Source: Neptunicoccus cionae | Lineage (GTDB): Bacteria; Pseudomonadota; Alphaproteobacteria; Rhodobacterales; Rhodobacteraceae | Assembly (NCBI RefSeq): GCF_002860325.1 | Contig: NZ_PKOJ01000008.1 | Coordinates: 124,001-188,000, forward strand | Length of the DNA: 64,000 nt | Direction: 5' to 3' | Part shown: positions 1-64,000 of the stretch, one piece after another | How positions within the stretch are numbered: the stretch's first letter is position 1 | Layout of the letters: each line of letters starts with the position of its first letter | Notes under the pieces: generated by a model | What the model saw: only the letters and a program-made list of their open reading frames with translations | What the model was told of the DNA's origin: nothing | The model's database searches: none | Translations under genes and position numbers: made by a program

Positions 1-396
1 ACGCGGTTCAACGCGCAATCGACCCGGATTCTCCAGACTGTCAGCAACATCTCTCTTGCCCAGTGGCGTATCCTAACGGTCGTCAATTCCGCCGATGATG
101 TGACACATACCAAAATATCGATGATTTCGAAAATCGACAAAGGGCAGATCAGCCGGGCTGTCAAATCGTTGATCCGGGACGGATATCTGGAAACCGAGCA
201 CGACCTTGACGATCATCGCAAGTCCTACCTCAAGCTGACGCCTCTGGCACGGGACCTGCTCGATAAAACGCTTCCACTCATGCAAAAACGGCATGATGTT
301 CTGACAGAGTCCCTCTCGGCTGACCAGCGCCGTGTTCTGTTCGAGGCTTTTGACACGCTCGACACCTTGACTGAACTCACTGAATTCGCTGAATAA
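1..396 (+). CDS. MarR-family transcriptional regulator (5' end missing)
   Basis: The reading frame is open from the first base and ends in TAA, giving 131 residues with the N-terminus outside the window. The visible part is a winged helix-turn-helix: a recognition-helix region around 'KGQISRAVKSLIRDGYL', then a wing with 'DDHRKSYLKLT', then a C-terminal dimerisation helix. This order is typical of MarR proteins, which are dimeric repressors often released by small aromatic or lipophilic ligands. It converges on the large RTX gene downstream with only about 60 bp between stops, so it is not the obvious regulator of that gene; its target probably lies outside the window. The family call is firm; the ligand is unknown. 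Confidence 0.85.
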   Translation, partial: TRFNAQSTRILQTVSNISLAQWRILTVVNSADDVTHTKISMISKIDKGQISRAVKSLIRDGYLETEHDLDDHRKSYLKLTPLARDLLDKTLPLMQKRHDVLTESLSADQRRVLFEAFDTLDTLTELTEFAE

Positions 397-456
397 TACC
401 GGATCCACAGACAGACCATCGGCCCATCTGCGGATACGGATTTTTCCGTTTGCGGA

Positions 457-3400
457 TTAAACAGGTGTCAGTGAGAGATCGTCGATGACAACGCTCGATC
501 CGTCCAGCGCATAGATTTCAACCGCATTGATACCGTCGAATTTGCTGTCGTAATCGACGGAAGGATCGTCAAACAGCGTGTTACTGAAGTCGATCGAGGT
601 GGCAACAGTCGAAGCGTCGACGATGAAGTCAAACGAGTCTACCTCGACATAGTCAGCGTAATAATCGGAGTTGGAGCCGTTTGGTACTTCCACGATTTCG
701 GCACGGTAAGAAACAATCCGGATCGTCACATTGTCAGAAGAAACGGGATTGATAGAAACGTTTTCAAGGTTGAACTCGCCGCCAAAACCGTAGCTGTCCG
801 GATCGAAAATATGAGCGAAACCGGGAGGGAAACTGTTTAAAAACAAAGGCTCATTGCCGATCCGTTGCGTGGCGTCATCTGCGTAAACGGCAAAGTTTTC
901 TCCGGTTCCATCCACGTTCGCCACGAGCACATTATCCCCTTCAAAGGAGACTTGTCCGTTCGCCAGCCCGACTGGGTTGGGACGTTCCGGATCAAGCGAA
1001 GGCTCGTCCGTTTCAAACACACTGGTTGAACCGCTAAAGACAAATCCGTCCACGCCGCCAATCGAAATAGTGCTCCCGCTTTCCGAAGAATACTCTTCAA
1101 AATCGAACGTTGTAGTGGCTGCGGCGGCGTCCGCAGGATCAGATGCAGCAACTGTTATGGAACCTGTTGTCGACGCGTTCTCGGCTCCGGAATCATCCGT
1201 CACGGTGAAGTTCATTGAAACAGGGAGCTCTTCCCCGTCTGAAAGACCCAAATCCGCAATATCAAACGTCAATACGTTTGTGGCCGGATCAAAGCTGCTG
1301 GAGATGGTATTTGGCGAACCGCCTGCTTCAGCACCTCCAATCGTTACCGACACGTCCGAAAAGCTGATCGCGTCAGCATCAGCATCACTTGCGAAATCGT
1401 CCAGATCAAAGGTTACGATTGTACCGACGACATGCGTCCGTCCGATTTCAACCAGGTCCGAGCCGGATTCCCTGTAGGTCACAAGATCGTAGCCGTCGGT
1501 TACAACTTCCAGACCATAAATCGGACCGGAGATTACCGGCGCCCTATTTTCGGCTGGGCTCGGGGTGAAAGGACCGTCGATATTCACGGTCACAGTGCCT
1601 GTATTGGTTGCATTTGCACTACCGGTATTATCATCCACAGTGACGGTAAATTCGGTCGAGATACTGTCCCCAGCCCCGAGACCGGTGATGTCCGTATCCG
1701 TGTAAGCGATATGCAACGTGGTCCCGCGCAACTCGTAATCCAGATCCGTACCGCCGGTTATGGAAACGGTGAACGAAAGGTCGTCCAGATCCGCATCCGA
1801 TGCATATTCCGAAAGATCAATCACGATGTTCCGGTCGGTTGCAGCCTCATTTACGATTGTATTCGTAAACACCGGCTGATTGTTCGGCGTGTCCGGTTCT
1901 TCTACAGGTCCGGCACCGTCTTCGATTGTCAGCAGGATGGTCCCTGTGTCAACGCTATTGGCCTTGCCAGCCCCGTCGTTCACATCAAACGAAATTTCCA
2001 GTTCGACTTCAGGCGCAACGCCTGTCGTCTCATCCGGCTCAATATTAAACTGGGCCGGATCAATGATCAGAACGCCGTCTGACAGGGAATACGTGACAGA
2101 ACCCTCACGCCCGCTACCGGAAATGACAATATTCCCGAAGGACAATACATCTCCGCCGTCCGCATCCGTTGCCAGTTCCTTCAGGTCAATGACAATTGGA
2201 TCTATATCTCCCTTGCGCAGAACCAGATCCGCTGCAACCGGAGCGTTGTTGGTATTTATCGGAGTTGGGTCATTCGAACCGTTCACGGTCAAATTGAAAG
2301 ATATCTGTGTCGTGCTGTTTGCAGCCCCGCTGCCGTCATCCACCCTGATGGTAAAGACACCATCAAATGTGTCGCCCAGAGCAAGATCAAGTTCACTTGG
2401 ATTGAAACTCAGAACACCACCGGTGAAAGAGGTCCCGATGGCCACTGAACGACCTGTGGAACTGTCTACAAGGCTAACGGTCGAAAAGGACAGATTCGCT
2501 GTTTCAAGATCAGAGACAAAGCTGCTCAGGTCCACCGAAGCCGTTCCGCCATTTTCGGTCACAAGCTGATCCGGCACCGGCGCGGTCTGAACCGGTGCAT
2601 CGTTGACCGAGGCCACATCGATCAGGACTGTTTTTGACACAACACCGCCATTACCGTCATCAACGCTATAGGCAAAGCTGTCCGTGCCAAAATAGTCCGC
2701 TGTCGGCGTGTAGCTGAAACTGCCATCAGCAGAGACCGTCACAACACCATTGCTCGCGGCAGTATCAAGGGCAAAGGTAAGACTGTCCCCGTCTATATCC
2801 TGCGCAACAAGCATTCCTGTTATCGTACCGTCTTCATCTACTGCCAGTTCGGCGGTTAACCCCTCCGGCGCATCATTCACCGCGTTCACGGTGATGTTGA
2901 TTGTCTGCGTATCCGTGCCACCGTTGCCGTCGCTCACCGTATAAGTGAAGCTGTCGCTGCCATTAAAGTCCGCACCGGGCGTATAGGCGTATGACCCGTC
3001 CGGTCTGATCGCGACCGTGCCATGCGTGGCCTGTGTCTCAACTGCGAACCTCAGGGTGTCTCCGTCAACATCACTGGCAAGGAGCGTGCCGGAAATCACC
3101 GTATCCTCATCCCCCGAGGCGGTTCCGGCCTGTGCGACTGGCGCATCGTTCACCGCATCAACCCTGATGTTGACCGTCTGGGTATCCGTCCCGCCGTTTC
3201 CGTCGCTTACCGTATAGGTGAAGCTGTCGGTGCCGTTGAAATCCGCATCCGGCGTGTAGGCATAGCTGCCATCCGCTGCCATTACGACCGAGCCGTTGGA
3301 ACCGTCCGTTGCCAAAGCAAAAGTCAGCGTGTCGCCATCCACATCAGAAGCCGCCACAGTACCGGAAATCACTGTGTCTTCGTCCCCCGAAGCCATTCCA

Positions 3401-5523
3401 GCCTGCGCAACCGGCGCATCATTTACCGCATTCACGGTGATGTTTACCGTCTGCGTATCCGTCCCGCCGTTGCCGTCACTCACCGTGTAGGTGAAGCTGT
3501 CCGTGCCGTTAAAGTCCGCACCGGGTGTATAGGCGTAGGATCCGTCCGGTCTGATCGCGACCGTGCCATGCGTGGCTTGTGTCTCAACTGCGTACCTCAG
3601 GGTGTCTCCGTCAACATCACTGGCAAGGAGCATGCCGGAAATCACCGTGTCCTCATCCCCCGAGGCGGTTCCGGCCTGTGCAACAGGCGCATCGTTCACC
3701 GCATCAACCCTGATGTTCACCGTCTGGGTATCCGTCCCGCCGTTGCCGTCACTTACAGTGTAGGTGAAGCTGTCAGTGCCGTTGAAATCCGCATCCGGTG
3801 TGTAGGCATAGCTGCCATCCGCTGCCATAACGACCGAGCCGTTGGTCCCGTCCGTTGCCAAAGCAAAGGTCAACGTGTCGCCATCCACATCAGTGGCCGC
3901 AACGGTGCCGGAGATCACCGTGTCTTCGTCCCCCGAAGCCATAGCAGCCTGCGCAACCGGCGCATCATTTACCGCGTTCACGGTGATATTGACCGTCTGT
4001 GTATCCGTGCCACCGTTGCCGTCACTCACCGTGTAGGTGAAGCTGTCCGTGCCGTTAAAGTCCGCAGCAGGAGTGTAAGTGTAGCTGCCATCTGCTGCCA
4101 AAATGACCGAGCCGTTTGACCCGTCCGTTGCCAGAGCAAAGGTCAGCGTGTCGCCGTCCACATCAGTGGCCGCAACACTGCCGGAAATCACCGTGTCTTC
4201 GTCACCCGAAACGGTTCCAGCCTGCGCAACCGGATCATCATTTTCGCCAGTGATTGTGATTTCCACCGTCTTGCTGGTAAAGCCACCATTTCCGTCCGTT
4301 AGAGTAAAGACAATCTGTTCGACTGTGGATTCGCCAAAGGCCAACGCCTCGAACCCGCCGGACGTGGCAAAGCTGACACTCGCGACGAACTCCGAGTGAT
4401 TGCTGTTTAACGTATTCGTAAAGCCCGTGATCGAGTAGTCGCCACTCCCCGTATAGACCACATCGAAAACCGACATAGTATCTTTATCGAAATCCACTCC
4501 GGTGACGGTAAAACCGACGGTACCACCTTCGCTGACAGACACATTCTCCGCCGTCACAACAGGTGCATTGTTTGTCTTACCGAGCAGAACTTCCCCGTCA
4601 TTGAAGCGCAAAACTTCAATCTGTTGCAACACATCGGTGCCGGAGTCCCCGTTGCGGGTGCTATTGTCGACAACCGTGACCTTGTTGCCGGACGTGGTCC
4701 AGGAATAATCATAGATAGACCCGCCATAGACGGCCACGTCGTATCCGTCTCCACCAAAGAGCGTATCATCGTGGGCACCGCCTGCGATAATGTCGTCCCC
4801 GTCGCCGCCCTTGATGGTGTCGCGCCCGCGCCCGCCGCGGATGGAGTCTGCGCCGTCACCGCCCAGAATATCATCTCCACCGTAACCGCCGGCAATTATG
4901 TCGTCACCGTCTCCCCCCTGAATCCGGTCTTTGCCGTAACCGCCGTAAATATCGTCATCTCCGTCGCCACCATATATCCGGTCCTTGCCGGTGCCGCCGT
5001 GAATTTCGTCGTCGCCATCTCCTCCGGTGACACGGTCATCGCCGTGGCCACCGCGTAATTCGTCGTTGCCGGAGCCCCCCCGTACAATATCGTCCCCGTT
5101 GCCAGCGTGGATGTAATCATCGTCATCATCGCCATCGAGAATATCGGCTCCGTTCTGGCCTTTTATCGTATCATTACCGACGCCACCAAAGACCACATCA
5201 TCGCCACCGTTACCGCGCAGGATATCTTTGCCTTCGCCGCCAAAAATCGTATCCGCATCCAACTTCCCGTACACTCGGTCGTTGCCAGCATCACCGGACA
5301 GGATATCCTCCCCCGCGCCGCCATAGAGATTGTCGCGTTGTTCACCACCGCTGATTTCGTCGTTTCCATTGCCGCCGAAAATAGTGTCGTATCCGTCAGA
5401 CCCCGAGAGGCTGTCGTCAAACGTGCTGCCAAGAATGCTGTCGTCCCCGCCAAGCCCGTCAACCAGTACCGAGCCGAGTGCTGTGCGCTCATCAATCAGA
5501 TCGTCATTTTCGGTAGAAGCCAT
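457..5523 (-). CDS. Giant RTX / cadherin-like (VCBS-type) calcium-binding secreted protein
   Basis: The protein has 1688 residues from an ATG preceded by a strong AGGAGG Shine-Dalgarno (5533-5538); an in-frame ATG further upstream (5580) lacks such a site. Roughly residues 20-270 are RTX nonapeptide repeats (GGxGxDxI/L variants), which form calcium-binding beta-rolls. Then come at least six 91-residue cadherin-like/VCBS domains, each with 'GDEDTVISG', 'DVDGDTL', 'DGSYxYTP' and 'DSFTYTVSDGNGG' segments. More divergent beta-rich repeats follow, and the end is a domain finishing 'VVIDDLSLTPV'. No Sec signal peptide is visible, so type I secretion is likely, but no ABC exporter or TolC-like gene is present in the window. 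A role in adhesion, biofilm or the cell surface is inferred from family architecture. RTX repeats at the N-terminus rather than the C-terminus are less usual. Confidence 0.9.
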   Translation of the reverse strand: MASTENDDLIDERTALGSVLVDGLGGDDSILGSTFDDSLSGSDGYDTIFGGNGNDEISGGEQRDNLYGGAGEDILSGDAGNDRVYGKLDADTIFGGEGKDILRGNGGDDVVFGGVGNDTIKGQNGADILDGDDDDDYIHAGNGDDIVRGGSGNDELRGGHGDDRVTGGDGDDEIHGGTGKDRIYGGDGDDDIYGGYGKDRIQGGDGDDIIAGGYGGDDILGGDGADSIRGGRGRDTIKGGDGDDIIAGGAHDDTLFGGDGYDVAVYGGSIYDYSWTTSGNKVTVVDNSTRNGDSGTDVLQQIEVLRFNDGEVLLGKTNNAPVVTAENVSVSEGGTVGFTVTGVDFDKDTMSVFDVVYTGSGDYSITGFTNTLNSNHSEFVASVSFATSGGFEALAFGESTVEQIVFTLTDGNGGFTSKTVEITITGENDDPVAQAGTVSGDEDTVISGSVAATDVDGDTLTFALATDGSNGSVILAADGSYTYTPAADFNGTDSFTYTVSDGNGGTDTQTVNITVNAVNDAPVAQAAMASGDEDTVISGTVAATDVDGDTLTFALATDGTNGSVVMAADGSYAYTPDADFNGTDSFTYTVSDGNGGTDTQTVNIRVDAVNDAPVAQAGTASGDEDTVISGMLLASDVDGDTLRYAVETQATHGTVAIRPDGSYAYTPGADFNGTDSFTYTVSDGNGGTDTQTVNITVNAVNDAPVAQAGMASGDEDTVISGTVAASDVDGDTLTFALATDGSNGSVVMAADGSYAYTPDADFNGTDSFTYTVSDGNGGTDTQTVNIRVDAVNDAPVAQAGTASGDEDTVISGTLLASDVDGDTLRFAVETQATHGTVAIRPDGSYAYTPGADFNGSDSFTYTVSDGNGGTDTQTINITVNAVNDAPEGLTAELAVDEDGTITGMLVAQDIDGDSLTFALDTAASNGVVTVSADGSFSYTPTADYFGTDSFAYSVDDGNGGVVSKTVLIDVASVNDAPVQTAPVPDQLVTENGGTASVDLSSFVSDLETANLSFSTVSLVDSSTGRSVAIGTSFTGGVLSFNPSELDLALGDTFDGVFTIRVDDGSGAANSTTQISFNLTVNGSNDPTPINTNNAPVAADLVLRKGDIDPIVIDLKELATDADGGDVLSFGNIVISGSGREGSVTYSLSDGVLIIDPAQFNIEPDETTGVAPEVELEISFDVNDGAGKANSVDTGTILLTIEDGAGPVEEPDTPNNQPVFTNTIVNEAATDRNIVIDLSEYASDADLDDLSFTVSITGGTDLDYELRGTTLHIAYTDTDITGLGAGDSISTEFTVTVDDNTGSANATNTGTVTVNIDGPFTPSPAENRAPVISGPIYGLEVVTDGYDLVTYRESGSDLVEIGRTHVVGTIVTFDLDDFASDADADAISFSDVSVTIGGAEAGGSPNTISSSFDPATNVLTFDIADLGLSDGEELPVSMNFTVTDDSGAENASTTGSITVAASDPADAAAATTTFDFEEYSSESGSTISIGGVDGFVFSGSTSVFETDEPSLDPERPNPVGLANGQVSFEGDNVLVANVDGTGENFAVYADDATQRIGNEPLFLNSFPPGFAHIFDPDSYGFGGEFNLENVSINPVSSDNVTIRIVSYRAEIVEVPNGSNSDYYADYVEVDSFDFIVDASTVATSIDFSNTLFDDPSVDYDSKFDGINAVEIYALDGSSVVIDDLSLTPV
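2881..3972 (-). repeat. 546-bp higher-order direct repeat inside the RTX gene (two 273-bp units each)
   Basis: Within the tandem 273-bp (91-codon) domain repeats spanning about 2600-4250, positions 2881-3426 match 3427-3972 more closely than neighbouring single units match each other. Units alternate between an A type ('FALATDG', 'VVMAADGSYAYTPDAD') and a B type ('VETQATHGTVAIRPDGSYAYTPGAD'), in the order A-B-A-B. This indicates duplication of a two-domain block. Confidence 0.85.
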
Positions 5524-5753
5524 ATCTCTAATCCTCCTAGGCTGGGCAGCCATAGTATTGCTTATCAATAAAAATGCCACTTGGACGGTGTTCCCGACGG
5601 GTGCAAAATACCCACGGCCAAATGATCTTGCCTACAGATTGCGTTAACTTACACGTTAATTCAACTTAAACATCAGAATGCAGGCAGAATTTGCCACTTT
5701 CCTGCACCGCCTTGCCCGATTGATAACCCTGCCCGTCCAACCGGAGCGAATGT
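5524..5753. promoter_or_regulatory. Upstream region of the RTX gene
   Basis: This 230-bp AT-richer stretch lies between the RTX gene start and the stop of the monooxygenase gene. It holds the AGGAGG ribosome-binding site at 5533-5538. A cluster of TTAA-containing words lies around 5643-5670. No clear promoter hexamer pair or terminator hairpin could be assigned by eye. Confidence 0.35.
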
Positions 5754-7007
5754 TTAAAGCGCGACAGTTGTGGCGTCGTAGCCGTAGATACTGTCGAATG
5801 GGCGCAGACCGAGCCTGTCCGGCAAGGATCCGGCAACCTTCAATTTAGCCCGCGCGACGACGCCGTGAAACGGTCCATCTAGATGAAACAGGGCCGCATT
5901 GTTGCGAGCACGACTTTGCAATCGGGCTGTGCGGGGCTTACGAATACGGGTGTAATGTTGTAGCGCACCAGCCGCACTCGGTGATCCTTGGGTAAGACAT
6001 CTTGTCAGAACGCAGGCGTCCTCGATCGCCATTGCCGCGCCCTGCGCCATAAACGGCAGTGTCGGGTGGCAGGCATCGCCGAGCAATCCGGTGCTCCCGT
6101 CAGACCAGTCCGGCAGTTCGGGGCGGTCAAACAACGCCCAAAGGTGGGTACTCCGAGCAGCGCCAAGCAGGGTGTGAATGTCTCCGTGCCAGCCGGAAAA
6201 CCGGGCCAGAAGATCAGCGGGATCGCCCTGGACTCTCCAGTCAGGGTTTTGCCAGTCGTCCCTTTCTTCAACTGCAACAAAATTAACAAGCTTCCCACCG
6301 CGAAGGTAGTAGGTCACCACGTGACTACCCCGCCCGACCCAGACTGTAGCATCCGGCGGGATCAACCCATCGGGTAAATCCGCTGTGGGCACTGTGCCGC
6401 GCCATGCAAGCTGTCCTGTGAAGCGAGGGCCGAATTGCGGATGCATCTGCGCGGTGATCGCAGAACGAATACCATCCGCGCCAATATTCAGATCGGCTAC
6501 TTGCTCCACCCCGTTCGCCAGAAGGCCAACGTCAGTGTACCCCGTTACAGTCGAACCGGTTTTAACGCGGACGCCCTGTTGGCCTGCCGCTTCTTCCAGA
6601 ATTTTGTGCAGATCAGCCCGGTGAACATGGAGATAGGGCGCGCCGTAGACTTTCTCGCACTGATCTTTCAGGGGCAAGACGGCCAGATCACGCCCCGATT
6701 TCCCATCCCGGATACGGGCGTATTGCGGGGCGAAAGCCACCTCGTTCACCGCCTCTTGCAGCCCCAGATTCGTCAGCACCTTCATGGCATTCGGGCTCAA
6801 CTGCAAACCTGCCCCGACCTCGCCTAAAGCGGGCGCCTGTTCAAAAACGCAAACCTCAACGCCCTGCCGCGCCAGCGCCAGAGCTGCTGTCAAACCGCCG
6901 ATCCCTGCACCGGCGATATTCGCGCGGCGGATCACCTGCAAAGCTTTCGCAGCACCAATGGAAGCGCCTGCACTGTAATGGATTTTTTCATGGGGCCTGA
7001 CTAGCAA
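5754..7007 (-). CDS. FAD-dependent monooxygenase (salicylate / 3-hydroxybenzoate hydroxylase type)
   Basis: The protein has up to 417 residues. It shows the three flavoprotein hydroxylase signatures in order: the dinucleotide-binding 'GAGIGGLTAALALA' near residue 34, a DG motif in 'GADGIRS' mid-protein, and the FAD-ribityl GD motif in 'LLGDACHPTLPFMAQG'. Such enzymes use NAD(P)H and O2 to hydroxylate an aromatic ring. The N-terminus is uncertain. The frame reaches a TTG at 7007 behind a plausible GGAAGAGGAAC ribosome site, giving an unusual ~27-residue leader before the FAD motif; GTG 6935 is an alternative. An ATG at 6991 is in another frame. The gene is divergent from the sulfatase-family gene, with no neighbouring ring-cleavage genes to fix the substrate. 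Confidence 0.8.
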   Translation of the reverse strand: MLVRPHEKIHYSAGASIGAAKALQVIRRANIAGAGIGGLTAALALARQGVEVCVFEQAPALGEVGAGLQLSPNAMKVLTNLGLQEAVNEVAFAPQYARIRDGKSGRDLAVLPLKDQCEKVYGAPYLHVHRADLHKILEEAAGQQGVRVKTGSTVTGYTDVGLLANGVEQVADLNIGADGIRSAITAQMHPQFGPRFTGQLAWRGTVPTADLPDGLIPPDATVWVGRGSHVVTYYLRGGKLVNFVAVEERDDWQNPDWRVQGDPADLLARFSGWHGDIHTLLGAARSTHLWALFDRPELPDWSDGSTGLLGDACHPTLPFMAQGAAMAIEDACVLTRCLTQGSPSAAGALQHYTRIRKPRTARLQSRARNNAALFHLDGPFHGVVARAKLKVAGSLPDRLGLRPFDSIYGYDATTVAL

Positions 7008-7061
7008 GTTCCTCTTCCCGATCCAACACGGATTTTGCGCAAGCCGCAGCGAGACTTGATC

Positions 7062-7075
7062 GTTAACATATTAAC
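7062..7075. promoter_or_regulatory. Candidate operator between monooxygenase and hydrolase genes
   Basis: GTTAA-cata-TTAAC is a short inverted repeat in the 122-bp divergent intergenic region, placed where a regulator could control either gene. It is seen only once here, so a regulatory role is a guess. Confidence 0.3.
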
Positions 7076-7129
7076 AGGTTGCGGGATTTCCACAGCTTCA
7101 GTAAACAATGCCAACACCAAGGAGGCCCC

Positions 7130-8767
7130 ATGAATATTCTCTTTATCATGTATGACCAATTGCGCTTTGATTACCTTAGCTGCGCCGGACATCCCCACCT
7201 ACATACCCCCAATTTCGACCGCGTTGCTGCACAAGGGGTCCGCTTCAGCAATGCTTATGTCCAGTCACCTGTCTGCGGATCGTCGCGGATGTCCTATTAC
7301 ACGGGGCGGTATCCGTCCTCGCACGGGGCGCAATGGAACGGCTTTCCCCTGCGTGTGGGGGAAGTGACGCTTGGCGATCATCTGCGCAAACTCGGGATGA
7401 ACAGCTGGATTATCGGCAAGACCCATATGAAGGCCGACGCCGAAGGTATGGCGCGTCTGGGGCTGGCCGCCGACAGTGAAATCGGCGCGCGTCAGGCAGA
7501 GTGCGGCTTTGACAACTGGTGCCGCGATGACGGGCTTTGGGGGCAAGGTCCGGACGGGTTTTATGACGAAAAAAGATCACCTTACAACGAATACCTGAAG
7601 TCCAAAGGCTACCCGAGCGAGAACCCCTGGGCGGATTTTGCCAATGCCGGCATCACCGACGACCAGATCGCCAGCGGCTGGATGTTCCGCAATGCCGATA
7701 AACCCGCCAACATCCGCGAAGAAGACTCCGAAACGCCGTGGCTGACGTCTGAAACCATCCGTTTTGTGGATCAGACAGAAGGCCCGTGGCTGGCCCATGT
7801 GTCTTTCATCAAGCCGCACTGGCCCTATATTGTGCCGGCGCCATATCACGACATGTACGGGCCGAACCATGTGCCCGCCCCGCTGCGCCATGAAGTGGAA
7901 CGGGAAAACCCGCATCCGGTTTATGGCGCCTATATGGGCAACAAGATCGCCAGCGCCTTCCAGCGGGACGAAGTCCGCGAAAAGGTCATCCCCGCCTATA
8001 TGGGGCTGATCAAACAGTGCGATGACCAGTTGGGCCGGCTGCTGGACCATCTCGAAGCCACCGGAAAGATGGACGACACGATGATCGCGCTGACATCGGA
8101 TCACGGGGATTACCTCGGGGATCACTGGCTGGGCGAAAAGGACATGTTCCACGAACAATCCGTCAAAGTGCCGATGATCGTCTTTGATCCCCGCCCCGAA
8201 GCGGACAGCACACGGGGCACTGTTTGTGACGCATTGGTGGAGAGCATCGACCTCGCCGCCACTTTTGTAGAGGCTGCCGGGGGGCAGGTTCCGGATCACA
8301 TCATCGAAGGCCGCTCCCTGATGCCGTGGCTGCACGGAGACACGCCAAAGTGGCGCGACTATGCGATTTCGGAATATGATTTTTCGGTGACACCACAAGC
8401 GGTTGCACTGGGCTTGGAGCCGCGCGATGCGCGGCTGTTTATGGTTTTTGACGGGCGGTATAAGCTGATCCATTCAGCGGCGGGCTACCGCCCCATGTTG
8501 TTCGATCTGAAGACCGACCCCGAGGAGTTTTACGATCTGGGCGAAAGTGCGGATCATGGCGAGGTACGCGACAAGCTTTACGCGCATCTGCACGAATGGG
8601 GCCTGCGGATGAGCCAGCGGGTTACGCGTTCTGACGACGATATCCGTAACAGCCGTGGCAGGTCGGGGCGCAGGGGTATCCTGCCGTTCCTTTATGACGG
8701 AACCGAAGTTCCCGAAGAACTGATCCAGTTCTATCGCGGCCCCTCACCTGCGAAATACACGGACTGA
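7130..8767 (+). CDS. Formylglycine-dependent sulfatase-family hydrolase (phosphonate/phosphate monoester hydrolase-like)
   Basis: The protein has 545 residues; the ATG follows AGGAGG at a good distance. The active-site Cys49 lies in 'SPVCGSSRMSYYTGR', the C-x-(S/P)-x-R motif that is oxidised to formylglycine. Metal ligands are visible as Asp9-Gln10 in 'MYDQLR' and Asp324-His325 in 'TSDHGDYLGDH'. The Asp-Gln pair and the segments 'HWPYIVPAPYHDMY', 'YDFS..ALGL' and 'YKLIHSAAGYRPMLFDL' resemble the phosphonate monoester hydrolase branch more than classical arylsulfatases; these enzymes are promiscuous across phosphate diesters, phosphonates and sulfates. No signal peptide is seen, so it is cytoplasmic. 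It is convergent with a TauE/SafE exporter, which fits sulfite or sulfoacid handling, but the substrate is unproven. Confidence 0.85.
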   Translation: MNILFIMYDQLRFDYLSCAGHPHLHTPNFDRVAAQGVRFSNAYVQSPVCGSSRMSYYTGRYPSSHGAQWNGFPLRVGEVTLGDHLRKLGMNSWIIGKTHMKADAEGMARLGLAADSEIGARQAECGFDNWCRDDGLWGQGPDGFYDEKRSPYNEYLKSKGYPSENPWADFANAGITDDQIASGWMFRNADKPANIREEDSETPWLTSETIRFVDQTEGPWLAHVSFIKPHWPYIVPAPYHDMYGPNHVPAPLRHEVERENPHPVYGAYMGNKIASAFQRDEVREKVIPAYMGLIKQCDDQLGRLLDHLEATGKMDDTMIALTSDHGDYLGDHWLGEKDMFHEQSVKVPMIVFDPRPEADSTRGTVCDALVESIDLAATFVEAAGGQVPDHIIEGRSLMPWLHGDTPKWRDYAISEYDFSVTPQAVALGLEPRDARLFMVFDGRYKLIHSAAGYRPMLFDLKTDPEEFYDLGESADHGEVRDKLYAHLHEWGLRMSQRVTRSDDDIRNSRGRSGRRGILPFLYDGTEVPEELIQFYRGPSPAKYTD

Positions 8768-8786
8768 GCCCCGTTATGCCGGCACA

Positions 8787-8815
8787 CGAACCGCACCCCC
8801 GAAAGGTGCGGTTCG
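8787..8815. terminator. Bidirectional hairpin between convergent genes
   Basis: An 11-bp perfect stem (CGAACCGCACC / GGTGCGGTTCG) with a 7-nt loop lies in the 49-bp gap between two convergent stops. There is no long T-run on either side, so it may need Rho or act as an mRNA 3'-end stabiliser. Confidence 0.65.
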
Positions 8816-8816
8816 C

Positions 8817-9566
8817 TCAAGCCCCGAAATAAGCCCGCCGGATCAGGTTCAGGCCGAGAATCAGGAACACCAGCAGGATTGTGTTGCGAAAGTAAGCAGG
8901 CGAGAGACGGTTGCGAACTTTCTCACCGATTGCGTAACCTGCCAGTGCAGGCACGATCATCAGCGCAGAGGTCAGTGCAAGCGGACCGCCCAGAAACCCC
9001 AATTGCGCGTAAGACACCGCCAGCGGGATACTGCCCACCGCCACCAGAAATCCGGTGGCGCGGATGAATTCGTCCTTTTCCACCTGCCGCACGGACAGAT
9101 ACATGCCCAAGGGTGCTGCCCATGCCGCAGTCAGGCCGCCGATCCCGCCTGCCAGTGTGGCAAAACCAAACTGCGCCAGCGTATCATGTTCGGCCCTGAC
9201 AGGAGGCAGCCAGCCGCGCCAGCTGACAGCTACAAAGATCAGGATGGCCACGCCCAGCGCACCAGCGAGCCAGCGGTCATCCACATCCCGCGCCAGTACG
9301 CTTGTCACGACGACACCGATACACAGCACCGTTGCAAATACCTTGTAGCGCAGGATCGTGCGCAACACATGACCGCCACGCAACCACTGCCAGCCATTGA
9401 TCCCCAACATCGGGAACAGGATCAGCGAAATCGCAACACGCGGCTCTATCGCCAGCGTCATCCCCGCAATAGCAGCAGTGGGCAGACCAATGCCTGCAAT
9501 GCCTTTAACGCAGCCTGCAAACAGGAATGCAAGGGAGGCAACAACGGTTACACTTGTTATATCCAT
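8817..9566 (-). CDS. TauE/SafE-family anion exporter (sulfite/sulfoacetate exporter type)
   Basis: The protein has 249 residues, rich in hydrophobic segments consistent with 7-8 transmembrane helices, and begins with the family-typical 'FLFAGCVKGIAGIGLPTAAIA'. A second half-repeat carries 'GGIGGLTAAWAAPLGMYL'. The start ATG follows AGAGGGG. TauE/SafE proteins sit in the inner membrane and export small sulfur-containing anions released during sulfonate or sulfate-ester catabolism, although many members are uncharacterised. Its position facing the sulfatase-family gene suggests a shared sulfur theme. The two are on opposite strands, so co-regulation is not implied. Confidence 0.85.
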   Translation of the reverse strand: MDITSVTVVASLAFLFAGCVKGIAGIGLPTAAIAGMTLAIEPRVAISLILFPMLGINGWQWLRGGHVLRTILRYKVFATVLCIGVVVTSVLARDVDDRWLAGALGVAILIFVAVSWRGWLPPVRAEHDTLAQFGFATLAGGIGGLTAAWAAPLGMYLSVRQVEKDEFIRATGFLVAVGSIPLAVSYAQLGFLGGPLALTSALMIVPALAGYAIGEKVRNRLSPAYFRNTILLVFLILGLNLIRRAYFGA

Positions 9567-9644
9567 GGCCCCTCTTAGCGGTGGCCGACCCCCAAAGCGA
9601 GAGCGAAACCGCCTGCCCTTATGCTTTTGCAGGTTCTGAAATTT

Positions 9645-9679
9645 TTTAATTTGACAGAAAAATTAAATATGTGAATAAC
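9645..9679 (+). promoter_or_regulatory. xylB promoter with overlapping XylR-type operator
   Basis: A perfect 8-bp inverted repeat TTTAATTT-N7-AAATTAAA occupies 9645-9667. A consensus -35 TTGACA (9651-9656) sits in its centre, with an AT-rich -10 candidate (GAATAA/AATAAC, 9673-9679) 16-17 bp on. The identical half-sites and spacing occur before xylF, so a bound ROK repressor would block RNA polymerase at both promoters. Confidence 0.75.
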
Positions 9680-9698
9680 TACCCCAAAGGGAGAGAGC

Positions 9699-11153
9699 AT
9701 GAAGACCTATCTGGGAATCGACCTCGGGACATCGGGGCTGCGGGCCTTGCTTGTGGAGGAAAACGGAACCGTAATCGGCGCGGCGCAATCCGCCTATTCG
9801 GTGGCCAACCCCCATTCAGGCTGGTCGGAACAGGACCCCGCCGACTGGATCAAAGCCTGTAAGACAGCGATTGGTGAACTTCACCAAACCCACCCCGATT
9901 TTATGGCGCGGCTGGCAGCGATTGGCACGGCAGGACAGATGCACGGCGCGACCCTGCTGGATGAAGCGGGTGCGGTTTTGCGCCCCTGTATCCTGTGGAA
10001 CGACACTCGTGCCCATGCAGAAGCCGCCGAACTGGACACAATGCCCGACTTTCACGCACTGTCCGGTAACATCGTTTTTCCGGGCTTCACCGCACCCAAG
10101 CTGGCGTGGGTGAAAAACAACGAACCGGAGGTTTTCGCCCGCGTTGCCACGGTATTGCTGCCCAAGGATTATCTGTCCTACTGGCTAACCGGAGAACGCG
10201 TTTCCGATATGTCGGACAGCGCAGGAACCAGTTGGCTGGATGTGGGGGCAAGGGGCTGGTCGGAGACACTTCTGAAGCAATCCGGCATGTCCCGTACCCA
10301 GATGCCCCGCCTTGTAGAAGGATCAGAGGTCGCCGCTCCTGTCAGCGCCAAACGTTGCGCCGAACTTGGCCTGCCCGAAAATGTCGTTGTGGTCGGTGGC
10401 GCCGGCGACAATGCGGCCGCGGCCTGTGGCATCGGTGCACTGGATGAAGGACAGGGGTTTGTGTCCCTTGGCACCTCGGGTGTGCTGCTGGCCGGAAAAT
10501 CCGGCTATGCGCCCCTGCCCGCCTCTGCTGTGCATACGTTTTGTCATGCGGTTCCGAACCGCTGGTATCAGATGGGCGTGATCCTGTCGGCCACCGATAG
10601 CCTCAACTGGCTGTCGCGCACTCTGAAAACCCCTGCGGGTGAACTGGCGGGGCTGTTGGACGGGCCTCTGGCTGCGCCGGGAACCGTCACCTTCCTGCCC
10701 TATCTGTCAGGGGAGCGTACCCCCCACAACGACAGCACCATTCGCGGCGCGCTTCTCGGGCTGGATCATGCCACGGGTGATCGCGAGTTGGTGCAGGCGG
10801 TGTTTGAAGGTGTTGCTTTTGCCCTGCGCGAGAACCTCGATGCCTTGCGCTCGACCGGCACCGAACTGACCTCTCTTATGGCGATTGGCGGCGGATCACG
10901 CTCACACTACTGGCTTGAACTGATCGCCACCGTTCTGGACCTGCCCCTTGATCTGCCCGAAGACGGCGAAAACGGTGCGGCCATGGGGGCGGCCCGTCTC
11001 GCTATCTGCGGGGCGAGCGGTGCAGCACCGGAAGAGGTCATGACGCAACCCGCGATTTCCCGCCGGATCAACCCGAACTCCGATTTAACGAAGGCGTATG
11101 CAGAGGCTTACCAAGCCTACCGCGCCGTTTATCCAGCAATAAAGGCATTATGA
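9699..11153 (+). CDS. xylB: Xylulokinase
   Basis: The protein has 484 residues with an FGGY-kinase fold: N-terminal phosphate-binding '[16 protein letters not shown]', '[13 protein letters not shown]' in the substrate region, and C-terminal ATP-site segments '[15 protein letters not shown]' and '[15 protein letters not shown]'. It phosphorylates D-xylulose with ATP to xylulose 5-phosphate in the cytoplasm. Length is normal for bacterial XylB. The start follows GGGAGAG. It is the first gene of xylB-xylA-aldose epimerase-peroxidase, transcribed from the promoter/operator just upstream, and xylA begins one base after its stop. Confidence 0.95.
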
Positions 11154-11154
11154 T

Positions 11155-12462
11155 ATGACAACAGGTTTCTTTGACGGCATTTCCCCAGCAAAATTCGTCG
11201 GCGACGGAGAAGGCACGGAATTCGACTACCGCCATTACAACCCCGACGAAATGGTGATGGGCAAGCGGATGGAGGACCACCTACGCTTCGCCATCGCCTA
11301 TTGGCATTCCTTTGCGTGGGAGGGCGGCGACCCCTTCGGCGGCGCCACATTTGAACGTCCGTGGCACCCGCAGGACAACCAATCCCGTGCCAAGCTGAAA
11401 GCCGACGTGGCCTTTGAGATGTTCGACATCATCGGCCAGCCCTATTACTGCTGGCACGATGCAGACATCCGGCCCGAAGGCGACACATTTGCACAAAGCC
11501 TGCGGAATTTTGAGGAAATCATCGATTATTTCGGTGAAAAAATGTCATCCCGCAACATCAAGCTGTTGTGGGGCACAGCCAATATGTTCAGCCACCGTCG
11601 CTGGATGTCCGGCGCATCGACAAACCCCGATCCCGATGTGTTCGCCTATTCCGCCGCAACAGTGAAAACTTGCATGGACGCGACGCAGAAACTGGGCGGC
11701 GAGAATTACGTGCTCTGGGGTGGGCGTGAAGGCTACGAGACCCTGCTTAACACCGATATGGGGCGAGAGCTGGATCACATGGGCCGCTTCCTGAATATGG
11801 TGGTGGAGTACAAGCACAAGATCGGTTTCAAGGGGACGATCCTTGTGGAACCCAAACCGCAGGAACCTTCTAAACACCAGTACGATTATGACGCGGCCAC
11901 CTGTTATGGTTTCCTGCAAAAATACGGGTTGGAAAACGAGGTGAAGCTGAACCTCGAACAGGGTCATGCGATCCTTGCGGGTCACAGTTTTGAACATGAA
12001 ATCGCGACGGCTGCAGCCCTTGGGGTGTTCGGTTCGATTGACATGAACCGGAACGATTACCAGTCGGGATGGGACACAGACCAATTTCCCAACAACGTTC
12101 CCGAAGTTGCGCTGGCCTATTATCACATCCTGAAAGCGGGCGGGTTTACCACCGGTGGTACCAACTTTGACGCCAAACTGCGGCGCCAGTCACTGGATGC
12201 TTCCGATCTGATCGCCGCACACACAGGGGCGATGGACATCTGCGCCCGCGGGCTGAAAGCCGCCGCCGCGATGATCGAGGACGGCGGGCTGGAGAGCGCC
12301 CTGCAAGAGCGTTACAGTGGCTGGGATGACCCTACGGCCAAGGCGATGCTCGACAGCGATTTCGACAGCATCTTTGAAAAGGTCGTTTCAGGCGACATCG
12401 CGCCAGAGCCCCGCAGTGGTAAACAGGAACGGCTGGAAAACATCGTGAACCGTTTCGTCTGA
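11155..12462 (+). CDS. xylA: Xylose isomerase
   Basis: The protein has 435 residues, the usual size for the class II (longer) xylose isomerases. Hallmarks are '[13 protein letters not shown]' with catalytic His101 and Asp104, the metal-site stretch '[16 protein letters not shown]', and '[17 protein letters not shown]'. It interconverts D-xylose and D-xylulose with two divalent metals. The ATG lies one base after the xylB stop, indicating translational coupling, and the downstream epimerase follows after 7 bp. Together with xylB it completes entry of xylose into the pentose phosphate pathway. Confidence 0.97.
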
Positions 12463-12469
12463 TCCCGCG

Positions 12470-13441
12470 ATGCCCGTCCCCGCAGACATTCGCGCTTTTA
12501 CTCTGACGGGCGCAGAGTCTGCGGTGACGCTGCTGAATCTTGGTGCGGTCACGCAAAGCTGGCGCACCGATCTTGGCGGGCCGTCCCGCAGCATCGTGCT
12601 CGGCTATCGGGAACCTGCCGCCTATCTGGACAATCCGCAGTTTCTGGGGGGTATTGTCGGGCGGGTGGCGAACCGGATCGCCCACGGGCGGTTTGAACTG
12701 GACGGGGAAACCTATCACCTGCCCCCGAACGAAGGTCCACACGTTCTGCACGGCGGGGCGGACGGGTTGCACAAACGTCTGTGGCAGGCGGAAGCGGATG
12801 GCACCAGCGCCCTGCGGCTGACGCTGCATTCCCCTCACGGCGATCAGGGATTTCCGGCTGCGGTAGATTTTGAGGTTCTTATCACGCTGGAGGGCAACAG
12901 CCTGAGCTACAGGATGCGCGCGACGGTAGACCGCCCGACCCCGATCAATCTGGCACAGCATTCCTATTACAATCTTGCGGGGCACGGCACGATTAGGGAT
13001 CACCGCCTGCGGATCGACGCCGATGCGCTGCTGCCCACAGATGCCAATGGTATCCCCCTTGGCTCTGCCCTGTCGCTTGCGGGGCAGCCGCTTGATTTTC
13101 GCGACGGGAAATCCATCCGTACCGCCGACCCGCACAGGGCAGGCATTGATCTGAACTACTGCCTGAACGCGGCTTCCCCGCAAGTGCATCTGTCCCACAG
13201 CGGCCTTGCGCTGACGCTGGCTACGGACCAGCCCGGACTGCAGGTCTATACCGCGCAGCATCTGTCGGAACGTGCCGCGCCGCTGCAGGGGCAAACGCAC
13301 CGCGCCTTTGGTGCGATATGTCTGGAACCCCAAGGCTATCCCGATGCGATCAACAGGCCGGACTACCCGAGTATTGTGGTCACACCGGATCACCCCTACG
13401 CTGCGACTGTGACCGTATCCCTGATGCCGGAGACACCATGA
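12470..13441 (+). CDS. Aldose 1-epimerase (galactose mutarotase family)
   Basis: The protein has 323 residues of a beta-sandwich mutarotase. Signature segments are 'GGIVGRVANRIAHGRFELDG' near the N-terminus, 'HVLHGGADGLHKRLW' with a catalytic His, 'NLAQHSYYNLAGHG' with a second His, and 'FGAICLEPQGYPDAIN' containing the likely general-base Glu. It interconverts alpha and beta anomers of an aldose. In the xylose operon this would supply the anomer used by xylose isomerase; glucose is also possible given the glucokinase nearby. The stop codon overlaps the next start (ATGA), so the peroxidase is probably translated from the same message. Confidence 0.9.
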   Translation: MPVPADIRAFTLTGAESAVTLLNLGAVTQSWRTDLGGPSRSIVLGYREPAAYLDNPQFLGGIVGRVANRIAHGRFELDGETYHLPPNEGPHVLHGGADGLHKRLWQAEADGTSALRLTLHSPHGDQGFPAAVDFEVLITLEGNSLSYRMRATVDRPTPINLAQHSYYNLAGHGTIRDHRLRIDADALLPTDANGIPLGSALSLAGQPLDFRDGKSIRTADPHRAGIDLNYCLNAASPQVHLSHSGLALTLATDQPGLQVYTAQHLSERAAPLQGQTHRAFGAICLEPQGYPDAINRPDYPSIVVTPDHPYAATVTVSLMPETP

Positions 13442-14751
13442 CCCCGCTCCGCCCGATCCTGCTGGCCAGCGCCCTGATTGCCTTGGCTTTTCCGGCTGCA
13501 TCCGGTCCGCTGCCGCAAGCGAATGCGCAGTTTTCAAAGCCCGATATGGCGCAGGTGCGTCTGGGGCAACTGCTGTTCTATGACCCGATCCTGAGCGGCA
13601 ATAAAACCGTGTCCTGCGCCACCTGCCACCACCCGCGGCTTGCGACATCTGACGGGGTATCTCTCGGGCTGGGGGATGGGGGCATCGGGCTTGGACCAGC
13701 GCGGCGCAGCGATCCGGACAACCTCCCCGAACAGCGCATCCCGCGCAATGCACCTGCCCTGTTCAATCTCGGCGCAACCCAGTTCCAGACCCTGTTTCAC
13801 GATGGTCGGCTTGAGGCGGACGATACCGACCCGATGGGGTTTCGCACCCCGCTTGGTGCGGATATGGAACAGGGGTTTAACGGGGTTCTTTCAGCCCAGA
13901 CCATGTTTCCGGTGCTCTCGCCCGACGAAATGGCAGGGCATTATTCCGAAAACGATGTGGCCCAGGCCGTGCGGCAGGGCTTCTTTACCGGACCAAACGG
14001 CGCCTGGGCGATCCTGTCTGCACGGGTTGCGGCCATACCGGAGTACGCGCGCGGGTTTGCAGCGCTTGAAGGCACCAAATCCCCGCTGCATTTCTCTGAC
14101 ATTTCCAATGCGATTGCCGCCTTCATGGCGTTTGAATGGCGCGCAGACGACAGCCCGTTTGACCAATTCCTGCGGGACGGCATCCCGCTTGCCCCCGCAG
14201 CGGCGCTGGGAATGGAGCTGTTTTACGGCAAGGCAGGCTGTGATGCGTGCCACGCGGGACAATTCCAGACTGATCACGGGTTTCACGCCATCGGCCTACC
14301 CCAGATCGGACCGGGAAAAGCGGCACGGTTCGAGCGGCACAAGAAAGACGAAGGCCGGATGCGCGTCACAGGCGCGGCAGAGGACGCCTACCGGTTTCGC
14401 ACCCCGTCCCTGCGCAACGTGGCGCAAACCGCGCCCTACGGGCACAACGGTGCTTTTGCCGATCTGCGGGAGATGGTGTTACATCACCTCTCACCAGAGG
14501 CGTCTTTGCGGCGCTATACGAAGGCGCAATCCCTGCTCCCCGAACTGGTGGGGGCCGAGGATTTTACCAATCTTACCGACAAGGGCGAAACTGACCGGAT
14601 CGCAGCTGCCATTGAACTGGCTCCGGTTCAGCTGAGCGAGCCTGAAATCGACGCAATCCTTGCCTTTCTTGCAAGCCTGAGCGATCCGGTCAGCCTGAAG
14701 GGGCGGCTGGGCGTGCCCGAGACAGTGCCAAGCGGTTTGCCCGTCGAATGA
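13438..14751 (+). CDS. Di-heme cytochrome c peroxidase of the CcpA/MauG family
   Basis: The protein has 437 residues, exported by a Sec signal (about residues 1-23, 'PILLASALIALAFPAASG'). Two CxxCH haem c sites are present: Cys60-Cys63-His64 ('CATCHH') and Cys268-Cys271-His272 ('CDACH'). The conserved 'FRTPSLRNVAQTAPYGHNGAFADL' segment between haem 2 and the C-terminus supports the family. Such periplasmic proteins reduce H2O2 or, in the MauG branch, oxidatively modify a partner protein. The GTG/ATG-rich upstream frame belongs to the epimerase; the ATG here overlaps its stop. Finding it inside a xylose operon is unusual, and it faces the FG-GAP/ASPIC gene six bases away, hinting at a shared periplasmic role. 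The substrate is unknown. Confidence 0.9.
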   Translation: MTPLRPILLASALIALAFPAASGPLPQANAQFSKPDMAQVRLGQLLFYDPILSGNKTVSCATCHHPRLATSDGVSLGLGDGGIGLGPARRSDPDNLPEQRIPRNAPALFNLGATQFQTLFHDGRLEADDTDPMGFRTPLGADMEQGFNGVLSAQTMFPVLSPDEMAGHYSENDVAQAVRQGFFTGPNGAWAILSARVAAIPEYARGFAALEGTKSPLHFSDISNAIAAFMAFEWRADDSPFDQFLRDGIPLAPAAALGMELFYGKAGCDACHAGQFQTDHGFHAIGLPQIGPGKAARFERHKKDEGRMRVTGAAEDAYRFRTPSLRNVAQTAPYGHNGAFADLREMVLHHLSPEASLRRYTKAQSLLPELVGAEDFTNLTDKGETDRIAAAIELAPVQLSEPEIDAILAFLASLSDPVSLKGRLGVPETVPSGLPVE

Positions 14752-14757
14752 CCCGCT

Positions 14758-16305
14758 TCATTCCGGCGCAACCGCCAGTCGGGTGCCATCCGCGCGGATC
14801 ACATAAGCGGTATCGCTGGCCAGCGTAGTCCAGTCACTTGTGACTCCGTCCGGCCAGATCACCCGAACCAAAAACGCCGATGCCTCCCCAAGCCCGAAAT
14901 GCTCCGGCCCAAGCTGCCCGCCCGCGTGTCCCCCGCCCACCGTGATCTCGCGGCTGTAGTGTCGGTCATCCGCCGTTACCTCTAACCACGCACCCACGGC
15001 GTTTTTGTTCACACCTGTTTGCGCAAGCCGCAGACTTGTCCAGCGCCCCGCGTCCGGTGTTACGTTCCGGTAAACCTCCAGTGGCGCACGGCGGTTCACC
15101 ACCACCAGATCAAGCAGCCCGTCACGGTCCAGATCCACCAAAGCGCCGCCGCGTCCGCGGTGCAGGCTGGCCACGCCCGCCGCCTCTGCCGTTTCGGTGA
15201 AACTCCCGTCCGCGTCCTGTACCAGCAGATTGTTTGGGTCTTTCATCGCCAGACCCGGCATCTGTTCGACATTGCCTTTGGCAATAAAGATGTCGTCCAG
15301 CCCGTCGTTTTGCACATCGCCGAATTGCACGTGCCAGCCGGTAGAGGGCCGCCCGTCGCCCCCTGTAAAGGGCCGCTGCGCCGTGGCGCCAAGATCGTAA
15401 GGCGCATCCGAGAATGCGGGTTTTTGTCCACTGCCATCCTGAAACTGCAACCGCTGGTCCCCCATCGAGGTCATCATGACGTCTGGCAATCCGTCCCCTG
15501 TCAGGTCACGGCTGGCGATCCCCATTCCCCAGAGCTTGTGTTCGCGCCAGCCTTCGTCTGCGGTGTAGAAACGCGGGCTTTCTGCCATTTTCAAAAGCTG
15601 TTCCTGCCCGCCGGTCACGTAATAATGCCGGTCATTGCTGAACCGCAGATCAGCCCGCCCGCTACGGGACCAGTCGCTGAACAACATAGACAGCGGGCAA
15701 AGCCCCGGAGACAGCGGGATTGGCGCGCCGTAAACTTCGCCTTCGGGGCGATAGAGGTAATTCACATCACAGGCCTCGAACGGGCCGTCCGGATCATCCC
15801 GATTGACGTAATTGCCAAAGGCAAGCGTGGGCAGCTTCGCTCCGCCCTCCCATGTGGCGGAAAAGGCAGTTGTCCAAGCCGATACATCCTGAAAGCCCAA
15901 ATTATCAAACGGGGTAAAACGACATTCCGGACCGCCCTGCAACAGCAGGTTCTCCCCGACCCGAAGCACCGCCAGATCAGCAAAACCGTCACTGTCTATA
16001 TCCAGCGGATAGGCACCGGTCACGCCCGTTACAGCCGCTGCATTGGCGGGCACGGCGGAAAACGCCAGTTCCCCCGCTTCAGCCGTAGCATTGCGCAACA
16101 GCAGCGCAGGGGTTTCGCCACCTGCCACATAAAGATCCGGATACCCGTCCTGATCGCAATCCAGCACGGCAACACCGCCGCCTACAAAATGCTCCCAACC
16201 GCCGGTGTAAATGTGTTCGGGCACGGTCACGGGGCGGAACGCCGGTTCCGCTACAACCGGAGCAGCAATAACCGCAGCCAGCAGGGCCAGCGGTTTAAAT
16301 TTCAC
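14758..16305 (-). CDS. Periplasmic FG-GAP/VCBS-repeat protein with ASPIC/UnbV C-terminal domain
   Basis: The protein has about 515 residues from a GTG start (16305; another GTG at 16311 gives two more residues). The start is chosen because it gives a textbook signal peptide, 'KFKPLALLAAVIAAPVVA'. The body has repeated FG-GAP-like calcium loops such as 'DCDQDGYPDLYVAGG', 'DIDSDGFADLAVL', 'DLTGDGLPDVMMTS' and 'DLDRDGLLDLVVV', suggesting an integrin-like beta-propeller. The end is an ASPIC/UnbV domain ('NAVGAWLEVT', 'HFGLGEA', 'VIWPDGVTSDW'). The start overlaps the 3' end of xylR by 11 bp, so it is probably translated from the xylR message. It is exported; its biochemical function is not known. 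Confidence 0.85.
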   Translation of the reverse strand: MKFKPLALLAAVIAAPVVAEPAFRPVTVPEHIYTGGWEHFVGGGVAVLDCDQDGYPDLYVAGGETPALLLRNATAEAGELAFSAVPANAAAVTGVTGAYPLDIDSDGFADLAVLRVGENLLLQGGPECRFTPFDNLGFQDVSAWTTAFSATWEGGAKLPTLAFGNYVNRDDPDGPFEACDVNYLYRPEGEVYGAPIPLSPGLCPLSMLFSDWSRSGRADLRFSNDRHYYVTGGQEQLLKMAESPRFYTADEGWREHKLWGMGIASRDLTGDGLPDVMMTSMGDQRLQFQDGSGQKPAFSDAPYDLGATAQRPFTGGDGRPSTGWHVQFGDVQNDGLDDIFIAKGNVEQMPGLAMKDPNNLLVQDADGSFTETAEAAGVASLHRGRGGALVDLDRDGLLDLVVVNRRAPLEVYRNVTPDAGRWTSLRLAQTGVNKNAVGAWLEVTADDRHYSREITVGGGHAGGQLGPEHFGLGEASAFLVRVIWPDGVTSDWTTLASDTAYVIRADGTRLAVAPE

Positions 16306-17503
16306 CTGCACGCAAGGCTTCAACGGCCATCTCCTCAACACCTTCCAGCGCATAGGCCGCAGCCCCCTTGGCCCACATCAGATCGCCCCAGCGATGGATC
16401 ACCACTTCCGGCGGGGACTGGTCCACCTGAACGATGGAGTCTTTGATCCCTGCAATCACTTCCTCGGCGTAAAGATGGTTGGATTGCATCCGTTCCCCTG
16501 CCAGTACGATCAGCTGTGGATCGAAAATATTGACGATATTGGCCAGCCCCATCGCAAACATCCGCCCCGCCCGCAGAACGATGTTACCTGCGACCGGATC
16601 GCCGTCATGGGCCCGCTGCAACAAGGCCTCGATCCGTTGCTCGTCCGTTTCCCCTGTCAACGCGCCTGCACCTGCGTGGGTTACGCTGGCCTCGCGCAGC
16701 AGCGCATAATCGGCGACGTAAGCCTCCAGACACCCCCGCTGGCCGCAGCGGCAGAGTGCTCCGTCCAGATGGACTTTGGTATGGCCGAATTCCGCACCGC
16801 ATCCGCGCGTCCCACGGTAGATTTCATTATTGATGACAATCCCCATACCAACACCGCTTTCGATGGTGACAACGATAAAATCCGTTGCTTCACGCCCCAG
16901 ACCAAAGCTTTTCTCGGCCATGGCCACAAGGTTTGCATCATTGTCCACAAAGGCGGGAACACCCAGCGCCGTATCAATTGCACTGCGCAGGTTTATGTTG
17001 CGATCAGACAAGGAGGGCGACCAGTGGACAAGCCCCTGTTGCACATCGACAATCCCCGCAATCCCGACACCGACCCCCGACAGATCCGACACAGACTTGC
17101 CCAGCGGCGTCAACATATCGCCAAGCGCACCGGCAAGTTCCTCCACCAAAGCCTCTGTGCCGAGTGTCGTTTTGGAAAGAACATGGCTGTGCTCGGCCAG
17201 TTGGTTGCCTTCAAAATCCATCAGCACCAGTGAAAGCGAGCTGTTGGCGATTTTTATGCCTGCCACCAGATGGGCCGCACCGCGGATTTTCAGATCCACG
17301 CGCGGGCGTCCACGCGCCATTTCCGTACCCTGTGCTGCCACTTCCTCAACCAGTCCTGCGCGGATCAGTTCGGCGGTTACTGTTGTCACTGTGGCGCGGC
17401 TGATGCCTGTCTGTTCAGACAGATCGATACGCGCAATCGGGCTGTTCTGGCGAATCGCTGCCAGTAGAACCCGCCTGCCAAAACTGCGTTGCTGTCCGAT
17501 CAT
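16295..17503 (-). CDS. xylR: ROK-family repressor, probable XylR
   Basis: The protein has 402 residues. The N-terminal helix-turn-helix ('RIDLSEQTGISRATVTTVTAELIRAGLV', about residues 22-50) is followed by a sugar-kinase-like ROK domain. That domain has 'GVGIAGIVD' and the zinc-binding 'CRCGQRGCLEAYV' motif typical of XylR/NagC/Mlc regulators. ROK repressors usually leave DNA when the cognate sugar binds. Position between the xylBA and xylFHG arms, divergent from xylF, supports control of xylose genes. The palindromes at 9645-9667 and 17583-17605 are its likely operators. The ATG follows GGGAG. An FG-GAP/ASPIC gene is overlapped at the 3' end. Confidence 0.9.
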   Translation of the reverse strand: MIGQQRSFGRRVLLAAIRQNSPIARIDLSEQTGISRATVTTVTAELIRAGLVEEVAAQGTEMARGRPRVDLKIRGAAHLVAGIKIANSSLSLVLMDFEGNQLAEHSHVLSKTTLGTEALVEELAGALGDMLTPLGKSVSDLSGVGVGIAGIVDVQQGLVHWSPSLSDRNINLRSAIDTALGVPAFVDNDANLVAMAEKSFGLGREATDFIVVTIESGVGMGIVINNEIYRGTRGCGAEFGHTKVHLDGALCRCGQRGCLEAYVADYALLREASVTHAGAGALTGETDEQRIEALLQRAHDGDPVAGNIVLRAGRMFAMGLANIVNIFDPQLIVLAGERMQSNHLYAEEVIAGIKDSIVQVDQSPPEVVIHRWGDLMWAKGAAAYALEGVEEMAVEALRAGEI

Positions 17504-17540
17504 TGGTGCCGCTCCCAGAATACTGTGGGTCTAAATCTAG

Positions 17541-17561
17541 GGGATTATTACGTAAAATCCC
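17541..17561. promoter_or_regulatory. Near-palindrome in the xylR leader region
   Basis: GGGATT-N9-AATCCC with TTACGTAA at its centre lies 38 bp upstream of the xylR start. It differs from the TTTAATTT operator, so it may bind another regulator or form a short stem. No second copy was found. Confidence 0.3.
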
Positions 17562-17582
17562 ACTTAAACCAGTTTGCCCTGA

Positions 17583-17616
17583 TTTAATTTGATTTTCAAA
17601 TTAAAACTGCTATCAC
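17583..17616 (+). promoter_or_regulatory. xylF promoter with overlapping XylR-type operator
   Basis: TTTAATTT-N7-AAATTAAA (17583-17605) repeats exactly the half-sites and spacer length found before xylB. A -35-like TTGATT (17589-17594) starts in the left arm, and TATCAC (17611-17616) lies 16 bp further as a -10. The site is between divergent xylR and xylF and could also autoregulate xylR. Confidence 0.75.
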
Positions 17617-17679
17617 TTTTCTACACCCGCAGTCCAAAACGCGGACATGTGCGGGTCGCATTATCCTTGGGAGGGAACC

Positions 17680-18705
17680 ATGAAAAAATTTACTGTCGCG
17701 CTTGCGGCTGTGGCCACAGCTGCCATGACAACCATGTCGCTGGCCGCCGATCTGACTGTGGGCGTAAGCTGGTCGAATTTTCAGGAGGAACGCTGGAAAA
17801 CCGACGAAGCAGCCATCAAAAAGGCGCTGGAAGCTGCGGGTGCAAAATACATTTCCGCTGATGCACAGGCCTCTGCCGCGAAACAGCTTACCGATGTAGA
17901 AGCATTGATCGCACAAGGTGCCGATGCGCTGATTATTCTGGCGATGGACAAGGATGCCATCGGACCGGCAGTTGATAAAGCGGATGACGAGGGAATTCCG
18001 GTCGTCGGCTATGACCGTCTGATCGAAGACGACCGTACCTTTTATCTGACATTTGACAACAAAGGCGTGGGCCGGATCATCGCGGAAACCGTGACTGCCG
18101 TACAACCTGAAGGCAATTTTGCCATCATCAAAGGCGACAAAGGCGATCCGAATGCGGCCTTCCTGCTGGAAGGTATGATGGAAGTGATCGGTGATGATGT
18201 AGACGCCGGAAAGATCAAAATCGTCGGAGAGGCTTTCTCGGACGGGTGGAAACCGGACAATGCCCAAAAAAACATGGAGCAGATCCTGACCGCCAACAAC
18301 AACAATGTTGATGCGGTTCTGGCGGAAAACGACGGTATGGCTGGCGGCGTAATTGCTGCACTGGCAGCGCAAGGTATGGAAGTACCGGTCGGCGGACAGG
18401 ATGGTGACCACGCGGCACTCAACCGTGTGGCACGGGGCACCCAGACCGTTTCCGTCTGGAAAGACTCCCGCCAGCTTGGCACGGCTGCCGCTGAAATCGC
18501 CGTTGCTCTGGCCGGTGGCACAGCACTTGATGCTGTTGAGGGTGCTGTTAAATGGTCCGGCGGTTCCAAAGGCGTAGAAATGAACGCCATCTTTCTGGAA
18601 CCGACACCAATCACCAAAGACAACATCAATGTTGTGATCGACGCAGGCCATATCGCCAAAGACAAGGTCTGTGAAGGCGCAATGGACGGCGTTACAGGCT
18701 GCTGA
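17680..18705 (+). CDS. xylF: Xylose-binding periplasmic protein of an ABC transporter
   Basis: The protein has 341 residues from an ATG after GGGAGGG. It has a clear Sec signal ('MKKFTVALAAVATAAM...SLAA', cleavage near residue 23) and a periplasmic-binding-protein type 1 fold: 'VGVSWSNFQEERWKTDE', 'ALIILAMDKDAIGPAVDKA', 'VVGYDRLIED' and 'AVLAENDGMAGG'. The 'SWSNFQEERWK' and 'YDRLI' regions match XylF proteins that bind D-xylose in the periplasm and deliver it to XylH. It is first in xylFHG-glk. A hairpin after its stop probably makes it more abundant than the membrane subunits. Glucose as a second ligand is possible. Confidence 0.92.
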   Translation: MKKFTVALAAVATAAMTTMSLAADLTVGVSWSNFQEERWKTDEAAIKKALEAAGAKYISADAQASAAKQLTDVEALIAQGADALIILAMDKDAIGPAVDKADDEGIPVVGYDRLIEDDRTFYLTFDNKGVGRIIAETVTAVQPEGNFAIIKGDKGDPNAAFLLEGMMEVIGDDVDAGKIKIVGEAFSDGWKPDNAQKNMEQILTANNNNVDAVLAENDGMAGGVIAALAAQGMEVPVGGQDGDHAALNRVARGTQTVSVWKDSRQLGTAAAEIAVALAGGTALDAVEGAVKWSGGSKGVEMNAIFLEPTPITKDNINVVIDAGHIAKDKVCEGAMDGVTGC

Positions 18706-18717
18706 TCCAATCAACAA

Positions 18718-18747
18718 GGGCATTGCCGGACCAGTCCGGCTGTGCCC
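18718..18747 (+). terminator. Intra-operon hairpin between xylF and xylH
   Basis: GGGCA-TT-GCCGGA-ccag-TCCGGC-TG-TGCCC forms an 11-bp stem with one 2x2 internal mismatch. No T-run follows, so partial termination or 3'-end protection of the xylF message is more likely than full termination. The rest of the 174-bp gap shows nothing else clear. Confidence 0.55.
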
Positions 18748-18879
18748 TGCCCCTAATTCCTTCACTCCAATTTCTAAGGCTCTTGTCGGCCGGATCTACA
18801 GGCTTCTGACTACGCTACGAGGTCTAGGGATACGGTACGCTTAGCTGACTCTTACAGACACTGGTTCGGGACACCGCTT

Positions 18880-20208
18880 ATGACCGATAACACCGCCAAC
18901 ACTCCGGCTGCTACCGCCCCACACAGGCCGACCGGCCTCTTTGCCCGCTTTATTCAGGCAACAGAACTGGACACCCGACTTTTGGGGATGATCGGTGCGC
19001 TGGCGCTGATCTGGGTCGGTTTTCACCTGTATGGCCAGCTTGCCCACGGCTTTGGTGCCTTTCTGACACCGCGCAACCTGTGGAACCTGTCAGTGCAGAC
19101 CGCTTCTATCGGGATCATGGCAACAGGTATGGTGCTGGTCATTGTGACCCGCCATATCGATCTTTCGGTCGGTTCGGTTCTGGGCTTCTGTGCCATGATT
19201 ATGGGGGTTACACAGGTCTATATCTTGCCCCAACTTATCGGGCTCGGGCATCCGCTGCTCTGGATACTGGCGATTTGTTCCGGCCTGCTGGTGGGTACAA
19301 TGGTCGGCGCGCTCCACGGATTTCTGATCGCCTACGGCAAGATTCCGGCGTTTATCGTCACACTGGGCGGGCTGCTTGTCTGGCGCGGGGCTGCGTTTCT
19401 GGTGGCACGGGGCGAAACAATCTCTCCGGTTGATCCTACCTTTGCCCTGCTGGGCGGCGGCCCATATGGCGCCATCGGCGCGACCGGAAGCTGGATTATC
19501 GGCGCAATCGGCTGTGCAGCGGTGCTTGGCATGATGTGGCTCGGGCGGAAACGCCGGCGGGGGTTCGGCTTTCCGATGCGCCCTGTCTGGGCGGAAACCT
19601 TTCTTGCAATCGCAGGCTGCGGTGCGGTGATCGGCGCGGTATTGCTGGTGAACGCCTATTACTGGCCTAAAGGCATCGTCAGACGCCATGTGGCAGAAAC
19701 AGGAATTACGGTGCCTGAAGGCGGATTGTTCATCTCTCACGGCTTTGCCATTCCGGTGCTGATCCTTGTGGCCGTAGCAATACTGATGACCATCCTGATG
19801 TCGCGCACCCGATTTGGCCGCTATGTCTATGCCATTGGAGGCAACCCTGAAGCGGCAGAGCTGGCAGGCATCAACACCCGCTGGATGACCGTGAAAATCT
19901 TTGCCCTGATGGGGTTCCTGACCGGCCTTTCCGCCGTGGTGGCTTCGGCACGGCTCGGCTCTGCAACCAACTCTCTTGGAACACTGGACGAACTTTACGT
20001 GATCGCAGCCGCTGTGATCGGCGGGACGTCACTGGCCGGAGGCGTGGGCACCATCTACGGCGCGGTGCTGGGCGCATTCGTGATGCAATCGCTGCAAACC
20101 GGCATGGTTTTGATCGGCTTTGATGCCGCCATTCAGCAAGTTGTTGTCGGCTCCGTTTTGGTCTTCGCAGTCTTTCTCGACATTCTTTACCGCCGCAACT
20201 CCAAGTAA
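18880..20208 (+). CDS. xylH: Xylose ABC transporter permease
   Basis: The protein has 442 residues with about ten to twelve hydrophobic helices. It belongs to the branched-chain/monosaccharide permease family (RbsC/XylH): 'TGMVLVIVTRHIDLSVGSVLGF' near residue 85, 'FIVTLGGLLVWRGAAF', and the cytoplasmic loop 'RTRFGRYVYAIGGNPEAAELAGIN' that contacts the ATPase. C-terminal 'AAAVIGGTSLAGGVGTIYGAVLGAFV' is also conserved. It forms the inner-membrane channel with XylF and XylG. Its ribosome site is weak (TTCGGGAC). The length, longer than RbsC, is normal for XylH. Confidence 0.93.
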   Translation: MTDNTANTPAATAPHRPTGLFARFIQATELDTRLLGMIGALALIWVGFHLYGQLAHGFGAFLTPRNLWNLSVQTASIGIMATGMVLVIVTRHIDLSVGSVLGFCAMIMGVTQVYILPQLIGLGHPLLWILAICSGLLVGTMVGALHGFLIAYGKIPAFIVTLGGLLVWRGAAFLVARGETISPVDPTFALLGGGPYGAIGATGSWIIGAIGCAAVLGMMWLGRKRRRGFGFPMRPVWAETFLAIAGCGAVIGAVLLVNAYYWPKGIVRRHVAETGITVPEGGLFISHGFAIPVLILVAVAILMTILMSRTRFGRYVYAIGGNPEAAELAGINTRWMTVKIFALMGFLTGLSAVVASARLGSATNSLGTLDELYVIAAAVIGGTSLAGGVGTIYGAVLGAFVMQSLQTGMVLIGFDAAIQQVVVGSVLVFAVFLDILYRRNSK

Positions 20209-20220
20209 GGGTACCGGAAC

Positions 20221-20991
20221 ATGACACAGACACACACCCAAAAACCGCTTGTGGAACTGCGTGACATCTCGATCTCTTTCGGCGGCATCCGCGCCGTGGA
20301 TCACGTCAGCCTTGACCTTTATCCGGGCGAAGTCGTCGGGCTGCTCGGCCATAACGGGGCAGGTAAATCCACATTGATCAAAATCCTGTCCGGTGCTTAT
20401 CAACGGGACGGAGGCGAGATCTGGATCGACGGTAAAAAAGCCGAAATTTCCAGCCCCCGCGATGCACGGGATTATAACATCGAGACCATCTACCAGACGC
20501 TGGCGCTGGCGGATAATCTGGACGCCCCGTCAAACCTGTTTCTCGGGCGCGAGCTGACCAACAGCATCGGGTTTGTCGATGATGCGCGAATGGAATCCGA
20601 AACCCGCAAGATCATGGCACGGCTGAACCCCAATTTCAAAAAGCTGAAAGAGCCGGTTTCAGCCCTGTCAGGCGGGCAGCGCCAGTCTGTTGCCATTGCC
20701 CGCGCGGTCTATTTCAATGCCCGCATCCTGATCATGGACGAACCGACAGCCGCGCTTGGCGTACACGAGACCCAAATGGTGGCCGACCTGATCCAGGAAT
20801 TGAAGAAACAGGGGCTTGGCATTTTCCTGATCAGCCACGATACCCGCGAAATGATGGAACTCTGCGACCGTGTTTCGGTGATGAAAAACGGCCAGCTTGT
20901 GGGAACAGAGCGCGTGGAAGATGTAACAGAAGACGACATTCTGTCGATGATTATCATGGGCAAAAAGCCCGAAACGGCGGCGGCACACTAA
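20221..20991 (+). CDS. xylG: Xylose ABC transporter ATPase, single-domain
   Basis: The protein has 256 residues with one complete ATPase domain: Walker A 'GHNGAGKST' (43-51), signature 'LSGGQRQSVAIARAV', Walker B 'ILIMDEPTAAL', and switch His in 'LISHDT'. It powers sugar import with XylH. Enterobacterial XylG is about twice this size, with two ATPase domains. Here the gene is complete and half-size, as in the fructose-type FrcA ATPases of alphaproteobacteria, so it presumably works as a homodimer. It lies 12 bp after xylH and one base before the glucokinase GTG. Confidence 0.92.
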   Translation: MTQTHTQKPLVELRDISISFGGIRAVDHVSLDLYPGEVVGLLGHNGAGKSTLIKILSGAYQRDGGEIWIDGKKAEISSPRDARDYNIETIYQTLALADNLDAPSNLFLGRELTNSIGFVDDARMESETRKIMARLNPNFKKLKEPVSALSGGQRQSVAIARAVYFNARILIMDEPTAALGVHETQMVADLIQELKKQGLGIFLISHDTREMMELCDRVSVMKNGQLVGTERVEDVTEDDILSMIIMGKKPETAAAH

Positions 20992-20992
20992 C

Positions 20993-21937
20993 GTGAGCAG
21001 CGCCTGTTATCTTCTGGCCGATATCGGCGGCACCAACGCCCGCTTTGCCTATGGCGATGATGCGGGGCTGTTGGCAGGCACGCAGCGCAGTTTCCCCAAC
21101 AAGGATTTCGCGCAATTTGGCGATGTGCTGCAAACCTACCTGACCGAATGCCCCCCGCCCCGAGGCGTAAACGGGGGCTGTATCGCCGTGGCAGGTCCAG
21201 TGGCCGGAGACGTGGCAGAACTGACAAACCGCAATTGGGTGATTGATGCCCAAGCTGCGGCCCGCGCGACCGGCGCGCCGGGGTTGCGATTGATCAATGA
21301 TCTCTCTGCACTGGCGCGATCAACGGCCTGTCTGGCGCCCGATCAGGTTACACAGATCCGCCAAGGCAACAAGACGCGCGGCAACGGGCAGACCGTGGTG
21401 CTCGGTTTGGGCACCGGCGTGAATTGTGCCACGCGGATTACTATGGCCGGGCGCGACGGGGTTGTCGCAGCCGAAATCGGTCACACACCCCTGCCCCGCG
21501 ATATGGCTGATTTGCTGGCAAGAACGCTTGGCACGGCGCCCGAAGCCAGCACCACTGTCGAGGACATTCTGTCCGGCCGAGGTTTTGAACGCCTTTTCCA
21601 GCAGTTGTCAGGCAAGACCTGTTCAGGTGAAGCCATCGCCAGCCACGCAGAAGCCGGAACCGATCCACAAGCCGCGCAAGCCCGTGATCTCTATCGCAAA
21701 CTGGTCGCACTTTATCTGCCGTCGCTTGCGCTGCATTTCATGCCAAAGGACGGTATATACCTTGCCGGAAGTGTAGCGCGCAGCTTGCTCGGGGGTGGTT
21801 GTGCAAACGAACTGACAGCGCCGCTGGACCGAAGCGGACCGATGGAACATGTCTTGCGGGATATTCCGCTAGGTCTCATCGTGGATGACGCTGCGGCACT
21901 GTCAGGATGTCTGGAAACAGCGAAGGACCCTGCCTAG
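20993..21937 (+). CDS. glk: Glucokinase (Glk family)
   Basis: The protein has 314 residues from a GTG two bases after the xylG stop codon. N-terminal 'LLADIGGTNARFAYGDD' is the ATP-phosphate motif of the bacterial Glk family (not ROK: no zinc cysteine motif). Also visible are 'LINDLSALARS' with the catalytic Asp, 'VVLGLGTGVNCA', 'EIGHTPLP' and 'ILSGRGFERLFQQL'. It makes glucose 6-phosphate from glucose and ATP. As the last gene of xylFHG-glk, it implies that this transporter also brings in glucose or that glucose is released from a mixed oligosaccharide. Function is firm; the physiological reading is inference. Confidence 0.9.
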   Translation: MSSACYLLADIGGTNARFAYGDDAGLLAGTQRSFPNKDFAQFGDVLQTYLTECPPPRGVNGGCIAVAGPVAGDVAELTNRNWVIDAQAAARATGAPGLRLINDLSALARSTACLAPDQVTQIRQGNKTRGNGQTVVLGLGTGVNCATRITMAGRDGVVAAEIGHTPLPRDMADLLARTLGTAPEASTTVEDILSGRGFERLFQQLSGKTCSGEAIASHAEAGTDPQAAQARDLYRKLVALYLPSLALHFMPKDGIYLAGSVARSLLGGGCANELTAPLDRSGPMEHVLRDIPLGLIVDDAAALSGCLETAKDPA

Positions 21938-21969
21938 ACTTGTATCGAAAGAGGACAGCGGAGAGCATC

Positions 21970-22866
21970 GTGCAAAACATCCATTTCGATCTGAACGGCA
22001 AGAGATTTCACGCCCTGACAGCAGGTACACCCGGAAAACCTCTGCTGTTGTTTTTGCACGGTTTCCCCGAATACTGCGGCGCATGGGCCAAGGTCATGCC
22101 AGAGTTTGCGGAAGGGTATTATTGCGTCGCACCGGACCAGCGCGGTTATGGCGGGTCTTGGCGTGAAGGCGATGTCCCCGATTATGCAGCCAAACATCTG
22201 GCAGCCGATGTGCTGGCCATGATCGAGCGTTTTGGCAAAGGCAAATGTGCAGCATTGATCGGCCACGACTGGGGCGCTTCCATCGCCTATGCCTGCGCCA
22301 TGCGTGCGCCCGACGGTATGATTGAACGTCTGATCATCGCCAATGGGGTCCACCCTGCTCCTTTTCAGACAGAACTGGCCGCAGGAGGGGACCAGTCCGA
22401 AGCAAGCCAGTATATCGAATGGTTGCGCGCCCCCGGCTCTGAAAAGAAGCTGGCGGAAAACAATTTCGAGCGGATGTTTGCCCTGTTCTCTGATAAGATG
22501 GACATGAGCTGGCTGACCGATGAGCTGCGCGCCGAATACCACCGCGCGTGGCGGGATGAAGCCGGAGTGCGCGCCATGATCAACTGGTACCGCGCCACGC
22601 CGCTGCTGGTGGCGGAACCGGGCAAGCCGATAGCCCCTGAGAAGCTGCCAAAATGGACCCCTTCCGATTTGCGCATCACCATGCCGCATTTGCTGCTTTG
22701 GGGTATGAAGGACACAGCGCTGCGACCTGAAACACGGGACGGTCTGGCACAATACTGCGATGATCTGACTGTGGCGGAACACGACACGGCGGATCACTGG
22801 ATTTTGCACCAGCAACCCGATTGGGTGGCCGACCAGATCAACATCTTCCTGCACCGGACAAGTTAG
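21970..22866 (+). CDS. Alpha/beta hydrolase, soluble epoxide hydrolase-like
   Basis: The protein has 298 residues from a GTG placed four bases after a GGAGAG ribosome site; an in-frame ATG upstream would overlap glk and lacks a site. Oxyanion-hole motif 'HGFPEYCGAW' and nucleophile Asp100 in 'LIGHDWGASIAYA' are those of epoxide hydrolases and dehalogenases rather than serine esterases. Asp248 ('WGMKDTAL') and His276 ('TADHWILHQQ') complete the triad, and a cap-domain 'NWYRAT' contains a Tyr that could protonate the epoxide oxygen. The HGFPE motif favours epoxide hydrolysis over dehalogenation. It lies 32 bp after glk and may share its transcript. Substrate unknown. Confidence 0.85.
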   Translation: MQNIHFDLNGKRFHALTAGTPGKPLLLFLHGFPEYCGAWAKVMPEFAEGYYCVAPDQRGYGGSWREGDVPDYAAKHLAADVLAMIERFGKGKCAALIGHDWGASIAYACAMRAPDGMIERLIIANGVHPAPFQTELAAGGDQSEASQYIEWLRAPGSEKKLAENNFERMFALFSDKMDMSWLTDELRAEYHRAWRDEAGVRAMINWYRATPLLVAEPGKPIAPEKLPKWTPSDLRITMPHLLLWGMKDTALRPETRDGLAQYCDDLTVAEHDTADHWILHQQPDWVADQINIFLHRTS

Positions 22867-22979
22867 TCCGGCACATTAACCGGTGACTCTAACCGGTTGT
22901 GTTAACTGTAAATTCACCTGCCGGAGCAACGGCAGAACTTGGATATTTATCCCAAAAAGAGCGATGGAAGGCTAGCCCG

Positions 22980-23225
22980 TCAGCCGCCCTTAAGCTGCTG
23001 CATCAGGTAAACTTCGCTATCCGGTTTGACGGGTTCAGTCAGGCCGCTGGCGATGACCTTGCCGTCCACGGCAACCGATACGCCCGCTTCGATGACATGC
23101 TCAAGCCCGGGGTATTTCTCGACGAGGCCCGAAAGGACCTCGCCGACGTTTTTTGCATCCACCTCTACGCAATCCTTGCCATCAGCAAAGGCACGCAGGC
23201 CGGACCAGAGGTTTACCTCAACCAT
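22980..23225 (-). CDS. MoaD/ThiS-family small protein with C-terminal Gly-Gly
   Basis: The protein has 81 residues from an ATG that overlaps the end of the molybdenum-hydroxylase large subunit by 8 bp. The beta-grasp pattern is readable: hydrophobic start 'VEVNLWSGLRAF', 'VGEVLSGLVEKYPGL', 'VAVDGKVI', 'LTEPVKPDSEVYLMQQL'. It ends exactly in Lys-Gly-Gly. In MoaD and ThiS that diglycine tail is adenylated and thiocarboxylated for sulfur transfer. Being the last gene of the Mo-enzyme operon suggests a role in cofactor synthesis or sulfuration for this enzyme. It could instead be a stand-in MoaD or a substrate-related sulfur carrier. Confidence 0.8.
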   Translation of the reverse strand: MVEVNLWSGLRAFADGKDCVEVDAKNVGEVLSGLVEKYPGLEHVIEAGVSVAVDGKVIASGLTEPVKPDSEVYLMQQLKGG

Positions 23226-25470
23226 TGTTCGCCTGATCTTCAAGCGCCGCCAGAATGCGCGGTGGCGACATTGGCAGTTCCTTCAGACGCACGCCCGCCG
23301 CATTGGACACAGCGTTGGCAATGGCAGCCAGTGGCGGACAGATGGATGTCTCGCCCACACCGCGAACACCGTAAGGGTGGCCGGGGTTCGGGACTTCGAC
23401 AATCACAGTGTCAATCATCGGCAGGTCGGAGGCCACAGGAATACGGTAGTCAAGGAAAACAGAGTTCTGCAAACGCCCGTCCTCGCCGTAGATGTATTCC
23501 TCATTCAGCGCCCAGCCGATGCCTTGGGCTGCACCGCCTTGGAACTGGCCTTCCACATAGGCCGGATTGATCGCCTTGCCTGCGTCCTGCACTACGGTGT
23601 AGCGCACGACTTTGGTCTGGCCGGTTTCCTTGTCCACTTCCGCATCGACGATATGGGTGGCAAAGGACACGCCAGCGCCTTCGGGAGTTGCTTCGAAGTG
23701 GCCCACGATAGGACCGCCAGTGCGCCCCATGCTGCGGGTGAGCTTTTCGATGGGCAGCGGGTCGAACTCTCCCGCATTCGGGCCGGATGGTTTGGCACAG
23801 CCGTTTTCCCAGACTACTGCGTCCTCGTCGATGCCCCATTTTGCAGCCGCACGGGCGCAGAGGATTTTCACCGCTGCGCGGGCTGCCTTGATGGTGGCCA
23901 GACCGGAGGCATAGGTCACACGAGAGCCATGAGACACCTCGTTATAGCCGAGCGTTGCCGTATCCGCGATTGTGGTGCGGATGTTTTCATAAGGAATGCC
24001 CAGTTCCTCAGCCGCCATTTGCGCCATAGACGCACGAGAGCCGCCGATGTCCGGTGTCCCTACCGAAAGCTGCGCTGTCCCGTCTTCGGACAGGGCCAGC
24101 GTCACAGAGGTTTCGCCACCGTGGTTGAACCAGAAACCGCAGGAAATGCCACGGCCCTGCCCCTCTTTCAGCGGTGCCGAATAATGCGGGTGGGATTGCG
24201 CGGCTTCCAGTGTTTCCACCAGACCGATACGATCCCACGTTGGGCCAAAGCTGGCTTTGGTGCCTTGCTTGGAGGCGTTTTTCAGGCGCACTTCGATGGG
24301 GTCGAGGCCGAGTTTCTTGCACAGCTCGTCAATCACGCTTTCCACCGCAAAAGCTGCCATTGGCGAGCCGGGCGCGCGGTAGGCTGCCTGTTTCGGGCGG
24401 TTGGCCATTACGTCATAGCCGACCTGTTTTACGTTTTGCAGGTTATAGGGCGCAAACGCACACATGGCGGTAAATTCCATCGGCGCACCGGGGAAAGCCC
24501 CGCCTTGCAGACGGAAAGTCCCCTGACCGGCGGTGATGGTGCCGTCCTTTTTCATCCCGATCTTGATGTCCATAGAAGTAGACGCCGTCGGGCCTGTAGC
24601 GCGGAAGACTTCAGAGCGGCTCATCACCAGTTTCACCGGACGGTTGGTTTTGCGTGACAGCGCCAGTGCTACGGGTTCGATGAAGACGGCAGTTTTACCA
24701 CCGAAACCACCCCCGATTTCAGAGGCTGTCACCCGCAGTTGCGAAGTTTCCAGACCCAGCATCGCCGCACAGAGCTTTTGCACGTTCCAGTGACCTTGCG
24801 TGCAGCACCAGAGTTCGCCCTTATTGTCGCCGCCAAGCTGGGCAAGACAGGCGTGGGGTTCAATATAGCCCTGATGGGTCGCTTCGGTTTTGAAGCTGTC
24901 TTCAACCACCAGATCGGCCTCTGCGAAACCGGCTTCGATATCGCCGTGGCCGCTTTCGTGATAGCGTACAACATTCGGGTGCATTCCTTCGGGAACGGAT
25001 TGGTCTGCCGCCCCTTCGCGAATGACCGGCGCATCCGATGCCATCGCCTTGTCTACATCCGTCACGTGCGGCAGAACTTCGTATTCCACTTCAACCAGTT
25101 TGGCTGCATCCCGTGCGACCAACTGCGATGTTGCCGCTACGGCTGCAACCGCGTGACCGTCATAGAGCGCTTTTTCGCCCGCCATAACGTTTTCAAGGAC
25201 GTCTAGATCGCCGCCCGTCAGGCCGGTCGCGAAATCCGCGCGGGTGACGATGCCTTTGACACCACTCAGTGCTTCGGCCTTGGAGGTGTCGATCTTCACG
25301 ATCCGCGCATGGGCATGCGGCGAGCGGACAATCGCTGCAAACAGCATGCCCGGCGCCACGGCATCCGCGCCGAATTTGGCTTTACCGGTCACTTTGTCCA
25401 CACCGTCGGGGCGTTTTACCCGTTGGCCGACAACTTTGAAATCTTCTGTTTTTGTCTCGTCGAACGCCAT
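23218..25470 (-). CDS. Molybdenum hydroxylase large subunit (xanthine dehydrogenase/aldehyde oxidase family)
   Basis: The protein has 750 residues. N-terminal aldehyde oxidase/xanthine dehydrogenase hammerhead domain ('GKAKFGADAVAPGMLFAAIVRSPHAHA'); then the molybdopterin-binding domains with 'EIGGGFGGKTAVFIEP' and 'AYRAPGSPMAAFAVE'. The catalytic Glu707 is in 'GVRGVGETSICPP'. The 'AYRAPG' loop, rather than the 'AYRCSF' of CO dehydrogenase, makes this a hydroxylase or CoA-thioester reductase of the xanthine-dehydrogenase type. It binds the Mo-cytosine-dinucleotide-type cofactor and works with the iron-sulfur and FAD subunits encoded just upstream. Substrate unknown; aromatic acids, N-heterocycles and aldehydes are possible. 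Confidence 0.9.
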   Translation of the reverse strand: MAFDETKTEDFKVVGQRVKRPDGVDKVTGKAKFGADAVAPGMLFAAIVRSPHAHARIVKIDTSKAEALSGVKGIVTRADFATGLTGGDLDVLENVMAGEKALYDGHAVAAVAATSQLVARDAAKLVEVEYEVLPHVTDVDKAMASDAPVIREGAADQSVPEGMHPNVVRYHESGHGDIEAGFAEADLVVEDSFKTEATHQGYIEPHACLAQLGGDNKGELWCCTQGHWNVQKLCAAMLGLETSQLRVTASEIGGGFGGKTAVFIEPVALALSRKTNRPVKLVMSRSEVFRATGPTASTSMDIKIGMKKDGTITAGQGTFRLQGGAFPGAPMEFTAMCAFAPYNLQNVKQVGYDVMANRPKQAAYRAPGSPMAAFAVESVIDELCKKLGLDPIEVRLKNASKQGTKASFGPTWDRIGLVETLEAAQSHPHYSAPLKEGQGRGISCGFWFNHGGETSVTLALSEDGTAQLSVGTPDIGGSRASMAQMAAEELGIPYENIRTTIADTATLGYNEVSHGSRVTYASGLATIKAARAAVKILCARAAAKWGIDEDAVVWENGCAKPSGPNAGEFDPLPIEKLTRSMGRTGGPIVGHFEATPEGAGVSFATHIVDAEVDKETGQTKVVRYTVVQDAGKAINPAYVEGQFQGGAAQGIGWALNEEYIYGEDGRLQNSVFLDYRIPVASDLPMIDTVIVEVPNPGHPYGVRGVGETSICPPLAAIANAVSNAAGVRLKELPMSPPRILAALEDQANNG

Positions 25471-25471
25471 A

Positions 25472-25945
25472 TCAGGAAGCCTTTCTCAGATCGGCAGCGG
25501 TTTCCATAACCGCGCGAATGATTTTGTCATAGCCTGTGCAGCGGCACAGGTTGCCTGCAAGCCAGTAGCGCACTTGCGTCTCGGTCGGCTCGGGGTGTTT
25601 TTCCAGCAGGTTTTTGGTTGCGACCAGAATACCCGGAGTACAGATTCCGCATTGCAGCGCTGCATGTTCGATGAACTTCTCTTGCAGGATGTGCAGGTTT
25701 TCCCCTTCGGCCATACCTTCGACCGTGGCGATTTCCTTACCCTCTGCCTCGGCGCCAAGCACCAGACAGGAGCAGACAAGCCGCCCGTCCATGGTCACCG
25801 AACAGGCACCGCAATCGCCGGTGCCGCAGCCTTCTTTTGCGCCTGTCAGGCCCAGCTTGTCGCGCAGCGCGTCCAGCAGGGTTTCGCGCGGATCACAGAG
25901 AAATTCAACGTCGTCGCCGTTAACTTTGGTATTTACGTGGATCAT
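25472..25945 (-). CDS. Molybdenum hydroxylase small subunit, two [2Fe-2S] clusters
   Basis: The protein has 157 residues. The plant-ferredoxin-like cluster is bound by Cys40, Cys45, Cys48 and Cys60 ('EGCGTGDCGACSV'), and the helical C-terminal cluster by Cys99, Cys102, Cys134 and Cys136 ('QCGICTPGI', 'NLCRCTGY'). It transfers electrons from the Mo site to FAD. Length and motif order match CoxS/HcrC-type subunits. Its start overlaps the stop of the FAD subunit (ATGA), and one base separates it from the large subunit, so the three are translationally linked. Confidence 0.95.
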   Translation of the reverse strand: MIHVNTKVNGDDVEFLCDPRETLLDALRDKLGLTGAKEGCGTGDCGACSVTMDGRLVCSCLVLGAEAEGKEIATVEGMAEGENLHILQEKFIEHAALQCGICTPGILVATKNLLEKHPEPTETQVRYWLAGNLCRCTGYDKIIRAVMETAADLRKAS

Positions 25946-26802
25946 GATGCGGCCTCCGCCCGTTGGTATGCAATTTTTGCTGCGCGTTTTGCCAACACGC
26001 CGGCAACATGGGTGCGGAACTTGATGGTTCCGCGTTTGTCGTTGATGGGATTACACGCGGCACTTGCGGCCTCTGCCAGCGCTTCAAGTGCAGCGTCATC
26101 CAGTTCGGTGCCGATGATCGCGTTTGCAGCCTCTTCCACCAGCAGCACAGTCGGGGCAACCGCACCCAGTGCGACACGGGCTTCGACGATCTTTTTGCCA
26201 TCAAGGCGCAGGTTGATACCGCATCCCACAACCGCAATGTCCATTTCGGTGCGCGGAATAAAGCGCAGGTAGGCGTCGCCGCCGGATTTGCCCCGTGCCG
26301 GAACGTGAACGGCCGTGACCAGTTCACCCGCTTCCAGACTGGTTTTACCCGGAGCCGTGGGAATATCTTCAACCGCGACTTTACGCTCGCCGTTCGGCCC
26401 TGTGACTGTCACGGTTACACCCGCCGCAACCATTGCAGGCACACTGTCCGCCGCCGGAGAGCCGTTGCACAGGTTGCCGGTCAGCGTTGCGCGCCCCTGC
26501 ACCTGTGTTGAACCGATCAGATCCATAGCCTCAACCAGACCCGGCCATTCCTTGCCCAGAGTGTCGTGTTCGCTCATCTCGGCACCGGTGACCGCTACGC
26601 CGATGCGCCAGCCGTCGCCTTCGCGGGTGATATCCGAAACCCCTGCGATTTTCTTGATGTCGATCAGTACATCTGGCGTAACAATGTCTGCGCGCAACTG
26701 CACCAGCACATCCGTCCCACCCGCAAGGAAGCGGGTGACGCCTTGTGCGTCTTTGGCGAGTGCCACTGCATCATCAAAACTGCTTGGCGTATGATACTGC
26801 AT
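25942..26802 (-). CDS. Molybdenum hydroxylase medium subunit, FAD-binding
   Basis: The protein has 286 residues from an ATG after AGGAGAAAAC; a longer in-frame extension upstream lacks a ribosome site. 'RFLAGGTDVLVQLR' and 'IGSTQVQGRATLTGNLCNGSPAADSVPAMVAAG' are the FAD-pyrophosphate-binding segments of the CoxM/XdhB family, followed by the C-terminal domain with 'AYLRFIPRTEMDIAVVGCG'. It passes electrons from the iron-sulfur subunit to an acceptor. First gene of the operon FAD - FeS - Mo - MoaD-like, divergent from the acyl-CoA ligase operon. Confidence 0.93.
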   Translation of the reverse strand: MQYHTPSSFDDAVALAKDAQGVTRFLAGGTDVLVQLRADIVTPDVLIDIKKIAGVSDITREGDGWRIGVAVTGAEMSEHDTLGKEWPGLVEAMDLIGSTQVQGRATLTGNLCNGSPAADSVPAMVAAGVTVTVTGPNGERKVAVEDIPTAPGKTSLEAGELVTAVHVPARGKSGGDAYLRFIPRTEMDIAVVGCGINLRLDGKKIVEARVALGAVAPTVLLVEEAANAIIGTELDDAALEALAEAASAACNPINDKRGTIKFRTHVAGVLAKRAAKIAYQRAEAAS

Positions 26803-27175
26803 GTTTTCTCCTGGTATATAGGTGGAAGCCACCCGTTTTATCGTCTTTGTTCCTGTCCGGACAGGACGTTTCAAACGCCCTTCTCCCGATTTGCCTACAG
26901 GGTAGCGCCTTTGGACAGGCGGCACACCCAGAATCGACATATGGGCAGACCGTGCCTGTGCCACGCCACAGGCGCAAGTAAGAAAAAGCTAATCTGTGGC
27001 TTAGGCCATTGAAAATCTTCAAAGCCCGGCAACAAACGACCTAGGGTCAAATTTCCGTTACGCTAGGGAATTTTCGCAAGCCACTTGCCAAGTCAGGGCC
27101 GATGTTATGACCTGTAGCTGTGCTGGTGTGTAGCCTGTCAGCGGGCTCACCACCCGTTTGGGAGGACGGATCAAC
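26803..27175. promoter_or_regulatory. 373-bp divergent control region (Mo-hydroxylase operon / acyl-CoA ligase operon)
   Basis: No gene is visible. It holds a perfect 16-bp palindrome TCCTGTCCGGACAGGA (26851-26866), 49 bp upstream of the FAD-subunit start. A 7-bp inverted repeat GCCTGTG-N6-CACAGGC (26954-26973) shares the CCTGT/ACAGG core with it. Two copies of CTAGGG lie near 27042 and 27064. A regulator dimer could bind the CCTGT...ACAGG sites and control both operons. No promoter hexamers could be assigned confidently. Confidence 0.45.
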
Positions 27176-27238
27176 ATGAACTTACACGCGATGCTGGCCT
27201 TTGGCCGATGCGCGCCTGACAACAGGCCAATCTCATGA
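27176..27238 (+). CDS. Probable 20-residue leader peptide / upstream ORF
   Basis: An ATG follows a strong GGGAGG ribosome site (about 27160-27165). The ORF of 20 codons ends in TGA that overlaps the ligase ATG (ATGA at 27235-27238). The ligase itself has no good ribosome site, so its translation probably depends on ribosomes finishing this peptide. The sequence 'MNLHAMLAFGRCAPDNRPIS' has no run of a single regulatory amino acid, so classical attenuation is not evident. Confidence 0.55.
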   Translation: MNLHAMLAFGRCAPDNRPIS

Positions 27239-28926
27239 GCGGAATGACACTGGAACAGGCAGCCGCACATATCACTTCAACGGACCCGCGTTTTGCAATT
27301 GAACAGGCCAGAATCCGCGGCGTGGATTACCGCGTGTTCAAAAACGCCCCGCTCCATCTACGGGCCTTGTTGCAGGCTAGCGCTGCGGCCCACGGCAATG
27401 GCGCAGACGAGTATCTGGTCTACCGCGACGAACGGTGGAGCTATGACGCCTTTTGCACGGATGTTTGCAGAATGGCAAAGGTGCTCAGAAACGAACTGGG
27501 CATCAAACAGGGCGACCGCGTTGCGCTGGCAATGCGGAACTATCCCGAACTTCCGATCCTGATGATGGCGATCACCAGCATCGGAGCGGTGGTGGTCTTT
27601 ATGAACGCCTGGTGGACAACAGACGAACTGGAATATGCGCTGAAAGACAGCGGTGCCATTCTGGTCTTTGCTGACGGACCACGGTTTGAACGCATAGCCG
27701 CGCTCGGGGATGCCGCGCCGGACATGATCGCCCTGCGGGACGCCCCGAAAGACGCACGGCGCTACGAAGACCTGCTGGAGAGTGCCGGACCTGCGGGCTG
27801 GCCCGATGTGGAAATCGCCACAGACGACGATATGGCGGTGATGTATTCTTCCGGCACAACCGGCCGCCCGAAAGGCGTGGTACAAACCCATCGCGGCGCG
27901 ATGTCTGCTGTGTTCACCTGGCTGATGTCTCTGGTATTGCCGCCCCTGATGGCGCCTGCCGATGCACCCCCTGCCCCTGATCCCGGACCGCAGGCGATCC
28001 TGATCGTAACGCCCTTGTTTCACGTCACTGCCACCCATCCGATGTTCCTGCTGTCCCTGCCAATGGGCGCGAAACTGGTGCTACTGCACAAATGGGACGC
28101 GGAAGAGGCCGTGCGCGTAATCGAGGCGGAAAAGATTACCCGCTTCCTTGGCGTGCCCACCCAGTCCGCCGATCTGATGGCCGCGGCCAAACGCATGGGC
28201 ACAAGCCTGCCCTGTCTGCAATATGTGGGTGCTGGTGGTGCAAAACGCCCTGCTGCGCAGGTAGCCCAACTAGGAGAGACCTTTCCACAGGCCAACGTGG
28301 CCTCGGGCTGGGGAATGACCGAAACCAACGCTGTCGGGCTTGGCATCACCGGCCCCGATTACGCCGATAAACCCGGCTCTGCGGGCCGCTTGCTCCCCCC
28401 GGTTCAGGACCTTGTGATCCTTGGCGACAACGGCCAGCCGCTTCCCCTTGGCGAAGTGGGCGAACTGACCGTGAAAAGCCCTGCAAACATGCGCTGCTAC
28501 CTGAACAAACCCGATGCCACCGCCGAAGTATTTCAGGACGGTTGGCTGCGCACGGGTGATATGGCGACACTGGACGCCGACGGCTATGTTACGATTGTAG
28601 ATCGCAAGAAGGACATCATCATCCGCGGCGGCGAAAACATCGCCTGTCTGGATGTAGAAGGCGCGTTGCACAAGCATCCCGCCGTGCGGGAGGCGTGTGC
28701 CTTCTCGGTGCCCGACGAAAGACTGGGAGAAATCGTAGGCGCGGGGATCACGCTGCAACAGGGGCAAACCGTCACGGCTGAGGACTTGAACAGTTTCCTT
28801 TCCGCTCACATAGCCCATTTCAAGATACCGGACCGCTACTGGTTCCAAACCACCCCGCTGCCACGCGGTGCGACCGACAAGCTCGACCGTCGCGCCCTGC
28901 GCAGCGCCTGTTTATCAAAGGAGTAG
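27235..28926 (+). CDS. Acyl-CoA synthetase (AMP-forming, FadD-like)
   Basis: The protein has 563 residues. ANL-family motifs in order: phosphate loop 'YSSGTTGRPKG' (about 204-214), 'GWGMTETN', 'RTGDMATLDADGYVTIVDRKKD' and 'IIIRGGENIACLDVE'; a C-terminal catalytic Lys lies in 'GATDKLDRR'. It activates a carboxylic acid to acyl-AMP, then acyl-CoA. As first main gene of an operon with hydroxyacyl-CoA dehydrogenase, hydratase, ACAD11-like dehydrogenase and two SDRs, it probably primes the substrate for that pathway. Translation seems coupled to the 20-residue leader ORF. Chain-length or ring specificity cannot be read. Confidence 0.88.
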   Translation: MSGMTLEQAAAHITSTDPRFAIEQARIRGVDYRVFKNAPLHLRALLQASAAAHGNGADEYLVYRDERWSYDAFCTDVCRMAKVLRNELGIKQGDRVALAMRNYPELPILMMAITSIGAVVVFMNAWWTTDELEYALKDSGAILVFADGPRFERIAALGDAAPDMIALRDAPKDARRYEDLLESAGPAGWPDVEIATDDDMAVMYSSGTTGRPKGVVQTHRGAMSAVFTWLMSLVLPPLMAPADAPPAPDPGPQAILIVTPLFHVTATHPMFLLSLPMGAKLVLLHKWDAEEAVRVIEAEKITRFLGVPTQSADLMAAAKRMGTSLPCLQYVGAGGAKRPAAQVAQLGETFPQANVASGWGMTETNAVGLGITGPDYADKPGSAGRLLPPVQDLVILGDNGQPLPLGEVGELTVKSPANMRCYLNKPDATAEVFQDGWLRTGDMATLDADGYVTIVDRKKDIIIRGGENIACLDVEGALHKHPAVREACAFSVPDERLGEIVGAGITLQQGQTVTAEDLNSFLSAHIAHFKIPDRYWFQTTPLPRGATDKLDRRALRSACLSKE

Positions 28927-28931
28927 ATCTC

Positions 28932-30230
28932 ATGGACACGCACACGGACGTCGCCGACTATCTCGAAACCGCCGGAACGCTGGCTTGGGAAGTGCCAAAC
29001 CTGCCCCATCTGACACCATTGCGCCCTATCAAGACGGTTGGCGTTATCGGCGCTGGCACGATGGGCGGCGGCATTTCGATGAATTTTGTCAACGCCGGTC
29101 TGAACGTGAAAATCGTGGAAACCAAACAGGAGGCGCTGGACCGCGGCCTCGGCGTTGTACGTGCGAACTACGAACGCTCCGCCAAACGGGGGCGTTTCCC
29201 GATGGAAGAAGTGGACGAGCGCATGTCCCGCTTTGAGGGCTGCCTGTCTATCGACGATCTGGCCGACTGTGATCTGGTGATCGAAGCGGTGTTTGAAGAT
29301 ATGGACCTCAAACGCGATATTTTCACCAAACTTGACGCTGTGATGAAACAGGGCGCGATCCTTGCCACCAACACTTCGGCGCTGGATATTGACGAAATCG
29401 CTGCCGTGACCAAACGGCCCGAGGACGTGATCGGCCTGCATTTCTTCTCTCCTGCCAATGTGATGAAACTGCTGGAAATCGTGCGTGCGGATCATACTGC
29501 CAACGATGTTGTGGCCACCTGTATGGATCTGGCCAAAAAGATCGGCAAAGTGGCAACGCTGGTGGGGGTTTGCCCCGGCTTTGTGGGCAACCGCATCCTG
29601 TTTGCCCGTCAGGATCAGGCAAACCGTCTTGTGGCCAAAGGTGTGCTGCCTTGGGACGTGGACGCAGCGCTGAACGCATTTGGCTTTCGGATGGGGCCGT
29701 TCCAGATGTCCGATCTGGCCGGACTGGATATCGGCTGGTCCAAAGGTGCAAAGACGGACAACCCGATCCGCGATGCCCTGTGCGAAATGGACCGTCGCGG
29801 CCAGAAAACCCAAGCGGGTTTTTATGACTACGACGAGAACCGCAACCCCACGCCCTCTGATGTAACTGCAAAGATCATCAAAGACATCACCAAAGCCGAA
29901 CCGATCACCATGCCCGAAAGCGAGATTATCGAAGCCTGTATCTATCCGATGATCAACGAAGCCGTTAAAATCCTTGAAGAAAACAAGGCTCAACGGCCGT
30001 CGGATATTGATGTGGTCTGGATCAACGGCTACGGCTGGCCCGCCGACAAAGGCGGCCCGATGTTCTATGGCGACATGGTCGGTGCAAAGGCGGTTCTGGC
30101 CAAGATGGAAGAACTCGCCAACGAAGATCCATCCTGCGAACCTGCCGCCCTGTTGCGCGAGCTGGCCGCCGAAGATGGCAAATTCACCGACATCAACACC
30201 GGCGGACTGAAAACAAAGGGAGGCGCCTGA
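28932..30230 (+). CDS. 3-hydroxyacyl-CoA dehydrogenase (stand-alone C-terminal half of FadB/FadJ)
   Basis: The protein has 432 residues; the start follows AAAGGAG. 'TVGVIGAGTMGGGISMNFVNAGL' (34-56) is the NAD-binding loop; 'TNTSALDIDEIA' and 'IGLHFFSPANVMKLLEIV' hold the catalytic region (His in 'GLHFF'). Two dehydrogenase C-terminal domains follow, the last with 'DIDVVWINGYGWPADKGGPMFY'. This corresponds to the dehydrogenase part of the multifunctional FadB/FadJ protein without the hydratase domain, which is encoded separately next door. It oxidises 3-hydroxyacyl-CoA to 3-ketoacyl-CoA with NAD+. Confidence 0.92.
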   Translation: MDTHTDVADYLETAGTLAWEVPNLPHLTPLRPIKTVGVIGAGTMGGGISMNFVNAGLNVKIVETKQEALDRGLGVVRANYERSAKRGRFPMEEVDERMSRFEGCLSIDDLADCDLVIEAVFEDMDLKRDIFTKLDAVMKQGAILATNTSALDIDEIAAVTKRPEDVIGLHFFSPANVMKLLEIVRADHTANDVVATCMDLAKKIGKVATLVGVCPGFVGNRILFARQDQANRLVAKGVLPWDVDAALNAFGFRMGPFQMSDLAGLDIGWSKGAKTDNPIRDALCEMDRRGQKTQAGFYDYDENRNPTPSDVTAKIIKDITKAEPITMPESEIIEACIYPMINEAVKILEENKAQRPSDIDVVWINGYGWPADKGGPMFYGDMVGAKAVLAKMEELANEDPSCEPAALLRELAAEDGKFTDINTGGLKTKGGA

Positions 30231-30231
30231 T

Positions 30232-31008
30232 ATGGCTTACGAGTTTATAACCACCGAAAAACGCGGCAACGTGCTGCTGGTCACCATGAACCGGCCCGAG
30301 GTCTACAACGCCATTCACGGCCCGATGCACGATGAAATGTCACAGTGCTGGGATGATTTCGCCGCCGATCCCGATCTCTGGGTGGCGGTGCTGACAGGGG
30401 CTGGCGACAAGGCATTTACCGCCGGTAATGACCTCAAGCACACCGCGCAGGGTGGCAAGGGACCGGTCAGCACCAACGGTTTTGCCGGTCTGTCCTCGCG
30501 CTTTGATCTGGAAAAACCGATTATCGCTGCGGTGAACGGCTTTGCCATGGGCGGGGGTTTTGAAACGGCGCTGTCCTGCGACATCATCATCGCCTCCGAT
30601 CAGGCCACATTCGCCCTGCCCGAAGTGAAGGTCGGCTTCTTTGCCGCCGCTTCCGGTGTGCAGCGCCTGTCCCGCTACATCGGGCGGCTGGCCGCGCAGG
30701 AACTGATGTTCACAGGCCGCAAGATCGACGCTACCGAAGCGCTGGCTTTGGGCTGTGTGAACGCAGTCGTCCCTCACGGCGAACTGCTGGATGCTGCAAT
30801 GGAGAAGGCACAGGAAATCGCCTCCGTCTCTCCCTCCTCCGTCAAGGCCACGAAACGTGTGCTGAACTCCATGAATGTTGCCGAAGGCCTGCCCGAAAGC
30901 AACGAATACAGCCGCGAGGTCATTCAGGACCTCATGAAAACCGAAGACTTCAAAGAAGGCGTCAATGCCTTCGTGGAAAAACGAAAACCGAATTGGGTAA
31001 ACCGCTAA
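30232..31008 (+). CDS. Enoyl-CoA hydratase/isomerase (crotonase family)
   Basis: The protein has 258 residues beginning one base after the previous stop. Crotonase landmarks are an oxyanion-hole 'KAFTAGNDLKH' and 'GFAMGGGFETALSCDIIIA', with catalytic-position Glu111. A second Glu131 in 'FALPEVKVGFFAAASG' lies 20 residues later, the spacing of the two hydratase glutamates. Both acids present supports hydration of 2-enoyl-CoA rather than only isomerisation. It works between the acyl-CoA dehydrogenase and the hydroxyacyl-CoA dehydrogenase in the same operon. Confidence 0.9.
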   Translation: MAYEFITTEKRGNVLLVTMNRPEVYNAIHGPMHDEMSQCWDDFAADPDLWVAVLTGAGDKAFTAGNDLKHTAQGGKGPVSTNGFAGLSSRFDLEKPIIAAVNGFAMGGGFETALSCDIIIASDQATFALPEVKVGFFAAASGVQRLSRYIGRLAAQELMFTGRKIDATEALALGCVNAVVPHGELLDAAMEKAQEIASVSPSSVKATKRVLNSMNVAEGLPESNEYSREVIQDLMKTEDFKEGVNAFVEKRKPNWVNR

Positions 31009-31028
31009 GCGGAAAGGACTATAGAACC

Positions 31029-32330
31029 ATGTCACTCGGAATACACAACGCAAAGCTGAACCAGCTTGCCATGTCTGAAAAGGCACAACCGCTGCTGGAC
31101 GCTGTGATCGCGCATATCCGCGATAACGTCGACCCGATCACCGAGGAATTTTACAAACTGGGCGAAGGCCGCGCCGACCGTTGGTCTTACGCGCCGGGCC
31201 AGTTGGAGCTGTTGGAAACCGCCAAGGTAAAGGCGCGGGAAAACGGGCTGTGGAACTTCTTCCTGCCCAATGCGGAAACCGGCGAGGGCCTGTCCAACCT
31301 CGATTATGCCTATATCGCAGCGGAACTGGGCAAAAACCCTCTGGCCTCTGAAACGCTGAACTGTTCAGCGCCCGATACGGGCAACATGGAAGTGCTGGAA
31401 CGGATCGGCACGCCTGCGCAAAAGGAAAAATGGCTCAAGCCCCTGCTGGCCGGTGAAATCCGTTCCGCCTTTGCCATGACCGAACCGGATGTAGCCTCTT
31501 CAGATGCCAAGAACATCTCCACTTCTGCGGTTCTGGAAAACGGCGAATGGGTCATCAACGGCGAGAAATTCTACATCTCCGGCGCAGGCGATCCACGATG
31601 CAAGATCATGATTACAATGGTGAAAACATCTCCCGATGCGGAACCGTTCAAACAGCAAAGCCAGATCCTCGTGCCTATCGACACACCGGGTGTAGAGATC
31701 CTCGGCCCGATGCACGTCTTCGGCCATGATGATGCGCCTCACGGTCACATGCACATCCGCTTTACCAATGTCCGGGTACCGGAAGAAAACATGCTGCTGG
31801 GTGAAGGTCGCGGCTTTGAAATCAGCCAGCTTCGTCTTGGGCCAGGGCGGATCCACCACTGCATGCGCTCTATCGGTCAGGGCGAACGCGCTCTGGAAAT
31901 GATGCTGGAACGCTCGCTCAGCCGTGAAGCCTTTGGCAAGAAGATCATCGATCTGGGCAAGAATATGGAAACCATTTCCCGCGCACGGATCGAACTGGAA
32001 GCCATGCGCCTGATGGTGCTGAAAGCCGCCCGCGCGATGGACGTGCTTGGCAACAAAGAAGCCCGCATCTGGGTGTCTGCGGTCAAGGCGATGGTACCAG
32101 AGAAAGTCTGCGACATCATTGACCAGTCCATGCAGGTCCACGGTGCCGCCGGTCTGTCCCAGTGGTTCCCGCTGTCTGACATGTACGCCGGTCAGCGCAC
32201 CCTGCGCTTTGCTGATGGTCCGGACGAGGTACACCACCACGTCGTGGCCCGCGCCGAGGTCCAGACTTTCAAAGCGTCCAACGACCGCGCCCCGATCATT
32301 GCCGCCGGTCGCAAGTTTGAAGGACCATAA
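31029..32330 (+). CDS. Acyl-CoA dehydrogenase of the ACAD10/ACAD11 (LvaC-like) type
   Basis: The protein has 433 residues from an ATG after GGAAAGGAC. It carries segments characteristic of the ACAD10/ACAD11 dehydrogenase domain: 'ENGLWNFFLP' (71-80), 'NCSAPDTGNMEVL' (111-123), 'MTEPDVASSDA' (150-160), 'GAGDPRCKI', 'FGHDDAPHGH' and 'GPGRIHHCMRSIG'. The C-terminal catalytic region reads 'ADGPDEVH' (about 395-402), with Asp in the neighbourhood where ordinary enzymes have Glu. In mammals and in bacterial levulinate catabolism, such enzymes act on 4-phosphoacyl-CoA produced by an associated kinase. A matching kinase gene is at 48744-49772, though not in this operon. A plain branched-chain acyl-CoA dehydrogenase is the alternative. 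Confidence 0.85.
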   Translation: MSLGIHNAKLNQLAMSEKAQPLLDAVIAHIRDNVDPITEEFYKLGEGRADRWSYAPGQLELLETAKVKARENGLWNFFLPNAETGEGLSNLDYAYIAAELGKNPLASETLNCSAPDTGNMEVLERIGTPAQKEKWLKPLLAGEIRSAFAMTEPDVASSDAKNISTSAVLENGEWVINGEKFYISGAGDPRCKIMITMVKTSPDAEPFKQQSQILVPIDTPGVEILGPMHVFGHDDAPHGHMHIRFTNVRVPEENMLLGEGRGFEISQLRLGPGRIHHCMRSIGQGERALEMMLERSLSREAFGKKIIDLGKNMETISRARIELEAMRLMVLKAARAMDVLGNKEARIWVSAVKAMVPEKVCDIIDQSMQVHGAAGLSQWFPLSDMYAGQRTLRFADGPDEVHHHVVARAEVQTFKASNDRAPIIAAGRKFEGP

Positions 32331-32332
32331 AC

Positions 32333-33106
32333 ATGACACAACTGTTTGATATGACAGGAAAGGTCGCGCTGCTCACCGGCGCGTCCAAAGGCATGGGGTT
32401 CGAGATGGCCAAAGCTATGGCGCTGCACGGCGCCAAGGTGGTCATTTCTGCCCGTACACAGGAAGATCTGGATAAGGCCGCTGCCGAAATCAACAAGGAA
32501 TGCGGCAAAAGCCGCGCCTTTGGCGTAGCCTGCAATGCGGGCCACAAGGACCAGCTCGAAGCGCTGGTGGAAAAAACCCACGAACTGGCCGGCACTATCG
32601 ACATCCTGTTCGGCAACGCAGGGGTAAACCCCTACTACGGCCCGACATCGGGCATTTCCGACAAAGCCTATGAAAAGACCATGCAGGTCAACGTCCAGTC
32701 CAACCTGTGGCTGGCGCAACTGGTAGCACCCGATATGGAAAAGAACGGCGGCGGATCGATGGTCTTCACATCATCCATCGGTGCGTTCAAGCCTTCGGTC
32801 ATGCTGGGCACTTACGCCATGTCAAAACTGGCAGTGATCGGCCTTGTCCGTAACCTAGCTGCCGAATTCGGCGCCAAGGGCATCCGCGTCAATGCGCTGT
32901 GTCCCGGTGTAGTGCGCACGGAATTCGCCCGAGAGCTGTGGGACAATCCAAAGGCTGCGGAACGGGCCACCAAAGAAATTCCGCTCGGGCGTTTTGGCGA
33001 ACCGGAAGATTTTGCAGGCATCGCGGTCTTCCTTGGCTCCAAAGCCAGCCAGTATATCACCGGACAGGCCTTCACCGTCGATGGCGGTTCGGTCATGTGG
33101 ACATAA
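32333..33106 (+). CDS. Short-chain dehydrogenase/reductase (DHRS4-like)
   Basis: The protein has 257 residues starting two bases after the preceding stop. 'LLTGASKGMGFEMA' (14-27) is the nucleotide-binding motif; 'NAGVNP' follows, and the catalytic set is Ser147/148, Tyr161 and Lys165 ('YAMSK'). C-terminal 'PLGRFGEPEDFAGIAVFLGSKASQYITGQ' is classical SDR. It oxidises or reduces a hydroxy/keto group with NAD(P). In this operon it may reduce a 4-keto acyl-CoA to 4-hydroxy, as LvaD does, or oxidise an alcohol; this is inference from context. Confidence 0.85.
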   Translation: MTQLFDMTGKVALLTGASKGMGFEMAKAMALHGAKVVISARTQEDLDKAAAEINKECGKSRAFGVACNAGHKDQLEALVEKTHELAGTIDILFGNAGVNPYYGPTSGISDKAYEKTMQVNVQSNLWLAQLVAPDMEKNGGGSMVFTSSIGAFKPSVMLGTYAMSKLAVIGLVRNLAAEFGAKGIRVNALCPGVVRTEFARELWDNPKAAERATKEIPLGRFGEPEDFAGIAVFLGSKASQYITGQAFTVDGGSVMWT

Positions 33107-33115
33107 GGGAAGACT

Positions 33116-33886
33116 ATGGAACTCAAAGATAAAATCATCGTCGTCACAGGTGCCGCCGGCGGTATCGGCAAGGCGCTTGCCATTCGCTTCGCCGCAGAAG
33201 GTGCAAAATGCGTAGTCTGCGCCGATCTGGACGGCGACGGCGCAGAAGCCACCGCCAAGGAAATCGGCGGTGTGTCGTTTCAGGTCAATGTTGGCAATGA
33301 AGAGGAAATCAAAGCCCTCATTGACACGACCGAGGCCGAGCAAGGCCCCATTGACCTGTTCTGCTCCAACGCCGGCATCCTTGTGGGCGGCGGCGTCGAA
33401 GTGCCCAATGACGACTGGCAGAAGATCTGGGATATCAACGTGATGTCTCATGTCTGGGCCGCGCGCCACCTTGTCCCGCTGATGAGCAAACGGGGCGGCG
33501 GCTATCTGCTGAACACCGCCTCAGCCGCCGGACTTCTCAACCAAGTCGGTGCCGCCCCTTACGGTGTGACCAAACACGCCGCAGTTGGGCTCGCAGAATG
33601 GTTGGCGCTGACTTACAATGATCAGGGCATCAAAGTGTCGGTTCTCTGCCCGCAGGCGGTCCGTTCCGCCATGACCAAAGGTCATGAGGACGGCGTTGCC
33701 TCGCTCAACGGGATGCTCGAACCCGAAGCCGTGGCCGAGGCCTGCGTGAAGACCATTAACGATGAAACCTTCCTCGTGCTGCCCCATCCCGAAGTGCTGG
33801 ATTACATGCGCAACAAAACCGACAATTACGACAAATGGATCGGCGGGATGCGCAAATTGAACCGCATCTACGGCGGTGCAATCTGA
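33116..33886 (+). CDS. Short-chain dehydrogenase/reductase
   Basis: The protein has 256 residues, 9 bp after the preceding SDR. Motifs: 'VVTGAAGGIGKALA' (9-22), an acidic residue after the second strand ('VVCADLDG') favouring NAD(H), 'NAGILVGGG', and catalytic Ser136, Tyr149 and Lys153. The tail differs from FabG proteins: 'TFLVLPHPEVLDYMRNKTDNYDKWIGGMRKLNRIYGG', a form common in SDRs of CoA and sterol-type catabolic operons. It is the last gene of the operon, followed by a hairpin with a T-rich end. Substrate not identified. Confidence 0.85.
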   Translation: MELKDKIIVVTGAAGGIGKALAIRFAAEGAKCVVCADLDGDGAEATAKEIGGVSFQVNVGNEEEIKALIDTTEAEQGPIDLFCSNAGILVGGGVEVPNDDWQKIWDINVMSHVWAARHLVPLMSKRGGGYLLNTASAAGLLNQVGAAPYGVTKHAAVGLAEWLALTYNDQGIKVSVLCPQAVRSAMTKGHEDGVASLNGMLEPEAVAEACVKTINDETFLVLPHPEVLDYMRNKTDNYDKWIGGMRKLNRIYGGAI

Positions 33887-33930
33887 ACGGCAAGCGGCTC
33901 TTTTTGGGGCAAATATCCCCGCCGGAGGCC

Positions 33931-33959
33931 ATGCGGGACAGGCAACTGTCCCGCATTTT
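33931..33959 (+). terminator. Intrinsic terminator after the ligase-to-SDR operon
   Basis: An 11-bp perfect stem (ATGCGGGACAG / CTGTCCCGCAT) with a GCAA tetraloop is followed by TTTC. It lies in the 85-bp gap between two convergent stops and mainly serves the plus strand. Confidence 0.75.
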
Positions 33960-33971
33960 CATATGAAGGGT

Positions 33972-34844
33972 CTATTCCGGCTTCTTCTTGATCTGCCGCA
34001 TCAGACCTTCCTGCGCGACACTGGCCACCAGTTTGCCATCATGGGTAAAGATGGTGCCACGGTTAAATCCGCGCGCCCCGCCCGTGAACGGGCTGTCCAT
34101 CGTATAAAGATGCCAGTCGGCAAAATTCACCGGCGCGTGAAACCACATGGCATGGTCCAGACTGGCGGTCATCACCTGCCCTGTAAACCACGTCTGGCCG
34201 TGGGGGCGCAGGCTGGAGCCGAGCAGGTTCATATCCGAGGCATAGGCCATCAGGCAGTGCTGCATCTGCGGATTTGCGTCCCGCGCACCCGGCATACGGA
34301 ACCACAGATGGTTGCGGTCCTCCACGACTTTGGGGGCAAACCAGTCCTGTGGTGCCACTTCGCGAATTTCGATGGGACGCGCCCGAAGAAATTCCTTGCG
34401 GTGCTTTTCGGGGACTTTGTCTTTGTTTTCCTCGCGCCATTTCGCACGGGATTCCAGTGTGTCCGGCTCTGGCACTTTTGGCATTTCATGCTGGTGATGC
34501 AGACCTTCCTCTTCCACATGGAAAGAGGCGGACATGTTCAGGATCTGCTTGCCATGCTGGATCGCAATCACCCGACGCGTGGTGAAACTGCCCCCGTCCC
34601 TTGCGCGGTCCACAGAGTAGATGACTGGAATAGACGGATCACCCGGACGGATGAAATAGGCATGAAGCGAGTGGCACAACCGCCCGTCTACAGTTTTATA
34701 AGCCGCCGCCAGCGCCTGTGCGATCACCTGCCCGCCGAAAATCCGCATGGTCGTCTCGCCGCCCGAACCGATGCCGCGAAACAGGTCCACTTCCAACTGC
34801 TCGATTTCCAGCAGGTTCAGCAACTCTGCCACAATGTCGGTCAT
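33972..34844 (-). CDS. tesB: Acyl-CoA thioesterase II (TesB family)
   Basis: The protein has 290 residues of a double hot-dog fold. N-terminal 'ELLNLLEIEQLEVDLFRG' and 'RIFGGQVIAQALAAAYKTV', central 'SLHAYFIRPGDPSIPVIY', and C-terminal 'ASLDHAMWFHAPVNFADWHLYTMDSP' plus 'GRGTIFTHDGKLVASVAQEGLMR'-like segments define TesB. The C-terminal half contains the Asp and Gln expected in the catalytic triad. It hydrolyses acyl-CoA to free acid and CoA. Its ATG overlaps the stop of acetoacetyl-CoA synthetase (34841-34844), making it the last gene of a three-gene coupled operon. Confidence 0.92.
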   Translation of the reverse strand: MTDIVAELLNLLEIEQLEVDLFRGIGSGGETTMRIFGGQVIAQALAAAYKTVDGRLCHSLHAYFIRPGDPSIPVIYSVDRARDGGSFTTRRVIAIQHGKQILNMSASFHVEEEGLHHQHEMPKVPEPDTLESRAKWREENKDKVPEKHRKEFLRARPIEIREVAPQDWFAPKVVEDRNHLWFRMPGARDANPQMQHCLMAYASDMNLLGSSLRPHGQTWFTGQVMTASLDHAMWFHAPVNFADWHLYTMDSPFTGGARGFNRGTIFTHDGKLVASVAQEGLMRQIKKKPE

Positions 34845-36811
34845 CCGGTCTCTCTTTCTGCCGCATAGGCAATAAATCGGTCAAAGCTCTCCGGATTGGC
34901 CATGCTGTCGCGATTCACCACAGTTTCCGGATTTCCGCCTAAAAGCAGCTTTTTGACAGGAACTTCCAGCTTTTTTCCCGAAATTGTACGCGGAACCTCT
35001 GCGATCTGAATGATTTCATTGGGTTGAAACCGCGCCGAGACTCCGTTTTTAATCGCTGTGTTGATCTTTGTCTTAATGCTGTCATCCAGCGTCAGACCGT
35101 CCCGCAGCACTACAAACAGCGGCATAAAGCTCTCGCGGCCCAGAAACTCCAGATCGACGACAAGGCTGTCCATCACCTCGTCCAGCCCTTCTACCGCCTG
35201 ATAGATCTCGGACGATCCCATGCGCAGGCCCTTGCGGTTTATGGTGGCATCAGAGCGTCCGTAAATCACCGACCCGCCTTGCGGCGTGATTTCAATCCAG
35301 TCACCGTGGCGCCAGACTCCGGGATAGGTATCAAAGTAACTCTCGTGCAGGCGGGATCCGTCCTCGTCGCCCCAGAAATACAGCGGCATGGAAGGCAGCG
35401 GTTCGGTGCAAACCAGCTCGCCCACCTCACCGATCACCTCGTTTCCGGCCCCGTCAAAGGCACGCACCGCATTGCCAAGGGCGCGGGCCTGCATCTCTCC
35501 GGCCCGCACCACATCCATCGGATTGCCACAGACAAATGCGCCCATCAGATCGGTGCCACCGGAAATCGGTGCAAGCCAGATGTCCTCTTTCGCTTCCCTG
35601 TAAATCCACGCGTAGGCGTCTTCGGACAAGGGCGAGCCGGTAGAACCGAGCGAGTGCAGGTTTGACAGGTCAAAATCCTTGGCAGGTGTGACACCTGCCT
35701 TGGCACAGGTTCCGAAATAGGCCGCCCCCGCACCGAAATAGTTCAGCTCTTCTTCGGCAACGAACTGCCACAAAACATTCAGATCGGGATAGTTCACCGC
35801 GCCGTCAAAAATGGACAGCGTCATCCCCTGTGCCAGTGAGAGCAGCTGCGAGTTCCACATGATCCAGCCAGAGGAAGTCAGCCAGCAGAACCGCTCTCCT
35901 GCTTTCAGATCCTGATGGAGCGATTGTTTGGCCCCTTCAACCAGCGCCCCGCCGTGACCGTGTACAATCGGTTTCGGATTGCCCGTAGTGCCGGAGGAAT
36001 AAACCACCCAAAGCGGATGATCGAAAGGCACCTGTTCCGGCGCAAAACCGGCTTTGCGGTCCAACAGATCGGCCCAGTTGCGGGCCCCGTTTGGCAGCTC
36101 CCCTGCGAACGGCAGCACGATGCGATGCTCCAGCGTTGGCAGGCTTTCCGTTACGGTCGCAAGGATGCCACGGCGGTCCACGGTTTTACCCGCATGAACA
36201 TATCCGTCCTGCGCAATCAACACTTTGGGCTTGATCTGGGCGAAGCGGTCCACGATGGCCACATCCCCCATATCCGGCGCGCACAGCGACCAGATCGCCC
36301 CGAGGCTTGCCGTCGCCAGAAATGCCACGACAGAGGCGGGACCATTGGGCAGAATGGCGACCACACGATCGCCCTTTTCAACGCCCATATCCTGCAGGTG
36401 CGCCGCCAGACTGGACACCTGCCCATGCAGTTCTGCCCAAGTCAGTTGCTCTGTACCAAAGGTTTCGGATCGGGCAGAAATCGCCAGCGCGTCGCCCCGC
36501 TGTGGAACATGGCGCAGGATCTGTTCCACAAAGTTCAGCCGTGCGCCTTCAAACCACTTCGCCCCCGGCATCACCCGTTTGTCCAGAACGCTGGTATAAT
36601 GGGCAGAGGACTGCAGATCGAAGAACTGCCAGATGGTTTCCCAGAAATCCTCCAGCTCTGTCACGCTCCATTCCCACAGCGCGGGGTAATCCGCAAATGT
36701 CAGCCCGCGGTTTTGCTCTAGCCAGCGTATGTATTCCGCCAGACGGGAGCTTTCCGCCCGCTCTTTTGACGGGGTCCACAGGATCGGGCGTTCTTTCACC
36801 GGGGTATTCAT
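34841..36811 (-). CDS. Acetoacetyl-CoA synthetase
   Basis: The protein has 656 residues, the full length of the family. 'LEDFWETIWQFFDL' and 'GAKWFEGARLNFVEQIL' are acetoacetyl-CoA-synthetase N-terminal landmarks. ANL motifs follow: '[22 protein letters not shown]', 'GTDLMGAFVCGNP', 'VIYGRSDATINRKGLRMGSSEIY', and the catalytic Lys in 'RTISGKKLEVPVKK'. It makes acetoacetyl-CoA from acetoacetate, ATP and CoA in ketone-body or polyhydroxybutyrate use. It is flanked by a serine hydrolase and TesB in overlapping frames, consistent with cleavage and activation of hydroxy/keto-acid units. Confidence 0.93.
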   Translation of the reverse strand: MNTPVKERPILWTPSKERAESSRLAEYIRWLEQNRGLTFADYPALWEWSVTELEDFWETIWQFFDLQSSAHYTSVLDKRVMPGAKWFEGARLNFVEQILRHVPQRGDALAISARSETFGTEQLTWAELHGQVSSLAAHLQDMGVEKGDRVVAILPNGPASVVAFLATASLGAIWSLCAPDMGDVAIVDRFAQIKPKVLIAQDGYVHAGKTVDRRGILATVTESLPTLEHRIVLPFAGELPNGARNWADLLDRKAGFAPEQVPFDHPLWVVYSSGTTGNPKPIVHGHGGALVEGAKQSLHQDLKAGERFCWLTSSGWIMWNSQLLSLAQGMTLSIFDGAVNYPDLNVLWQFVAEEELNYFGAGAAYFGTCAKAGVTPAKDFDLSNLHSLGSTGSPLSEDAYAWIYREAKEDIWLAPISGGTDLMGAFVCGNPMDVVRAGEMQARALGNAVRAFDGAGNEVIGEVGELVCTEPLPSMPLYFWGDEDGSRLHESYFDTYPGVWRHGDWIEITPQGGSVIYGRSDATINRKGLRMGSSEIYQAVEGLDEVMDSLVVDLEFLGRESFMPLFVVLRDGLTLDDSIKTKINTAIKNGVSARFQPNEIIQIAEVPRTISGKKLEVPVKKLLLGGNPETVVNRDSMANPESFDRFIAYAAERETG

Positions 36812-38049
36812 TGCATTAAGGCTCCATGCACCAAAGATTTGAGTTGCGGGCGGGCCGGATAGGAACTGCTCGGGGAGAGTTGGGTGAAAAACACCACCGA
36901 AAGATCCAGCACCGGATCAACCCAGAAAAAAGTAGAGGCCATACCGCCCCAACTGAAATCCCCCACACTTCCCGGTGCGCGGGCGCGGGCCGGATCAAGT
37001 ACGACAGCACCGCCCAGACCAAAGCCCATACCTTCCATCGGTTGTTCGGCAAAGCTGCTCGGTCCCATAGAGGCGATATCGCCCGGCAGATGATTTCGGG
37101 TCATGAAATCTACTGTTTTCGGGGACAGCAAACGGTTCCCGTTGCCTGATCCCTTGCAGCGGATCATCTCGCAGAATTTCATGTAATCGTCGATTGTCCC
37201 CACCAGACCGCCGCCGCCAGAATACGTCTCGGCCTTGCGATAGGCGCTTGTGTCGGCGTGGTCGATCAGGCGCAGTGGATTGCCGCCCTCCTTTGCTGCA
37301 TTGAGCGCCATCGCATCCCCCGCCAACGGTGTGTAGAGCGAAGCAAAGCGGGATTGGGTACCTTCCGGAACGCTGAATGCAGTTTCCGTCATACCAAGGG
37401 GCGCAAAAATCTTTTCGGCAAAAAACGCGCTAAGGCTCTGCCCCGAGACCACCTCAACTACACGCCCGAGCACGTCAATGGACACGGAATATTCCCATCT
37501 GCTGCCCGGCTGGAAGGCCAGCGGCAGTTCGGCGAGCTGATCCACAACTCCTTCAAGCGGGCCTTGATCGGCGCGGAAAATCAGCCCTTTCTCTTCCATC
37601 GCAGCGGGCAGGACGCCCGGATTGAACGGATAGCTGAAGCCGCTGGTATGGGTCAGCAGTTGGTGCAGCGTGGGCGTCTGGCACGGCGTCACCTGATCAA
37701 GGTTGGTCGCCCCGTCCACCAGCGCGGTACAATCCGAAAAGGCCGGAATGAAATCGGACAATGGCGCATCCAGATGAAACAGCCCCTGTTCGGCCAGCAT
37801 CATGATCGCCACGGATGTGACCGGTTTTGTCATGGAATAGATTCGCGCCAGCGTGTCCCGCTCAAACGGCAGGCCTGCCTCAATATCCCGCGCTCCGGCC
37901 GCGTTGAAATAAACCTCTTTGCCGCCCCGCGCGATCAGCAGGGAAGATCCGGCATATTTGCGCTCTGAAACGTAGCGGTCCATCCATGTGCCGATACGGC
38001 CCATCCGGTCCGGATCAAATCCTGCGGACTGAGGTGACGCGGTTTGCAT
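36808..38049 (-). CDS. Serine hydrolase, class C beta-lactamase-like fold
   Basis: The protein has 413 residues from an ATG six bases after GGAAGGA; upstream in-frame ATG/TTG codons sit too close to that site. The nucleophile is Ser72 in 'IYSMTKPVTS' (S-x-x-K, Lys75), with the conserved Tyr187 in 'RWEYSVSIDVLG'. There is no signal peptide, so it is cytoplasmic, not a true beta-lactamase. This family includes esterases, amide-oligomer hydrolases and 3-hydroxybutyrate-oligomer-type hydrolases. First gene of an operon with acetoacetyl-CoA synthetase (stop/start overlap), so an ester or oligomer of a hydroxy acid is a reasonable substrate guess. Confidence 0.85.
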   Translation of the reverse strand: MQTASPQSAGFDPDRMGRIGTWMDRYVSERKYAGSSLLIARGGKEVYFNAAGARDIEAGLPFERDTLARIYSMTKPVTSVAIMMLAEQGLFHLDAPLSDFIPAFSDCTALVDGATNLDQVTPCQTPTLHQLLTHTSGFSYPFNPGVLPAAMEEKGLIFRADQGPLEGVVDQLAELPLAFQPGSRWEYSVSIDVLGRVVEVVSGQSLSAFFAEKIFAPLGMTETAFSVPEGTQSRFASLYTPLAGDAMALNAAKEGGNPLRLIDHADTSAYRKAETYSGGGGLVGTIDDYMKFCEMIRCKGSGNGNRLLSPKTVDFMTRNHLPGDIASMGPSSFAEQPMEGMGFGLGGAVVLDPARARAPGSVGDFSWGGMASTFFWVDPVLDLSVVFFTQLSPSSSYPARPQLKSLVHGALMQ

Positions 38050-38066
38050 GGGCATTCCTTCCAACT

Positions 38067-38090
38067 GCTTTGCATTTAATTGTGCAAAGC
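38067..38090. promoter_or_regulatory. Candidate operator before the serine hydrolase operon
   Basis: A perfect inverted repeat GCTTTGCA-N8-TGCAAAGC lies 18-41 bp upstream of the start codon of the first gene, where a repressor would block transcription or initiation. The N8 centre is AT-only except for its last base. No second copy was found in the window. Confidence 0.5.
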
Positions 38091-38261
38091 TTGCAACGGC
38101 GGAACATGCAGTTCAATGGCTATATAAAGGGTGGTTCGGAAAGACGTGACGTGACCGCAGGTTTTCCGCAAACAGGAAGCCGTTTCACCGGACTGCCCTG
38201 AAGGAGTTGACCGGAGCGCGGCACAGGCCCGCCCCGATCAGCTGGTGTTCATTAAGACGGA

Positions 38262-39890
38262 TTATCCCGCCAGTGTGCCATCCGCATAACGCTGGCGCAG
38301 GGTTAATTTGGACACTTTGCCTGTGGCCGTCATGGGCAGGTCTTCTACAAAGATCACCTCGTCCGGCACCTGCCATTTGGCTAGGTTTTCCGACAGGTGA
38401 GACTGAATGCTCGCCACGTCTTTGGAAGAGTCCGCTGTCGGGACAACCACCAGCAACGGGCGCTCGTCCCATTTCGGATGGGGCACAGCGATCACGGCGC
38501 AATTGGCCACTTCGGGGTGGGACATCGCCATGTTTTCCACATCGATGGAGCTGATCCATTCACCACCCGATTTGATCAGGTCTTTGGCACGGTCGGTGAT
38601 GGTCAACATGCCGCTGCTGGTGATTTTGGCCACATCGCCGGTGCCGAACCAACCGTCCGCATCCAGCGCGCCTTTGGTCGCCTCTTCGTTGTTGTAATAG
38701 CCGGAAACGATGGTGTTGCCCCGCACATACAGTTCGCCCTGCGCTTCGCCGTCGTGGGGCAAGCGGTTGCCGTCTTCATCCACGATTTTAAGGTCCACAC
38801 CAAAGACGCGACGCCCCTGTTTCGCCTTGAGATCAATGCGTTCGCCTTGCGGCAGTTTATCCTGCGTCTTGTTCAGCAGACCAACGGTCCCGATCGGGCT
38901 CATCTCTGTCATACCCCAAGCGTGGCAAACCGAAACATCCATACCTTCAAAGGCTTCAATCATGGAACGCGGCGCGGCAGAACCGCCGATAATCACTTCC
39001 CCAAAGGCCGAAGGCTTGCCGCCCTGCGCTTTGATCTCGCCCAGAAGTCCCAACCATACGGTTGGAACCCCCCAAGCGGAGTAGACTTCTTCCTCTTGCA
39101 TCAGCTTGTAAACACTTGGTCCGTCCAGCGCGGCACCCGGGAACACAAGGGAGGCACCTGTCAGCGGTGCGGCATAGGGCAGACCCCAAGCGTTGACGTG
39201 GAACAGAGGCACAACAGGCAAGATGCGCTGGCCCGGGCTGAGGCTGGTTTGCAGGGAAACGCCCGCCATCATTGCGTGCAACACGGTGGAACGGTGGCTG
39301 TAAAGCGCACCCTTCGGGTTGCCCGTGGTGCCCGAAGTGTAACACAGCGCACAGGCAGTATCTTCGGGGAAATCGGGCCATTCGTAATCCGCGTCTTCCG
39401 CCTCCACCAGTTCTTCATAGCACAGAAGGTTGGGCAGGTCGGTTTCTGGCATATGGGCACGATCTGTCATGGCCACATAGATCAGGTCTTTGGGGAGATG
39501 TTCTTTCAGGGCATTCAGGATCGGCACGAAAGTCAGGTCAACGAAAATCGCTTTGTCCTCGGCGTGGTTGACGATGTAGATCATCTGTTCCGCTGACAAG
39601 CGCGGGTTGATGGTGTGACAGACCGCACCAATACCCGCGATACCGTAATACAGTTCGAAATGGCGGTACCCGTTCCAGGCCAGAGTCGCCACACGGTCCC
39701 CCTGTTTCACGCCCAGCTTCATTAACGCTTTGGCCACCTGACGGGTGCGCCCTTCTATGGCGCGGTAGTTGGTGCGGTGGGTGCCTCCCTCTACGGTGAC
39801 AGAGACAACCTCACTGTCGCCGTGGACCTCTGCCGCGAATGTCAGAATATCGTTTACCCGCATGGGGCGGTTCATCATCAAACCTTGCAT
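38262..39890 (-). CDS. Acyl-CoA synthetase, medium-chain / AlkK-DmdB-like
   Basis: The protein has 542 residues from an ATG after GAGGAGAGG. N-terminal '[20 protein letters not shown]' and '[21 protein letters not shown]' are typical of the AlkK/DmdB group of ANL ligases. Motifs: '[20 protein letters not shown]', '[14 protein letters not shown]', '[32 protein letters not shown]', and the catalytic Lys in 'MTATGKVSK'. The group includes medium-chain fatty acyl-CoA ligases and 3-methylmercaptopropionyl-CoA ligase (DmdB) of marine bacteria; sequence alone cannot separate them here. Monocistronic: a 212-bp gap follows its stop, and a divergent gene lies upstream. Confidence 0.9.
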
Positions 39891-40089
39891 GGTCGTCCTC
39901 TCCTCAGTTTGGGCCACTTTACAAATTCTGACGGGATTGTCCGATTTTTTTTAACATTATTGCGCGACGAAACGGGTGACGTTGCGACCGTTTTCCCGAG
40001 TTAATCCAATAGGTCAGCCTCTTTCTGCTACCTTGTCCGGAAATACCGTCTCTGACAGTATCAAAGCATAACCCGTGTGGAGGAACACA

Positions 40090-40692
40090 ATGAAGAATTT
40101 CGACTTTCTATATGATTTTGCCAGCCCGAATGTCTATCTTGTCCACAAAATCATGGACCAGATCGAAGCCCGCACCGGAGCCAAGGCAAACTATATTCCG
40201 ATCCTGCTGGGGGGACTGTTCAGGATCACCAACAACACACCGCCGGTTCAGGCCTTTGGCGGAGTCACCAACAAGCTGGAATACGAACGCCGTGAAATGC
40301 ACCGCTTTATCGAGCGGTACGGGATACCCTTCAAATTCAACCCCCACTTTCCGGTTATGACCACTGCCGTGATGCGCGGTGCAATTTACGCACAGTCGCA
40401 GGATTACGGCCCTCGCTACATCGACGTTGTATTTGATGCGGTCTGGAAGGACGGGTTGAAAATGGATGACCCTGCGGTGATAGCAGAAACACTGACAGCG
40501 AACGGGCTGCCCGCGGCCGAGATTATTGAAGGAGCGCAAAGCCAGCCGGTCAAAGACCGTCTGTTCGAACTGACGGATCAGGCAGCAGAGCGTGGCGCCT
40601 TCGGGGCACCTACCATGTTTGTCGGGGACGAACCCTTCTTTGGAAAGGACAGTCTGCCCGATCTGGAATACTGGCTGGGCAAAGAGAACTGA
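40090..40692 (+). CDS. 2-hydroxychromene-2-carboxylate isomerase-like (DsbA / kappa-GST fold)
   Basis: The protein has 200 residues from an ATG after GGAGGAACAC. 'FDFLYDFASPNVYLVH' places Ser12 where HCCA isomerases and kappa glutathione transferases have the glutathione-activating Ser; 'FGAPTMFVGDEPFFGKDSLPDLEYWL' is the conserved C-terminal cis-Pro region. In naphthalene catabolism the family isomerises 2-hydroxychromene-2-carboxylate with glutathione, but many homologues occur outside aromatic pathways. No dioxygenase genes are nearby, so another glutathione-linked isomerisation is as likely. It stands alone between a divergent ligase and convergent Liv genes. Confidence 0.82.
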   Translation: MKNFDFLYDFASPNVYLVHKIMDQIEARTGAKANYIPILLGGLFRITNNTPPVQAFGGVTNKLEYERREMHRFIERYGIPFKFNPHFPVMTTAVMRGAIYAQSQDYGPRYIDVVFDAVWKDGLKMDDPAVIAETLTANGLPAAEIIEGAQSQPVKDRLFELTDQAAERGAFGAPTMFVGDEPFFGKDSLPDLEYWLGKEN

Positions 40693-40707
40693 CAAGTCTG
40701 AACGGAT

Positions 40708-40737
40708 AGGACCGGCGGAAGACGATCCGCCGGTCCT
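40708..40737. terminator. Bidirectional hairpin between convergent genes
   Basis: A 12-bp perfect stem (AGGACCGGCGGA / TCCGCCGGTCCT) with a 6-nt loop lies between the isomerase-like gene and livF stops. No strong T-run is present on either strand. Confidence 0.7.
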
Positions 40738-40765
40738 GTTACTTCGGGACAAAAGCCTTCGGTCG

Positions 40766-41467
40766 TTAGACCTCCAGCCATTCCTTGCGCACATCGTCCC
40801 GTGATTTCAGCTCTGCCGGCGTGCCCTCAAACACCACCTGCCCGTGCCCCATCACATAAACCCGATGGGCAATATCCATTGCGATGGACAGCTTTTGTTC
40901 CACCAGCAACGTCGCCACGCCGCGTGCGGCGATCTGGTTCAGCAGTTCGGCCACACGCTGGGTCATCTGTGGAGACAGGCCTTCGGTAGGTTCGTCGATC
41001 ATGACAAAGTCAGGATCACCCATCAATGTGCGGCACATGGTCAACATCTGCTGTTCCCCGCCCGACATGACCGATGCCTCCACATCGGCCCGTTCCCGCA
41101 GGTTGGAAAACATTTCGAACATGTTCTCCATCGACCAGCGCCCGTCTTCATCCTTTTGCCCCGGCTTCAGGCCGAGGATCAGGTTCTGACGTGTGGTCAG
41201 CCCCGGAAAGATATCGCGGTTTTCGGGCACGTAACCGATCCCGAGGTTGGCGATTTCAAAGGCTTTCTTACCAGCAATTTCCTGCCCCTTGAAGGTGACG
41301 GAACCGTGGGGTTCCACCTCTCCCATGATGGCTTTGCATGTGGTCGAGCGCCCGACCCCGTTGCGCCCCAGAAGGGCAACAATCTCGCCCTCCTGAACAT
41401 TCAGGTTCACCCCTTGCAGGATGTGGGATTTGCCATAGTAGGCGTGTAGGTCTTTTACGTCCAACAT
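40766..41467 (-). CDS. livF: Branched-chain-type ABC transporter ATPase LivF
   Basis: The protein has 233 residues; the ATG is one base after the livG stop codon. Walker A 'GRNGVGRSTTCKAI' has Arg in place of the invariant Lys before Ser-Thr (G-x-G-R-S-T rather than G-K-S/T); the signature region 'SVMSGGEQQMLTMCRTL', Walker B 'FVMIDEPTEGL', and switch His region are otherwise typical of LivF. With LivG, LivM and LivH it forms an importer. The Walker A Lys-to-Arg change is notable because it often weakens ATP hydrolysis, unless LivG carries the load. The genes follow the binding protein in the order SBP-H-M-G-F. Confidence 0.9.
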   Translation of the reverse strand: MLDVKDLHAYYGKSHILQGVNLNVQEGEIVALLGRNGVGRSTTCKAIMGEVEPHGSVTFKGQEIAGKKAFEIANLGIGYVPENRDIFPGLTTRQNLILGLKPGQKDEDGRWSMENMFEMFSNLRERADVEASVMSGGEQQMLTMCRTLMGDPDFVMIDEPTEGLSPQMTQRVAELLNQIAARGVATLLVEQKLSIAMDIAHRVYVMGHGQVVFEGTPAELKSRDDVRKEWLEV

Positions 41468-41468
41468 A

Positions 41469-42227
41469 TCAGTGCTCTGCCTCCAATGCTGCGCCAAGAT
41501 AGGCTTCCTGCACCGCTTGATCCGCGCGCACCGCTTCGGGTTCGCCGGTCGCTACGATTTCGCCGTAAACCAGCACGCTGATCCGGTCACACAGACCAAA
41601 GACAACACCCATGTCATGTTCCACCATGATGAGGGTTTTACCTTCTGTGACTTTTTCGATCAGCCCGACGATATAGTCGGTTTCCGTGTTGGACATCCCC
41701 GCTGTCGGTTCGTCCAGCATGATCACATCCGCCCCGCCCGCAATGGTGATGCCGATCTCCAGCGCCCGTTGCTCTGCATAGCTGAGAACGCCCGCAGGCA
41801 AGTCACGGCGACTGGAAAGATTGATCTGTTCAAGGATCTCTTCCGCCCCTTCGTTCAATGCACGGGATTTGCTGACCATGTTCCAGAAGCTGTATTTGTA
41901 GCCCATCGACCACAGCAAAGAGCATCTCACGTTTTCAAACACCGTCATGCGCGGAAAGATGTTGGTGATCTGGAAACTGCGGGACAGTCCCATCCGGTTG
42001 ATTTCAAACGGGGCCTTTCCCGCCAGATCATGCCCGTGCAACCGCACATGGCCGGAGGTCTGCGGAAACCGTCCGGTGATCAGGTTGAACAGGGTGGATT
42101 TCCCCGCCCCGTTCGGACCAATGATGGCATGGCGTTCGCCCTTGCCGATAGACAGGTCCACCCCGCGAATGATCTCGGTCTTGCCAAAGGATTTGCGCAA
42201 GCCTTCAAGTTCAAGTGCAGCCGTCAT
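41469..42227 (-). CDS. livG: Branched-chain-type ABC transporter ATPase LivG
   Basis: The protein has 252 residues from an ATG after AAGGAGG, overlapping the livM stop (ATGA). Walker A 'GPNGAGKSTLFNLITG' is intact, signature region is 'LPAGVLSYAEQRALEIGITIA' (SYAEQR in place of LSGGQ, as is usual in LivG), and Walker B is 'VIMLDEPTAGM'. It energises import together with LivF. Substrate class is set by the binding protein and is not necessarily an amino acid; Liv-type systems in catabolic clusters often carry aromatic or aliphatic acids. Confidence 0.93.
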   Translation of the reverse strand: MTAALELEGLRKSFGKTEIIRGVDLSIGKGERHAIIGPNGAGKSTLFNLITGRFPQTSGHVRLHGHDLAGKAPFEINRMGLSRSFQITNIFPRMTVFENVRCSLLWSMGYKYSFWNMVSKSRALNEGAEEILEQINLSSRRDLPAGVLSYAEQRALEIGITIAGGADVIMLDEPTAGMSNTETDYIVGLIEKVTEGKTLIMVEHDMGVVFGLCDRISVLVYGEIVATGEPEAVRADQAVQEAYLGAALEAEH

Positions 42228-43528
42228 TGCGCGCCTCCTTCTTTGGACGAGGTCATTACATTTGCGTTGCCCCATGTTTCACGCAGTTCCGCAGAGCTGC
42301 GTTTCGCGAGCCAGAACCCGATGACAGTTAAACCGATAATCACAATCCAAGGGATCGGACTGTGGGTCGAAAACTCGATACCGAACAGGCTCATGTCGTG
42401 CTCTCCGACCGCGGCATGTTTGAAGTGGAACATAAGCTCACAGAAACTTGCCAGCCCCAGAATGCCGATGGCCGCTGGGATCAGCGTCTTGATGTAAGGC
42501 ACAACCAGCGTGCCAAGCTTCCCGAGCTTGTAAGGAACCACATGCATCATAAGAACGCCTGCCAGTCCGCCGGGGAAATACATCACCGTCAGAACGAACA
42601 GGGCACCTACATAAAGCTGCCAGAGTTCGGTTTGCAGCGACAGAACCGATTGCAGCAGGGTAAATACGATGGCACCGATGATCGGACCAAAGAAGAACCC
42701 GACGCCGCCCAGAAAGGTGATCAACAGGATCGAACCGGAGGTGACGAGGTTGAGGTTCTCTTCCGTCAGGATTTCAAAGTTGATCGCGAAAAGACCACCT
42801 GCAACACCGGCAAAGAAGCCCGAGGCGCAGAAAGAATAGAACCGCACCCAACGGGCCGAATAGCCAAGGAACTGCGCCCGTTCCGGGTTGTCGCGCACCG
42901 CATTCGCCATCCGCCCCACAGGGGTTCTGGAAAACAGGTACATAAGCAACGCCGACAGGACGAGCCAACCGGCGGTCAGGTAGTAAACCTCGATCTTGGT
43001 CAGGAACTCGTAGCCGAAGACCGGCAGGCCATAGGTCCGGTCACCGCTTACCCCTTCCTCGCCGCCAAAGAAGGCGACAACGATAACAGAGCTGGCCGCG
43101 ATCAGTTCGCCAATACCCAAAGAGATCATGGCAAAAACAGTACCGGCGGTTCGGGTTGAAAACGATCCGATGATCGTCGCCATGCCCATGCCGAACAAGC
43201 CGCCAATAACCGGCAACAGTGGCAGGGGCAGCGGAATATTTTCATATTCCACCCAGTTCATCACGTGCATACACATGAAACCGCCCATACCCATGTATAC
43301 CGCATGGCCGAAGGACAGCATGCCCCCCTGCCCGAGCAGCATATTATAGGCCAGCGCAAAAACGATAGTGATCGCCATCTGGTTCATAATCGTCAGAGCA
43401 GAGTTCGACTGGAACACATAGGGCAGGACCAGCAGAATTGCCGTGCAGATGACCCAAGGGGCTACCGTACCCGTGCTTAACCCGCCGTAGGACCTTTTCT
43501 TTGCCATTATAGAGCTTGTATCTGTCAT
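42224..43528 (-). CDS. livM: Branched-chain-type ABC transporter permease LivM
   Basis: The protein has 434 residues with about 9-10 hydrophobic helices. 'ITIVFALAYNMLLGQGGMLSFGHAVYMGMGGF' near residues 50-80 and 'RTPVGRMANAVRDNPERAQFLGYSARWVRFYSFCASGFFAGVAGGLFA' mid-protein are LivM signatures. The C-terminus adds helices beyond the usual LivM core, with a charged tail. Its ATG overlaps the livH stop and its stop overlaps the livG ATG, so the four components are translationally coupled. The M8 codon downstream has no ribosome site. Confidence 0.93.
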   Translation of the reverse strand: MTDTSSIMAKKRSYGGLSTGTVAPWVICTAILLVLPYVFQSNSALTIMNQMAITIVFALAYNMLLGQGGMLSFGHAVYMGMGGFMCMHVMNWVEYENIPLPLPLLPVIGGLFGMGMATIIGSFSTRTAGTVFAMISLGIGELIAASSVIVVAFFGGEEGVSGDRTYGLPVFGYEFLTKIEVYYLTAGWLVLSALLMYLFSRTPVGRMANAVRDNPERAQFLGYSARWVRFYSFCASGFFAGVAGGLFAINFEILTEENLNLVTSGSILLITFLGGVGFFFGPIIGAIVFTLLQSVLSLQTELWQLYVGALFVLTVMYFPGGLAGVLMMHVVPYKLGKLGTLVVPYIKTLIPAAIGILGLASFCELMFHFKHAAVGEHDMSLFGIEFSTHSPIPWIVIIGLTVIGFWLAKRSSAELRETWGNANVMTSSKEGGAQ

Positions 43529-44481
43529 GCGTCACGCTTTCCGAACAGGCCATAGGGGCGGAATACCAAGATCACGACCATCAGCAGATAAGGCAGGATC
43601 GGACCGATTTGCGGCAGGGTCAGTGTCCAGATGTCCCGCAAGGCGTGTTCCGACATCTCTTCGGGCATTTCAAAGCCGACAGCCATCAGGATATCCGCCA
43701 TCGCAACGTTGTAAGAGGCGGCAAATGTGGTCATCCAGCCGATCAGCAGGGACGCGACGAGCGCTCCCCAGAGCGAGCCGAGACCGCCAATAACAATGGT
43801 CACAAACACGATAGAGCCGAGCAGGAAGGCCATCCCCGGGAATGTCCCGAGTTGCGGTCCAGCGATCACGCCGGCCAGACCGGCCAGTGCAGTCCCCACA
43901 CCGAATACCCCCATAAAGATAAACGGAACATTGTGGCCCAGAGCCTCAACCGTGCGCGGATAGCTCAGAGCGGCCTGAATAATCATACCAACCCGCGTTT
44001 TCGTCAGCACGTAGAGCAGACACAGGAAGATCAGCACGGAAATTGCGATCATAAAGACCTTATAGGCCTGAATTTCGTTTGTTCCGATGGAGAACAGCGC
44101 GAATTGCAGGACTTCGGGCGCATCATAGGGAACCTGGTTCTTACCCCAGAAGAACTGGACGATTTCCTCGATCAGCAGGGCGAGACCGAATGTAAAGATC
44201 AGTTCTGGCACATGGCCGTACTGGTGTACCTTACGCAGCCCGAACCTCTCGATCGCGGCTCCCGCGACACCGACGATGATCGGCGCAAGGATCAGCCCCG
44301 GCCAGAAGCCCATGTAGCGGCTGATTTGATAAGCGAAGTAAGCGCCCAGCATATAAAAACTGGCATGGGCGAAGTTCAGCACACCCATCATTGAAAAGAT
44401 CAACGTCAACCCGCTGGAAAGCATAAACAGAAGCAATCCATACACGAGACCGTCAATCAGGATAACGAGAACAAGTTCCAT
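43525..44481 (-). CDS. livH: Branched-chain-type ABC transporter permease LivH
   Basis: The protein has 318 residues with about eight hydrophobic helices. 'LLLFMLSSGLTLIFSMMGVLNFAHASFYMLGAYFAYQI' near the N-terminus is the LivH signature, with 'TKTRVGMIIQAALSYPRTVEALGHNV' as the coupling loop and 'LGSIVFVTIVIGGLGSLWGALVASLLIGW' later. It pairs with LivM as the inner-membrane channel. The 83-bp gap from the binding-protein gene contains a strong terminator hairpin, so livHMGF are probably expressed at a lower level by read-through. Confidence 0.93.
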   Translation of the reverse strand: MELVLVILIDGLVYGLLLFMLSSGLTLIFSMMGVLNFAHASFYMLGAYFAYQISRYMGFWPGLILAPIIVGVAGAAIERFGLRKVHQYGHVPELIFTFGLALLIEEIVQFFWGKNQVPYDAPEVLQFALFSIGTNEIQAYKVFMIAISVLIFLCLLYVLTKTRVGMIIQAALSYPRTVEALGHNVPFIFMGVFGVGTALAGLAGVIAGPQLGTFPGMAFLLGSIVFVTIVIGGLGSLWGALVASLLIGWMTTFAASYNVAMADILMAVGFEMPEEMSEHALRDIWTLTLPQIGPILPYLLMVVILVFRPYGLFGKRDA

Positions 44482-44516
44482 CGTGTCCCAACCCTAACGA
44501 TTTTTGAATTTTTGAC

Positions 44517-44550
44517 AAAAAAGGCCCGCTTCAGGAAACCGAAGCGGGCC
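44517..44550 (-). terminator. Intrinsic terminator / attenuator after the Liv-type binding protein gene
   Basis: On the minus strand a 10-bp perfect stem (GGCCCGCTTC / GAAGCGGGCC, 8-nt loop) is followed directly by TTTTTT (44522-44517). It lies just after the binding-protein stop and before livH, the usual place for setting high binding-protein dosage. Confidence 0.85.
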
Positions 44551-44564
44551 GCAAAGCACAGCCT

Positions 44565-45809
44565 TTACGGGCGCTTCATTTTGCAGGTCGTCGGGCTGTC
44601 CATGCCAGCCATCTCGACTTCGCTTACCAGTTTCATACCCCAGTCGGAGGCGTCCATGAAGAATTGGATACCTTCGCTGGTATGCTCTTGGATGTCGACG
44701 TTCTGAATGATCTGGTGGTCGTCAGGGCGCATGTAGAGTTTGCCACCCCAGATGCTGTCATGTTCCATCCCTTCCAGAGCCTGGGCCACTTTAACAACAT
44801 CAGTTGCGGTACCGGCTTCATTGATCGCTTTCGCAAGCATCTCAATCGTATTCGCGATACGGGGCTGGGTGATATCGTGGTCAGGGTATTTGGCTTCAAA
44901 CCCTTCCACATAAGCCGCAGTCCGGTCCGAAGCAGGCGGGTTCACAGCGCCCTCACTCACCAGATAGATGTGGCCTGTACCCTGTTCGCCAAAGGTGCGG
45001 GTAATGCCGTTGGAGGCCGCATAGTAAGTGTAGATCGGGCCGTCGAAACCGGCGTCGATGATTGCCTTACCCAGACCAACCATATCCGCACCCCAGTTGC
45101 CTGTAATCACGGCGTCGGCACCGGAAGAAACGATCTTGCGAGCATAAGGTGTGAAGTCTTTCACCTTACCAATCGGGTGCAATTCGTTTCCGACGATCTC
45201 TACGTCGGGACGTTTTGCTTCAAGGTTGCTGACAGCAGCCGCAGCCACGGATTTACCGAAGGAATAGTCTTGGCCGATCACGTAGACCTTCTTGAGGTTT
45301 TCGTCCTTTGCCATAACATCTGTAAGCGCATCCATCTTGATGTCTGCGTTGGCATCAAACCGGAAGTGCCAGAAGTTACAGGCATCGTTGGTCAGCGCCG
45401 GATCGACAGCGGCATAGTTCAGAAACAGCACACGGTCGTCGGGGTTGCGGCGGTTGTGCTTGTTCACAGCGTCAGTGATCGCGTGCGCAATCCCCGAAGA
45501 GTTCCCCTGCGCAATATAACGGATGCCCTGGTCGATCGCGACCTGCACCTGAATAAGAGATTCTTTCGGGCTCATCTTATTGTCGAAGCCGACAATCTCG
45601 AACATGTCTCCGCCCAGAACACCGCCCTGTTCATTTACCAGCTTTTCAGCAGCATATTGAAATTCGGCATACCCGTTGGTCCCTGTTGGCGAGAACGGTC
45701 CGGACAGCGGATCAACGAAAGCAATCTTTACGGTATCCGCAAAAGCTACAGACGCGCCCAAGCTGACGGCCAGTGCCGTGGCCATGCCTAATTTGGTTTT
45801 CTTGATCAT
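44565..45809 (-). CDS. ABC transporter substrate-binding protein (Liv/amide-type)
   Basis: The protein has 414 residues from an ATG after GGGAGG. A Sec signal ('MIKKTKLGMATALAVSLG..VAFA', cleavage about residue 24) precedes a type 1 periplasmic-binding fold: 'IAFVDPLSGPFSPTGTNGYAEF', 'RYIAQGNSSGIAHAI', 'VYVIGQDYSFGKSVAAAA' and 'VITGNWGADMVGLGKA'. A Cys pair ('NDACNF' and C-terminal 'TTCKMK') may form a disulfide. It delivers ligand to LivHMGF. The neighbourhood (ligase, IclR, acyl-CoA operons) points to a carboxylic acid rather than leucine, but that is inference. Confidence 0.88.
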   Translation of the reverse strand: MIKKTKLGMATALAVSLGASVAFADTVKIAFVDPLSGPFSPTGTNGYAEFQYAAEKLVNEQGGVLGGDMFEIVGFDNKMSPKESLIQVQVAIDQGIRYIAQGNSSGIAHAITDAVNKHNRRNPDDRVLFLNYAAVDPALTNDACNFWHFRFDANADIKMDALTDVMAKDENLKKVYVIGQDYSFGKSVAAAAVSNLEAKRPDVEIVGNELHPIGKVKDFTPYARKIVSSGADAVITGNWGADMVGLGKAIIDAGFDGPIYTYYAASNGITRTFGEQGTGHIYLVSEGAVNPPASDRTAAYVEGFEAKYPDHDITQPRIANTIEMLAKAINEAGTATDVVKVAQALEGMEHDSIWGGKLYMRPDDHQIIQNVDIQEHTSEGIQFFMDASDWGMKLVSEVEMAGMDSPTTCKMKRP

Positions 45810-45869
45810 TATTATTCCTCCCAGAATGAATATCGTCCTGCGCTCAAGGCGCGGCTGATATACCTGAAA

Positions 45870-45908
45870 GACTTACACACTCTGGTGATAAGTCAAGTAT
45901 TTCACCAG
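45870..45908. promoter_or_regulatory. Interlocking inverted repeats in the binding-protein / ligase divergent region
   Basis: GACTTA-N13-TAAGTC (45870-45894) and CTGGTGA-N13-TCACCAG (45882-45908) overlap: each has an arm inside the spacer of the other, and both spacers are 13 bp. This lies in a 228-bp divergent promoter region, so it is a candidate operator pair, perhaps for the IclR encoded at 47941-48738. The remaining sequence shows a TTGGGTC direct repeat near 45918-45936. Confidence 0.45.
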
Positions 45909-46037
45909 CTCGTAACGTTGGGTCACATTGGGTCTTTCGCCGAACTGCAACGTCATTACATTTAATACTTTTTCGACGGACGTGTTTCTGTTTCACTCAC
46001 TCGAGCGTGTGGGAGCGCGGCATCTGGGAGGAATGCA

Positions 46038-47537
46038 ATGGATCGGTTACATCAGGTTCTGGAGGGGAAACCCGCCAGTGCAAAAGCGCTTGTGGATTTT
46101 GACGGCACTGCGTTTTCGTGTGGCGAATTGCAGATGGAATCCGCAGCGCTGGCACAAATTTTGCAGAACCACGGGGTGCGCGGTGGAGACCGAGTTGTAC
46201 TGGTTGCCGAGAACTCAGTTCTCTACGCGGCTATGGTGTTTGCGGCCAGCCGGTTGAATGCGTGGCTGGTGTTAGTAAACGCCAGACAATCCGCCGAAGA
46301 AATTGCCGCGATAGCATCCCATGCCTCCCCGCGTTGTGTGGTTTTCACCCACAGTGCCTCTGAACCGGCCCGCGCCCATGCAAAGCGGATGGAGGCGGAT
46401 AAGATCGGTGCGCTCGCCTGCGGTCCGGTTTATGCCACAAAGGTTAAGGAAACCGAAACGGAGCCGGTCAGTGCGGGAAGCGATCAGGTTGCGGTTCTCT
46501 TGTACACTACCGGCACGACCAGTGCGCCCAAAGGCGTTATGCTAACCCATAACAACCTGCTGTTCAGCGCAGGGAACTCTGCCCGCTTTCACGGTTTGAC
46601 ACCGGACGACTGCGTGGTTGGTGTTCTCCCCGGAACTCATATTTACGCGCTGGCCTCGGTTTTTCTGCCCGCCATGATCGCCGGGGCCACGCTCCATCTG
46701 TTCGCGCGATTTGACACGCTGGCTGTACTTGCGCTGCTGCGGGACGGGGCCACCCGTTTCCCTGCGGTGCCCCAGATGATGGCGGCGATCATGCAGCATT
46801 TGCACGAAGCCGGTGAAGAACTGAATGCCCCTGCCCTGATCAGCATGATGACCGGCGGCGCCCCCCTTGATCCCGGATTGAAAGCGCGGGCGGAAAAGGT
46901 CTTTGGCATACCGCTTAACAACGGTTACGGCATGACAGAGACCTCGCCTTCCATCGCGGCCACTCACAACGACAGCCCCCGAGACGATGTGGGTGTCGGA
47001 AAGCCTTACGACTGGATCGATGTGCGGCTGTGGGACAAAAACGAAGATGGCATCGGTGAAATACAAGTGCGGGGCGAAAACGTGATGAAAGGCTACTATC
47101 GCGATCCCGAGCGCACGGCCGAAGCGATGACCGACGACGGTTTTTTCCGCACCGGCGATCTGGGCCGGTTTGACGAAGGCGGCGGGCTGCATATCGTGGG
47201 CCGTCTGAAGGAACTGATCATCCGCTCCGGCTTCAACGTCCACCCCCCGGAAATAGAGGCGATGCTGTCCAGACATCCCGATGTGTTTCAGGCCGCTGTT
47301 GTAGGACGCATGGTACAGGGCGACGAGGAAATTCTTGCCTTCGTGAAAGGCACGGACAGGCTGGACGAAGAAACCTTGAAACGCTGGCTGCGGGAACGGC
47401 TGGTGGCCTACAAGGTTCCGAGCCATATCTTCATTGTTGATGATTATCCTGCCGCCGCGACCGGAAAGATATTCAAACACAAATTGTTAACGCATTTCGC
47501 AGACAGGATTGCAGAGAAGGACGCTGCAAAAGCGTAG
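46038..47537 (+). CDS. Acyl-CoA synthetase (AMP-forming, class I adenylate-forming)
   Basis: The protein has 499 residues from an ATG after GGGAGGAATGC. Motifs: 'VLLYTTGTTSAPKGVMLTHNN', 'NNGYGMTETSPSIAATHN', 'RTGDLGRFDEGGGLHIVGRLKELIIRSGFNVHPPEIEAML' and catalytic Lys in 'AAATGKIFKHKL'. It is shorter than FadD-type proteins, in the range of coumarate/carnitine- or ring-acid-CoA ligases. It is transcribed divergently from the binding protein and ends 2 bp from the convergent thioesterase. A link to the imported acid is likely; the identity of the acid is unknown. Confidence 0.88.
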   Translation: MDRLHQVLEGKPASAKALVDFDGTAFSCGELQMESAALAQILQNHGVRGGDRVVLVAENSVLYAAMVFAASRLNAWLVLVNARQSAEEIAAIASHASPRCVVFTHSASEPARAHAKRMEADKIGALACGPVYATKVKETETEPVSAGSDQVAVLLYTTGTTSAPKGVMLTHNNLLFSAGNSARFHGLTPDDCVVGVLPGTHIYALASVFLPAMIAGATLHLFARFDTLAVLALLRDGATRFPAVPQMMAAIMQHLHEAGEELNAPALISMMTGGAPLDPGLKARAEKVFGIPLNNGYGMTETSPSIAATHNDSPRDDVGVGKPYDWIDVRLWDKNEDGIGEIQVRGENVMKGYYRDPERTAEAMTDDGFFRTGDLGRFDEGGGLHIVGRLKELIIRSGFNVHPPEIEAMLSRHPDVFQAAVVGRMVQGDEEILAFVKGTDRLDEETLKRWLRERLVAYKVPSHIFIVDDYPAAATGKIFKHKLLTHFADRIAEKDAAKA

Positions 47538-47539
47538 CC

Positions 47540-47944
47540 CTATCGGCTGCGATAACGGAAGGTGCCTGTGGCCTTGGCGATCAGCTCTCCGGTTTCATCG
47601 CTGAGTTCTGCATCAGCAAAATAGGTTTTTCGTCCGCCCCCCGTGCGCCAGCCTTTGGCGATCAGCAGCTTGCCTTTCGGGCGCGACAGATATTGCACCG
47701 TCATCGACAGGGTCATCACCAGTTGTGGCGCATCGGGATCGCCAGTGTAGCTTCCGGCAAACCCCATAGCGGTATCGAGCAGACTGGCGTGTACCCCGCC
47801 ATGAGGCAGCCCGTAGCGATTGCCGTGCTTGGTTTCGAGCGGCATTTCTATCGTAGCTTCACCCTCGGCCCAAGCGGTTACACTATAACCGAGAAGCTTT
47901 TGATATTCATAAGGTTCTTCAAAAAGATCGGATCCGTCATTCAT
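47540..47944 (-). CDS. PaaI-family hot-dog thioesterase
   Basis: The protein has 134 residues, the usual size of a single hot-dog domain. 'GNRYGLPHGGVHASLLDTAMGFA' contains the HGG catalytic/CoA loop, followed by 'TLSMTVQYLSRPKGKLLIAKGWRTGGGRKTYFADAEL', the second sheet with a typical acidic residue. It hydrolyses acyl- or aryl-CoA, probably to clear dead-end intermediates. Its ATG overlaps the stop of the IclR gene (47941-47944), placing it last in a nine-gene operon. Confidence 0.88.
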   Translation of the reverse strand: MNDGSDLFEEPYEYQKLLGYSVTAWAEGEATIEMPLETKHGNRYGLPHGGVHASLLDTAMGFAGSYTGDPDAPQLVMTLSMTVQYLSRPKGKLLIAKGWRTGGGRKTYFADAELSDETGELIAKATGTFRYRSR

Positions 47945-48738
47945 CGCCGGTTCATCCCTAAAAGCTCTGCCGATTTGACTAGCATCGGCCCGTAGACCGT
48001 CTCCAGTTCATCGGGTTTGACATGAAAGGACGGTCCGCCGACATTCAATCCGAACACACGTCCGTCCAGCCCGCGCACGGGCACAGCCACGCCATTCACA
48101 TCAGGACGCCAGTCACCGAAACCGGAACAGAAACCGACTTTTTCGTACTGGTTTTTCGCCTCCGCGTAGCTCGCTTTTTGCTCCGCTACTAGATCGGGCA
48201 GAAACTCGGCACCGCAGGCAAAAGCAGCTTCGAGTCCGGCTTCGTCCAGCCCGACCAGGATAGCCCGCCCGATGGCCGAAAAGAACAGTGGCAGCCGTGA
48301 TCCGATCGAAAGCCGCAAGGACACATCTTCGCAAGACCGCTCCACCGCGATGTAGATCGCGTCGGTCAAATGACGTTCCGCCAGCGCACAGGTGATATAG
48401 CTGTTCGGCCCGTCCCGCAGGCGCAGCATCTCTTCCTTCGCACGCTCGGCAATTTCCATGCCGGACAAAACGCCAAAGCCAAGCGACAGCACCCCTGCTC
48501 CTAACCGGTAGCCCCCCGATTTTTCATCCAGCGACAGGTAATCAAGACGGCACAGGGTATAGATCAGGCGGGACACGGTGGGTTTTGGCAACCCCGTGCG
48601 TTTGGCGATGTCTGTATTGGTCAGGACCGATTCATTTGGCCGGAAACAGCGCAACACATCCAGCCCGCGGGCCAGCGCGGTGATGAAATTGCGGTCCTTA
48701 TCCTCGTCGAGGTCCGGAATGACATGAATCTCGGCCAT
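47941..48738 (-). CDS. IclR-family transcriptional regulator
   Basis: The protein has 265 residues. The N-terminal winged helix has 'LARGLDVLRCFRPNESVLTNTDIAKRTGLPKPTVSRLIYTLCRLDYL' (about 22-68), followed by an effector domain with 'GFCSGFGDWRPDVNGVAVPVRG' and 'LNVGGPSF'. IclR proteins control aromatic- and CoA-related catabolism, binding pathway acids. It is embedded between the kinase gene and the thioesterase in the operon, so it likely regulates its own transcript and possibly the divergent Liv and ligase promoters. Ligand unknown. Confidence 0.93.
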   Translation of the reverse strand: MAEIHVIPDLDEDKDRNFITALARGLDVLRCFRPNESVLTNTDIAKRTGLPKPTVSRLIYTLCRLDYLSLDEKSGGYRLGAGVLSLGFGVLSGMEIAERAKEEMLRLRDGPNSYITCALAERHLTDAIYIAVERSCEDVSLRLSIGSRLPLFFSAIGRAILVGLDEAGLEAAFACGAEFLPDLVAEQKASYAEAKNQYEKVGFCSGFGDWRPDVNGVAVPVRGLDGRVFGLNVGGPSFHVKPDELETVYGPMLVKSAELLGMNRR

Positions 48739-48743
48739 TTACT

Positions 48744-49772
48744 TTATCCCTGCTCAAGCGCCTTCAGACCGGCGTTGGCAAAGACCGGCACATATTGCCC
48801 CATCTGTTTGCCGCGCTCCGGATTAGACGCATTCCCGTCCAGCGCACGTTTCAGAACTCCCTGAATAATCGCCGCCATCCGGAAGAAATTGAATGCCAGA
48901 TAAAAGCCGAAATTGTCAATCGGACCGATGCCGCGACGTTCGCAGTAACGGGCGATAAATTCGGCGTCTGTCGGCAAACCAAGAGCGGCGCGGTCCACGC
49001 CGGCAAGACCGCGGCCTTCCGTTGTCGCAGGCATCTGCCATTGCATGATCACCGCCGCCAGATCCGCATAGGGATGGCCGATGGTGGAAAGTTCCCAGTC
49101 AAGCACGGCCAGACACAGCGGCCCGTCTTTCTCGAACATCATATTGTCAATCCGGTAATCCCCGTGAACCAATGTGCGCTGGCCGTCATCCGCCGGTGTC
49201 TGCTCAACCAGAAGCTCCATCAGACGATCCATATCGGCAACCGTTTCGGTTTCCGATGCACGGTATTGTTTGGACCAGCGGCCAATCTGGCGTTCGTAAT
49301 AATTACCGGGCGGGCCGAAATCCGACAGGCCCACGGCATCAATATCCACATCGTGCAGGGCGGCCAGCACGCGGTTCATATCGTCAATCACGCCGCTGCG
49401 CATGGCGTTGTCCTGATCCGGCATGGTGGGCAGCGTATGATTGCGCCCGTCCACATGGTCCATCACGTAGAACATAGACCCGATTACGCTGTCATCCTCG
49501 CAAAGGTGGTGCATTCTGGCCACCGGTACATCCGTATTTGCCAGCGCGGACTGCACACGGAATTCACGGTCCACCGCATGGGCCGATTTCAGCAACATTC
49601 CGGGTGGCTTGCGCCGCAGCACGAAATTGCGGGTGGGCGTTCTCAGCAGGAAAGTCGGATTGGACTGGCCGACCTGAAATTTTTCAACCTCCAGCGGGCC
49701 TTCAAACCCGTCGATCTTATCCGAAAGATAGTCCGCGACGACGGCGGCATCCAGCGTTTGTGTATCACTCAT
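48744..49772 (-). CDS. ACAD10/ACAD11-type kinase (aminoglycoside-phosphotransferase fold, LvaA-like)
   Basis: The protein has 342 residues. The nucleotide-binding lobe carries 'GQSNPTFLLRTPTRNFVLRRKPPG' (35-58, with Lys55 the likely ATP-lysine) and 'LLKSAHAVDREFRV'. Catalytic loop 'VHGDYRIDNMMF' (202-213; base Asp205), and metal-binding 'VLDWELSTIGHPYADLA' (223-239; Asp225). The segments 'KPPG', 'SAHAVDREFRV', 'CEDDSVIGSMFYVMDHVDGR' and 'QYRASET' mark the ACAD10/ACAD11 kinase group, not antibiotic resistance. That group phosphorylates the 4-hydroxyl of hydroxyacyl-CoA. A dehydrogenase of the partner type is encoded at 31029-32330. A histidine phosphatase is directly upstream in the same operon. 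Confidence 0.88.
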   Translation of the reverse strand: MSDTQTLDAAVVADYLSDKIDGFEGPLEVEKFQVGQSNPTFLLRTPTRNFVLRRKPPGMLLKSAHAVDREFRVQSALANTDVPVARMHHLCEDDSVIGSMFYVMDHVDGRNHTLPTMPDQDNAMRSGVIDDMNRVLAALHDVDIDAVGLSDFGPPGNYYERQIGRWSKQYRASETETVADMDRLMELLVEQTPADDGQRTLVHGDYRIDNMMFEKDGPLCLAVLDWELSTIGHPYADLAAVIMQWQMPATTEGRGLAGVDRAALGLPTDAEFIARYCERRGIGPIDNFGFYLAFNFFRMAAIIQGVLKRALDGNASNPERGKQMGQYVPVFANAGLKALEQG

Positions 49773-49780
49773 GGCATCCC

Positions 49781-50428
49781 CTAACTGTAGGTCAGCATCT
49801 CTGCGAATTCCGGAGAATCCAGATGCGGTGTGGCGTTGAATTCATGCAAGAACCGTTTCTTGCCAGAGAAGATAATCTTGGTCATCGAGGTGTTTTTGAC
49901 TTGCAGGTTCAGGGTCATCATCATTTTGGGCGCCGCCCCTACAACAGAGGCTACAGTCTGTCCGATTACGCCGCCGGAACTGACGACCAGAACCCGCTCT
50001 GCGCCTTCACGGGTTGCAGTTGCCAGCGCATCTTCGGTCCGTGTGGTAAAATCGAGCCAGCTTTCGGAAGCGCCCGCAAGGCCGCCGTCCTGCCATTCAA
50101 AGATGGTCTCGCGCAGGGTGCGGAAATGGGTCTTGCGATCCCCCATAACCAGATCAGGCACTTCCCCGTTGTAGCGCGTGTGCAGCAAGTTGTGGAAGTC
50201 GTATTCGTTAAAGCCTGCGTGTATCTCGGGGTTGTCGTAACCCATCGAATTCAGGGTTTCCAACTGGCGCACGAGAGAGCCGACCACGATGCGGTCCGGC
50301 ACCCACCCCCGCGCACGCAGCAGGGCACCCGCAAGGCGGGACTGTTCGTGGCCTGCGGGGGACAGACGGTCATAATTGTCTGCCCCGAAAGACGCCTGCC
50401 CGTGCCGGATAACGATCAGTTCCGCCAT
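49781..50428 (-). CDS. Histidine phosphatase superfamily protein
   Basis: The protein has 215 residues. 'AELIVIRHGQASFGADNYDRLS' gives the RHG motif with phospho-accepting His9, and 'VLVVSSGGVIGQT' replaces the usual second His motif (S-G-G rather than H-G-G), so that catalytic His may be lost or shifted. Other landmarks are 'AGHEQSRLAGALLRARGWVPD' and 'FNEYDFHNLLHTRYN'. It is nine bases before the ACAD10/11-type kinase and five after the nitronate monooxygenase, which suggests a job on a phosphorylated pathway compound or a regulatory partner. Activity should be viewed with caution because of the altered motif. Confidence 0.82.
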   Translation of the reverse strand: MAELIVIRHGQASFGADNYDRLSPAGHEQSRLAGALLRARGWVPDRIVVGSLVRQLETLNSMGYDNPEIHAGFNEYDFHNLLHTRYNGEVPDLVMGDRKTHFRTLRETIFEWQDGGLAGASESWLDFTTRTEDALATATREGAERVLVVSSGGVIGQTVASVVGAAPKMMMTLNLQVKNTSMTKIIFSGKKRFLHEFNATPHLDSPEFAEMLTYS

Positions 50429-50433
50429 TCCGG

Positions 50434-51444
50434 TTAACCGGCTTCGCCGGAAAGACGCGCCATAGTTGCGTGGTATTCGCTGGCAATCCGATCCACCAGT
50501 TGCGCTGCAGGCTGCACGGCGTTAATCGCACCGATCCCCTGCCCTGCACCCCAGATTTCCTTCCACGCCTTTGGTTTGGAAGATCCGGACCCGAAGTTCA
50601 TTGATGAAGCATCGGCTGACGGCAGGTTGTCGGGATCCATGCCTGCTGCCTCAATCGACGGACGCAGGTAGTTGCCGGAAACGCCGGTAAACAGGCTGGA
50701 AGTCACGATATCGGCGGCAGAGCCGTTGACGATAGCATCCTTGTAACCCTGTACGGCATTTGCTTCTTCGGTTGCGATAAACGGCGACCCGATATAGCCG
50801 AGATCTGCCCCCATTGCCCGCGCAGCAGCAATCGCACTGCCTGTGGAGATGGAACCGGACAGCAGCAGCGGACCGTCAAACCAGCTGCGAATTTCCTGAA
50901 TAAGCGCAAACGGCGATTGCGGACCGGCATGGCCACCGGCACCCGCGGCAACCGCGATCAGGCCGTCAGCGCCTTTTTCAATCGCCTTTTTGGCGAATTT
51001 ATTGTTGATGATGTCGTGCAGCGTGATGCCACCACAGGAATGAGCAGCTTCGTTCACTTCTACCCGTGCCCCAAGCGAGGTAATCCAGACCGGAACTTCA
51101 TGTTTGACGCAGATTTCTATGTCCCGATCCAGACGACCATTAGAGCGGTGCACAATCTGGTTCACCGCATAGGGCGCAGCAGGTGTGTCCGGGTTGGCCT
51201 GATTGTGGCGGTCCAGTTCTTCCTTGATCTGGGTCAGCCATGTGTCGAGCAGCGGATGCTCTCCGTCTGCTTCACGGGCGTTGAGTGCTGGAAAGGAACC
51301 GATGATCCCCGCCTTACACTGGGCAATGACCAGAGCAGGCACAGAAATGATGAACATCGGGGAGGCAACGGCGGGGATGCGCAGCCCCTGCAGGGCTTTG
51401 GGCAGGTGGGACTCGGCGTGGGTTGCGTTCCAGGGACGGGACAT
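50434..51444 (-). CDS. Nitronate monooxygenase / 2-nitropropane dioxygenase-like flavoprotein
   Basis: The protein has 336 residues of an FMN-binding TIM barrel. 'LRIPAVASPMFIISVPALVIAQCKAGIIGSFPALN' at the N-terminus, 'GADGLIAVAAGAGGHAGPQSPFALI' mid-protein with the FMN-site His, and 'LLLSGSISTGSAIAAARAMGADLGYIGSPFIATEEA' form the family core. Homologues in acyl-CoA operons are common and often have unknown substrates; some act as enoyl reductases or detoxify nitronates. It is separated from the upstream thiolase by an 88-bp gap holding a hairpin. Confidence 0.85.
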   Translation of the reverse strand: MSRPWNATHAESHLPKALQGLRIPAVASPMFIISVPALVIAQCKAGIIGSFPALNAREADGEHPLLDTWLTQIKEELDRHNQANPDTPAAPYAVNQIVHRSNGRLDRDIEICVKHEVPVWITSLGARVEVNEAAHSCGGITLHDIINNKFAKKAIEKGADGLIAVAAGAGGHAGPQSPFALIQEIRSWFDGPLLLSGSISTGSAIAAARAMGADLGYIGSPFIATEEANAVQGYKDAIVNGSAADIVTSSLFTGVSGNYLRPSIEAAGMDPDNLPSADASSMNFGSGSSKPKAWKEIWGAGQGIGAINAVQPAAQLVDRIASEYHATMARLSGEAG

Positions 51445-51482
51445 GAAGGCGATCCTTAACAGGTTATACAGTTGACTGAAAA

Positions 51483-51503
51483 CACGCCGGAACCTCCGGC
51501 GCG
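51483..51503 (-). terminator. Weak hairpin after the thiolase gene
   Basis: CGCCGGA / TCCGGCG with a 3-nt loop, followed on the minus strand by GTTTTC. It could reduce read-through into the nitronate monooxygenase and later genes of the operon. Confidence 0.5.
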
Positions 51504-51532
51504 TTTCATTATTTCTGATGGGTTACGGTGTT

Positions 51533-52729
51533 TTAGAGAACTTCGAACAGACCCGCAGCGCCCATACCGCCACCAACACACATGGTGCAGACAACGTATT
51601 TCGCGCCCCGACGCTTGCCTTCGATCAGCGCATGGCCAACCATCCGCGCGCCCGACATACCGTAAGGGTGGCCGATAGAAATCGCGCCGCCGTTCACGTT
51701 CAGCAACTCGTCCGGAATACCCAAAACATCACGGGAATGGATCACCTGGACGGCAAAAGCCTCGTTCAGTTCCCACAGACCGATGTCGTCCATCTTCAAA
51801 CCATGCGCTTTCAGCAGTTTTGGAACCGCATAGATCGGACCGATGCCCATCTCGTCCGGTGCCAGACCGGCAGCCATCACACCAATATAACGACCCAGCG
51901 GTTGCAGGCCTTTCTGCTCGGCAAGTTTGGCTTCCATCACAACCGCAGCAGACGCGCCATCAGACAGTTGCGAGGCGTTACCGGCGGTAATGAACTTGCC
52001 TTCCTTGATGACCAGACCGTCCTTGAACACAGGCTGCAAACCGGCAAGCGACTCTTCAGTCGTGCTCGGGCGGTTGCCTTCGTCCTTGTCCAGCGTCACT
52101 TCGTGCTCGGTGACTTCCTTCGTTTCCTTGTTCATCACCTTCATGGTGGAGGTCAAAGGCACGATTTCGTCATCAAACTTGCCAGCCTGCTGGGCTGCGT
52201 GGGTGCGGGCTTGGGACTGTGCAGCATAGGCATCTTGCGCCTCGCGGGACACGTTGTAGCGGGCCGCAACGGTCTCGGCGGTTTCCAGCATGGACATATA
52301 CATATCGGGCTGATGCTCTTTGAACCACGGGTCAGGTGTCAGGAACATATTCGGTGTTTGCACGGTGGACACGGATTCAACACCGCCCCCCACAACAACA
52401 TCCATACCATCAGTGATGACCTGCTTTGCCGCTGTCGCAATCGCCATCATGCCAGAAGCACACTGACGGTCCAGTGACATACCCGGCGCTGTGATGCCGA
52501 GCCCTGCGCGAATGGCCGCCTGACGGGCAATGTTGGTGCTGGTGGAGCCTTGTTGCAGGGCAGCGCCCATCACAACATCATCCACTTCAACGCCTTCGAC
52601 ACCGGCGCGCTGCACTGCGTGTTTGATCGCGTGGCCGGCCAGTTCCTGACCAAGCGTTGCGTTGAAAGCACCGCGATAGGCTTTGCCGATCGGTGTACGG
52701 GCGGTAGATACAATAACTGCGTCGCGCAT
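51533..52729 (-). CDS. Acetyl-CoA acetyltransferase (thiolase)
   Basis: The protein has 398 residues with all thiolase catalytic residues: nucleophile Cys90 in '[11 protein letters not shown]', His in '[19 protein letters not shown]', and acid/base Cys384 in '[17 protein letters not shown]'. It cleaves 3-ketoacyl-CoA to acetyl-CoA and a shortened acyl-CoA. '[27 protein letters not shown]' is typical of degradative thiolases. It is the only thiolase in the window and could serve both acyl-CoA operons. Gaps of 12 bp to the upstream SDR support one transcript. Confidence 0.95.
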
Positions 52730-52741
52730 TATGCTAGTTCC

Positions 52742-53665
52742 TTATTTTTCCAGTTTGATGCCAGCCAGATCGGCGGCGTTCTTGGCGTATTTTCCGGTTT
52801 GTTCAAAAGCTTGGGTCAGGATTTCCTGATCCGTCGGGTCTGTTACCTTATCCCATTGGGCAGCGACATTTTCAGGTGTGATGTCATCACCCCCAAGGGT
52901 AATGCCCTTGGTTTCGTACACGCGGGTTTGCGCAAAAGAGCCGCCACCGGCGCCCATGATCACGCGGGAAGGTGCGTCTTCTGAAACAAGGTAGAGCACG
53001 CCCGGTGTAATGGTTTCAGGGCGCAGCAACTCACCTACTTCCGGCGTGAACAGCTCTTCCGTCATGCGGGTTGTCGCGGTTGGTGCCAGCGTGTTGACGC
53101 GAATATCGTCCCGCGCGCCTTCCATGTGCAACACGTTCATCAGACCCATCATCGCTGCCTTGGCCGCGCCATAGTTGGACTGGCCGAAGTTGCCGTACAG
53201 CCCCGAGGAAGAGGCGGTCAGAACGATCCGCCCATAGCCCTGCTCGCGCATAATGGGCCAGACGGTGTGTGTTACGGTGGCGGTGCCGATCAGATGCACA
53301 TCAACAACTTTTTTAAAGTCGTCCAGCGTCATTTTGGAGAACGTTTTGTCCCGCAGGATACCGGCATTGTTGATCAGGATGTCGATGCGGCCCCATTTGT
53401 CCATGGCTTGTTGCACCATGTCCTTGACCTCTGCCTCGTTCGAGACATCTGCACCGTGGGCCATCGCTTCGCCGCCCGCTTCGATGATTTCAGCGACGAC
53501 GGCCTCTGCCTCGGCAGAAGACCGCCCCTGCCCGTCCGCTGCAACCCCGAGATCGTTTACAACGACCTTGGCGCCGCGCGCGGCCAGTCCCAGCGCATGG
53601 CTGCGCCCCAGTCCGATGCCTGCTCCTGTTACGATGGCAACTTTTCCATCAAAACGGATTGTCAT
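52742..53665 (-). CDS. Short-chain dehydrogenase, HSD17B4/MFE-2-like
   Basis: The protein has 307 residues from an ATG after AAAGGATAT; a longer upstream frame has no site. 'VTGAGIGLGRSHALGLAARGAKVVVNDLG' (12-40) is the form found in peroxisomal multifunctional enzyme type 2 dehydrogenases; Ser152, Tyr165 and Lys169 are the catalytic set. The C-terminal extension ('DITPENVAAQWDKVTD') matches the spacer that precedes the hydratase in the eukaryotic fusion, but no hydratase domain is present here. It probably oxidises a 3-hydroxyacyl-CoA with NAD+ in concert with the adjacent dehydrogenases. Confidence 0.88.
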   Translation of the reverse strand: MTIRFDGKVAIVTGAGIGLGRSHALGLAARGAKVVVNDLGVAADGQGRSSAEAEAVVAEIIEAGGEAMAHGADVSNEAEVKDMVQQAMDKWGRIDILINNAGILRDKTFSKMTLDDFKKVVDVHLIGTATVTHTVWPIMREQGYGRIVLTASSSGLYGNFGQSNYGAAKAAMMGLMNVLHMEGARDDIRVNTLAPTATTRMTEELFTPEVGELLRPETITPGVLYLVSEDAPSRVIMGAGGGSFAQTRVYETKGITLGGDDITPENVAAQWDKVTDPTDQEILTQAFEQTGKYAKNAADLAGIKLEK

Positions 53666-53667
53666 GC

Positions 53668-54795
53668 TTAATATCCTTTTATTTTCGCGATCTGTTCGGC
53701 GTGGTAGCCGTAATCGCCCAACCATTCCTGCGCCACGCGGGCGCGTTTCATGAAGAAGCCCATGTCGAACGCATCGGTCATACCGATCCCGCCGTGCATC
53801 TGCACCCCTTCCATCACCGCCAGCTTTGCGGTCTGGCAGGCTCTCGCCTTGGCCAGCGACACGGCCAGTGCAGCATTCTCGGGATCTTCGTCCATCATCC
53901 GGCCCGCATTTGCTATTGTGGATGTGGTGACTTCAATATCGGACCACAGATGCGCCGCACGGTGTTGCAGCGCCTGAAACTGGCCGATCAGCACACCAAA
54001 CTGTTTACGCTCCTGCAAGTAACTGACTGTCATTCCGAACGCGCCGGAACTCAGCCCCGTCATTTCCGCTGCAAGTGCGGCCTGACCGGCACGCAGTGCA
54101 GGATTAAGAACGCTCATGGCCTGATCAACGGTGCCAACCACGTCTTCACCTGTGGCCTCCACACCGTCAAAGCTGATCTGCGCACTGTCTCGGGCATCAA
54201 TCATATTCTGCGCTGTACGGGTGATCCCGTCGCGGTCTGCCGGAATGTCAAACAGGGTCAGTGCATCGTCCGCATCCCCCGTACGGGCCAGAACCAACAA
54301 CCGGTCGGCCGATCCGCCGTCCACCACAAAGGTTTTCTCCCCGCTCAGCGAAAAGCCGTTCCCGACCCGTTCCGCCTGCATCTGTGTCTTGCTCGGGGCG
54401 TGTTTGACACCCTCGTCCAGCGCCAGTGCATAGGTCAGATCACCGCTCGCGATTTTGGCCAGCGCCTCGGCAGCGCGGGGATTGTCCGCCACCTGCCGCA
54501 GCGCCGTTGCTGCCATGACAGCCGTGGAGATAAACGGTGAGGATACCAGCGTTTTTCCCATCTCCTGCGCCAGCAGGTTGGCCGCTGCGTGCCCCATATC
54601 AATACCGCCCTGATCTTCAGGGACCAGAACGCCAGTCCAGCCAAGATCGGCCATCTGCTTCCACAGTTCGGGGTTATAGGCTTTGCCAGCATCGCGCAGT
54701 TCGCGGAACTTCTCCACCGGAGAGGCTTCGTCCAGAAAGCCGCGGGCGCTGTCCACCAGCATTGTTTCATCTTCGTTTAATGTCAGATTTGTCAT
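53668..54795 (-). CDS. Acyl-CoA dehydrogenase, small/non-catalytic-type subunit
   Basis: The protein has 375 residues, 2 bp before the SDR. The fold is recognisable from 'LWKQMADLGWTGVLVPEDQGGI', 'LSGEKTFVVDGGSADRLLVLA', 'YLQERKQFGVLIGQFQALQHRAAHLW' and 'MEGVQMHGGIGMTDAFDMGFFMKRA'. At the place of the usual catalytic Glu motif the sequence reads 'VAQEWLGDYGYHAEQIA' with no 'EGT' motif. Paired with the next gene this resembles heteromeric acyl-CoA dehydrogenases such as PimC/PimD and steroid FadE pairs, where the small partner contributes FAD binding but not the base. Confidence 0.88.
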   Translation of the reverse strand: MTNLTLNEDETMLVDSARGFLDEASPVEKFRELRDAGKAYNPELWKQMADLGWTGVLVPEDQGGIDMGHAAANLLAQEMGKTLVSSPFISTAVMAATALRQVADNPRAAEALAKIASGDLTYALALDEGVKHAPSKTQMQAERVGNGFSLSGEKTFVVDGGSADRLLVLARTGDADDALTLFDIPADRDGITRTAQNMIDARDSAQISFDGVEATGEDVVGTVDQAMSVLNPALRAGQAALAAEMTGLSSGAFGMTVSYLQERKQFGVLIGQFQALQHRAAHLWSDIEVTTSTIANAGRMMDEDPENAALAVSLAKARACQTAKLAVMEGVQMHGGIGMTDAFDMGFFMKRARVAQEWLGDYGYHAEQIAKIKGY

Positions 54796-54801
54796 AGTAA
54801 A

Positions 54802-55974
54802 TTACCCCGGAAGCCCTAAAACACGCTTTGAAATGATGGAAAGCATCACTTCTGATGTTCCCCCTTCAATCGAGTTTGCTTTGGTCCGCAGCCAGTCCGC
54901 AGGCAAACTGCCCGTCGCACCGTCCCATTGCAGCGCCTCCGATCCGCCCGCCGACATGAACAACTCGTGCTTGCGTTTGTTCAGCTCGGTCCCGGCATAT
55001 TTCAGCATGGCAGAGGCATCGCCCACACCTTTACCGCCAGCAGCCTGATCCTTGTAACGCTCGATCGTCAGGGCCACAGACATTTCCTCTATGTCACAGG
55101 CTATTGCTTCTGTGCGAAGGGACGCTTCGGACAGGTCGTGTCCCGCATCTGCCAGCACCTTGGCCAACGAACGCCCTGCGCCACGTCCCGAGCCGCCACC
55201 AGAAATCATTTCACGCTCATGGGTCAGCAGATATTTCGCCACATCCCAGCCGCGGTTTTCCGTGCCGACAATCTGGTCTTTCGGAACCTTCACATCATCA
55301 AAGAATGTCTCGCAAAAAGGGGAAGCGCCAGAGATCAGCTTGATCGGGCGGGTCGAAACCCCTCCCGACTGCATGTCAAACAACAGGAAGGAAATACCCT
55401 TGTGTTTCGGTGCGTCCTTGTCAGTCCGGATAAGGGCGAAAATCCAGTCAGCCTTATCCGCATAAGAGGTCCAGACCTTCTGGCCGTTTACCAGCCAGTG
55501 ATCGCCTTTATCTTCGCCCTTGGATTGAACACTCGCAAGATCGGAACCGGCCCCCGGTTCGGAATAGCCCTGACACCAGCGGATTTCGCCACGGGTTATG
55601 GGTGGAAGGTAATGCAGTTTCTGTTCATGGCTCCCGAAATGCAGCAATGCCGGGCCAAGCATCCAGATACCGAAGGATTGCAGCGGCAGACGCGCGTTGA
55701 TGCGGTCGAGTTCGGAAAGCCAGACCTTTTCCTGATCGCGGTCAAACCCTGCCCCGCCGTATTCCTGCGGCCATGTCGGGCAGGTCAGGCCGTTCTCGGC
55801 ACAGACGTTTAACCACTGTTTTTGCGCATCAGACTGGAAGGTCCAGTTGCGGCCTCCCCAGCAGATCGAATCTGCTGTGGTGTCCCCGTCCTGCATCTCG
55901 GCAGGGCAGTTTTCTGCCAGCCAGGCGCGTATTTCCGCGCGGAATTTCTCTGGATTTGTGGTGTCAAACGGCAC
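54802..55974 (-). CDS. Acyl-CoA dehydrogenase, large/catalytic-type subunit (PimC-like)
   Basis: The protein has 390 residues from a GTG behind a strong GGGAGGAAAG site; the frame extends further but without one. 'NGLTCPTWPQEYGGAG', 'RWCQGYSEPGAGSDLASVQ', 'LVNGQKVWTSYADKADWIFALIRTD' and 'ISGASPFCETFFDDVKVP' are standard domains. The C-terminal 'SIEGGTSEVMLSIISKRVLGLPG' retains the catalytic-position Glu. First gene of the nine-gene operon and companion of the non-catalytic partner 6 bp downstream; together they likely form an alpha2beta2 enzyme acting on a bulky or dicarboxylic acyl-CoA. Confidence 0.9.
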   Translation of the reverse strand: MPFDTTNPEKFRAEIRAWLAENCPAEMQDGDTTADSICWGGRNWTFQSDAQKQWLNVCAENGLTCPTWPQEYGGAGFDRDQEKVWLSELDRINARLPLQSFGIWMLGPALLHFGSHEQKLHYLPPITRGEIRWCQGYSEPGAGSDLASVQSKGEDKGDHWLVNGQKVWTSYADKADWIFALIRTDKDAPKHKGISFLLFDMQSGGVSTRPIKLISGASPFCETFFDDVKVPKDQIVGTENRGWDVAKYLLTHEREMISGGGSGRGAGRSLAKVLADAGHDLSEASLRTEAIACDIEEMSVALTIERYKDQAAGGKGVGDASAMLKYAGTELNKRKHELFMSAGGSEALQWDGATGSLPADWLRTKANSIEGGTSEVMLSIISKRVLGLPG

Positions 55975-56102
55975 GGCTTTCCTCCCAAACGCTGCGTCAT
56001 GTTCCGCTAGGCAGAATTGCATTTCACTTGTTCGTTGACAAGATTGTTCCAGCCCCTGAACGTGTGCGTGATGTAACGTCATTTTGATCTGGGAGACACG
56101 CA
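55975..56102. promoter_or_regulatory. Divergent promoter region (ACAD operon / quinone oxidoreductase)
   Basis: The 128 bp holds both ribosome sites (GGGAGGAAAG for the minus strand and GGGAGACACG for the plus strand) and a short CTTGT-N6-ACAAG inverted repeat (56027-56042). No convincing promoter hexamers were found. Confidence 0.35.
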
Positions 56103-57098
56103 ATGCGCGCGATGATGAGTAAAGAAGCCGGTGGTCCGGAGACACTGGAACTGACCGAAACAGAAACCCCCAAACCGGGCAAGGGAGAGGTCGTAATCCG
56201 TGTACGGGCGGCCGGTGTGAACTTCCCCGATACTTTGATTATCAAGGACTTGTACCAGATAAAGCCCCAGCGCCCTTTTGCGCCGGGCGGTGAGATTTCC
56301 GGCGAGATCGAGAGCCTTGGCGAAGGCGTGGACACTGTCTCTGTGGGCGACCGCGTGCTGGCTGTGCCCGGATATAACGGGTTTTCCACCCATGTCGTCG
56401 CCCATAAATCCACACTGGTGCCAATCCCCGACGACATGCCGTTCGATCAGGCGGCCTGCTTTATCCTGACCTACGGCACGTCCCATTATGCGCTGAAACA
56501 GCGGGCCAATCTGAAGGAAGGCGAGACCCTGCTGATCCTCGGGGCGGCAGGCGGTGTCGGCGCGGCGGCCATCGAACTTGGCAAGGCGATGGGCGCGCGG
56601 GTGATTGCGGCTGTGTCCTCCGAGGAAAAAGCAGCCTTCTGCAAGGAACTGGGCGCGGATGAAACACTGATCTATCCCCGCGAGATGGACCGCGATGCAC
56701 AAAAGGAATTTTCCGGCGCGATCAAGGAACTGGCCGGACCAAAAGGCGTGCAGGTGGTGTATGACGCTGTGGGGGGCAACTATGCCGAACCGGCTGTGCG
56801 CTCACTTGGCTGGGAAGGGCGTTTTCTGGTGGTTGGCTTCCCTGCCGGCATTCCGAAACTCCCGCTGAACCTGACCTTGCTGAAGAACTGTCAGGTGGTT
56901 GGCGTGTTCTGGGGCGCCTTCACACAAATGGAACCCGATGTACATCAGGCCAACCTGAAAGAGCTGTTCGGCATGTGGTCGAAGGGCCAGATCAAACCGC
57001 AGATTTCAGCGTCTTTCCCGCTCGAACAAGCGGCTGACGCATTGCGCTTGCTGGAAAACCGCAAGGTGCTGGGGAAAGTCGTCCTGAACGTCGATTAA
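56103..57098 (+). CDS. NADPH:quinone oxidoreductase-like, zinc-independent medium-chain reductase
   Basis: The protein has 331 residues. 'AAGVNFPDTLIIKDLYQIKPQRPFAPGGEISGEIESLGEGV' lacks zinc-ligand cysteines, and the Rossmann domain is 'LILGAAGGVGAAAIELGKAMGARVIAAVSSEEK'. Family members reduce quinones or enoyl groups with NADPH in the cytoplasm. C-terminal 'GVFWGAFTQMEPDVHQANLKEL' is common in homologues next to acyl-CoA genes. Starts behind GGGAG; ends at a strong terminator. Divergent from the acyl-CoA dehydrogenase operon, so it may share its regulator. Confidence 0.88.
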   Translation: MRAMMSKEAGGPETLELTETETPKPGKGEVVIRVRAAGVNFPDTLIIKDLYQIKPQRPFAPGGEISGEIESLGEGVDTVSVGDRVLAVPGYNGFSTHVVAHKSTLVPIPDDMPFDQAACFILTYGTSHYALKQRANLKEGETLLILGAAGGVGAAAIELGKAMGARVIAAVSSEEKAAFCKELGADETLIYPREMDRDAQKEFSGAIKELAGPKGVQVVYDAVGGNYAEPAVRSLGWEGRFLVVGFPAGIPKLPLNLTLLKNCQVVGVFWGAFTQMEPDVHQANLKELFGMWSKGQIKPQISASFPLEQAADALRLLENRKVLGKVVLNVD

Positions 57099-57119
57099 GA
57101 CCACGCTGCAATTAAGTTT

Positions 57120-57150
57120 AAAGGGCAAAGCTGCGGCTTTGCCCTTTTTC
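57120..57150 (+). terminator. Intrinsic terminator after the quinone oxidoreductase gene
   Basis: A 12-bp perfect stem (AAAGGGCAAAGC / GCTTTGCCCTTT) with a TGCG tetraloop is followed by TTC. The next 110 bp before the convergent stop carry a long-spaced inverted repeat at 57203-57244 (GGCAGACTG-N24-CAGTCTGCC) and no gene. Confidence 0.85.
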
Positions 57151-57261
57151 ATTTCCTTAACATCTACCCGCACCAGCGATCAGGCCGCGCCACGGTAATT
57201 CCGGCAGACTGGACTTCCGGATCATCCGTTTCCGGCAGTCTGCCCAACTCCCCGAACGTCC

Positions 57262-57921
57262 TTACTCCCCGAGGTGGTTGCAGTCGTTGTAACTGCGCAC
57301 AAAAAACCGGTCTTTTGTTAACACAACCCGGCTGATCGAACCGTTGGAAGCCCCGATCATCGCAAAGGGTTTGCAACCCGTAGCAATCGACATGATCGCC
57401 CCCACAACGCCACCGTGGACACAAAAAGCGATCCGCTCTCCGGCGTGATTGTCAAGCAGGCGCCACAGGCCCCGCTCAACCCGCTCATGCAATTCTGCTG
57501 TGGTTTCCGCGCCCGGAATATGCCCCCATTCATGCTCGGCTTTGGCGCGCATGAATTCCGGCGCCCCTTCGGCTGATTTGATCCGGTAAAGACCGCCGTC
57601 CCACTCTCCGAGCCGGATTTCCCGCAGGTCCGGTTCCTCTATCGGCGTCATCCCCAAATGTTGTGCAAGTGGCGCCATGGTCTGGTGGGTCCGCTGGAGA
57701 GAGGTCACATAAAGCGCATCAAAGTGCTCGTTCCGCAGGCGTTCGCCCACGGCTTGGGCCTGTGCTTCCCCGCGCGGATGCAGCGGCGGATTTCCGTGAC
57801 CGTCCTTCATTGGGAAAGACACGCCGGGGCGGGCCGGAATGGTTTCTCCGTGACGGATAAACAGCACATCCACCGCGTTTTCGGGCACGACAAACCGGTG
57901 TTGGGGGTATTCTTTCGTCAT
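57262..57921 (-). CDS. Histidine phosphatase superfamily protein
   Basis: The protein has 219 residues from an ATG 8 bp after an AGAAGAAAG site. 'VDVLFIRHGETIPARPG' carries the RHGE motif with the phospho-accepting His, and 'RIAFCVHGGVVGAIMSIATG' provides the second catalytic His (V-H-G-G), so unlike the paralogue at 49781 all motifs are intact. 'HPRGEAQAQAVGERLRNEHFDALYVTSLQRTHQTMAPLAQHL' is typical of the PhoE/GpmB branch. It is a phosphomonoesterase of unknown substrate. It stands alone; no shared operon is seen with the dehalogenase-like gene across a 128-bp divergent gap. Confidence 0.88.
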   Translation of the reverse strand: MTKEYPQHRFVVPENAVDVLFIRHGETIPARPGVSFPMKDGHGNPPLHPRGEAQAQAVGERLRNEHFDALYVTSLQRTHQTMAPLAQHLGMTPIEEPDLREIRLGEWDGGLYRIKSAEGAPEFMRAKAEHEWGHIPGAETTAELHERVERGLWRLLDNHAGERIAFCVHGGVVGAIMSIATGCKPFAMIGASNGSISRVVLTKDRFFVRSYNDCNHLGE

Positions 57922-58049
57922 TGGCGTCTTTCTTCTATTCAAGGTATTTCAGGTATGCCGCCACGTCGCAGCGCCCATTGATTGACAGGTTTTGAAACTT
58001 GACCATAGGCTTTTCACAAACCGCATCCCCCGTCAAACAGGAGCTTGCC

Positions 58050-58946
58050 TTGGACAGCAAACGCACACCGGACTCCCGCTTCTCCGATTTACCGGACTGG
58101 GCCTATGCCCCGAATTACATCGACACTCTGGAAGGCTACAAAGATCTGCGGGTGCACTACGTCGATGAGGGACCAAAGGATGCTGACAGGGTCTTCCTGT
58201 GCCTGCACGGGCAGCCCACATGGTCCTATCTGTACCGCAAGATGATCCCCGTTTTTGCGGATAGCGGCGCCCGGGTGATTGCGCCGGACTGGCTCGGCTT
58301 CGGACGCTCTGACAAACCGGTTGAGGACTCCACCTACAGTTTCAACTTCCACCGCAACATGATCATTGCCTTCATAATGGCGCTGGATCTGCGCAACATC
58401 ACGCTGGTGGTGCAGGATTGGGGCGGGCTGCTCGGACTGACCCTGCCGCATGCCATGCCGGACCGGATCACCCGACTGTTGGTGATGAACACCTCCATTG
58501 CTGTGGGCCAGTCGCCCGGCAAAGGGTTTGAGGACTGGCGCGCCTATAACGCTGCCAATCCGGATCTTGACATTGCCGCCCTGATGAAACGGGCCACGCC
58601 GATCCTAAGTGATGCAGAAGCACAGGCCTATGCCGCCCCCTATCCTGACGTGAGCTACAAAGCCGGTGTACGCCGCTTTCCCGATATGGTGATGACCAGC
58701 CCCGAGATGGAGGGCGTCGATCACGCGCGGGCGGCACTGGATTTTCTGACACACAACTGGGAAGGCGAAAGCTTCATGGCCATAGGGCATCAGGATCCGG
58801 TGCTCGGTCCGCCTGCAATGAAATGGCTGCATAGCGTAATCCGCAATTGCCCGCCTGCACTGGATGTACCAGAGGGCGGCCACTTCCTGCAGGAATGGGG
58901 TGCACCAATCGCCCGGGCCGCATTGTCCCATTGGGGCGACAACTGA
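58050..58946 (+). CDS. Haloalkane dehalogenase, HLD-I (DhlA-like)
   Basis: The protein has 298 residues from a TTG behind CAGGAG; an upstream TTG would lengthen it by 17 residues without a site. Nucleophile Asp123 and halide-stabilising Trp124 lie in 'LVVQDWGGLLGLTLP', the cap Trp163 in 'FEDWRAYN', the HLD-I acid Asp249 in 'AIGHQDPVLGP', and His278 in 'EGGHFLQEWG'. Positions correspond to DhlA Asp124, Trp125, Trp175, Asp260 and His289. 'HGQPTWSYLYRKMIP' differs from DhlA by Gln for Glu beside the oxyanion hole. It hydrolyses a carbon-halogen bond to an alcohol in the cytoplasm. An adjacent reductase gene follows after 41 bp. A neighbouring hydroxy-acid pathway would use such products. Confidence 0.9.
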   Translation: MDSKRTPDSRFSDLPDWAYAPNYIDTLEGYKDLRVHYVDEGPKDADRVFLCLHGQPTWSYLYRKMIPVFADSGARVIAPDWLGFGRSDKPVEDSTYSFNFHRNMIIAFIMALDLRNITLVVQDWGGLLGLTLPHAMPDRITRLLVMNTSIAVGQSPGKGFEDWRAYNAANPDLDIAALMKRATPILSDAEAQAYAAPYPDVSYKAGVRRFPDMVMTSPEMEGVDHARAALDFLTHNWEGESFMAIGHQDPVLGPPAMKWLHSVIRNCPPALDVPEGGHFLQEWGAPIARAALSHWGDN

Positions 58947-58987
58947 CACGACGCCCGAACTGATACTTCAAACGCAAGGAACACTCT

Positions 58988-59989
58988 ATGAAAACCCGTC
59001 AGGTTATCGTCAAGGAACTGCCCAAAGGCGCTTTGACGCAAGATCATTTTGAACTGCAAGAAACCGAACTTCCCGTGCCGCAGGATGGTGAGCTACAGGT
59101 GCGCACAATCCTGATGTCCATTGACGCGGCCAACCGCGCATGGATGCAGGGCGCCACCTACCGCCAGCCGATCCTTGCGGGGGATGCCATGCACACCTAC
59201 GCTCTGGCGGAAGTCACAAAGAGCAGATCGGACAGGTTCACAACAGGGGATATTGTTGCCGTTGAAACCGTTTGGGCCGATCACGCAGTGGTTCCGGCCC
59301 GTGGTGCGCTGAAGCTGCCAAAAGTCGGGAAACTGTCGCATCTGATGTCCGTCTATGGCATCGCCGGCAAAACCGCTTTTCACGGCCTGATGTCCGTTGG
59401 CCGTCCGCTACCCGGCGAAACTGTCGTTGTTTCTGCCGCCGCCGGATCGGTCGGCGTTTATGTGGGACAAATCGCCAAAGCCATCGGCTGTCGCGTGGTC
59501 GGCATTGCGGGTGGTGCGGAGAAGGGCAAATGGGTGGTGGACGAACTCGGCTTTGACGCTTGCGTAGATTACCGCGATCCGGCCTGGTCGAAGGCGCTGA
59601 AGGCCGCCTGCCCGGAGGGTATCGACATATACTTTGATAATGTGGGTGGTTCTACCCTTGAAACCGTCTTGTTCCGCATGAACGAACGGGGCCGCGTCGT
59701 CTGCTGCGGCGCGATCAGCCAGTATGACGCGTCCAGCCCGAGCGGCCCGCGCAACCTGCCGGGCATGGTGGTTGTCAAACGGCTGCGCATGGAAGGATTC
59801 ATTGTGATGGATTACGCCCATGAGGACGCAACCGCCCTGCGCGCCTTGCAGAACTGGGTCGAATCCGGCGCGATCAAAGTCCCCGAGGACATCGTGGACG
59901 GGCTTGAAAACGCCCCCGCCGCCCTGATTGGTCTGCTCGCCGGTGAAAACCGCGGGAAACGTATGGTACGGGTCGGGCCCGACAGTTAA
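58988..59989 (+). CDS. NADP-dependent medium-chain reductase (CurA / leukotriene B4 dehydrogenase-like)
   Basis: The protein has 333 residues from an ATG after AAGGAACA. 'ILMSIDAANRAWMQ', 'GKTAFHGLMSVGRPLPGETVVVSAAAGSVGVYVGQIAKAIGCRVVGIAGGAEKGKWVVDELGFDACVDY' and 'DIYFDNVGGSTLETVLFRMNERGRVVCCGAISQYD' mark the zinc-free PTGR/CurA family, which reduces the double bond of enones and enals with NADPH. It may share a transcript with the dehalogenase. A paralogue faces it across a bidirectional terminator. Confidence 0.9.
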   Translation: MKTRQVIVKELPKGALTQDHFELQETELPVPQDGELQVRTILMSIDAANRAWMQGATYRQPILAGDAMHTYALAEVTKSRSDRFTTGDIVAVETVWADHAVVPARGALKLPKVGKLSHLMSVYGIAGKTAFHGLMSVGRPLPGETVVVSAAAGSVGVYVGQIAKAIGCRVVGIAGGAEKGKWVVDELGFDACVDYRDPAWSKALKAACPEGIDIYFDNVGGSTLETVLFRMNERGRVVCCGAISQYDASSPSGPRNLPGMVVVKRLRMEGFIVMDYAHEDATALRALQNWVESGAIKVPEDIVDGLENAPAALIGLLAGENRGKRMVRVGPDS

Positions 59990-60020
59990 CAACTTCAATG
60001 TTCCAAAAATACTCAATGAA

Positions 60021-60046
60021 AAAGGGGGGCCAGCAAGCCCCCCTTT
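60021..60046. terminator. Bidirectional intrinsic terminator between two reductase paralogues
   Basis: A perfect 10-bp stem (AAAGGGGGGC / GCCCCCCTTT) with a 6-nt loop. The plus strand continues with GTTT and the minus strand with TTTTTCATTG, so it works in both directions. Confidence 0.85.
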
Positions 60047-60068
60047 GTTTAACAATCGCGCTGTTGCA

Positions 60069-61106
60069 TTACGCCTTCGGGTCTTCACCAACCCGCACAA
60101 GCTGCTTGCCGAAATTGTCGCCGTTTAACAGCTCCAGAAACGCTGCCGGCGCATTTTCCAGCCCCTCGGCTACGCTTTCACGGAATTTGATCTTACCTGC
60201 CGCCATCATCGGCGCGACTTCCTTGAAGAATGCGCCCGCGCTGTCTTGGTGGTCGGGGAAGAGAAAGCCCTGCACGGTCAGACGGTTGGTCAGGATCGTA
60301 GACCAGACCGCTGGCAGCGGCGCTGCATCGGCTATGTTATCCCCGTTGTACCACGCGATCATGCCGCAGATTGCAATGCGGCCGAACATGTTCATATTCG
60401 GAAGAACCGCTTCCAGCGTTTTGCCGCCCACGTTTTCAAAGTAAACATCGACACCCTGCGGCGCGGCTTCCTTGATTTTTGCGGCCAGTTCTTTTCCGTC
60501 TTTGGCCGCTTTATGGTCAAGACATGCGTCAAAGCCCAGTTCTTCTACTGCAAAAGCACATTTTTCTGCACCACCGGCAACGCCGATTACCTTACAGCCT
60601 TTGGCCTTGGCCAGTTGACCGGCAAGCCCGCCAACTGCCCCTGTTGCAGCGGAAATCAGGACGGTTTCGCCCTCTTTCATCTTGCCGATTTCGTTCAACC
60701 CGATCCAGGCTGTCATGCCCGGCATCCCGAGCACACCAAGATAGGCCGAAAGCGGGGCAGCGGTCGGATCGACCTTACGAATATCGCTTCCATCGGAAAT
60801 GCCGTGCGTAGCCCAGCCGGTGCGCCCGACGACAATGTCTCCGACCGCGAATTTTTCGTTGTTGGAGGCGATGACTTCACAGATCGCGCCACCCTCCATC
60901 GTACCCCCGATTGGCACCGGATCGGCATAGGATTTCGCGTCATTCATCCGGCCGCGCATGTAGGGATCAAGAGACAGCCAGATCGTACGCAGAGTGACCT
61001 GTCCGGCACCCATTTCGGGCAGTTCCTTGTCCTCAAAGCGGAAGTTTTCAAGCGTCGGCCAGCCCTTTGGACGGGATGCCAGAGCGACGTGTTGGTAGGT
61101 TGTCAT
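60069..61106 (-). CDS. NADP-dependent medium-chain reductase (CurA-like), paralogue
   Basis: The protein has 345 residues from an ATG after CAGGAGTATATC. 'SRPKGWPTLENFRFEDKELPEMGAGQV', 'TIWLSLDPYMRGRMND' and 'LISAATGAVGGLAGQLAKAKGCKVIGVAGGAEKCAFAVEELGFDACLDH' match the CurA/PTGR family more typically than the paralogue at 58988, whose 'SIDAANRAW' replaces 'SLDPYMRG'. It reduces alpha,beta-unsaturated carbonyls with NADPH. It is separate from the amidase upstream by 94 bp without a clear terminator. Confidence 0.92.
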   Translation of the reverse strand: MTTYQHVALASRPKGWPTLENFRFEDKELPEMGAGQVTLRTIWLSLDPYMRGRMNDAKSYADPVPIGGTMEGGAICEVIASNNEKFAVGDIVVGRTGWATHGISDGSDIRKVDPTAAPLSAYLGVLGMPGMTAWIGLNEIGKMKEGETVLISAATGAVGGLAGQLAKAKGCKVIGVAGGAEKCAFAVEELGFDACLDHKAAKDGKELAAKIKEAAPQGVDVYFENVGGKTLEAVLPNMNMFGRIAICGMIAWYNGDNIADAAPLPAVWSTILTNRLTVQGFLFPDHQDSAGAFFKEVAPMMAAGKIKFRESVAEGLENAPAAFLELLNGDNFGKQLVRVGEDPKA

Positions 61107-61200
61107 GATATACTCCTGAATTCAGATTTGACGGGAGAGTAATCCTCTCCCGCCACAACCGCCAAGGGCATGAAACAATGCCGTTACGTCGCATCACGAT

Positions 61201-62595
61201 TTATTGGGGATCAACGGGGCGGATTGCAGGGTGTGCGGCTTCAATATCGCGACCTGCTGCAATCAGGATATCCTCGCGATAGCGCCGTGCCAGCAGTTGC
61301 ACGCCCATCGGCTTCCCCGCTGCCGGTTCTGTCGCAACCGCCAAGCCCGGCAAACCAAGAGCGGGAACGGCAAGCTGGGTCAGTTGCGCCCGCATGATCG
61401 CCTTGAACCCTTCTTCGGACTGAACATCCGCCTGCTGGTCAAAGGGCAACATCCCCGAGACGGGGCAGATCAACACGGAATATTGCGCCAGAAACAACTG
61501 CCACTCGCGCAGGTGGGTGACACGATCCCGCAGCGCGTCAAGCAATCCCCCTGCATCCACCGGCGCGGATAGGGACTGCATCACCGCAAACACATGCTGG
61601 CTGTCCGGTTCGCCCTCCTGCTCTACCATACGATCCACGCCTTGCCGCATCTCTGCCAGCCAGAGTTTGGCATTGATGTCAGCGGCGGGTTGCATTGGCG
61701 GGCAGTCGACTTCCTCCACCTCCCAGCCAGCATCCGCCAGATCCTTTGCCGCCCCGAGCAAAGCCGCTTCGATTTCCGGTGTTATCTCCATCCCGTCGGG
61801 GCGCAGGCAAACGGCCGCACGGCGCGGGAAATCGCCCTGGTCAATAGGCGCAGGCACATACCACGGGTCGCGCAAATCCTCGGCAGCCATCGCCCGCAGG
61901 CTAAGATCAATATCGTCCATACTTCGTGCCAGCGGTCCGCCCACAGCCATCAACTGCCCGCCGATATGCCGGTCCGCCCCCGAAGGATTATAGGCCGGCA
62001 ACCGCCCGAGCGTGGGCCGCAGCCCGTGGATACCGCAGGCATAAGCAGGGTAGCGGATCGACCCGCCAATATCCGTGCCATGCCCGATAGCAGCCATCCC
62101 GCTGGCCACCGAAGACCCCGCCCCGCCGGAAGACCCGCCCGGCGTAATATTCTTCCCGTGGGGATTGAGCGTCTGGCCATGCAGGTTGTTCTTGGTAAAC
62201 CAGCGCAGGGAAAAAGCAGGAGTGTTTGTGCGCCCGACGATCACCGCCCCGGCCTTGCGCATATTGGCGACAACGGGACTGTCCTGTTCTGCAACAAGGT
62301 TTTCAAGCAATTTCAAGCCATTCGTGGTCGCATGGCCGACCTGATCCACGTTAACCTTGATCGTCACCGGCACACCGGCCATCGGTCCGACATCCCGCCC
62401 CGCCGCAATATCCGCATCTATGGCGGCGGCTGCTGCCAGTGCTTCCTCCGGCATGTGTTGCACTACTGCGTTCAGATCGGGGTTTACGGCATCGATCCGG
62501 TCCAGATGGGCTTTGGTAACTTCGGTGGCGGAAAGGTCTTTGCTACGGATTTTCGCGGCAATTTCGGCAGCGGTGAGGCCCCAGAGTTCGGACAT
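61201..62595 (-). CDS. Amidase signature family hydrolase
   Basis: The protein has 464 residues from an ATG after TAGGAG. The Ser-cisSer-Lys triad is complete: Lys80 in 'GVPVTIKVNVDQVG', cis-Ser155 in 'TPGGSSGGAGSSVASG', and nucleophile Ser179 in 'GHGTDIGGSIRYPAYACG'. It hydrolyses a carboxamide to acid and ammonia. Length is like GatA, but no gatB/gatC is nearby and the C-terminus differs, so a catabolic aryl/acylamidase is more likely than the tRNA amidotransferase subunit. Substrate unknown. Confidence 0.92.
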   Translation of the reverse strand: MSELWGLTAAEIAAKIRSKDLSATEVTKAHLDRIDAVNPDLNAVVQHMPEEALAAAAAIDADIAAGRDVGPMAGVPVTIKVNVDQVGHATTNGLKLLENLVAEQDSPVVANMRKAGAVIVGRTNTPAFSLRWFTKNNLHGQTLNPHGKNITPGGSSGGAGSSVASGMAAIGHGTDIGGSIRYPAYACGIHGLRPTLGRLPAYNPSGADRHIGGQLMAVGGPLARSMDDIDLSLRAMAAEDLRDPWYVPAPIDQGDFPRRAAVCLRPDGMEITPEIEAALLGAAKDLADAGWEVEEVDCPPMQPAADINAKLWLAEMRQGVDRMVEQEGEPDSQHVFAVMQSLSAPVDAGGLLDALRDRVTHLREWQLFLAQYSVLICPVSGMLPFDQQADVQSEEGFKAIMRAQLTQLAVPALGLPGLAVATEPAAGKPMGVQLLARRYREDILIAAGRDIEAAHPAIRPVDPQ

Positions 62596-62755
62596 TTTCG
62601 GTAACTCCTAATCTATTTTTTTAGCATCGTGGCACCACCCGCAACCGAAGTGCAACGGGATTCTTTCCGTCAGGGCAGACAGAGTCTTTGGAACCTTTCC
62701 CGCGCGCGCGTGTTGTGTAGGTGAAACCCATATTTCAAACGGAAAGGTCGAACGC

Positions 62756-62944
62756 ATGTCCGCCCCTGAAACCAACGTTGAAAAACAGAAGAAACGCCAC
62801 TACGGCCCGCTACTTGGCATGGTCGCAATCGGTGCCGCTGCCATCCTTGTGATGCTGACGCTTACCTATCTGTCAGACGATCTGGACGTAGATGATGCAA
62901 CCGCGCCTGTGTCGCAAACCGCAACTCCCGAAAACGGCAGCTAG
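62756..62944 (+). CDS. Small single-pass membrane protein, hypothetical
   Basis: The protein has 62 residues from an ATG after GGAAAGG. A basic cytoplasmic segment ('EKQKKRHYGP') precedes a single hydrophobic helix of about 20 residues ('GMVAIGAAAILVMLTLTYL'), then an acidic, Thr/Asp-rich tail ('DDLDVDDATAPVSQT') on the far side of the membrane. It has its own apparent ribosome site and a strong terminator right after, so it is a real gene of its own transcription unit. I do not recognise a family; small anchored peptides like this are common and mostly uncharacterised. Confidence 0.65.
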   Translation: MSAPETNVEKQKKRHYGPLLGMVAIGAAAILVMLTLTYLSDDLDVDDATAPVSQTATPENGS

Positions 62945-62971
62945 GACTTCTCCCATCCTAACCGCCCCATG

Positions 62972-63011
62972 GCCCGCCTGCACATTCCTCCCGAATGCAG
63001 GCGGGCTTTTT
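62972..63011 (+). terminator. Intrinsic terminator after the small membrane protein gene
   Basis: An 11-bp perfect stem (GCCCGCCTGCA / TGCAGGCGGGC) with a 13-nt loop is followed by TTTTT. It is a strong plus-strand terminator facing the aminotransferase. Confidence 0.9.
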
Positions 63012-63030
63012 GCGTCTTATTTGCCTGTCG

Positions 63031-64000
63031 TCAGGACAGTCCTGCAGTAACGGCCCGTGCCAGCTTACTGACGAGCTCGTCTATCTGGGCATCGCTGATA
63101 ATGAACGGTGGGGCCAGCAGCACATGATCGCCACTTTGCCCGTCGATGGTGCCGCCCATCGGATAGCAGATCATACCAGCCTCAAACGCCGCTGCCTTTA
63201 TCCGTGCCGCCGTCTTGCGTTGCGGATCAAGCGGTGTCTTGCTCTGCCGGTCTGCCACCAGTTCCACCCCCACAAACAGCCCGCGCCCGCGGATGTCTCC
63301 AATATTGGGGTGCGCATTAAACTCGGCTGACAGGGCAGCCCTCAATCTTTGGCCCTGACGCTCCGCCGCTGTGACCAGATCCCGCTCATGCAAGGATTTC
63401 AGCACAGCAACACCGGCTGCTGCGGCACAGGGATGCCCGATATACGTATGCCCGTGCTGGAAAAAGCCGCTGCCCTCTTCGATAGTCCGGTAAATTTCCT
63501 TGCTGCACAACATCGCACCAATCGGCTGGTATCCCGCACCCAAGCCTTTGGCGATACACAGAATATCCGGTGCCACCCCGTCCTGTTCACAGGCAAACAA
63601 ACTGCCGGTGCGCCCCATACCACACATGACTTCGTCCAGTATCAGCAGGATACCGTATTGATCGCAAATCTCGCGGATACGCTTGAAATAGCCCTTCACG
63701 GCAGGCACCGCCCCGGCAGTGGCCCCCACTACCGGCTCCGCAATAAAGGCCATAACGGTTTCCGGCCCGACCCGCAGCAGTTCTTCTTCCAACAGGTTGG
63801 CGGCACGGATGCCATAGGCTTCCTCGCTCTCGCTGTCCTGCTGCAAACGATAGGCGTAACACGGGTCGATATGGCTCATGTCGATCAGCAGCGGGCCGAA
63901 CTGGGCACGCCGCCACGCATTGCCCCCTGCCGAAAGCGCCCCCATCGTATTGCCGTGGTAGCTTTGCTTGCGGGCGATCAATCGGCCCCGCTGCGGCTCT
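63031..64000 (-). CDS. Class III aminotransferase (N-terminus beyond the window)
   Basis: The visible 322 codons are the C-terminal two thirds of a PLP-dependent class III transaminase; the frame stays open to the window edge. 'IARKQSYHGNTMGALS' (PLP phosphate region), 'MAFIAEPVVGATAGAVP', 'LLILDEVMCGMGRTGSLFACEQDGVAPDILCIAKGLGAGYQPIGAMLC' with the PLP-Asp and Schiff-base Lys, and 'FFQHGHTYIGHPCAAAAGVAVL' define it. It moves an amino group between an omega-amino or diamine substrate and a keto acid. Substrate class cannot be fixed without the N-terminus and neighbours. Confidence 0.9.
   Translation of the reverse strand, partial: EPQRGRLIARKQSYHGNTMGALSAGGNAWRRAQFGPLLIDMSHIDPCYAYRLQQDSESEEAYGIRAANLLEEELLRVGPETVMAFIAEPVVGATAGAVPAVKGYFKRIREICDQYGILLILDEVMCGMGRTGSLFACEQDGVAPDILCIAKGLGAGYQPIGAMLCSKEIYRTIEEGSGFFQHGHTYIGHPCAAAAGVAVLKSLHERDLVTAAERQGQRLRAALSAEFNAHPNIGDIRGRGLFVGVELVADRQSKTPLDPQRKTAARIKAAAFEAGMICYPMGGTIDGQSGDHVLLAPPFIISDAQIDELVSKLARAVTAGLS

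Follow-up and report, generated by a model that had tools for sequence, protein, structure and literature searches.

In animals, a kinase and an acyl-CoA dehydrogenase (ACAD) are fused in the ACAD10 and ACAD11 proteins, which are used to burn 4-hydroxy fatty acids (PMC12440821, PMC11342911), and a phosphorylation route for 4-hydroxy acids has been described in both mammals and Pseudomonas putida (PMC6692424, PMC11342911, PMC12440821). Substitutions show the importance of R626, H634, R637 and the catalytic aspartate in ACAD10/11 (PMC12440821), and B. pseudomallei orthologs can substitute for either half of ACAD10 in vitro (PMC11342911). In the LvaA/LvaB/LvaC system of P. putida, the kinase and the ACAD are separate proteins with an SDR and a ligase encoded nearby (PMC6692424, PMC11342911), whereas in the levulinate cluster of P. 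citronellolis LA18T lvaB is missing and a histidine phosphatase gene is located beside the lvaA homolog (PMC6692424).

The stretch of DNA analyzed here (64,000 nucleotides, referred to as the window) contains an island in which members of the same kinase and dehydrogenase families are encoded by stand-alone genes, and we consider it likely that their products work in trans and that the two genes were drawn from two modules. The chemistry is known, whereas the arrangement is new; a limited literature set on Sulfitobacter or Rhodobacteraceae and 4-hydroxy acids contained no title or abstract describing such an island. The window proteins share their catalytic and phosphate-binding residues with ACAD10/ACAD11, but they are the products of two genes in two operons, the HAD domain is absent, and a histidine-phosphatase homolog is instead positioned beside the kinase. 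Compared by description with the P. putida Lva system, the window has its kinase and ACAD in separate operons, its kinase operon has no LvaB-sized gene, and its neighboring genes encode two further ACADs, an MFE-2-like SDR, an ABC transporter and an acetoacetate-CoA ligase. In the P. citronellolis cluster, again compared by description, the kinase, phosphatase, ACAD and SDR genes are contiguous and accompanied by an acetate-type symporter (PMC6692424).

Layout of the island

The island spans about 27.2-56.1 kb of the window and comprises the following genes:

27235-28926, plus strand: acyl-CoA ligase, which opens the dehydrogenase operon; steroid-24-oyl-CoA synthetase is its second-best NCBIfam match, at 356 bits against a cut-off of 750
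28932-30230, plus strand: 3-hydroxyacyl-CoA dehydrogenase, dehydrogenase operon
30232-31008, plus strand: enoyl-CoA hydratase (crotonase), dehydrogenase operon
31029-32330, plus strand: ACAD10/11-LvaC-type acyl-CoA dehydrogenase, 433 residues, predicted 4-phosphoacyl-CoA phospho-eliminase
32333-33106, plus strand: SDR1, with homologs (40-49%) that adjoin several kinase/dehydrogenase pairs elsewhere
33116-33886, plus strand: SDR2, which ends the dehydrogenase operon and is retained by most compact islands
33972-34844, minus strand: acyl-CoA thioesterase II, which adjoins the kinase in most compact islands
34841-36811, minus strand: acetoacetate-CoA ligase, above the NCBIfam cut-off
36808-38064, minus strand: beta-lactamase-fold serine esterase
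38262-39917, minus strand: acyl-CoA ligase, PRK07008-like, below the cut-off
40766-45809, minus strand: branched-chain-amino-acid-type (BCAA-type) ABC transporter, five genes (two ATPases, two permeases, and the binding protein at 44565-45809)
46038-47537, plus strand: acyl-CoA ligase
47540-47944, minus strand: hotdog thioesterase, 134 residues, last gene of the kinase operon
47941-48738, minus strand: IclR-family regulator, inside the kinase operon
48744-49772, minus strand: ACAD10/11-type APH-fold kinase, 342 residues, predicted 4-hydroxyacyl-CoA kinase (D205, N210, D225)
49781-50428, minus strand: histidine-phosphatase homolog
50434-51444, minus strand: nitronate-monooxygenase-family flavoprotein
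51533-52729, minus strand: 3-ketoacyl-CoA thiolase
52742-53725, minus strand: SDR3, whose closest solved relatives are (3R)-hydroxyacyl-CoA dehydrogenases of the MFE-2/17beta-HSD4 type
53668-54795, minus strand: ACAD subunit b, best NCBIfam match pimeloyl-CoA dehydrogenase small subunit, below cut-off
54802-56145, minus strand: ACAD subunit a, nearest among solved structures to 6wy8/6wy9 and 4x28; its best NCBIfam match, pimeloyl-CoA dehydrogenase large subunit, is below cut-off

The kinase and dehydrogenase genes are 16.4 kb apart on opposite strands, and thus do not form the single operon typical of lva genes. A preliminary description of this locus had located both open reading frames correctly, and it gave no strand for the kinase, which is encoded on the minus strand. 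From these genes we infer the reactions, the pairing of the two enzymes, the merger of two modules and the entry of a bulky, branched or long acyl substrate through the BCAA-type ABC transporter. Once imported, the substrate would be converted to its acyl-CoA by a ligase, the kinase (48744-49772) would phosphorylate the 4-hydroxyl group, and the dehydrogenase (31029-32330) would remove the phosphate by elimination, with FAD serving for internal redox, and produce a 2-enoyl-CoA. Beta-oxidation by the crotonase, the thiolase and the 3-hydroxyacyl-CoA dehydrogenases encoded in both operons would then shorten this product. SDR1 may act as a 4-oxoacyl-CoA reductase or as a stereochemical corrector.

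Relationship of the kinase and dehydrogenase to ACAD11

The landmarks cited in the preliminary description are all found, both in the kinase (K55, D205 in HGD, D225 in LDWE, SAHAVDREFRV at position 63 and QYRASET at 169) and in the dehydrogenase (NCSAPDTGNMEVL at 111, MTEPDVASSD at 150, GRIHHCMR at 273 and ADGPDEVH at 395), and its assignment of both proteins to their families agrees with active-site residues that match those of ACAD10/11. The kinase aligns with full-length ACAD11 (8v3v) at an E-value of 4e-71 and with 3dxp at 1.7e-103, while the dehydrogenase aligns with ACAD11 (8v3u) at 2.5e-118 and with 2wbi and 4hr3 near 1e-111; the two proteins are 41% and 48% identical to the respective ACAD11 domains. 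Judged by sequence, the matches of both proteins to ACAD11 are above chance. In the kinase, the catalytic D205, the supporting N210 and D225 (DWE) are kept in 38 of 38 aligned rows (the window kinase is entered twice), and the arginine of its ERQ motif is located within one position of the CoA-contacting R176 of ACAD11. An arginine also precedes the alphaC glutamate, at a place where the ACAD11 chain numbering used does not reproduce the CoA-contacting ‘R86’.

Residues R269, H277 and R280 in the dehydrogenase correspond to R626, H634 and R637 in the phosphate site of ACAD11, and D396 corresponds to the catalytic D753; all four are present in 111 of 112 aligned dehydrogenase rows (the window protein is entered twice). 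E-values rise abruptly from 8e-111 for the ACAD11-type matches to 2.7e-35 for other ACADs, and, as a control within the source genome, only 4 of the 33 distinct ACADs examined (the window protein and three paralogs) contain all four residues. The dehydrogenase is, on its sequence, a member of a subgroup distinct from ordinary ACADs. The motif does not prove linkage to a kinase, as it is also kept in those Pseudomonas dehydrogenases without a nearby kinase that were checked.

Pairing of the two genes in other genomes

In 49 related genomes, picked for presence of the dehydrogenase and so informative only for the kinase, a kinase (E<=1e-20) is encoded somewhere in all 49, and in 33 of them it is within 20 kb of the dehydrogenase on the same contig (30 of 41 where the contig is at least 60 kb). 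Orthologs at least 65% identical to the window kinase account for 23 of the 33 linked kinases, and the remaining 10 are 42-49% identical. The other 16 genomes include five with contigs shorter than 50 kb, two in which the kinase is 46-49 kb away, and several, among them Marinobacter zhanjiangensis and Halopseudomonas, with long contigs and no kinase near the dehydrogenase. In 195 sampled Rhodobacterales genomes, both genes are present in 114, the kinase only in 11, the dehydrogenase only in 1 and neither in 69, with the best 8 dehydrogenase candidates per genome scored at E<=1e-110. The kinase of the 4-hydroxy-acid phosphorylation route is therefore common in this order (125 of 195), where its copies have other neighbors, presumably act on other substrates and are partly plasmid-borne. 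All 20 genomes with a window-type dehydrogenase encode a kinase at least 66% identical to that of the window, within 30 kb in 18, and 12 genomes contain exactly one kinase and one dehydrogenase, both of the window's types, at the thresholds and search depth used. These counts ignore kinship, and the sets of 49 and 195 genomes overlap. Among Sulfitobacter plasmid records, all 13 that contain a window-type dehydrogenase also encode the kinase, and in compact islands the two genes are about 1.8-2.6 kb apart. A fused kinase-dehydrogenase reading frame suspected at locus L109 proved to be two adjacent genes in different frames.

The pair probably forms a working pathway, because related marine bacteria often keep the two genes close, some of them on plasmids. 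Cooperation in trans, as proposed in the preliminary description, is supported by the linkage, the co-occurrence, the genomes with a sole pair and the co-carriage on plasmids. The division into separate operons that it reported holds for the window, but this arrangement is not specific to it, as the island recurs in marine Rhodobacterales, partly on plasmids. Besides the window pair, the source genome encodes two further kinases and two or three further dehydrogenases of these types, and cross-pairing with these is possible.

Based on trees and gene neighborhoods, the kinase and dehydrogenase seem to come from two modules and not from one ancestral pair: the clade of the window dehydrogenase elsewhere adjoins another kinase clade, and window-like kinases elsewhere adjoin other dehydrogenases or none. 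ACAD11 is the sole representative in these trees of the set that also includes ACAD10, LvaA and LvaC, and the dehydrogenase tree was built from a quick search, with a program warning of long branches. The kinase would have come together with the histidine-phosphatase homolog, two ACADs, SDR3 and the thiolase from one module, and the dehydrogenase together with the ligase, 3-hydroxyacyl-CoA dehydrogenase, crotonase and SDRs from another module, which elsewhere has its own kinase. In four other Rhodobacterales genomes (G015, G141, G142 and G145) the dehydrogenase adjoins the kinase; their kinases share 61-65% identity with the window kinase, and their dehydrogenases 52-56% with the window dehydrogenase. 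Between the two genes, G141 and G145 encode a histidine-phosphatase homolog of the serine type.

Although its APH fold would suit a resistance or other small-molecule kinase with no acyl-CoA role, such a function of the window kinase is extremely improbable. The best aminoglycoside kinase model yields 31 bits against a cut-off of 205, the gene is part of a beta-oxidation operon, and the kinase tree groups the protein with ACAD11 and 3dxp, apart from 9o56, and not in the different phosphotransferase family that the preliminary description had considered as a contrary outcome. The scores and the tree rule out a resistance enzyme, and place the kinase nearer to the ACAD11 kinase than to resistance APH enzymes. 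It is also distinctly unlikely that the dehydrogenase is independent of the window kinase and close to it by coincidence, either as an ordinary ACAD or supplied with phosphoacyl-CoA by another kinase of the genome (the C1 or C13 copies). The other kinases in the source genome are compatible with such independence, as are the window-type dehydrogenases of G028, G033, Marinobacter zhanjiangensis and Halopseudomonas, which are remote from any kinase, and the 28 of 34 Pseudomonadaceae regions in which an ACAD11-type dehydrogenase has no kinase in the neighborhood taken. However, the phosphate-binding residues are missing from the other ACADs examined in the genome, bar the three paralogs, the 12 single-pair Rhodobacterales genomes offer no other partner at the thresholds used, and the kinase of compact islands remains near the dehydrogenase even where other island genes are absent.

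A rearranged levulinate (lva) pathway, with levulinate, gamma-valerolactone or similar short 4-oxo or 4-hydroxy acids as its substrate, is unlikely. The enzyme set is the same (kinase, ACAD, SDR and ligase), and the P. citronellolis lva cluster likewise has a histidine phosphatase and no lvaB (PMC6692424), but the kinase operon also encodes ACAD subunit a, nearest to 6wy8/6wy9 and 4x28, and the MFE-2/17beta-HSD4-like SDR3, neither of which is named for lva in the available text of PMC6692424. Except for the acetoacetate-CoA ligase, the CoA ligases of the island score below the specific short-chain NCBIfam cut-offs among the matches listed, and so do not point to a particular chain length. Because some genes near the kinase are similar to those for enzymes acting on steroids or branched acids, levulinate and short gamma-lactones, which are named in the preliminary description, become weaker guesses, and the neighboring genes hint at bulky or branched acids instead. 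A genuine lvaABCDE operon was recognized in none of the 34 Pseudomonadaceae regions (35 dehydrogenase matches, 39 genomes). For the preferred pathway in trans, the named Sulfitobacter strains and the defined gene set provide a handle for substrate identification.

The histidine-phosphatase homolog beside the kinase

Only 8 bp separate the kinase from the next gene upstream, which encodes a histidine-phosphatase homolog that is unmentioned in the preliminary description. It keeps R8, H9, R54 and E75, but differs from branch-1 histidine phosphatases in that the second catalytic histidine is replaced by Ser151. A single-sequence structure model of the protein was too poor to use (mean pLDDT 38.8). 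Gaps of at most 88 bp within the kinase operon leave no room for an LvaB-sized gene, and its sole small gene encodes the hotdog thioesterase; judged by gene size and place in this operon, LvaB is absent, as previously noted. P. citronellolis offers a parallel to the missing LvaB, with a histidine phosphatase in its levulinate cluster instead (PMC6692424), much as the window has a histidine-phosphatase homolog beside its kinase.

The second histidine is a serine in 32 of 32 homologs of one set and in 65 of 65 profile matches, although the profile and its cut-off may have shut out homologs that keep the histidine. At 30 of the 65 loci the flank covers only about 1.5 kb. A kinase is located within 2.5 kb of 31 of the 65 matches: in 13 cases it belongs to the window/ACAD11 group, and in 18 to an L102-like lineage that groups with 9o56, outside that group. 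The serine is not specific for kinase-linked copies, as all 65 matches contain it. The published observation of a phosphatase where LvaB would be expected can now be tested on a whole family, marked by its conserved change from His to Ser. More speculatively, and with considerable doubt, bacterial 4-hydroxyacyl-CoA kinases might commonly be governed by a Ser-for-His histidine-phosphatase partner in the place of P. putida LvaB, much as the ACAD10 kinase is restrained by its degenerate HAD phosphatase domain. Phosphatase folds would then have been co-opted independently for the control or binding of a phosphoacyl-CoA kinase; along with the kinase and dehydrogenase newly combined from their two modules, the partner would form a mobile pathway for a marine 4-hydroxy acid.

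The homolog is not obligatory, since nine compact islands lack it, the next gene there being immediately upstream of the kinase; a further compact island (L165) is cut at its edge. It is present at all 29 kinases at least 67% identical to that of the window with a readable flank, namely 26 of 26 such loci among 40, together with the window, L095 and L193. In the other 14 of the 40 loci, the homolog is found in three (L234, L235 and L242), and an unrelated histidine phosphatase is located some kb away in three more (L239-L241).

Relationship of the kinase and dehydrogenase to ACAD11

The preliminary description had placed an ACAD10/11-type kinase and an ACAD11-type dehydrogenase in separate operons, an observation that is confirmed by homology and by active-site residues. 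Its reading of the two as a split ACAD10/ACAD11-like module is partly supported and can be sharpened: the chemistry is already known, and the new elements are the arrangement, the proposed re-pairing of the two halves and a serine-type phosphatase homolog (HisPase homolog).

Features of the window and its two operons
G000:C16:124001-188000: window (genome 4.29 Mb)
48744-49772, minus strand: kinase gene, APH fold (E 1.5e-47)
Operon 1, plus strand: ligase, 3-hydroxyacyl-CoA dehydrogenase, crotonase, ACAD11-type dehydrogenase (31029-32330), SDR1, SDR2; gaps 1-20 bp
Operon 2, minus strand: ACADa, ACADb, SDR3, thiolase, nitronate-monooxygenase-family protein, HisPase homolog (49781-50428), kinase, IclR regulator, hotdog thioesterase; gaps -58 to 88 bp
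Between operons 1 and 2: thioesterase II, acetoacetate-CoA ligase, beta-lactamase-fold esterase, two further ligases, BCAA-type ABC transporter

The best solved relatives of the kinase are 3dxp and full-length ACAD11. When the dehydrogenase was searched against the PDB, ACAD11 and 4hr3 were matched at about 1e-111 to 1e-118, and beyond these matches nothing was better than 2.7e-35. In ACAD11, residues R626, H634 and R637 hold the 4-phospho group and D753 is the catalytic aspartate (PMC12440821); they correspond to R269, H277, R280 and D396 in the window dehydrogenase. In an in-genome alignment control, comprising the readable proteins from the 30 loci given for 33 ACAD matches and the two kinase-operon ACADs, all four residues are present in only 4 of 33 distinct proteins (the window protein, paralogs on contigs C1 and C12, and a relative on C13 with 31% identity; percentages here are identities to the window proteins), and the motif is therefore specific within the genome, among the 33 ACADs aligned. 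A wider alignment contains the motif in 111 of 112 rows, which include Pseudomonadaceae dehydrogenases whose fetched neighborhoods hold no kinase gene, and the motif therefore speaks for the reaction rather than for the neighbor. Nineteen such Pseudomonadaceae regions were collected (L194-L209 and L211-L213), and the dehydrogenases checked among them keep the full phosphate-binding motif. The sole row without an R637 equivalent comes from an adjacent dehydrogenase-kinase pair (L101:7307-9673), in which the motif is strongly altered (RLAYGRLRHGMH).

The window's genome holds further candidates. On C1, a second split pair is formed by a 50% ACAD11-type dehydrogenase (455488-456693, L043) and a 42% kinase (467584-468507, L044) located ~11 kb apart, with the kinase adjoining a CoA ligase. 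A third cluster (C13:262000-299000; L045, L046), possibly dedicated to steroids or terpenoids, contains a 40% kinase, a second APH-type kinase, additional ACADs, a nitronate-monooxygenase-family gene, a CoA-transferase III and the 31% dehydrogenase, whose motif is a variant one (RLSPARLTHCMR). The ACAD11-like dehydrogenase on C12 (160442-161509, L047) carries a variant HHAMR motif; its neighbors include a crotonase, an IclR regulator and a TRAP transporter gene, and a kinase was not found near it.

Gene content and substrate class

Judging from gene spacing, operon 1 and operon 2 are each probably a single transcript. The nearest solved relatives of ACADa are 6wy8/6wy9 and 4x28, which we take to act on steroids, and the top NCBIfam matches of ACADa and ACADb, both below cut-off, are pimeloyl-CoA dehydrogenase subunits. 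SDR3 is nearest to MFE-2/17beta-HSD4, and for the first ligase a steroid-24-oyl-CoA synthetase ranked second, far below cut-off. The relatives of ACADa, SDR3 and the first ligase thus point weakly to bulky, branched or long acids as the predicted substrates. SDR1-type proteins (40-49%) adjoin kinase/dehydrogenase pairs in Pseudomonadaceae and other groups, a setting compatible with a predicted role as an LvaD-like 4-oxoacyl-CoA reductase.

Other genes in and around the island were also recorded. The ligase at 38262-39917 scores near the model for 3-(methylthio)propionyl-CoA ligase (762 of 822 bits), whose family has a known role in DMSP breakdown. A three-subunit molybdenum hydroxylase of the xanthine-dehydrogenase type (23218-26964) immediately precedes the dehydrogenase operon and also occurs in genome G003 and in Neptunicoccus sediminis (L113). 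In many islands (34 of 101 loci examined) a VOC-family protein lies 3' of SDR2, as in the annotated island of plasmid pSpoCB-1 (L193:22870-23241, 123 aa); none was seen in the window.

Linkage and origin of the two halves

Linkage was assessed in 49 genomes, drawn from loci among the best 80 of 577 dehydrogenase relatives. All 49, which were selected for the dehydrogenase, encode a kinase somewhere (E at most 1e-20), and in 33 it lies on the same contig within 20 kb of the dehydrogenase (30 of 41 where the contig is at least 60 kb). Twenty-three of these nearby kinases are orthologs of the window kinase (at least 65%), located 1.8-19.4 kb from the dehydrogenase, and the other 10, found mainly outside the Roseobacter group, are a different kinase (42-49%). 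Compact islands, which lack other genes, keep the dehydrogenase and kinase close to an SDR, a nitronate-monooxygenase-family gene and usually thioesterase II; because loci were picked by dehydrogenase, only the retention of the kinase is informative.

Co-occurrence was scored across 195 Rhodobacterales genomes with a completeness of 90% or more, a set overlapping the 49 (kinase E at most 1e-60, dehydrogenase E at most 1e-110, best 8 dehydrogenase candidates per genome). Both genes were found in 114, the kinase only in 11, the dehydrogenase only in 1 and neither in 69 (Fisher p 1e-39, ignoring kinship). A window-type dehydrogenase (at least 75%) is present in 20 of the 195, all 20 with a kinase of at least 66%, which in 18 lies on the same contig within 30 kb; at the same thresholds, and among the best 8 dehydrogenase candidates, 12 of the 20 have a single kinase and a single dehydrogenase. 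Among Sulfitobacter plasmid records, all 13 whose dehydrogenase is of the window type (81-85%) carry the kinase (70-78%), one copy being cut at the record end. This kinase count covers Sulfitobacter only; a 79% dehydrogenase is also encoded on a Haematobacter plasmid, and six further Sulfitobacter records have only a dehydrogenase match below 60%.

In a carefully searched tree, the window kinase, its Roseobacter orthologs and the kinase of genome G015, which adjoins a 56% dehydrogenase, form a supported clade. A second clade (100/100) contains kinases from Alloalcanivorax mobilis, Paracoccus alkanivorans, Haematobacter, Albimonas and two MAGs, all near window-type dehydrogenases. The window-type dehydrogenases as a whole make up a clade distinct from ACAD11, the G015 type and the Pseudomonas type, in a quick tree search that gave long-branch warnings. 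Both kinase kinds are present in A. mobilis (G083), one per cluster (L179, L235), and Pseudooceanicola batsensis (G079) encodes a 67% kinase in an operon-2 setting and, 2.2 kb from its window-type dehydrogenase, a 44% kinase that is not among the sequences of the kinase tree. In genomes without a window-type dehydrogenase, 36 of 41 kinases of at least 65% lack any dehydrogenase at a distance of 3 kb or less. We infer that in the Roseobacter island a kinase and a dehydrogenase from two different modules were brought together.

A histidine-phosphatase homolog beside the kinase

The absence of an LvaB-like small protein, noted in the preliminary description, holds for the kinase operon, whose gaps are too small for an LvaB-sized gene. 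A similar arrangement is described in PMC6692424 for the levulinate cluster of P. citronellolis LA18T, where lvaB is also absent and a histidine phosphatase-type gene lies beside the lvaA homolog; a phosphatase gene in place of lvaB is thus already in print for that species. Among 40 kinase-side loci, 26 have a kinase of at least 67%, and the HisPase homolog is present at all 26, as well as in the window, at L095 and in the pSpoCB-1 island. It also occurs near Alloalcanivorax and Marinobacter kinases and beside a distant kinase (L102), and it is absent from 9 compact islands.

The HisPase homolog retains R8, H9, R54 and E75, and its second catalytic histidine is a serine in 32 of 32 aligned homologs. 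A paralog at the island's far end that also occurs in many related genomes (HisP2, 57262-57942) keeps both histidines, the second position being histidine in 16 of 16 aligned sequences, and three unrelated histidine phosphatases in the alignment also retain it. When 299 genomes of the phylum were searched with a profile, 65 places in 61 genomes were matched, with serine in 65 of 65. At 31 of these places a kinase is located no more than 2.5 kb away (window/ACAD11 group at 13, L102-like lineage at 18), and thus the serine marks a subfamily, not only its kinase-linked copies. According to PMC10728186, loss of a catalytic histidine in this superfamily need not abolish activity, and some members without catalytic residues turned into binding proteins; the ACAD10 kinase is described as being restrained by its degenerate HAD domain (PMC11342911). 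The HisPase homolog may act as a weak phosphatase or as a regulator, or may do neither.
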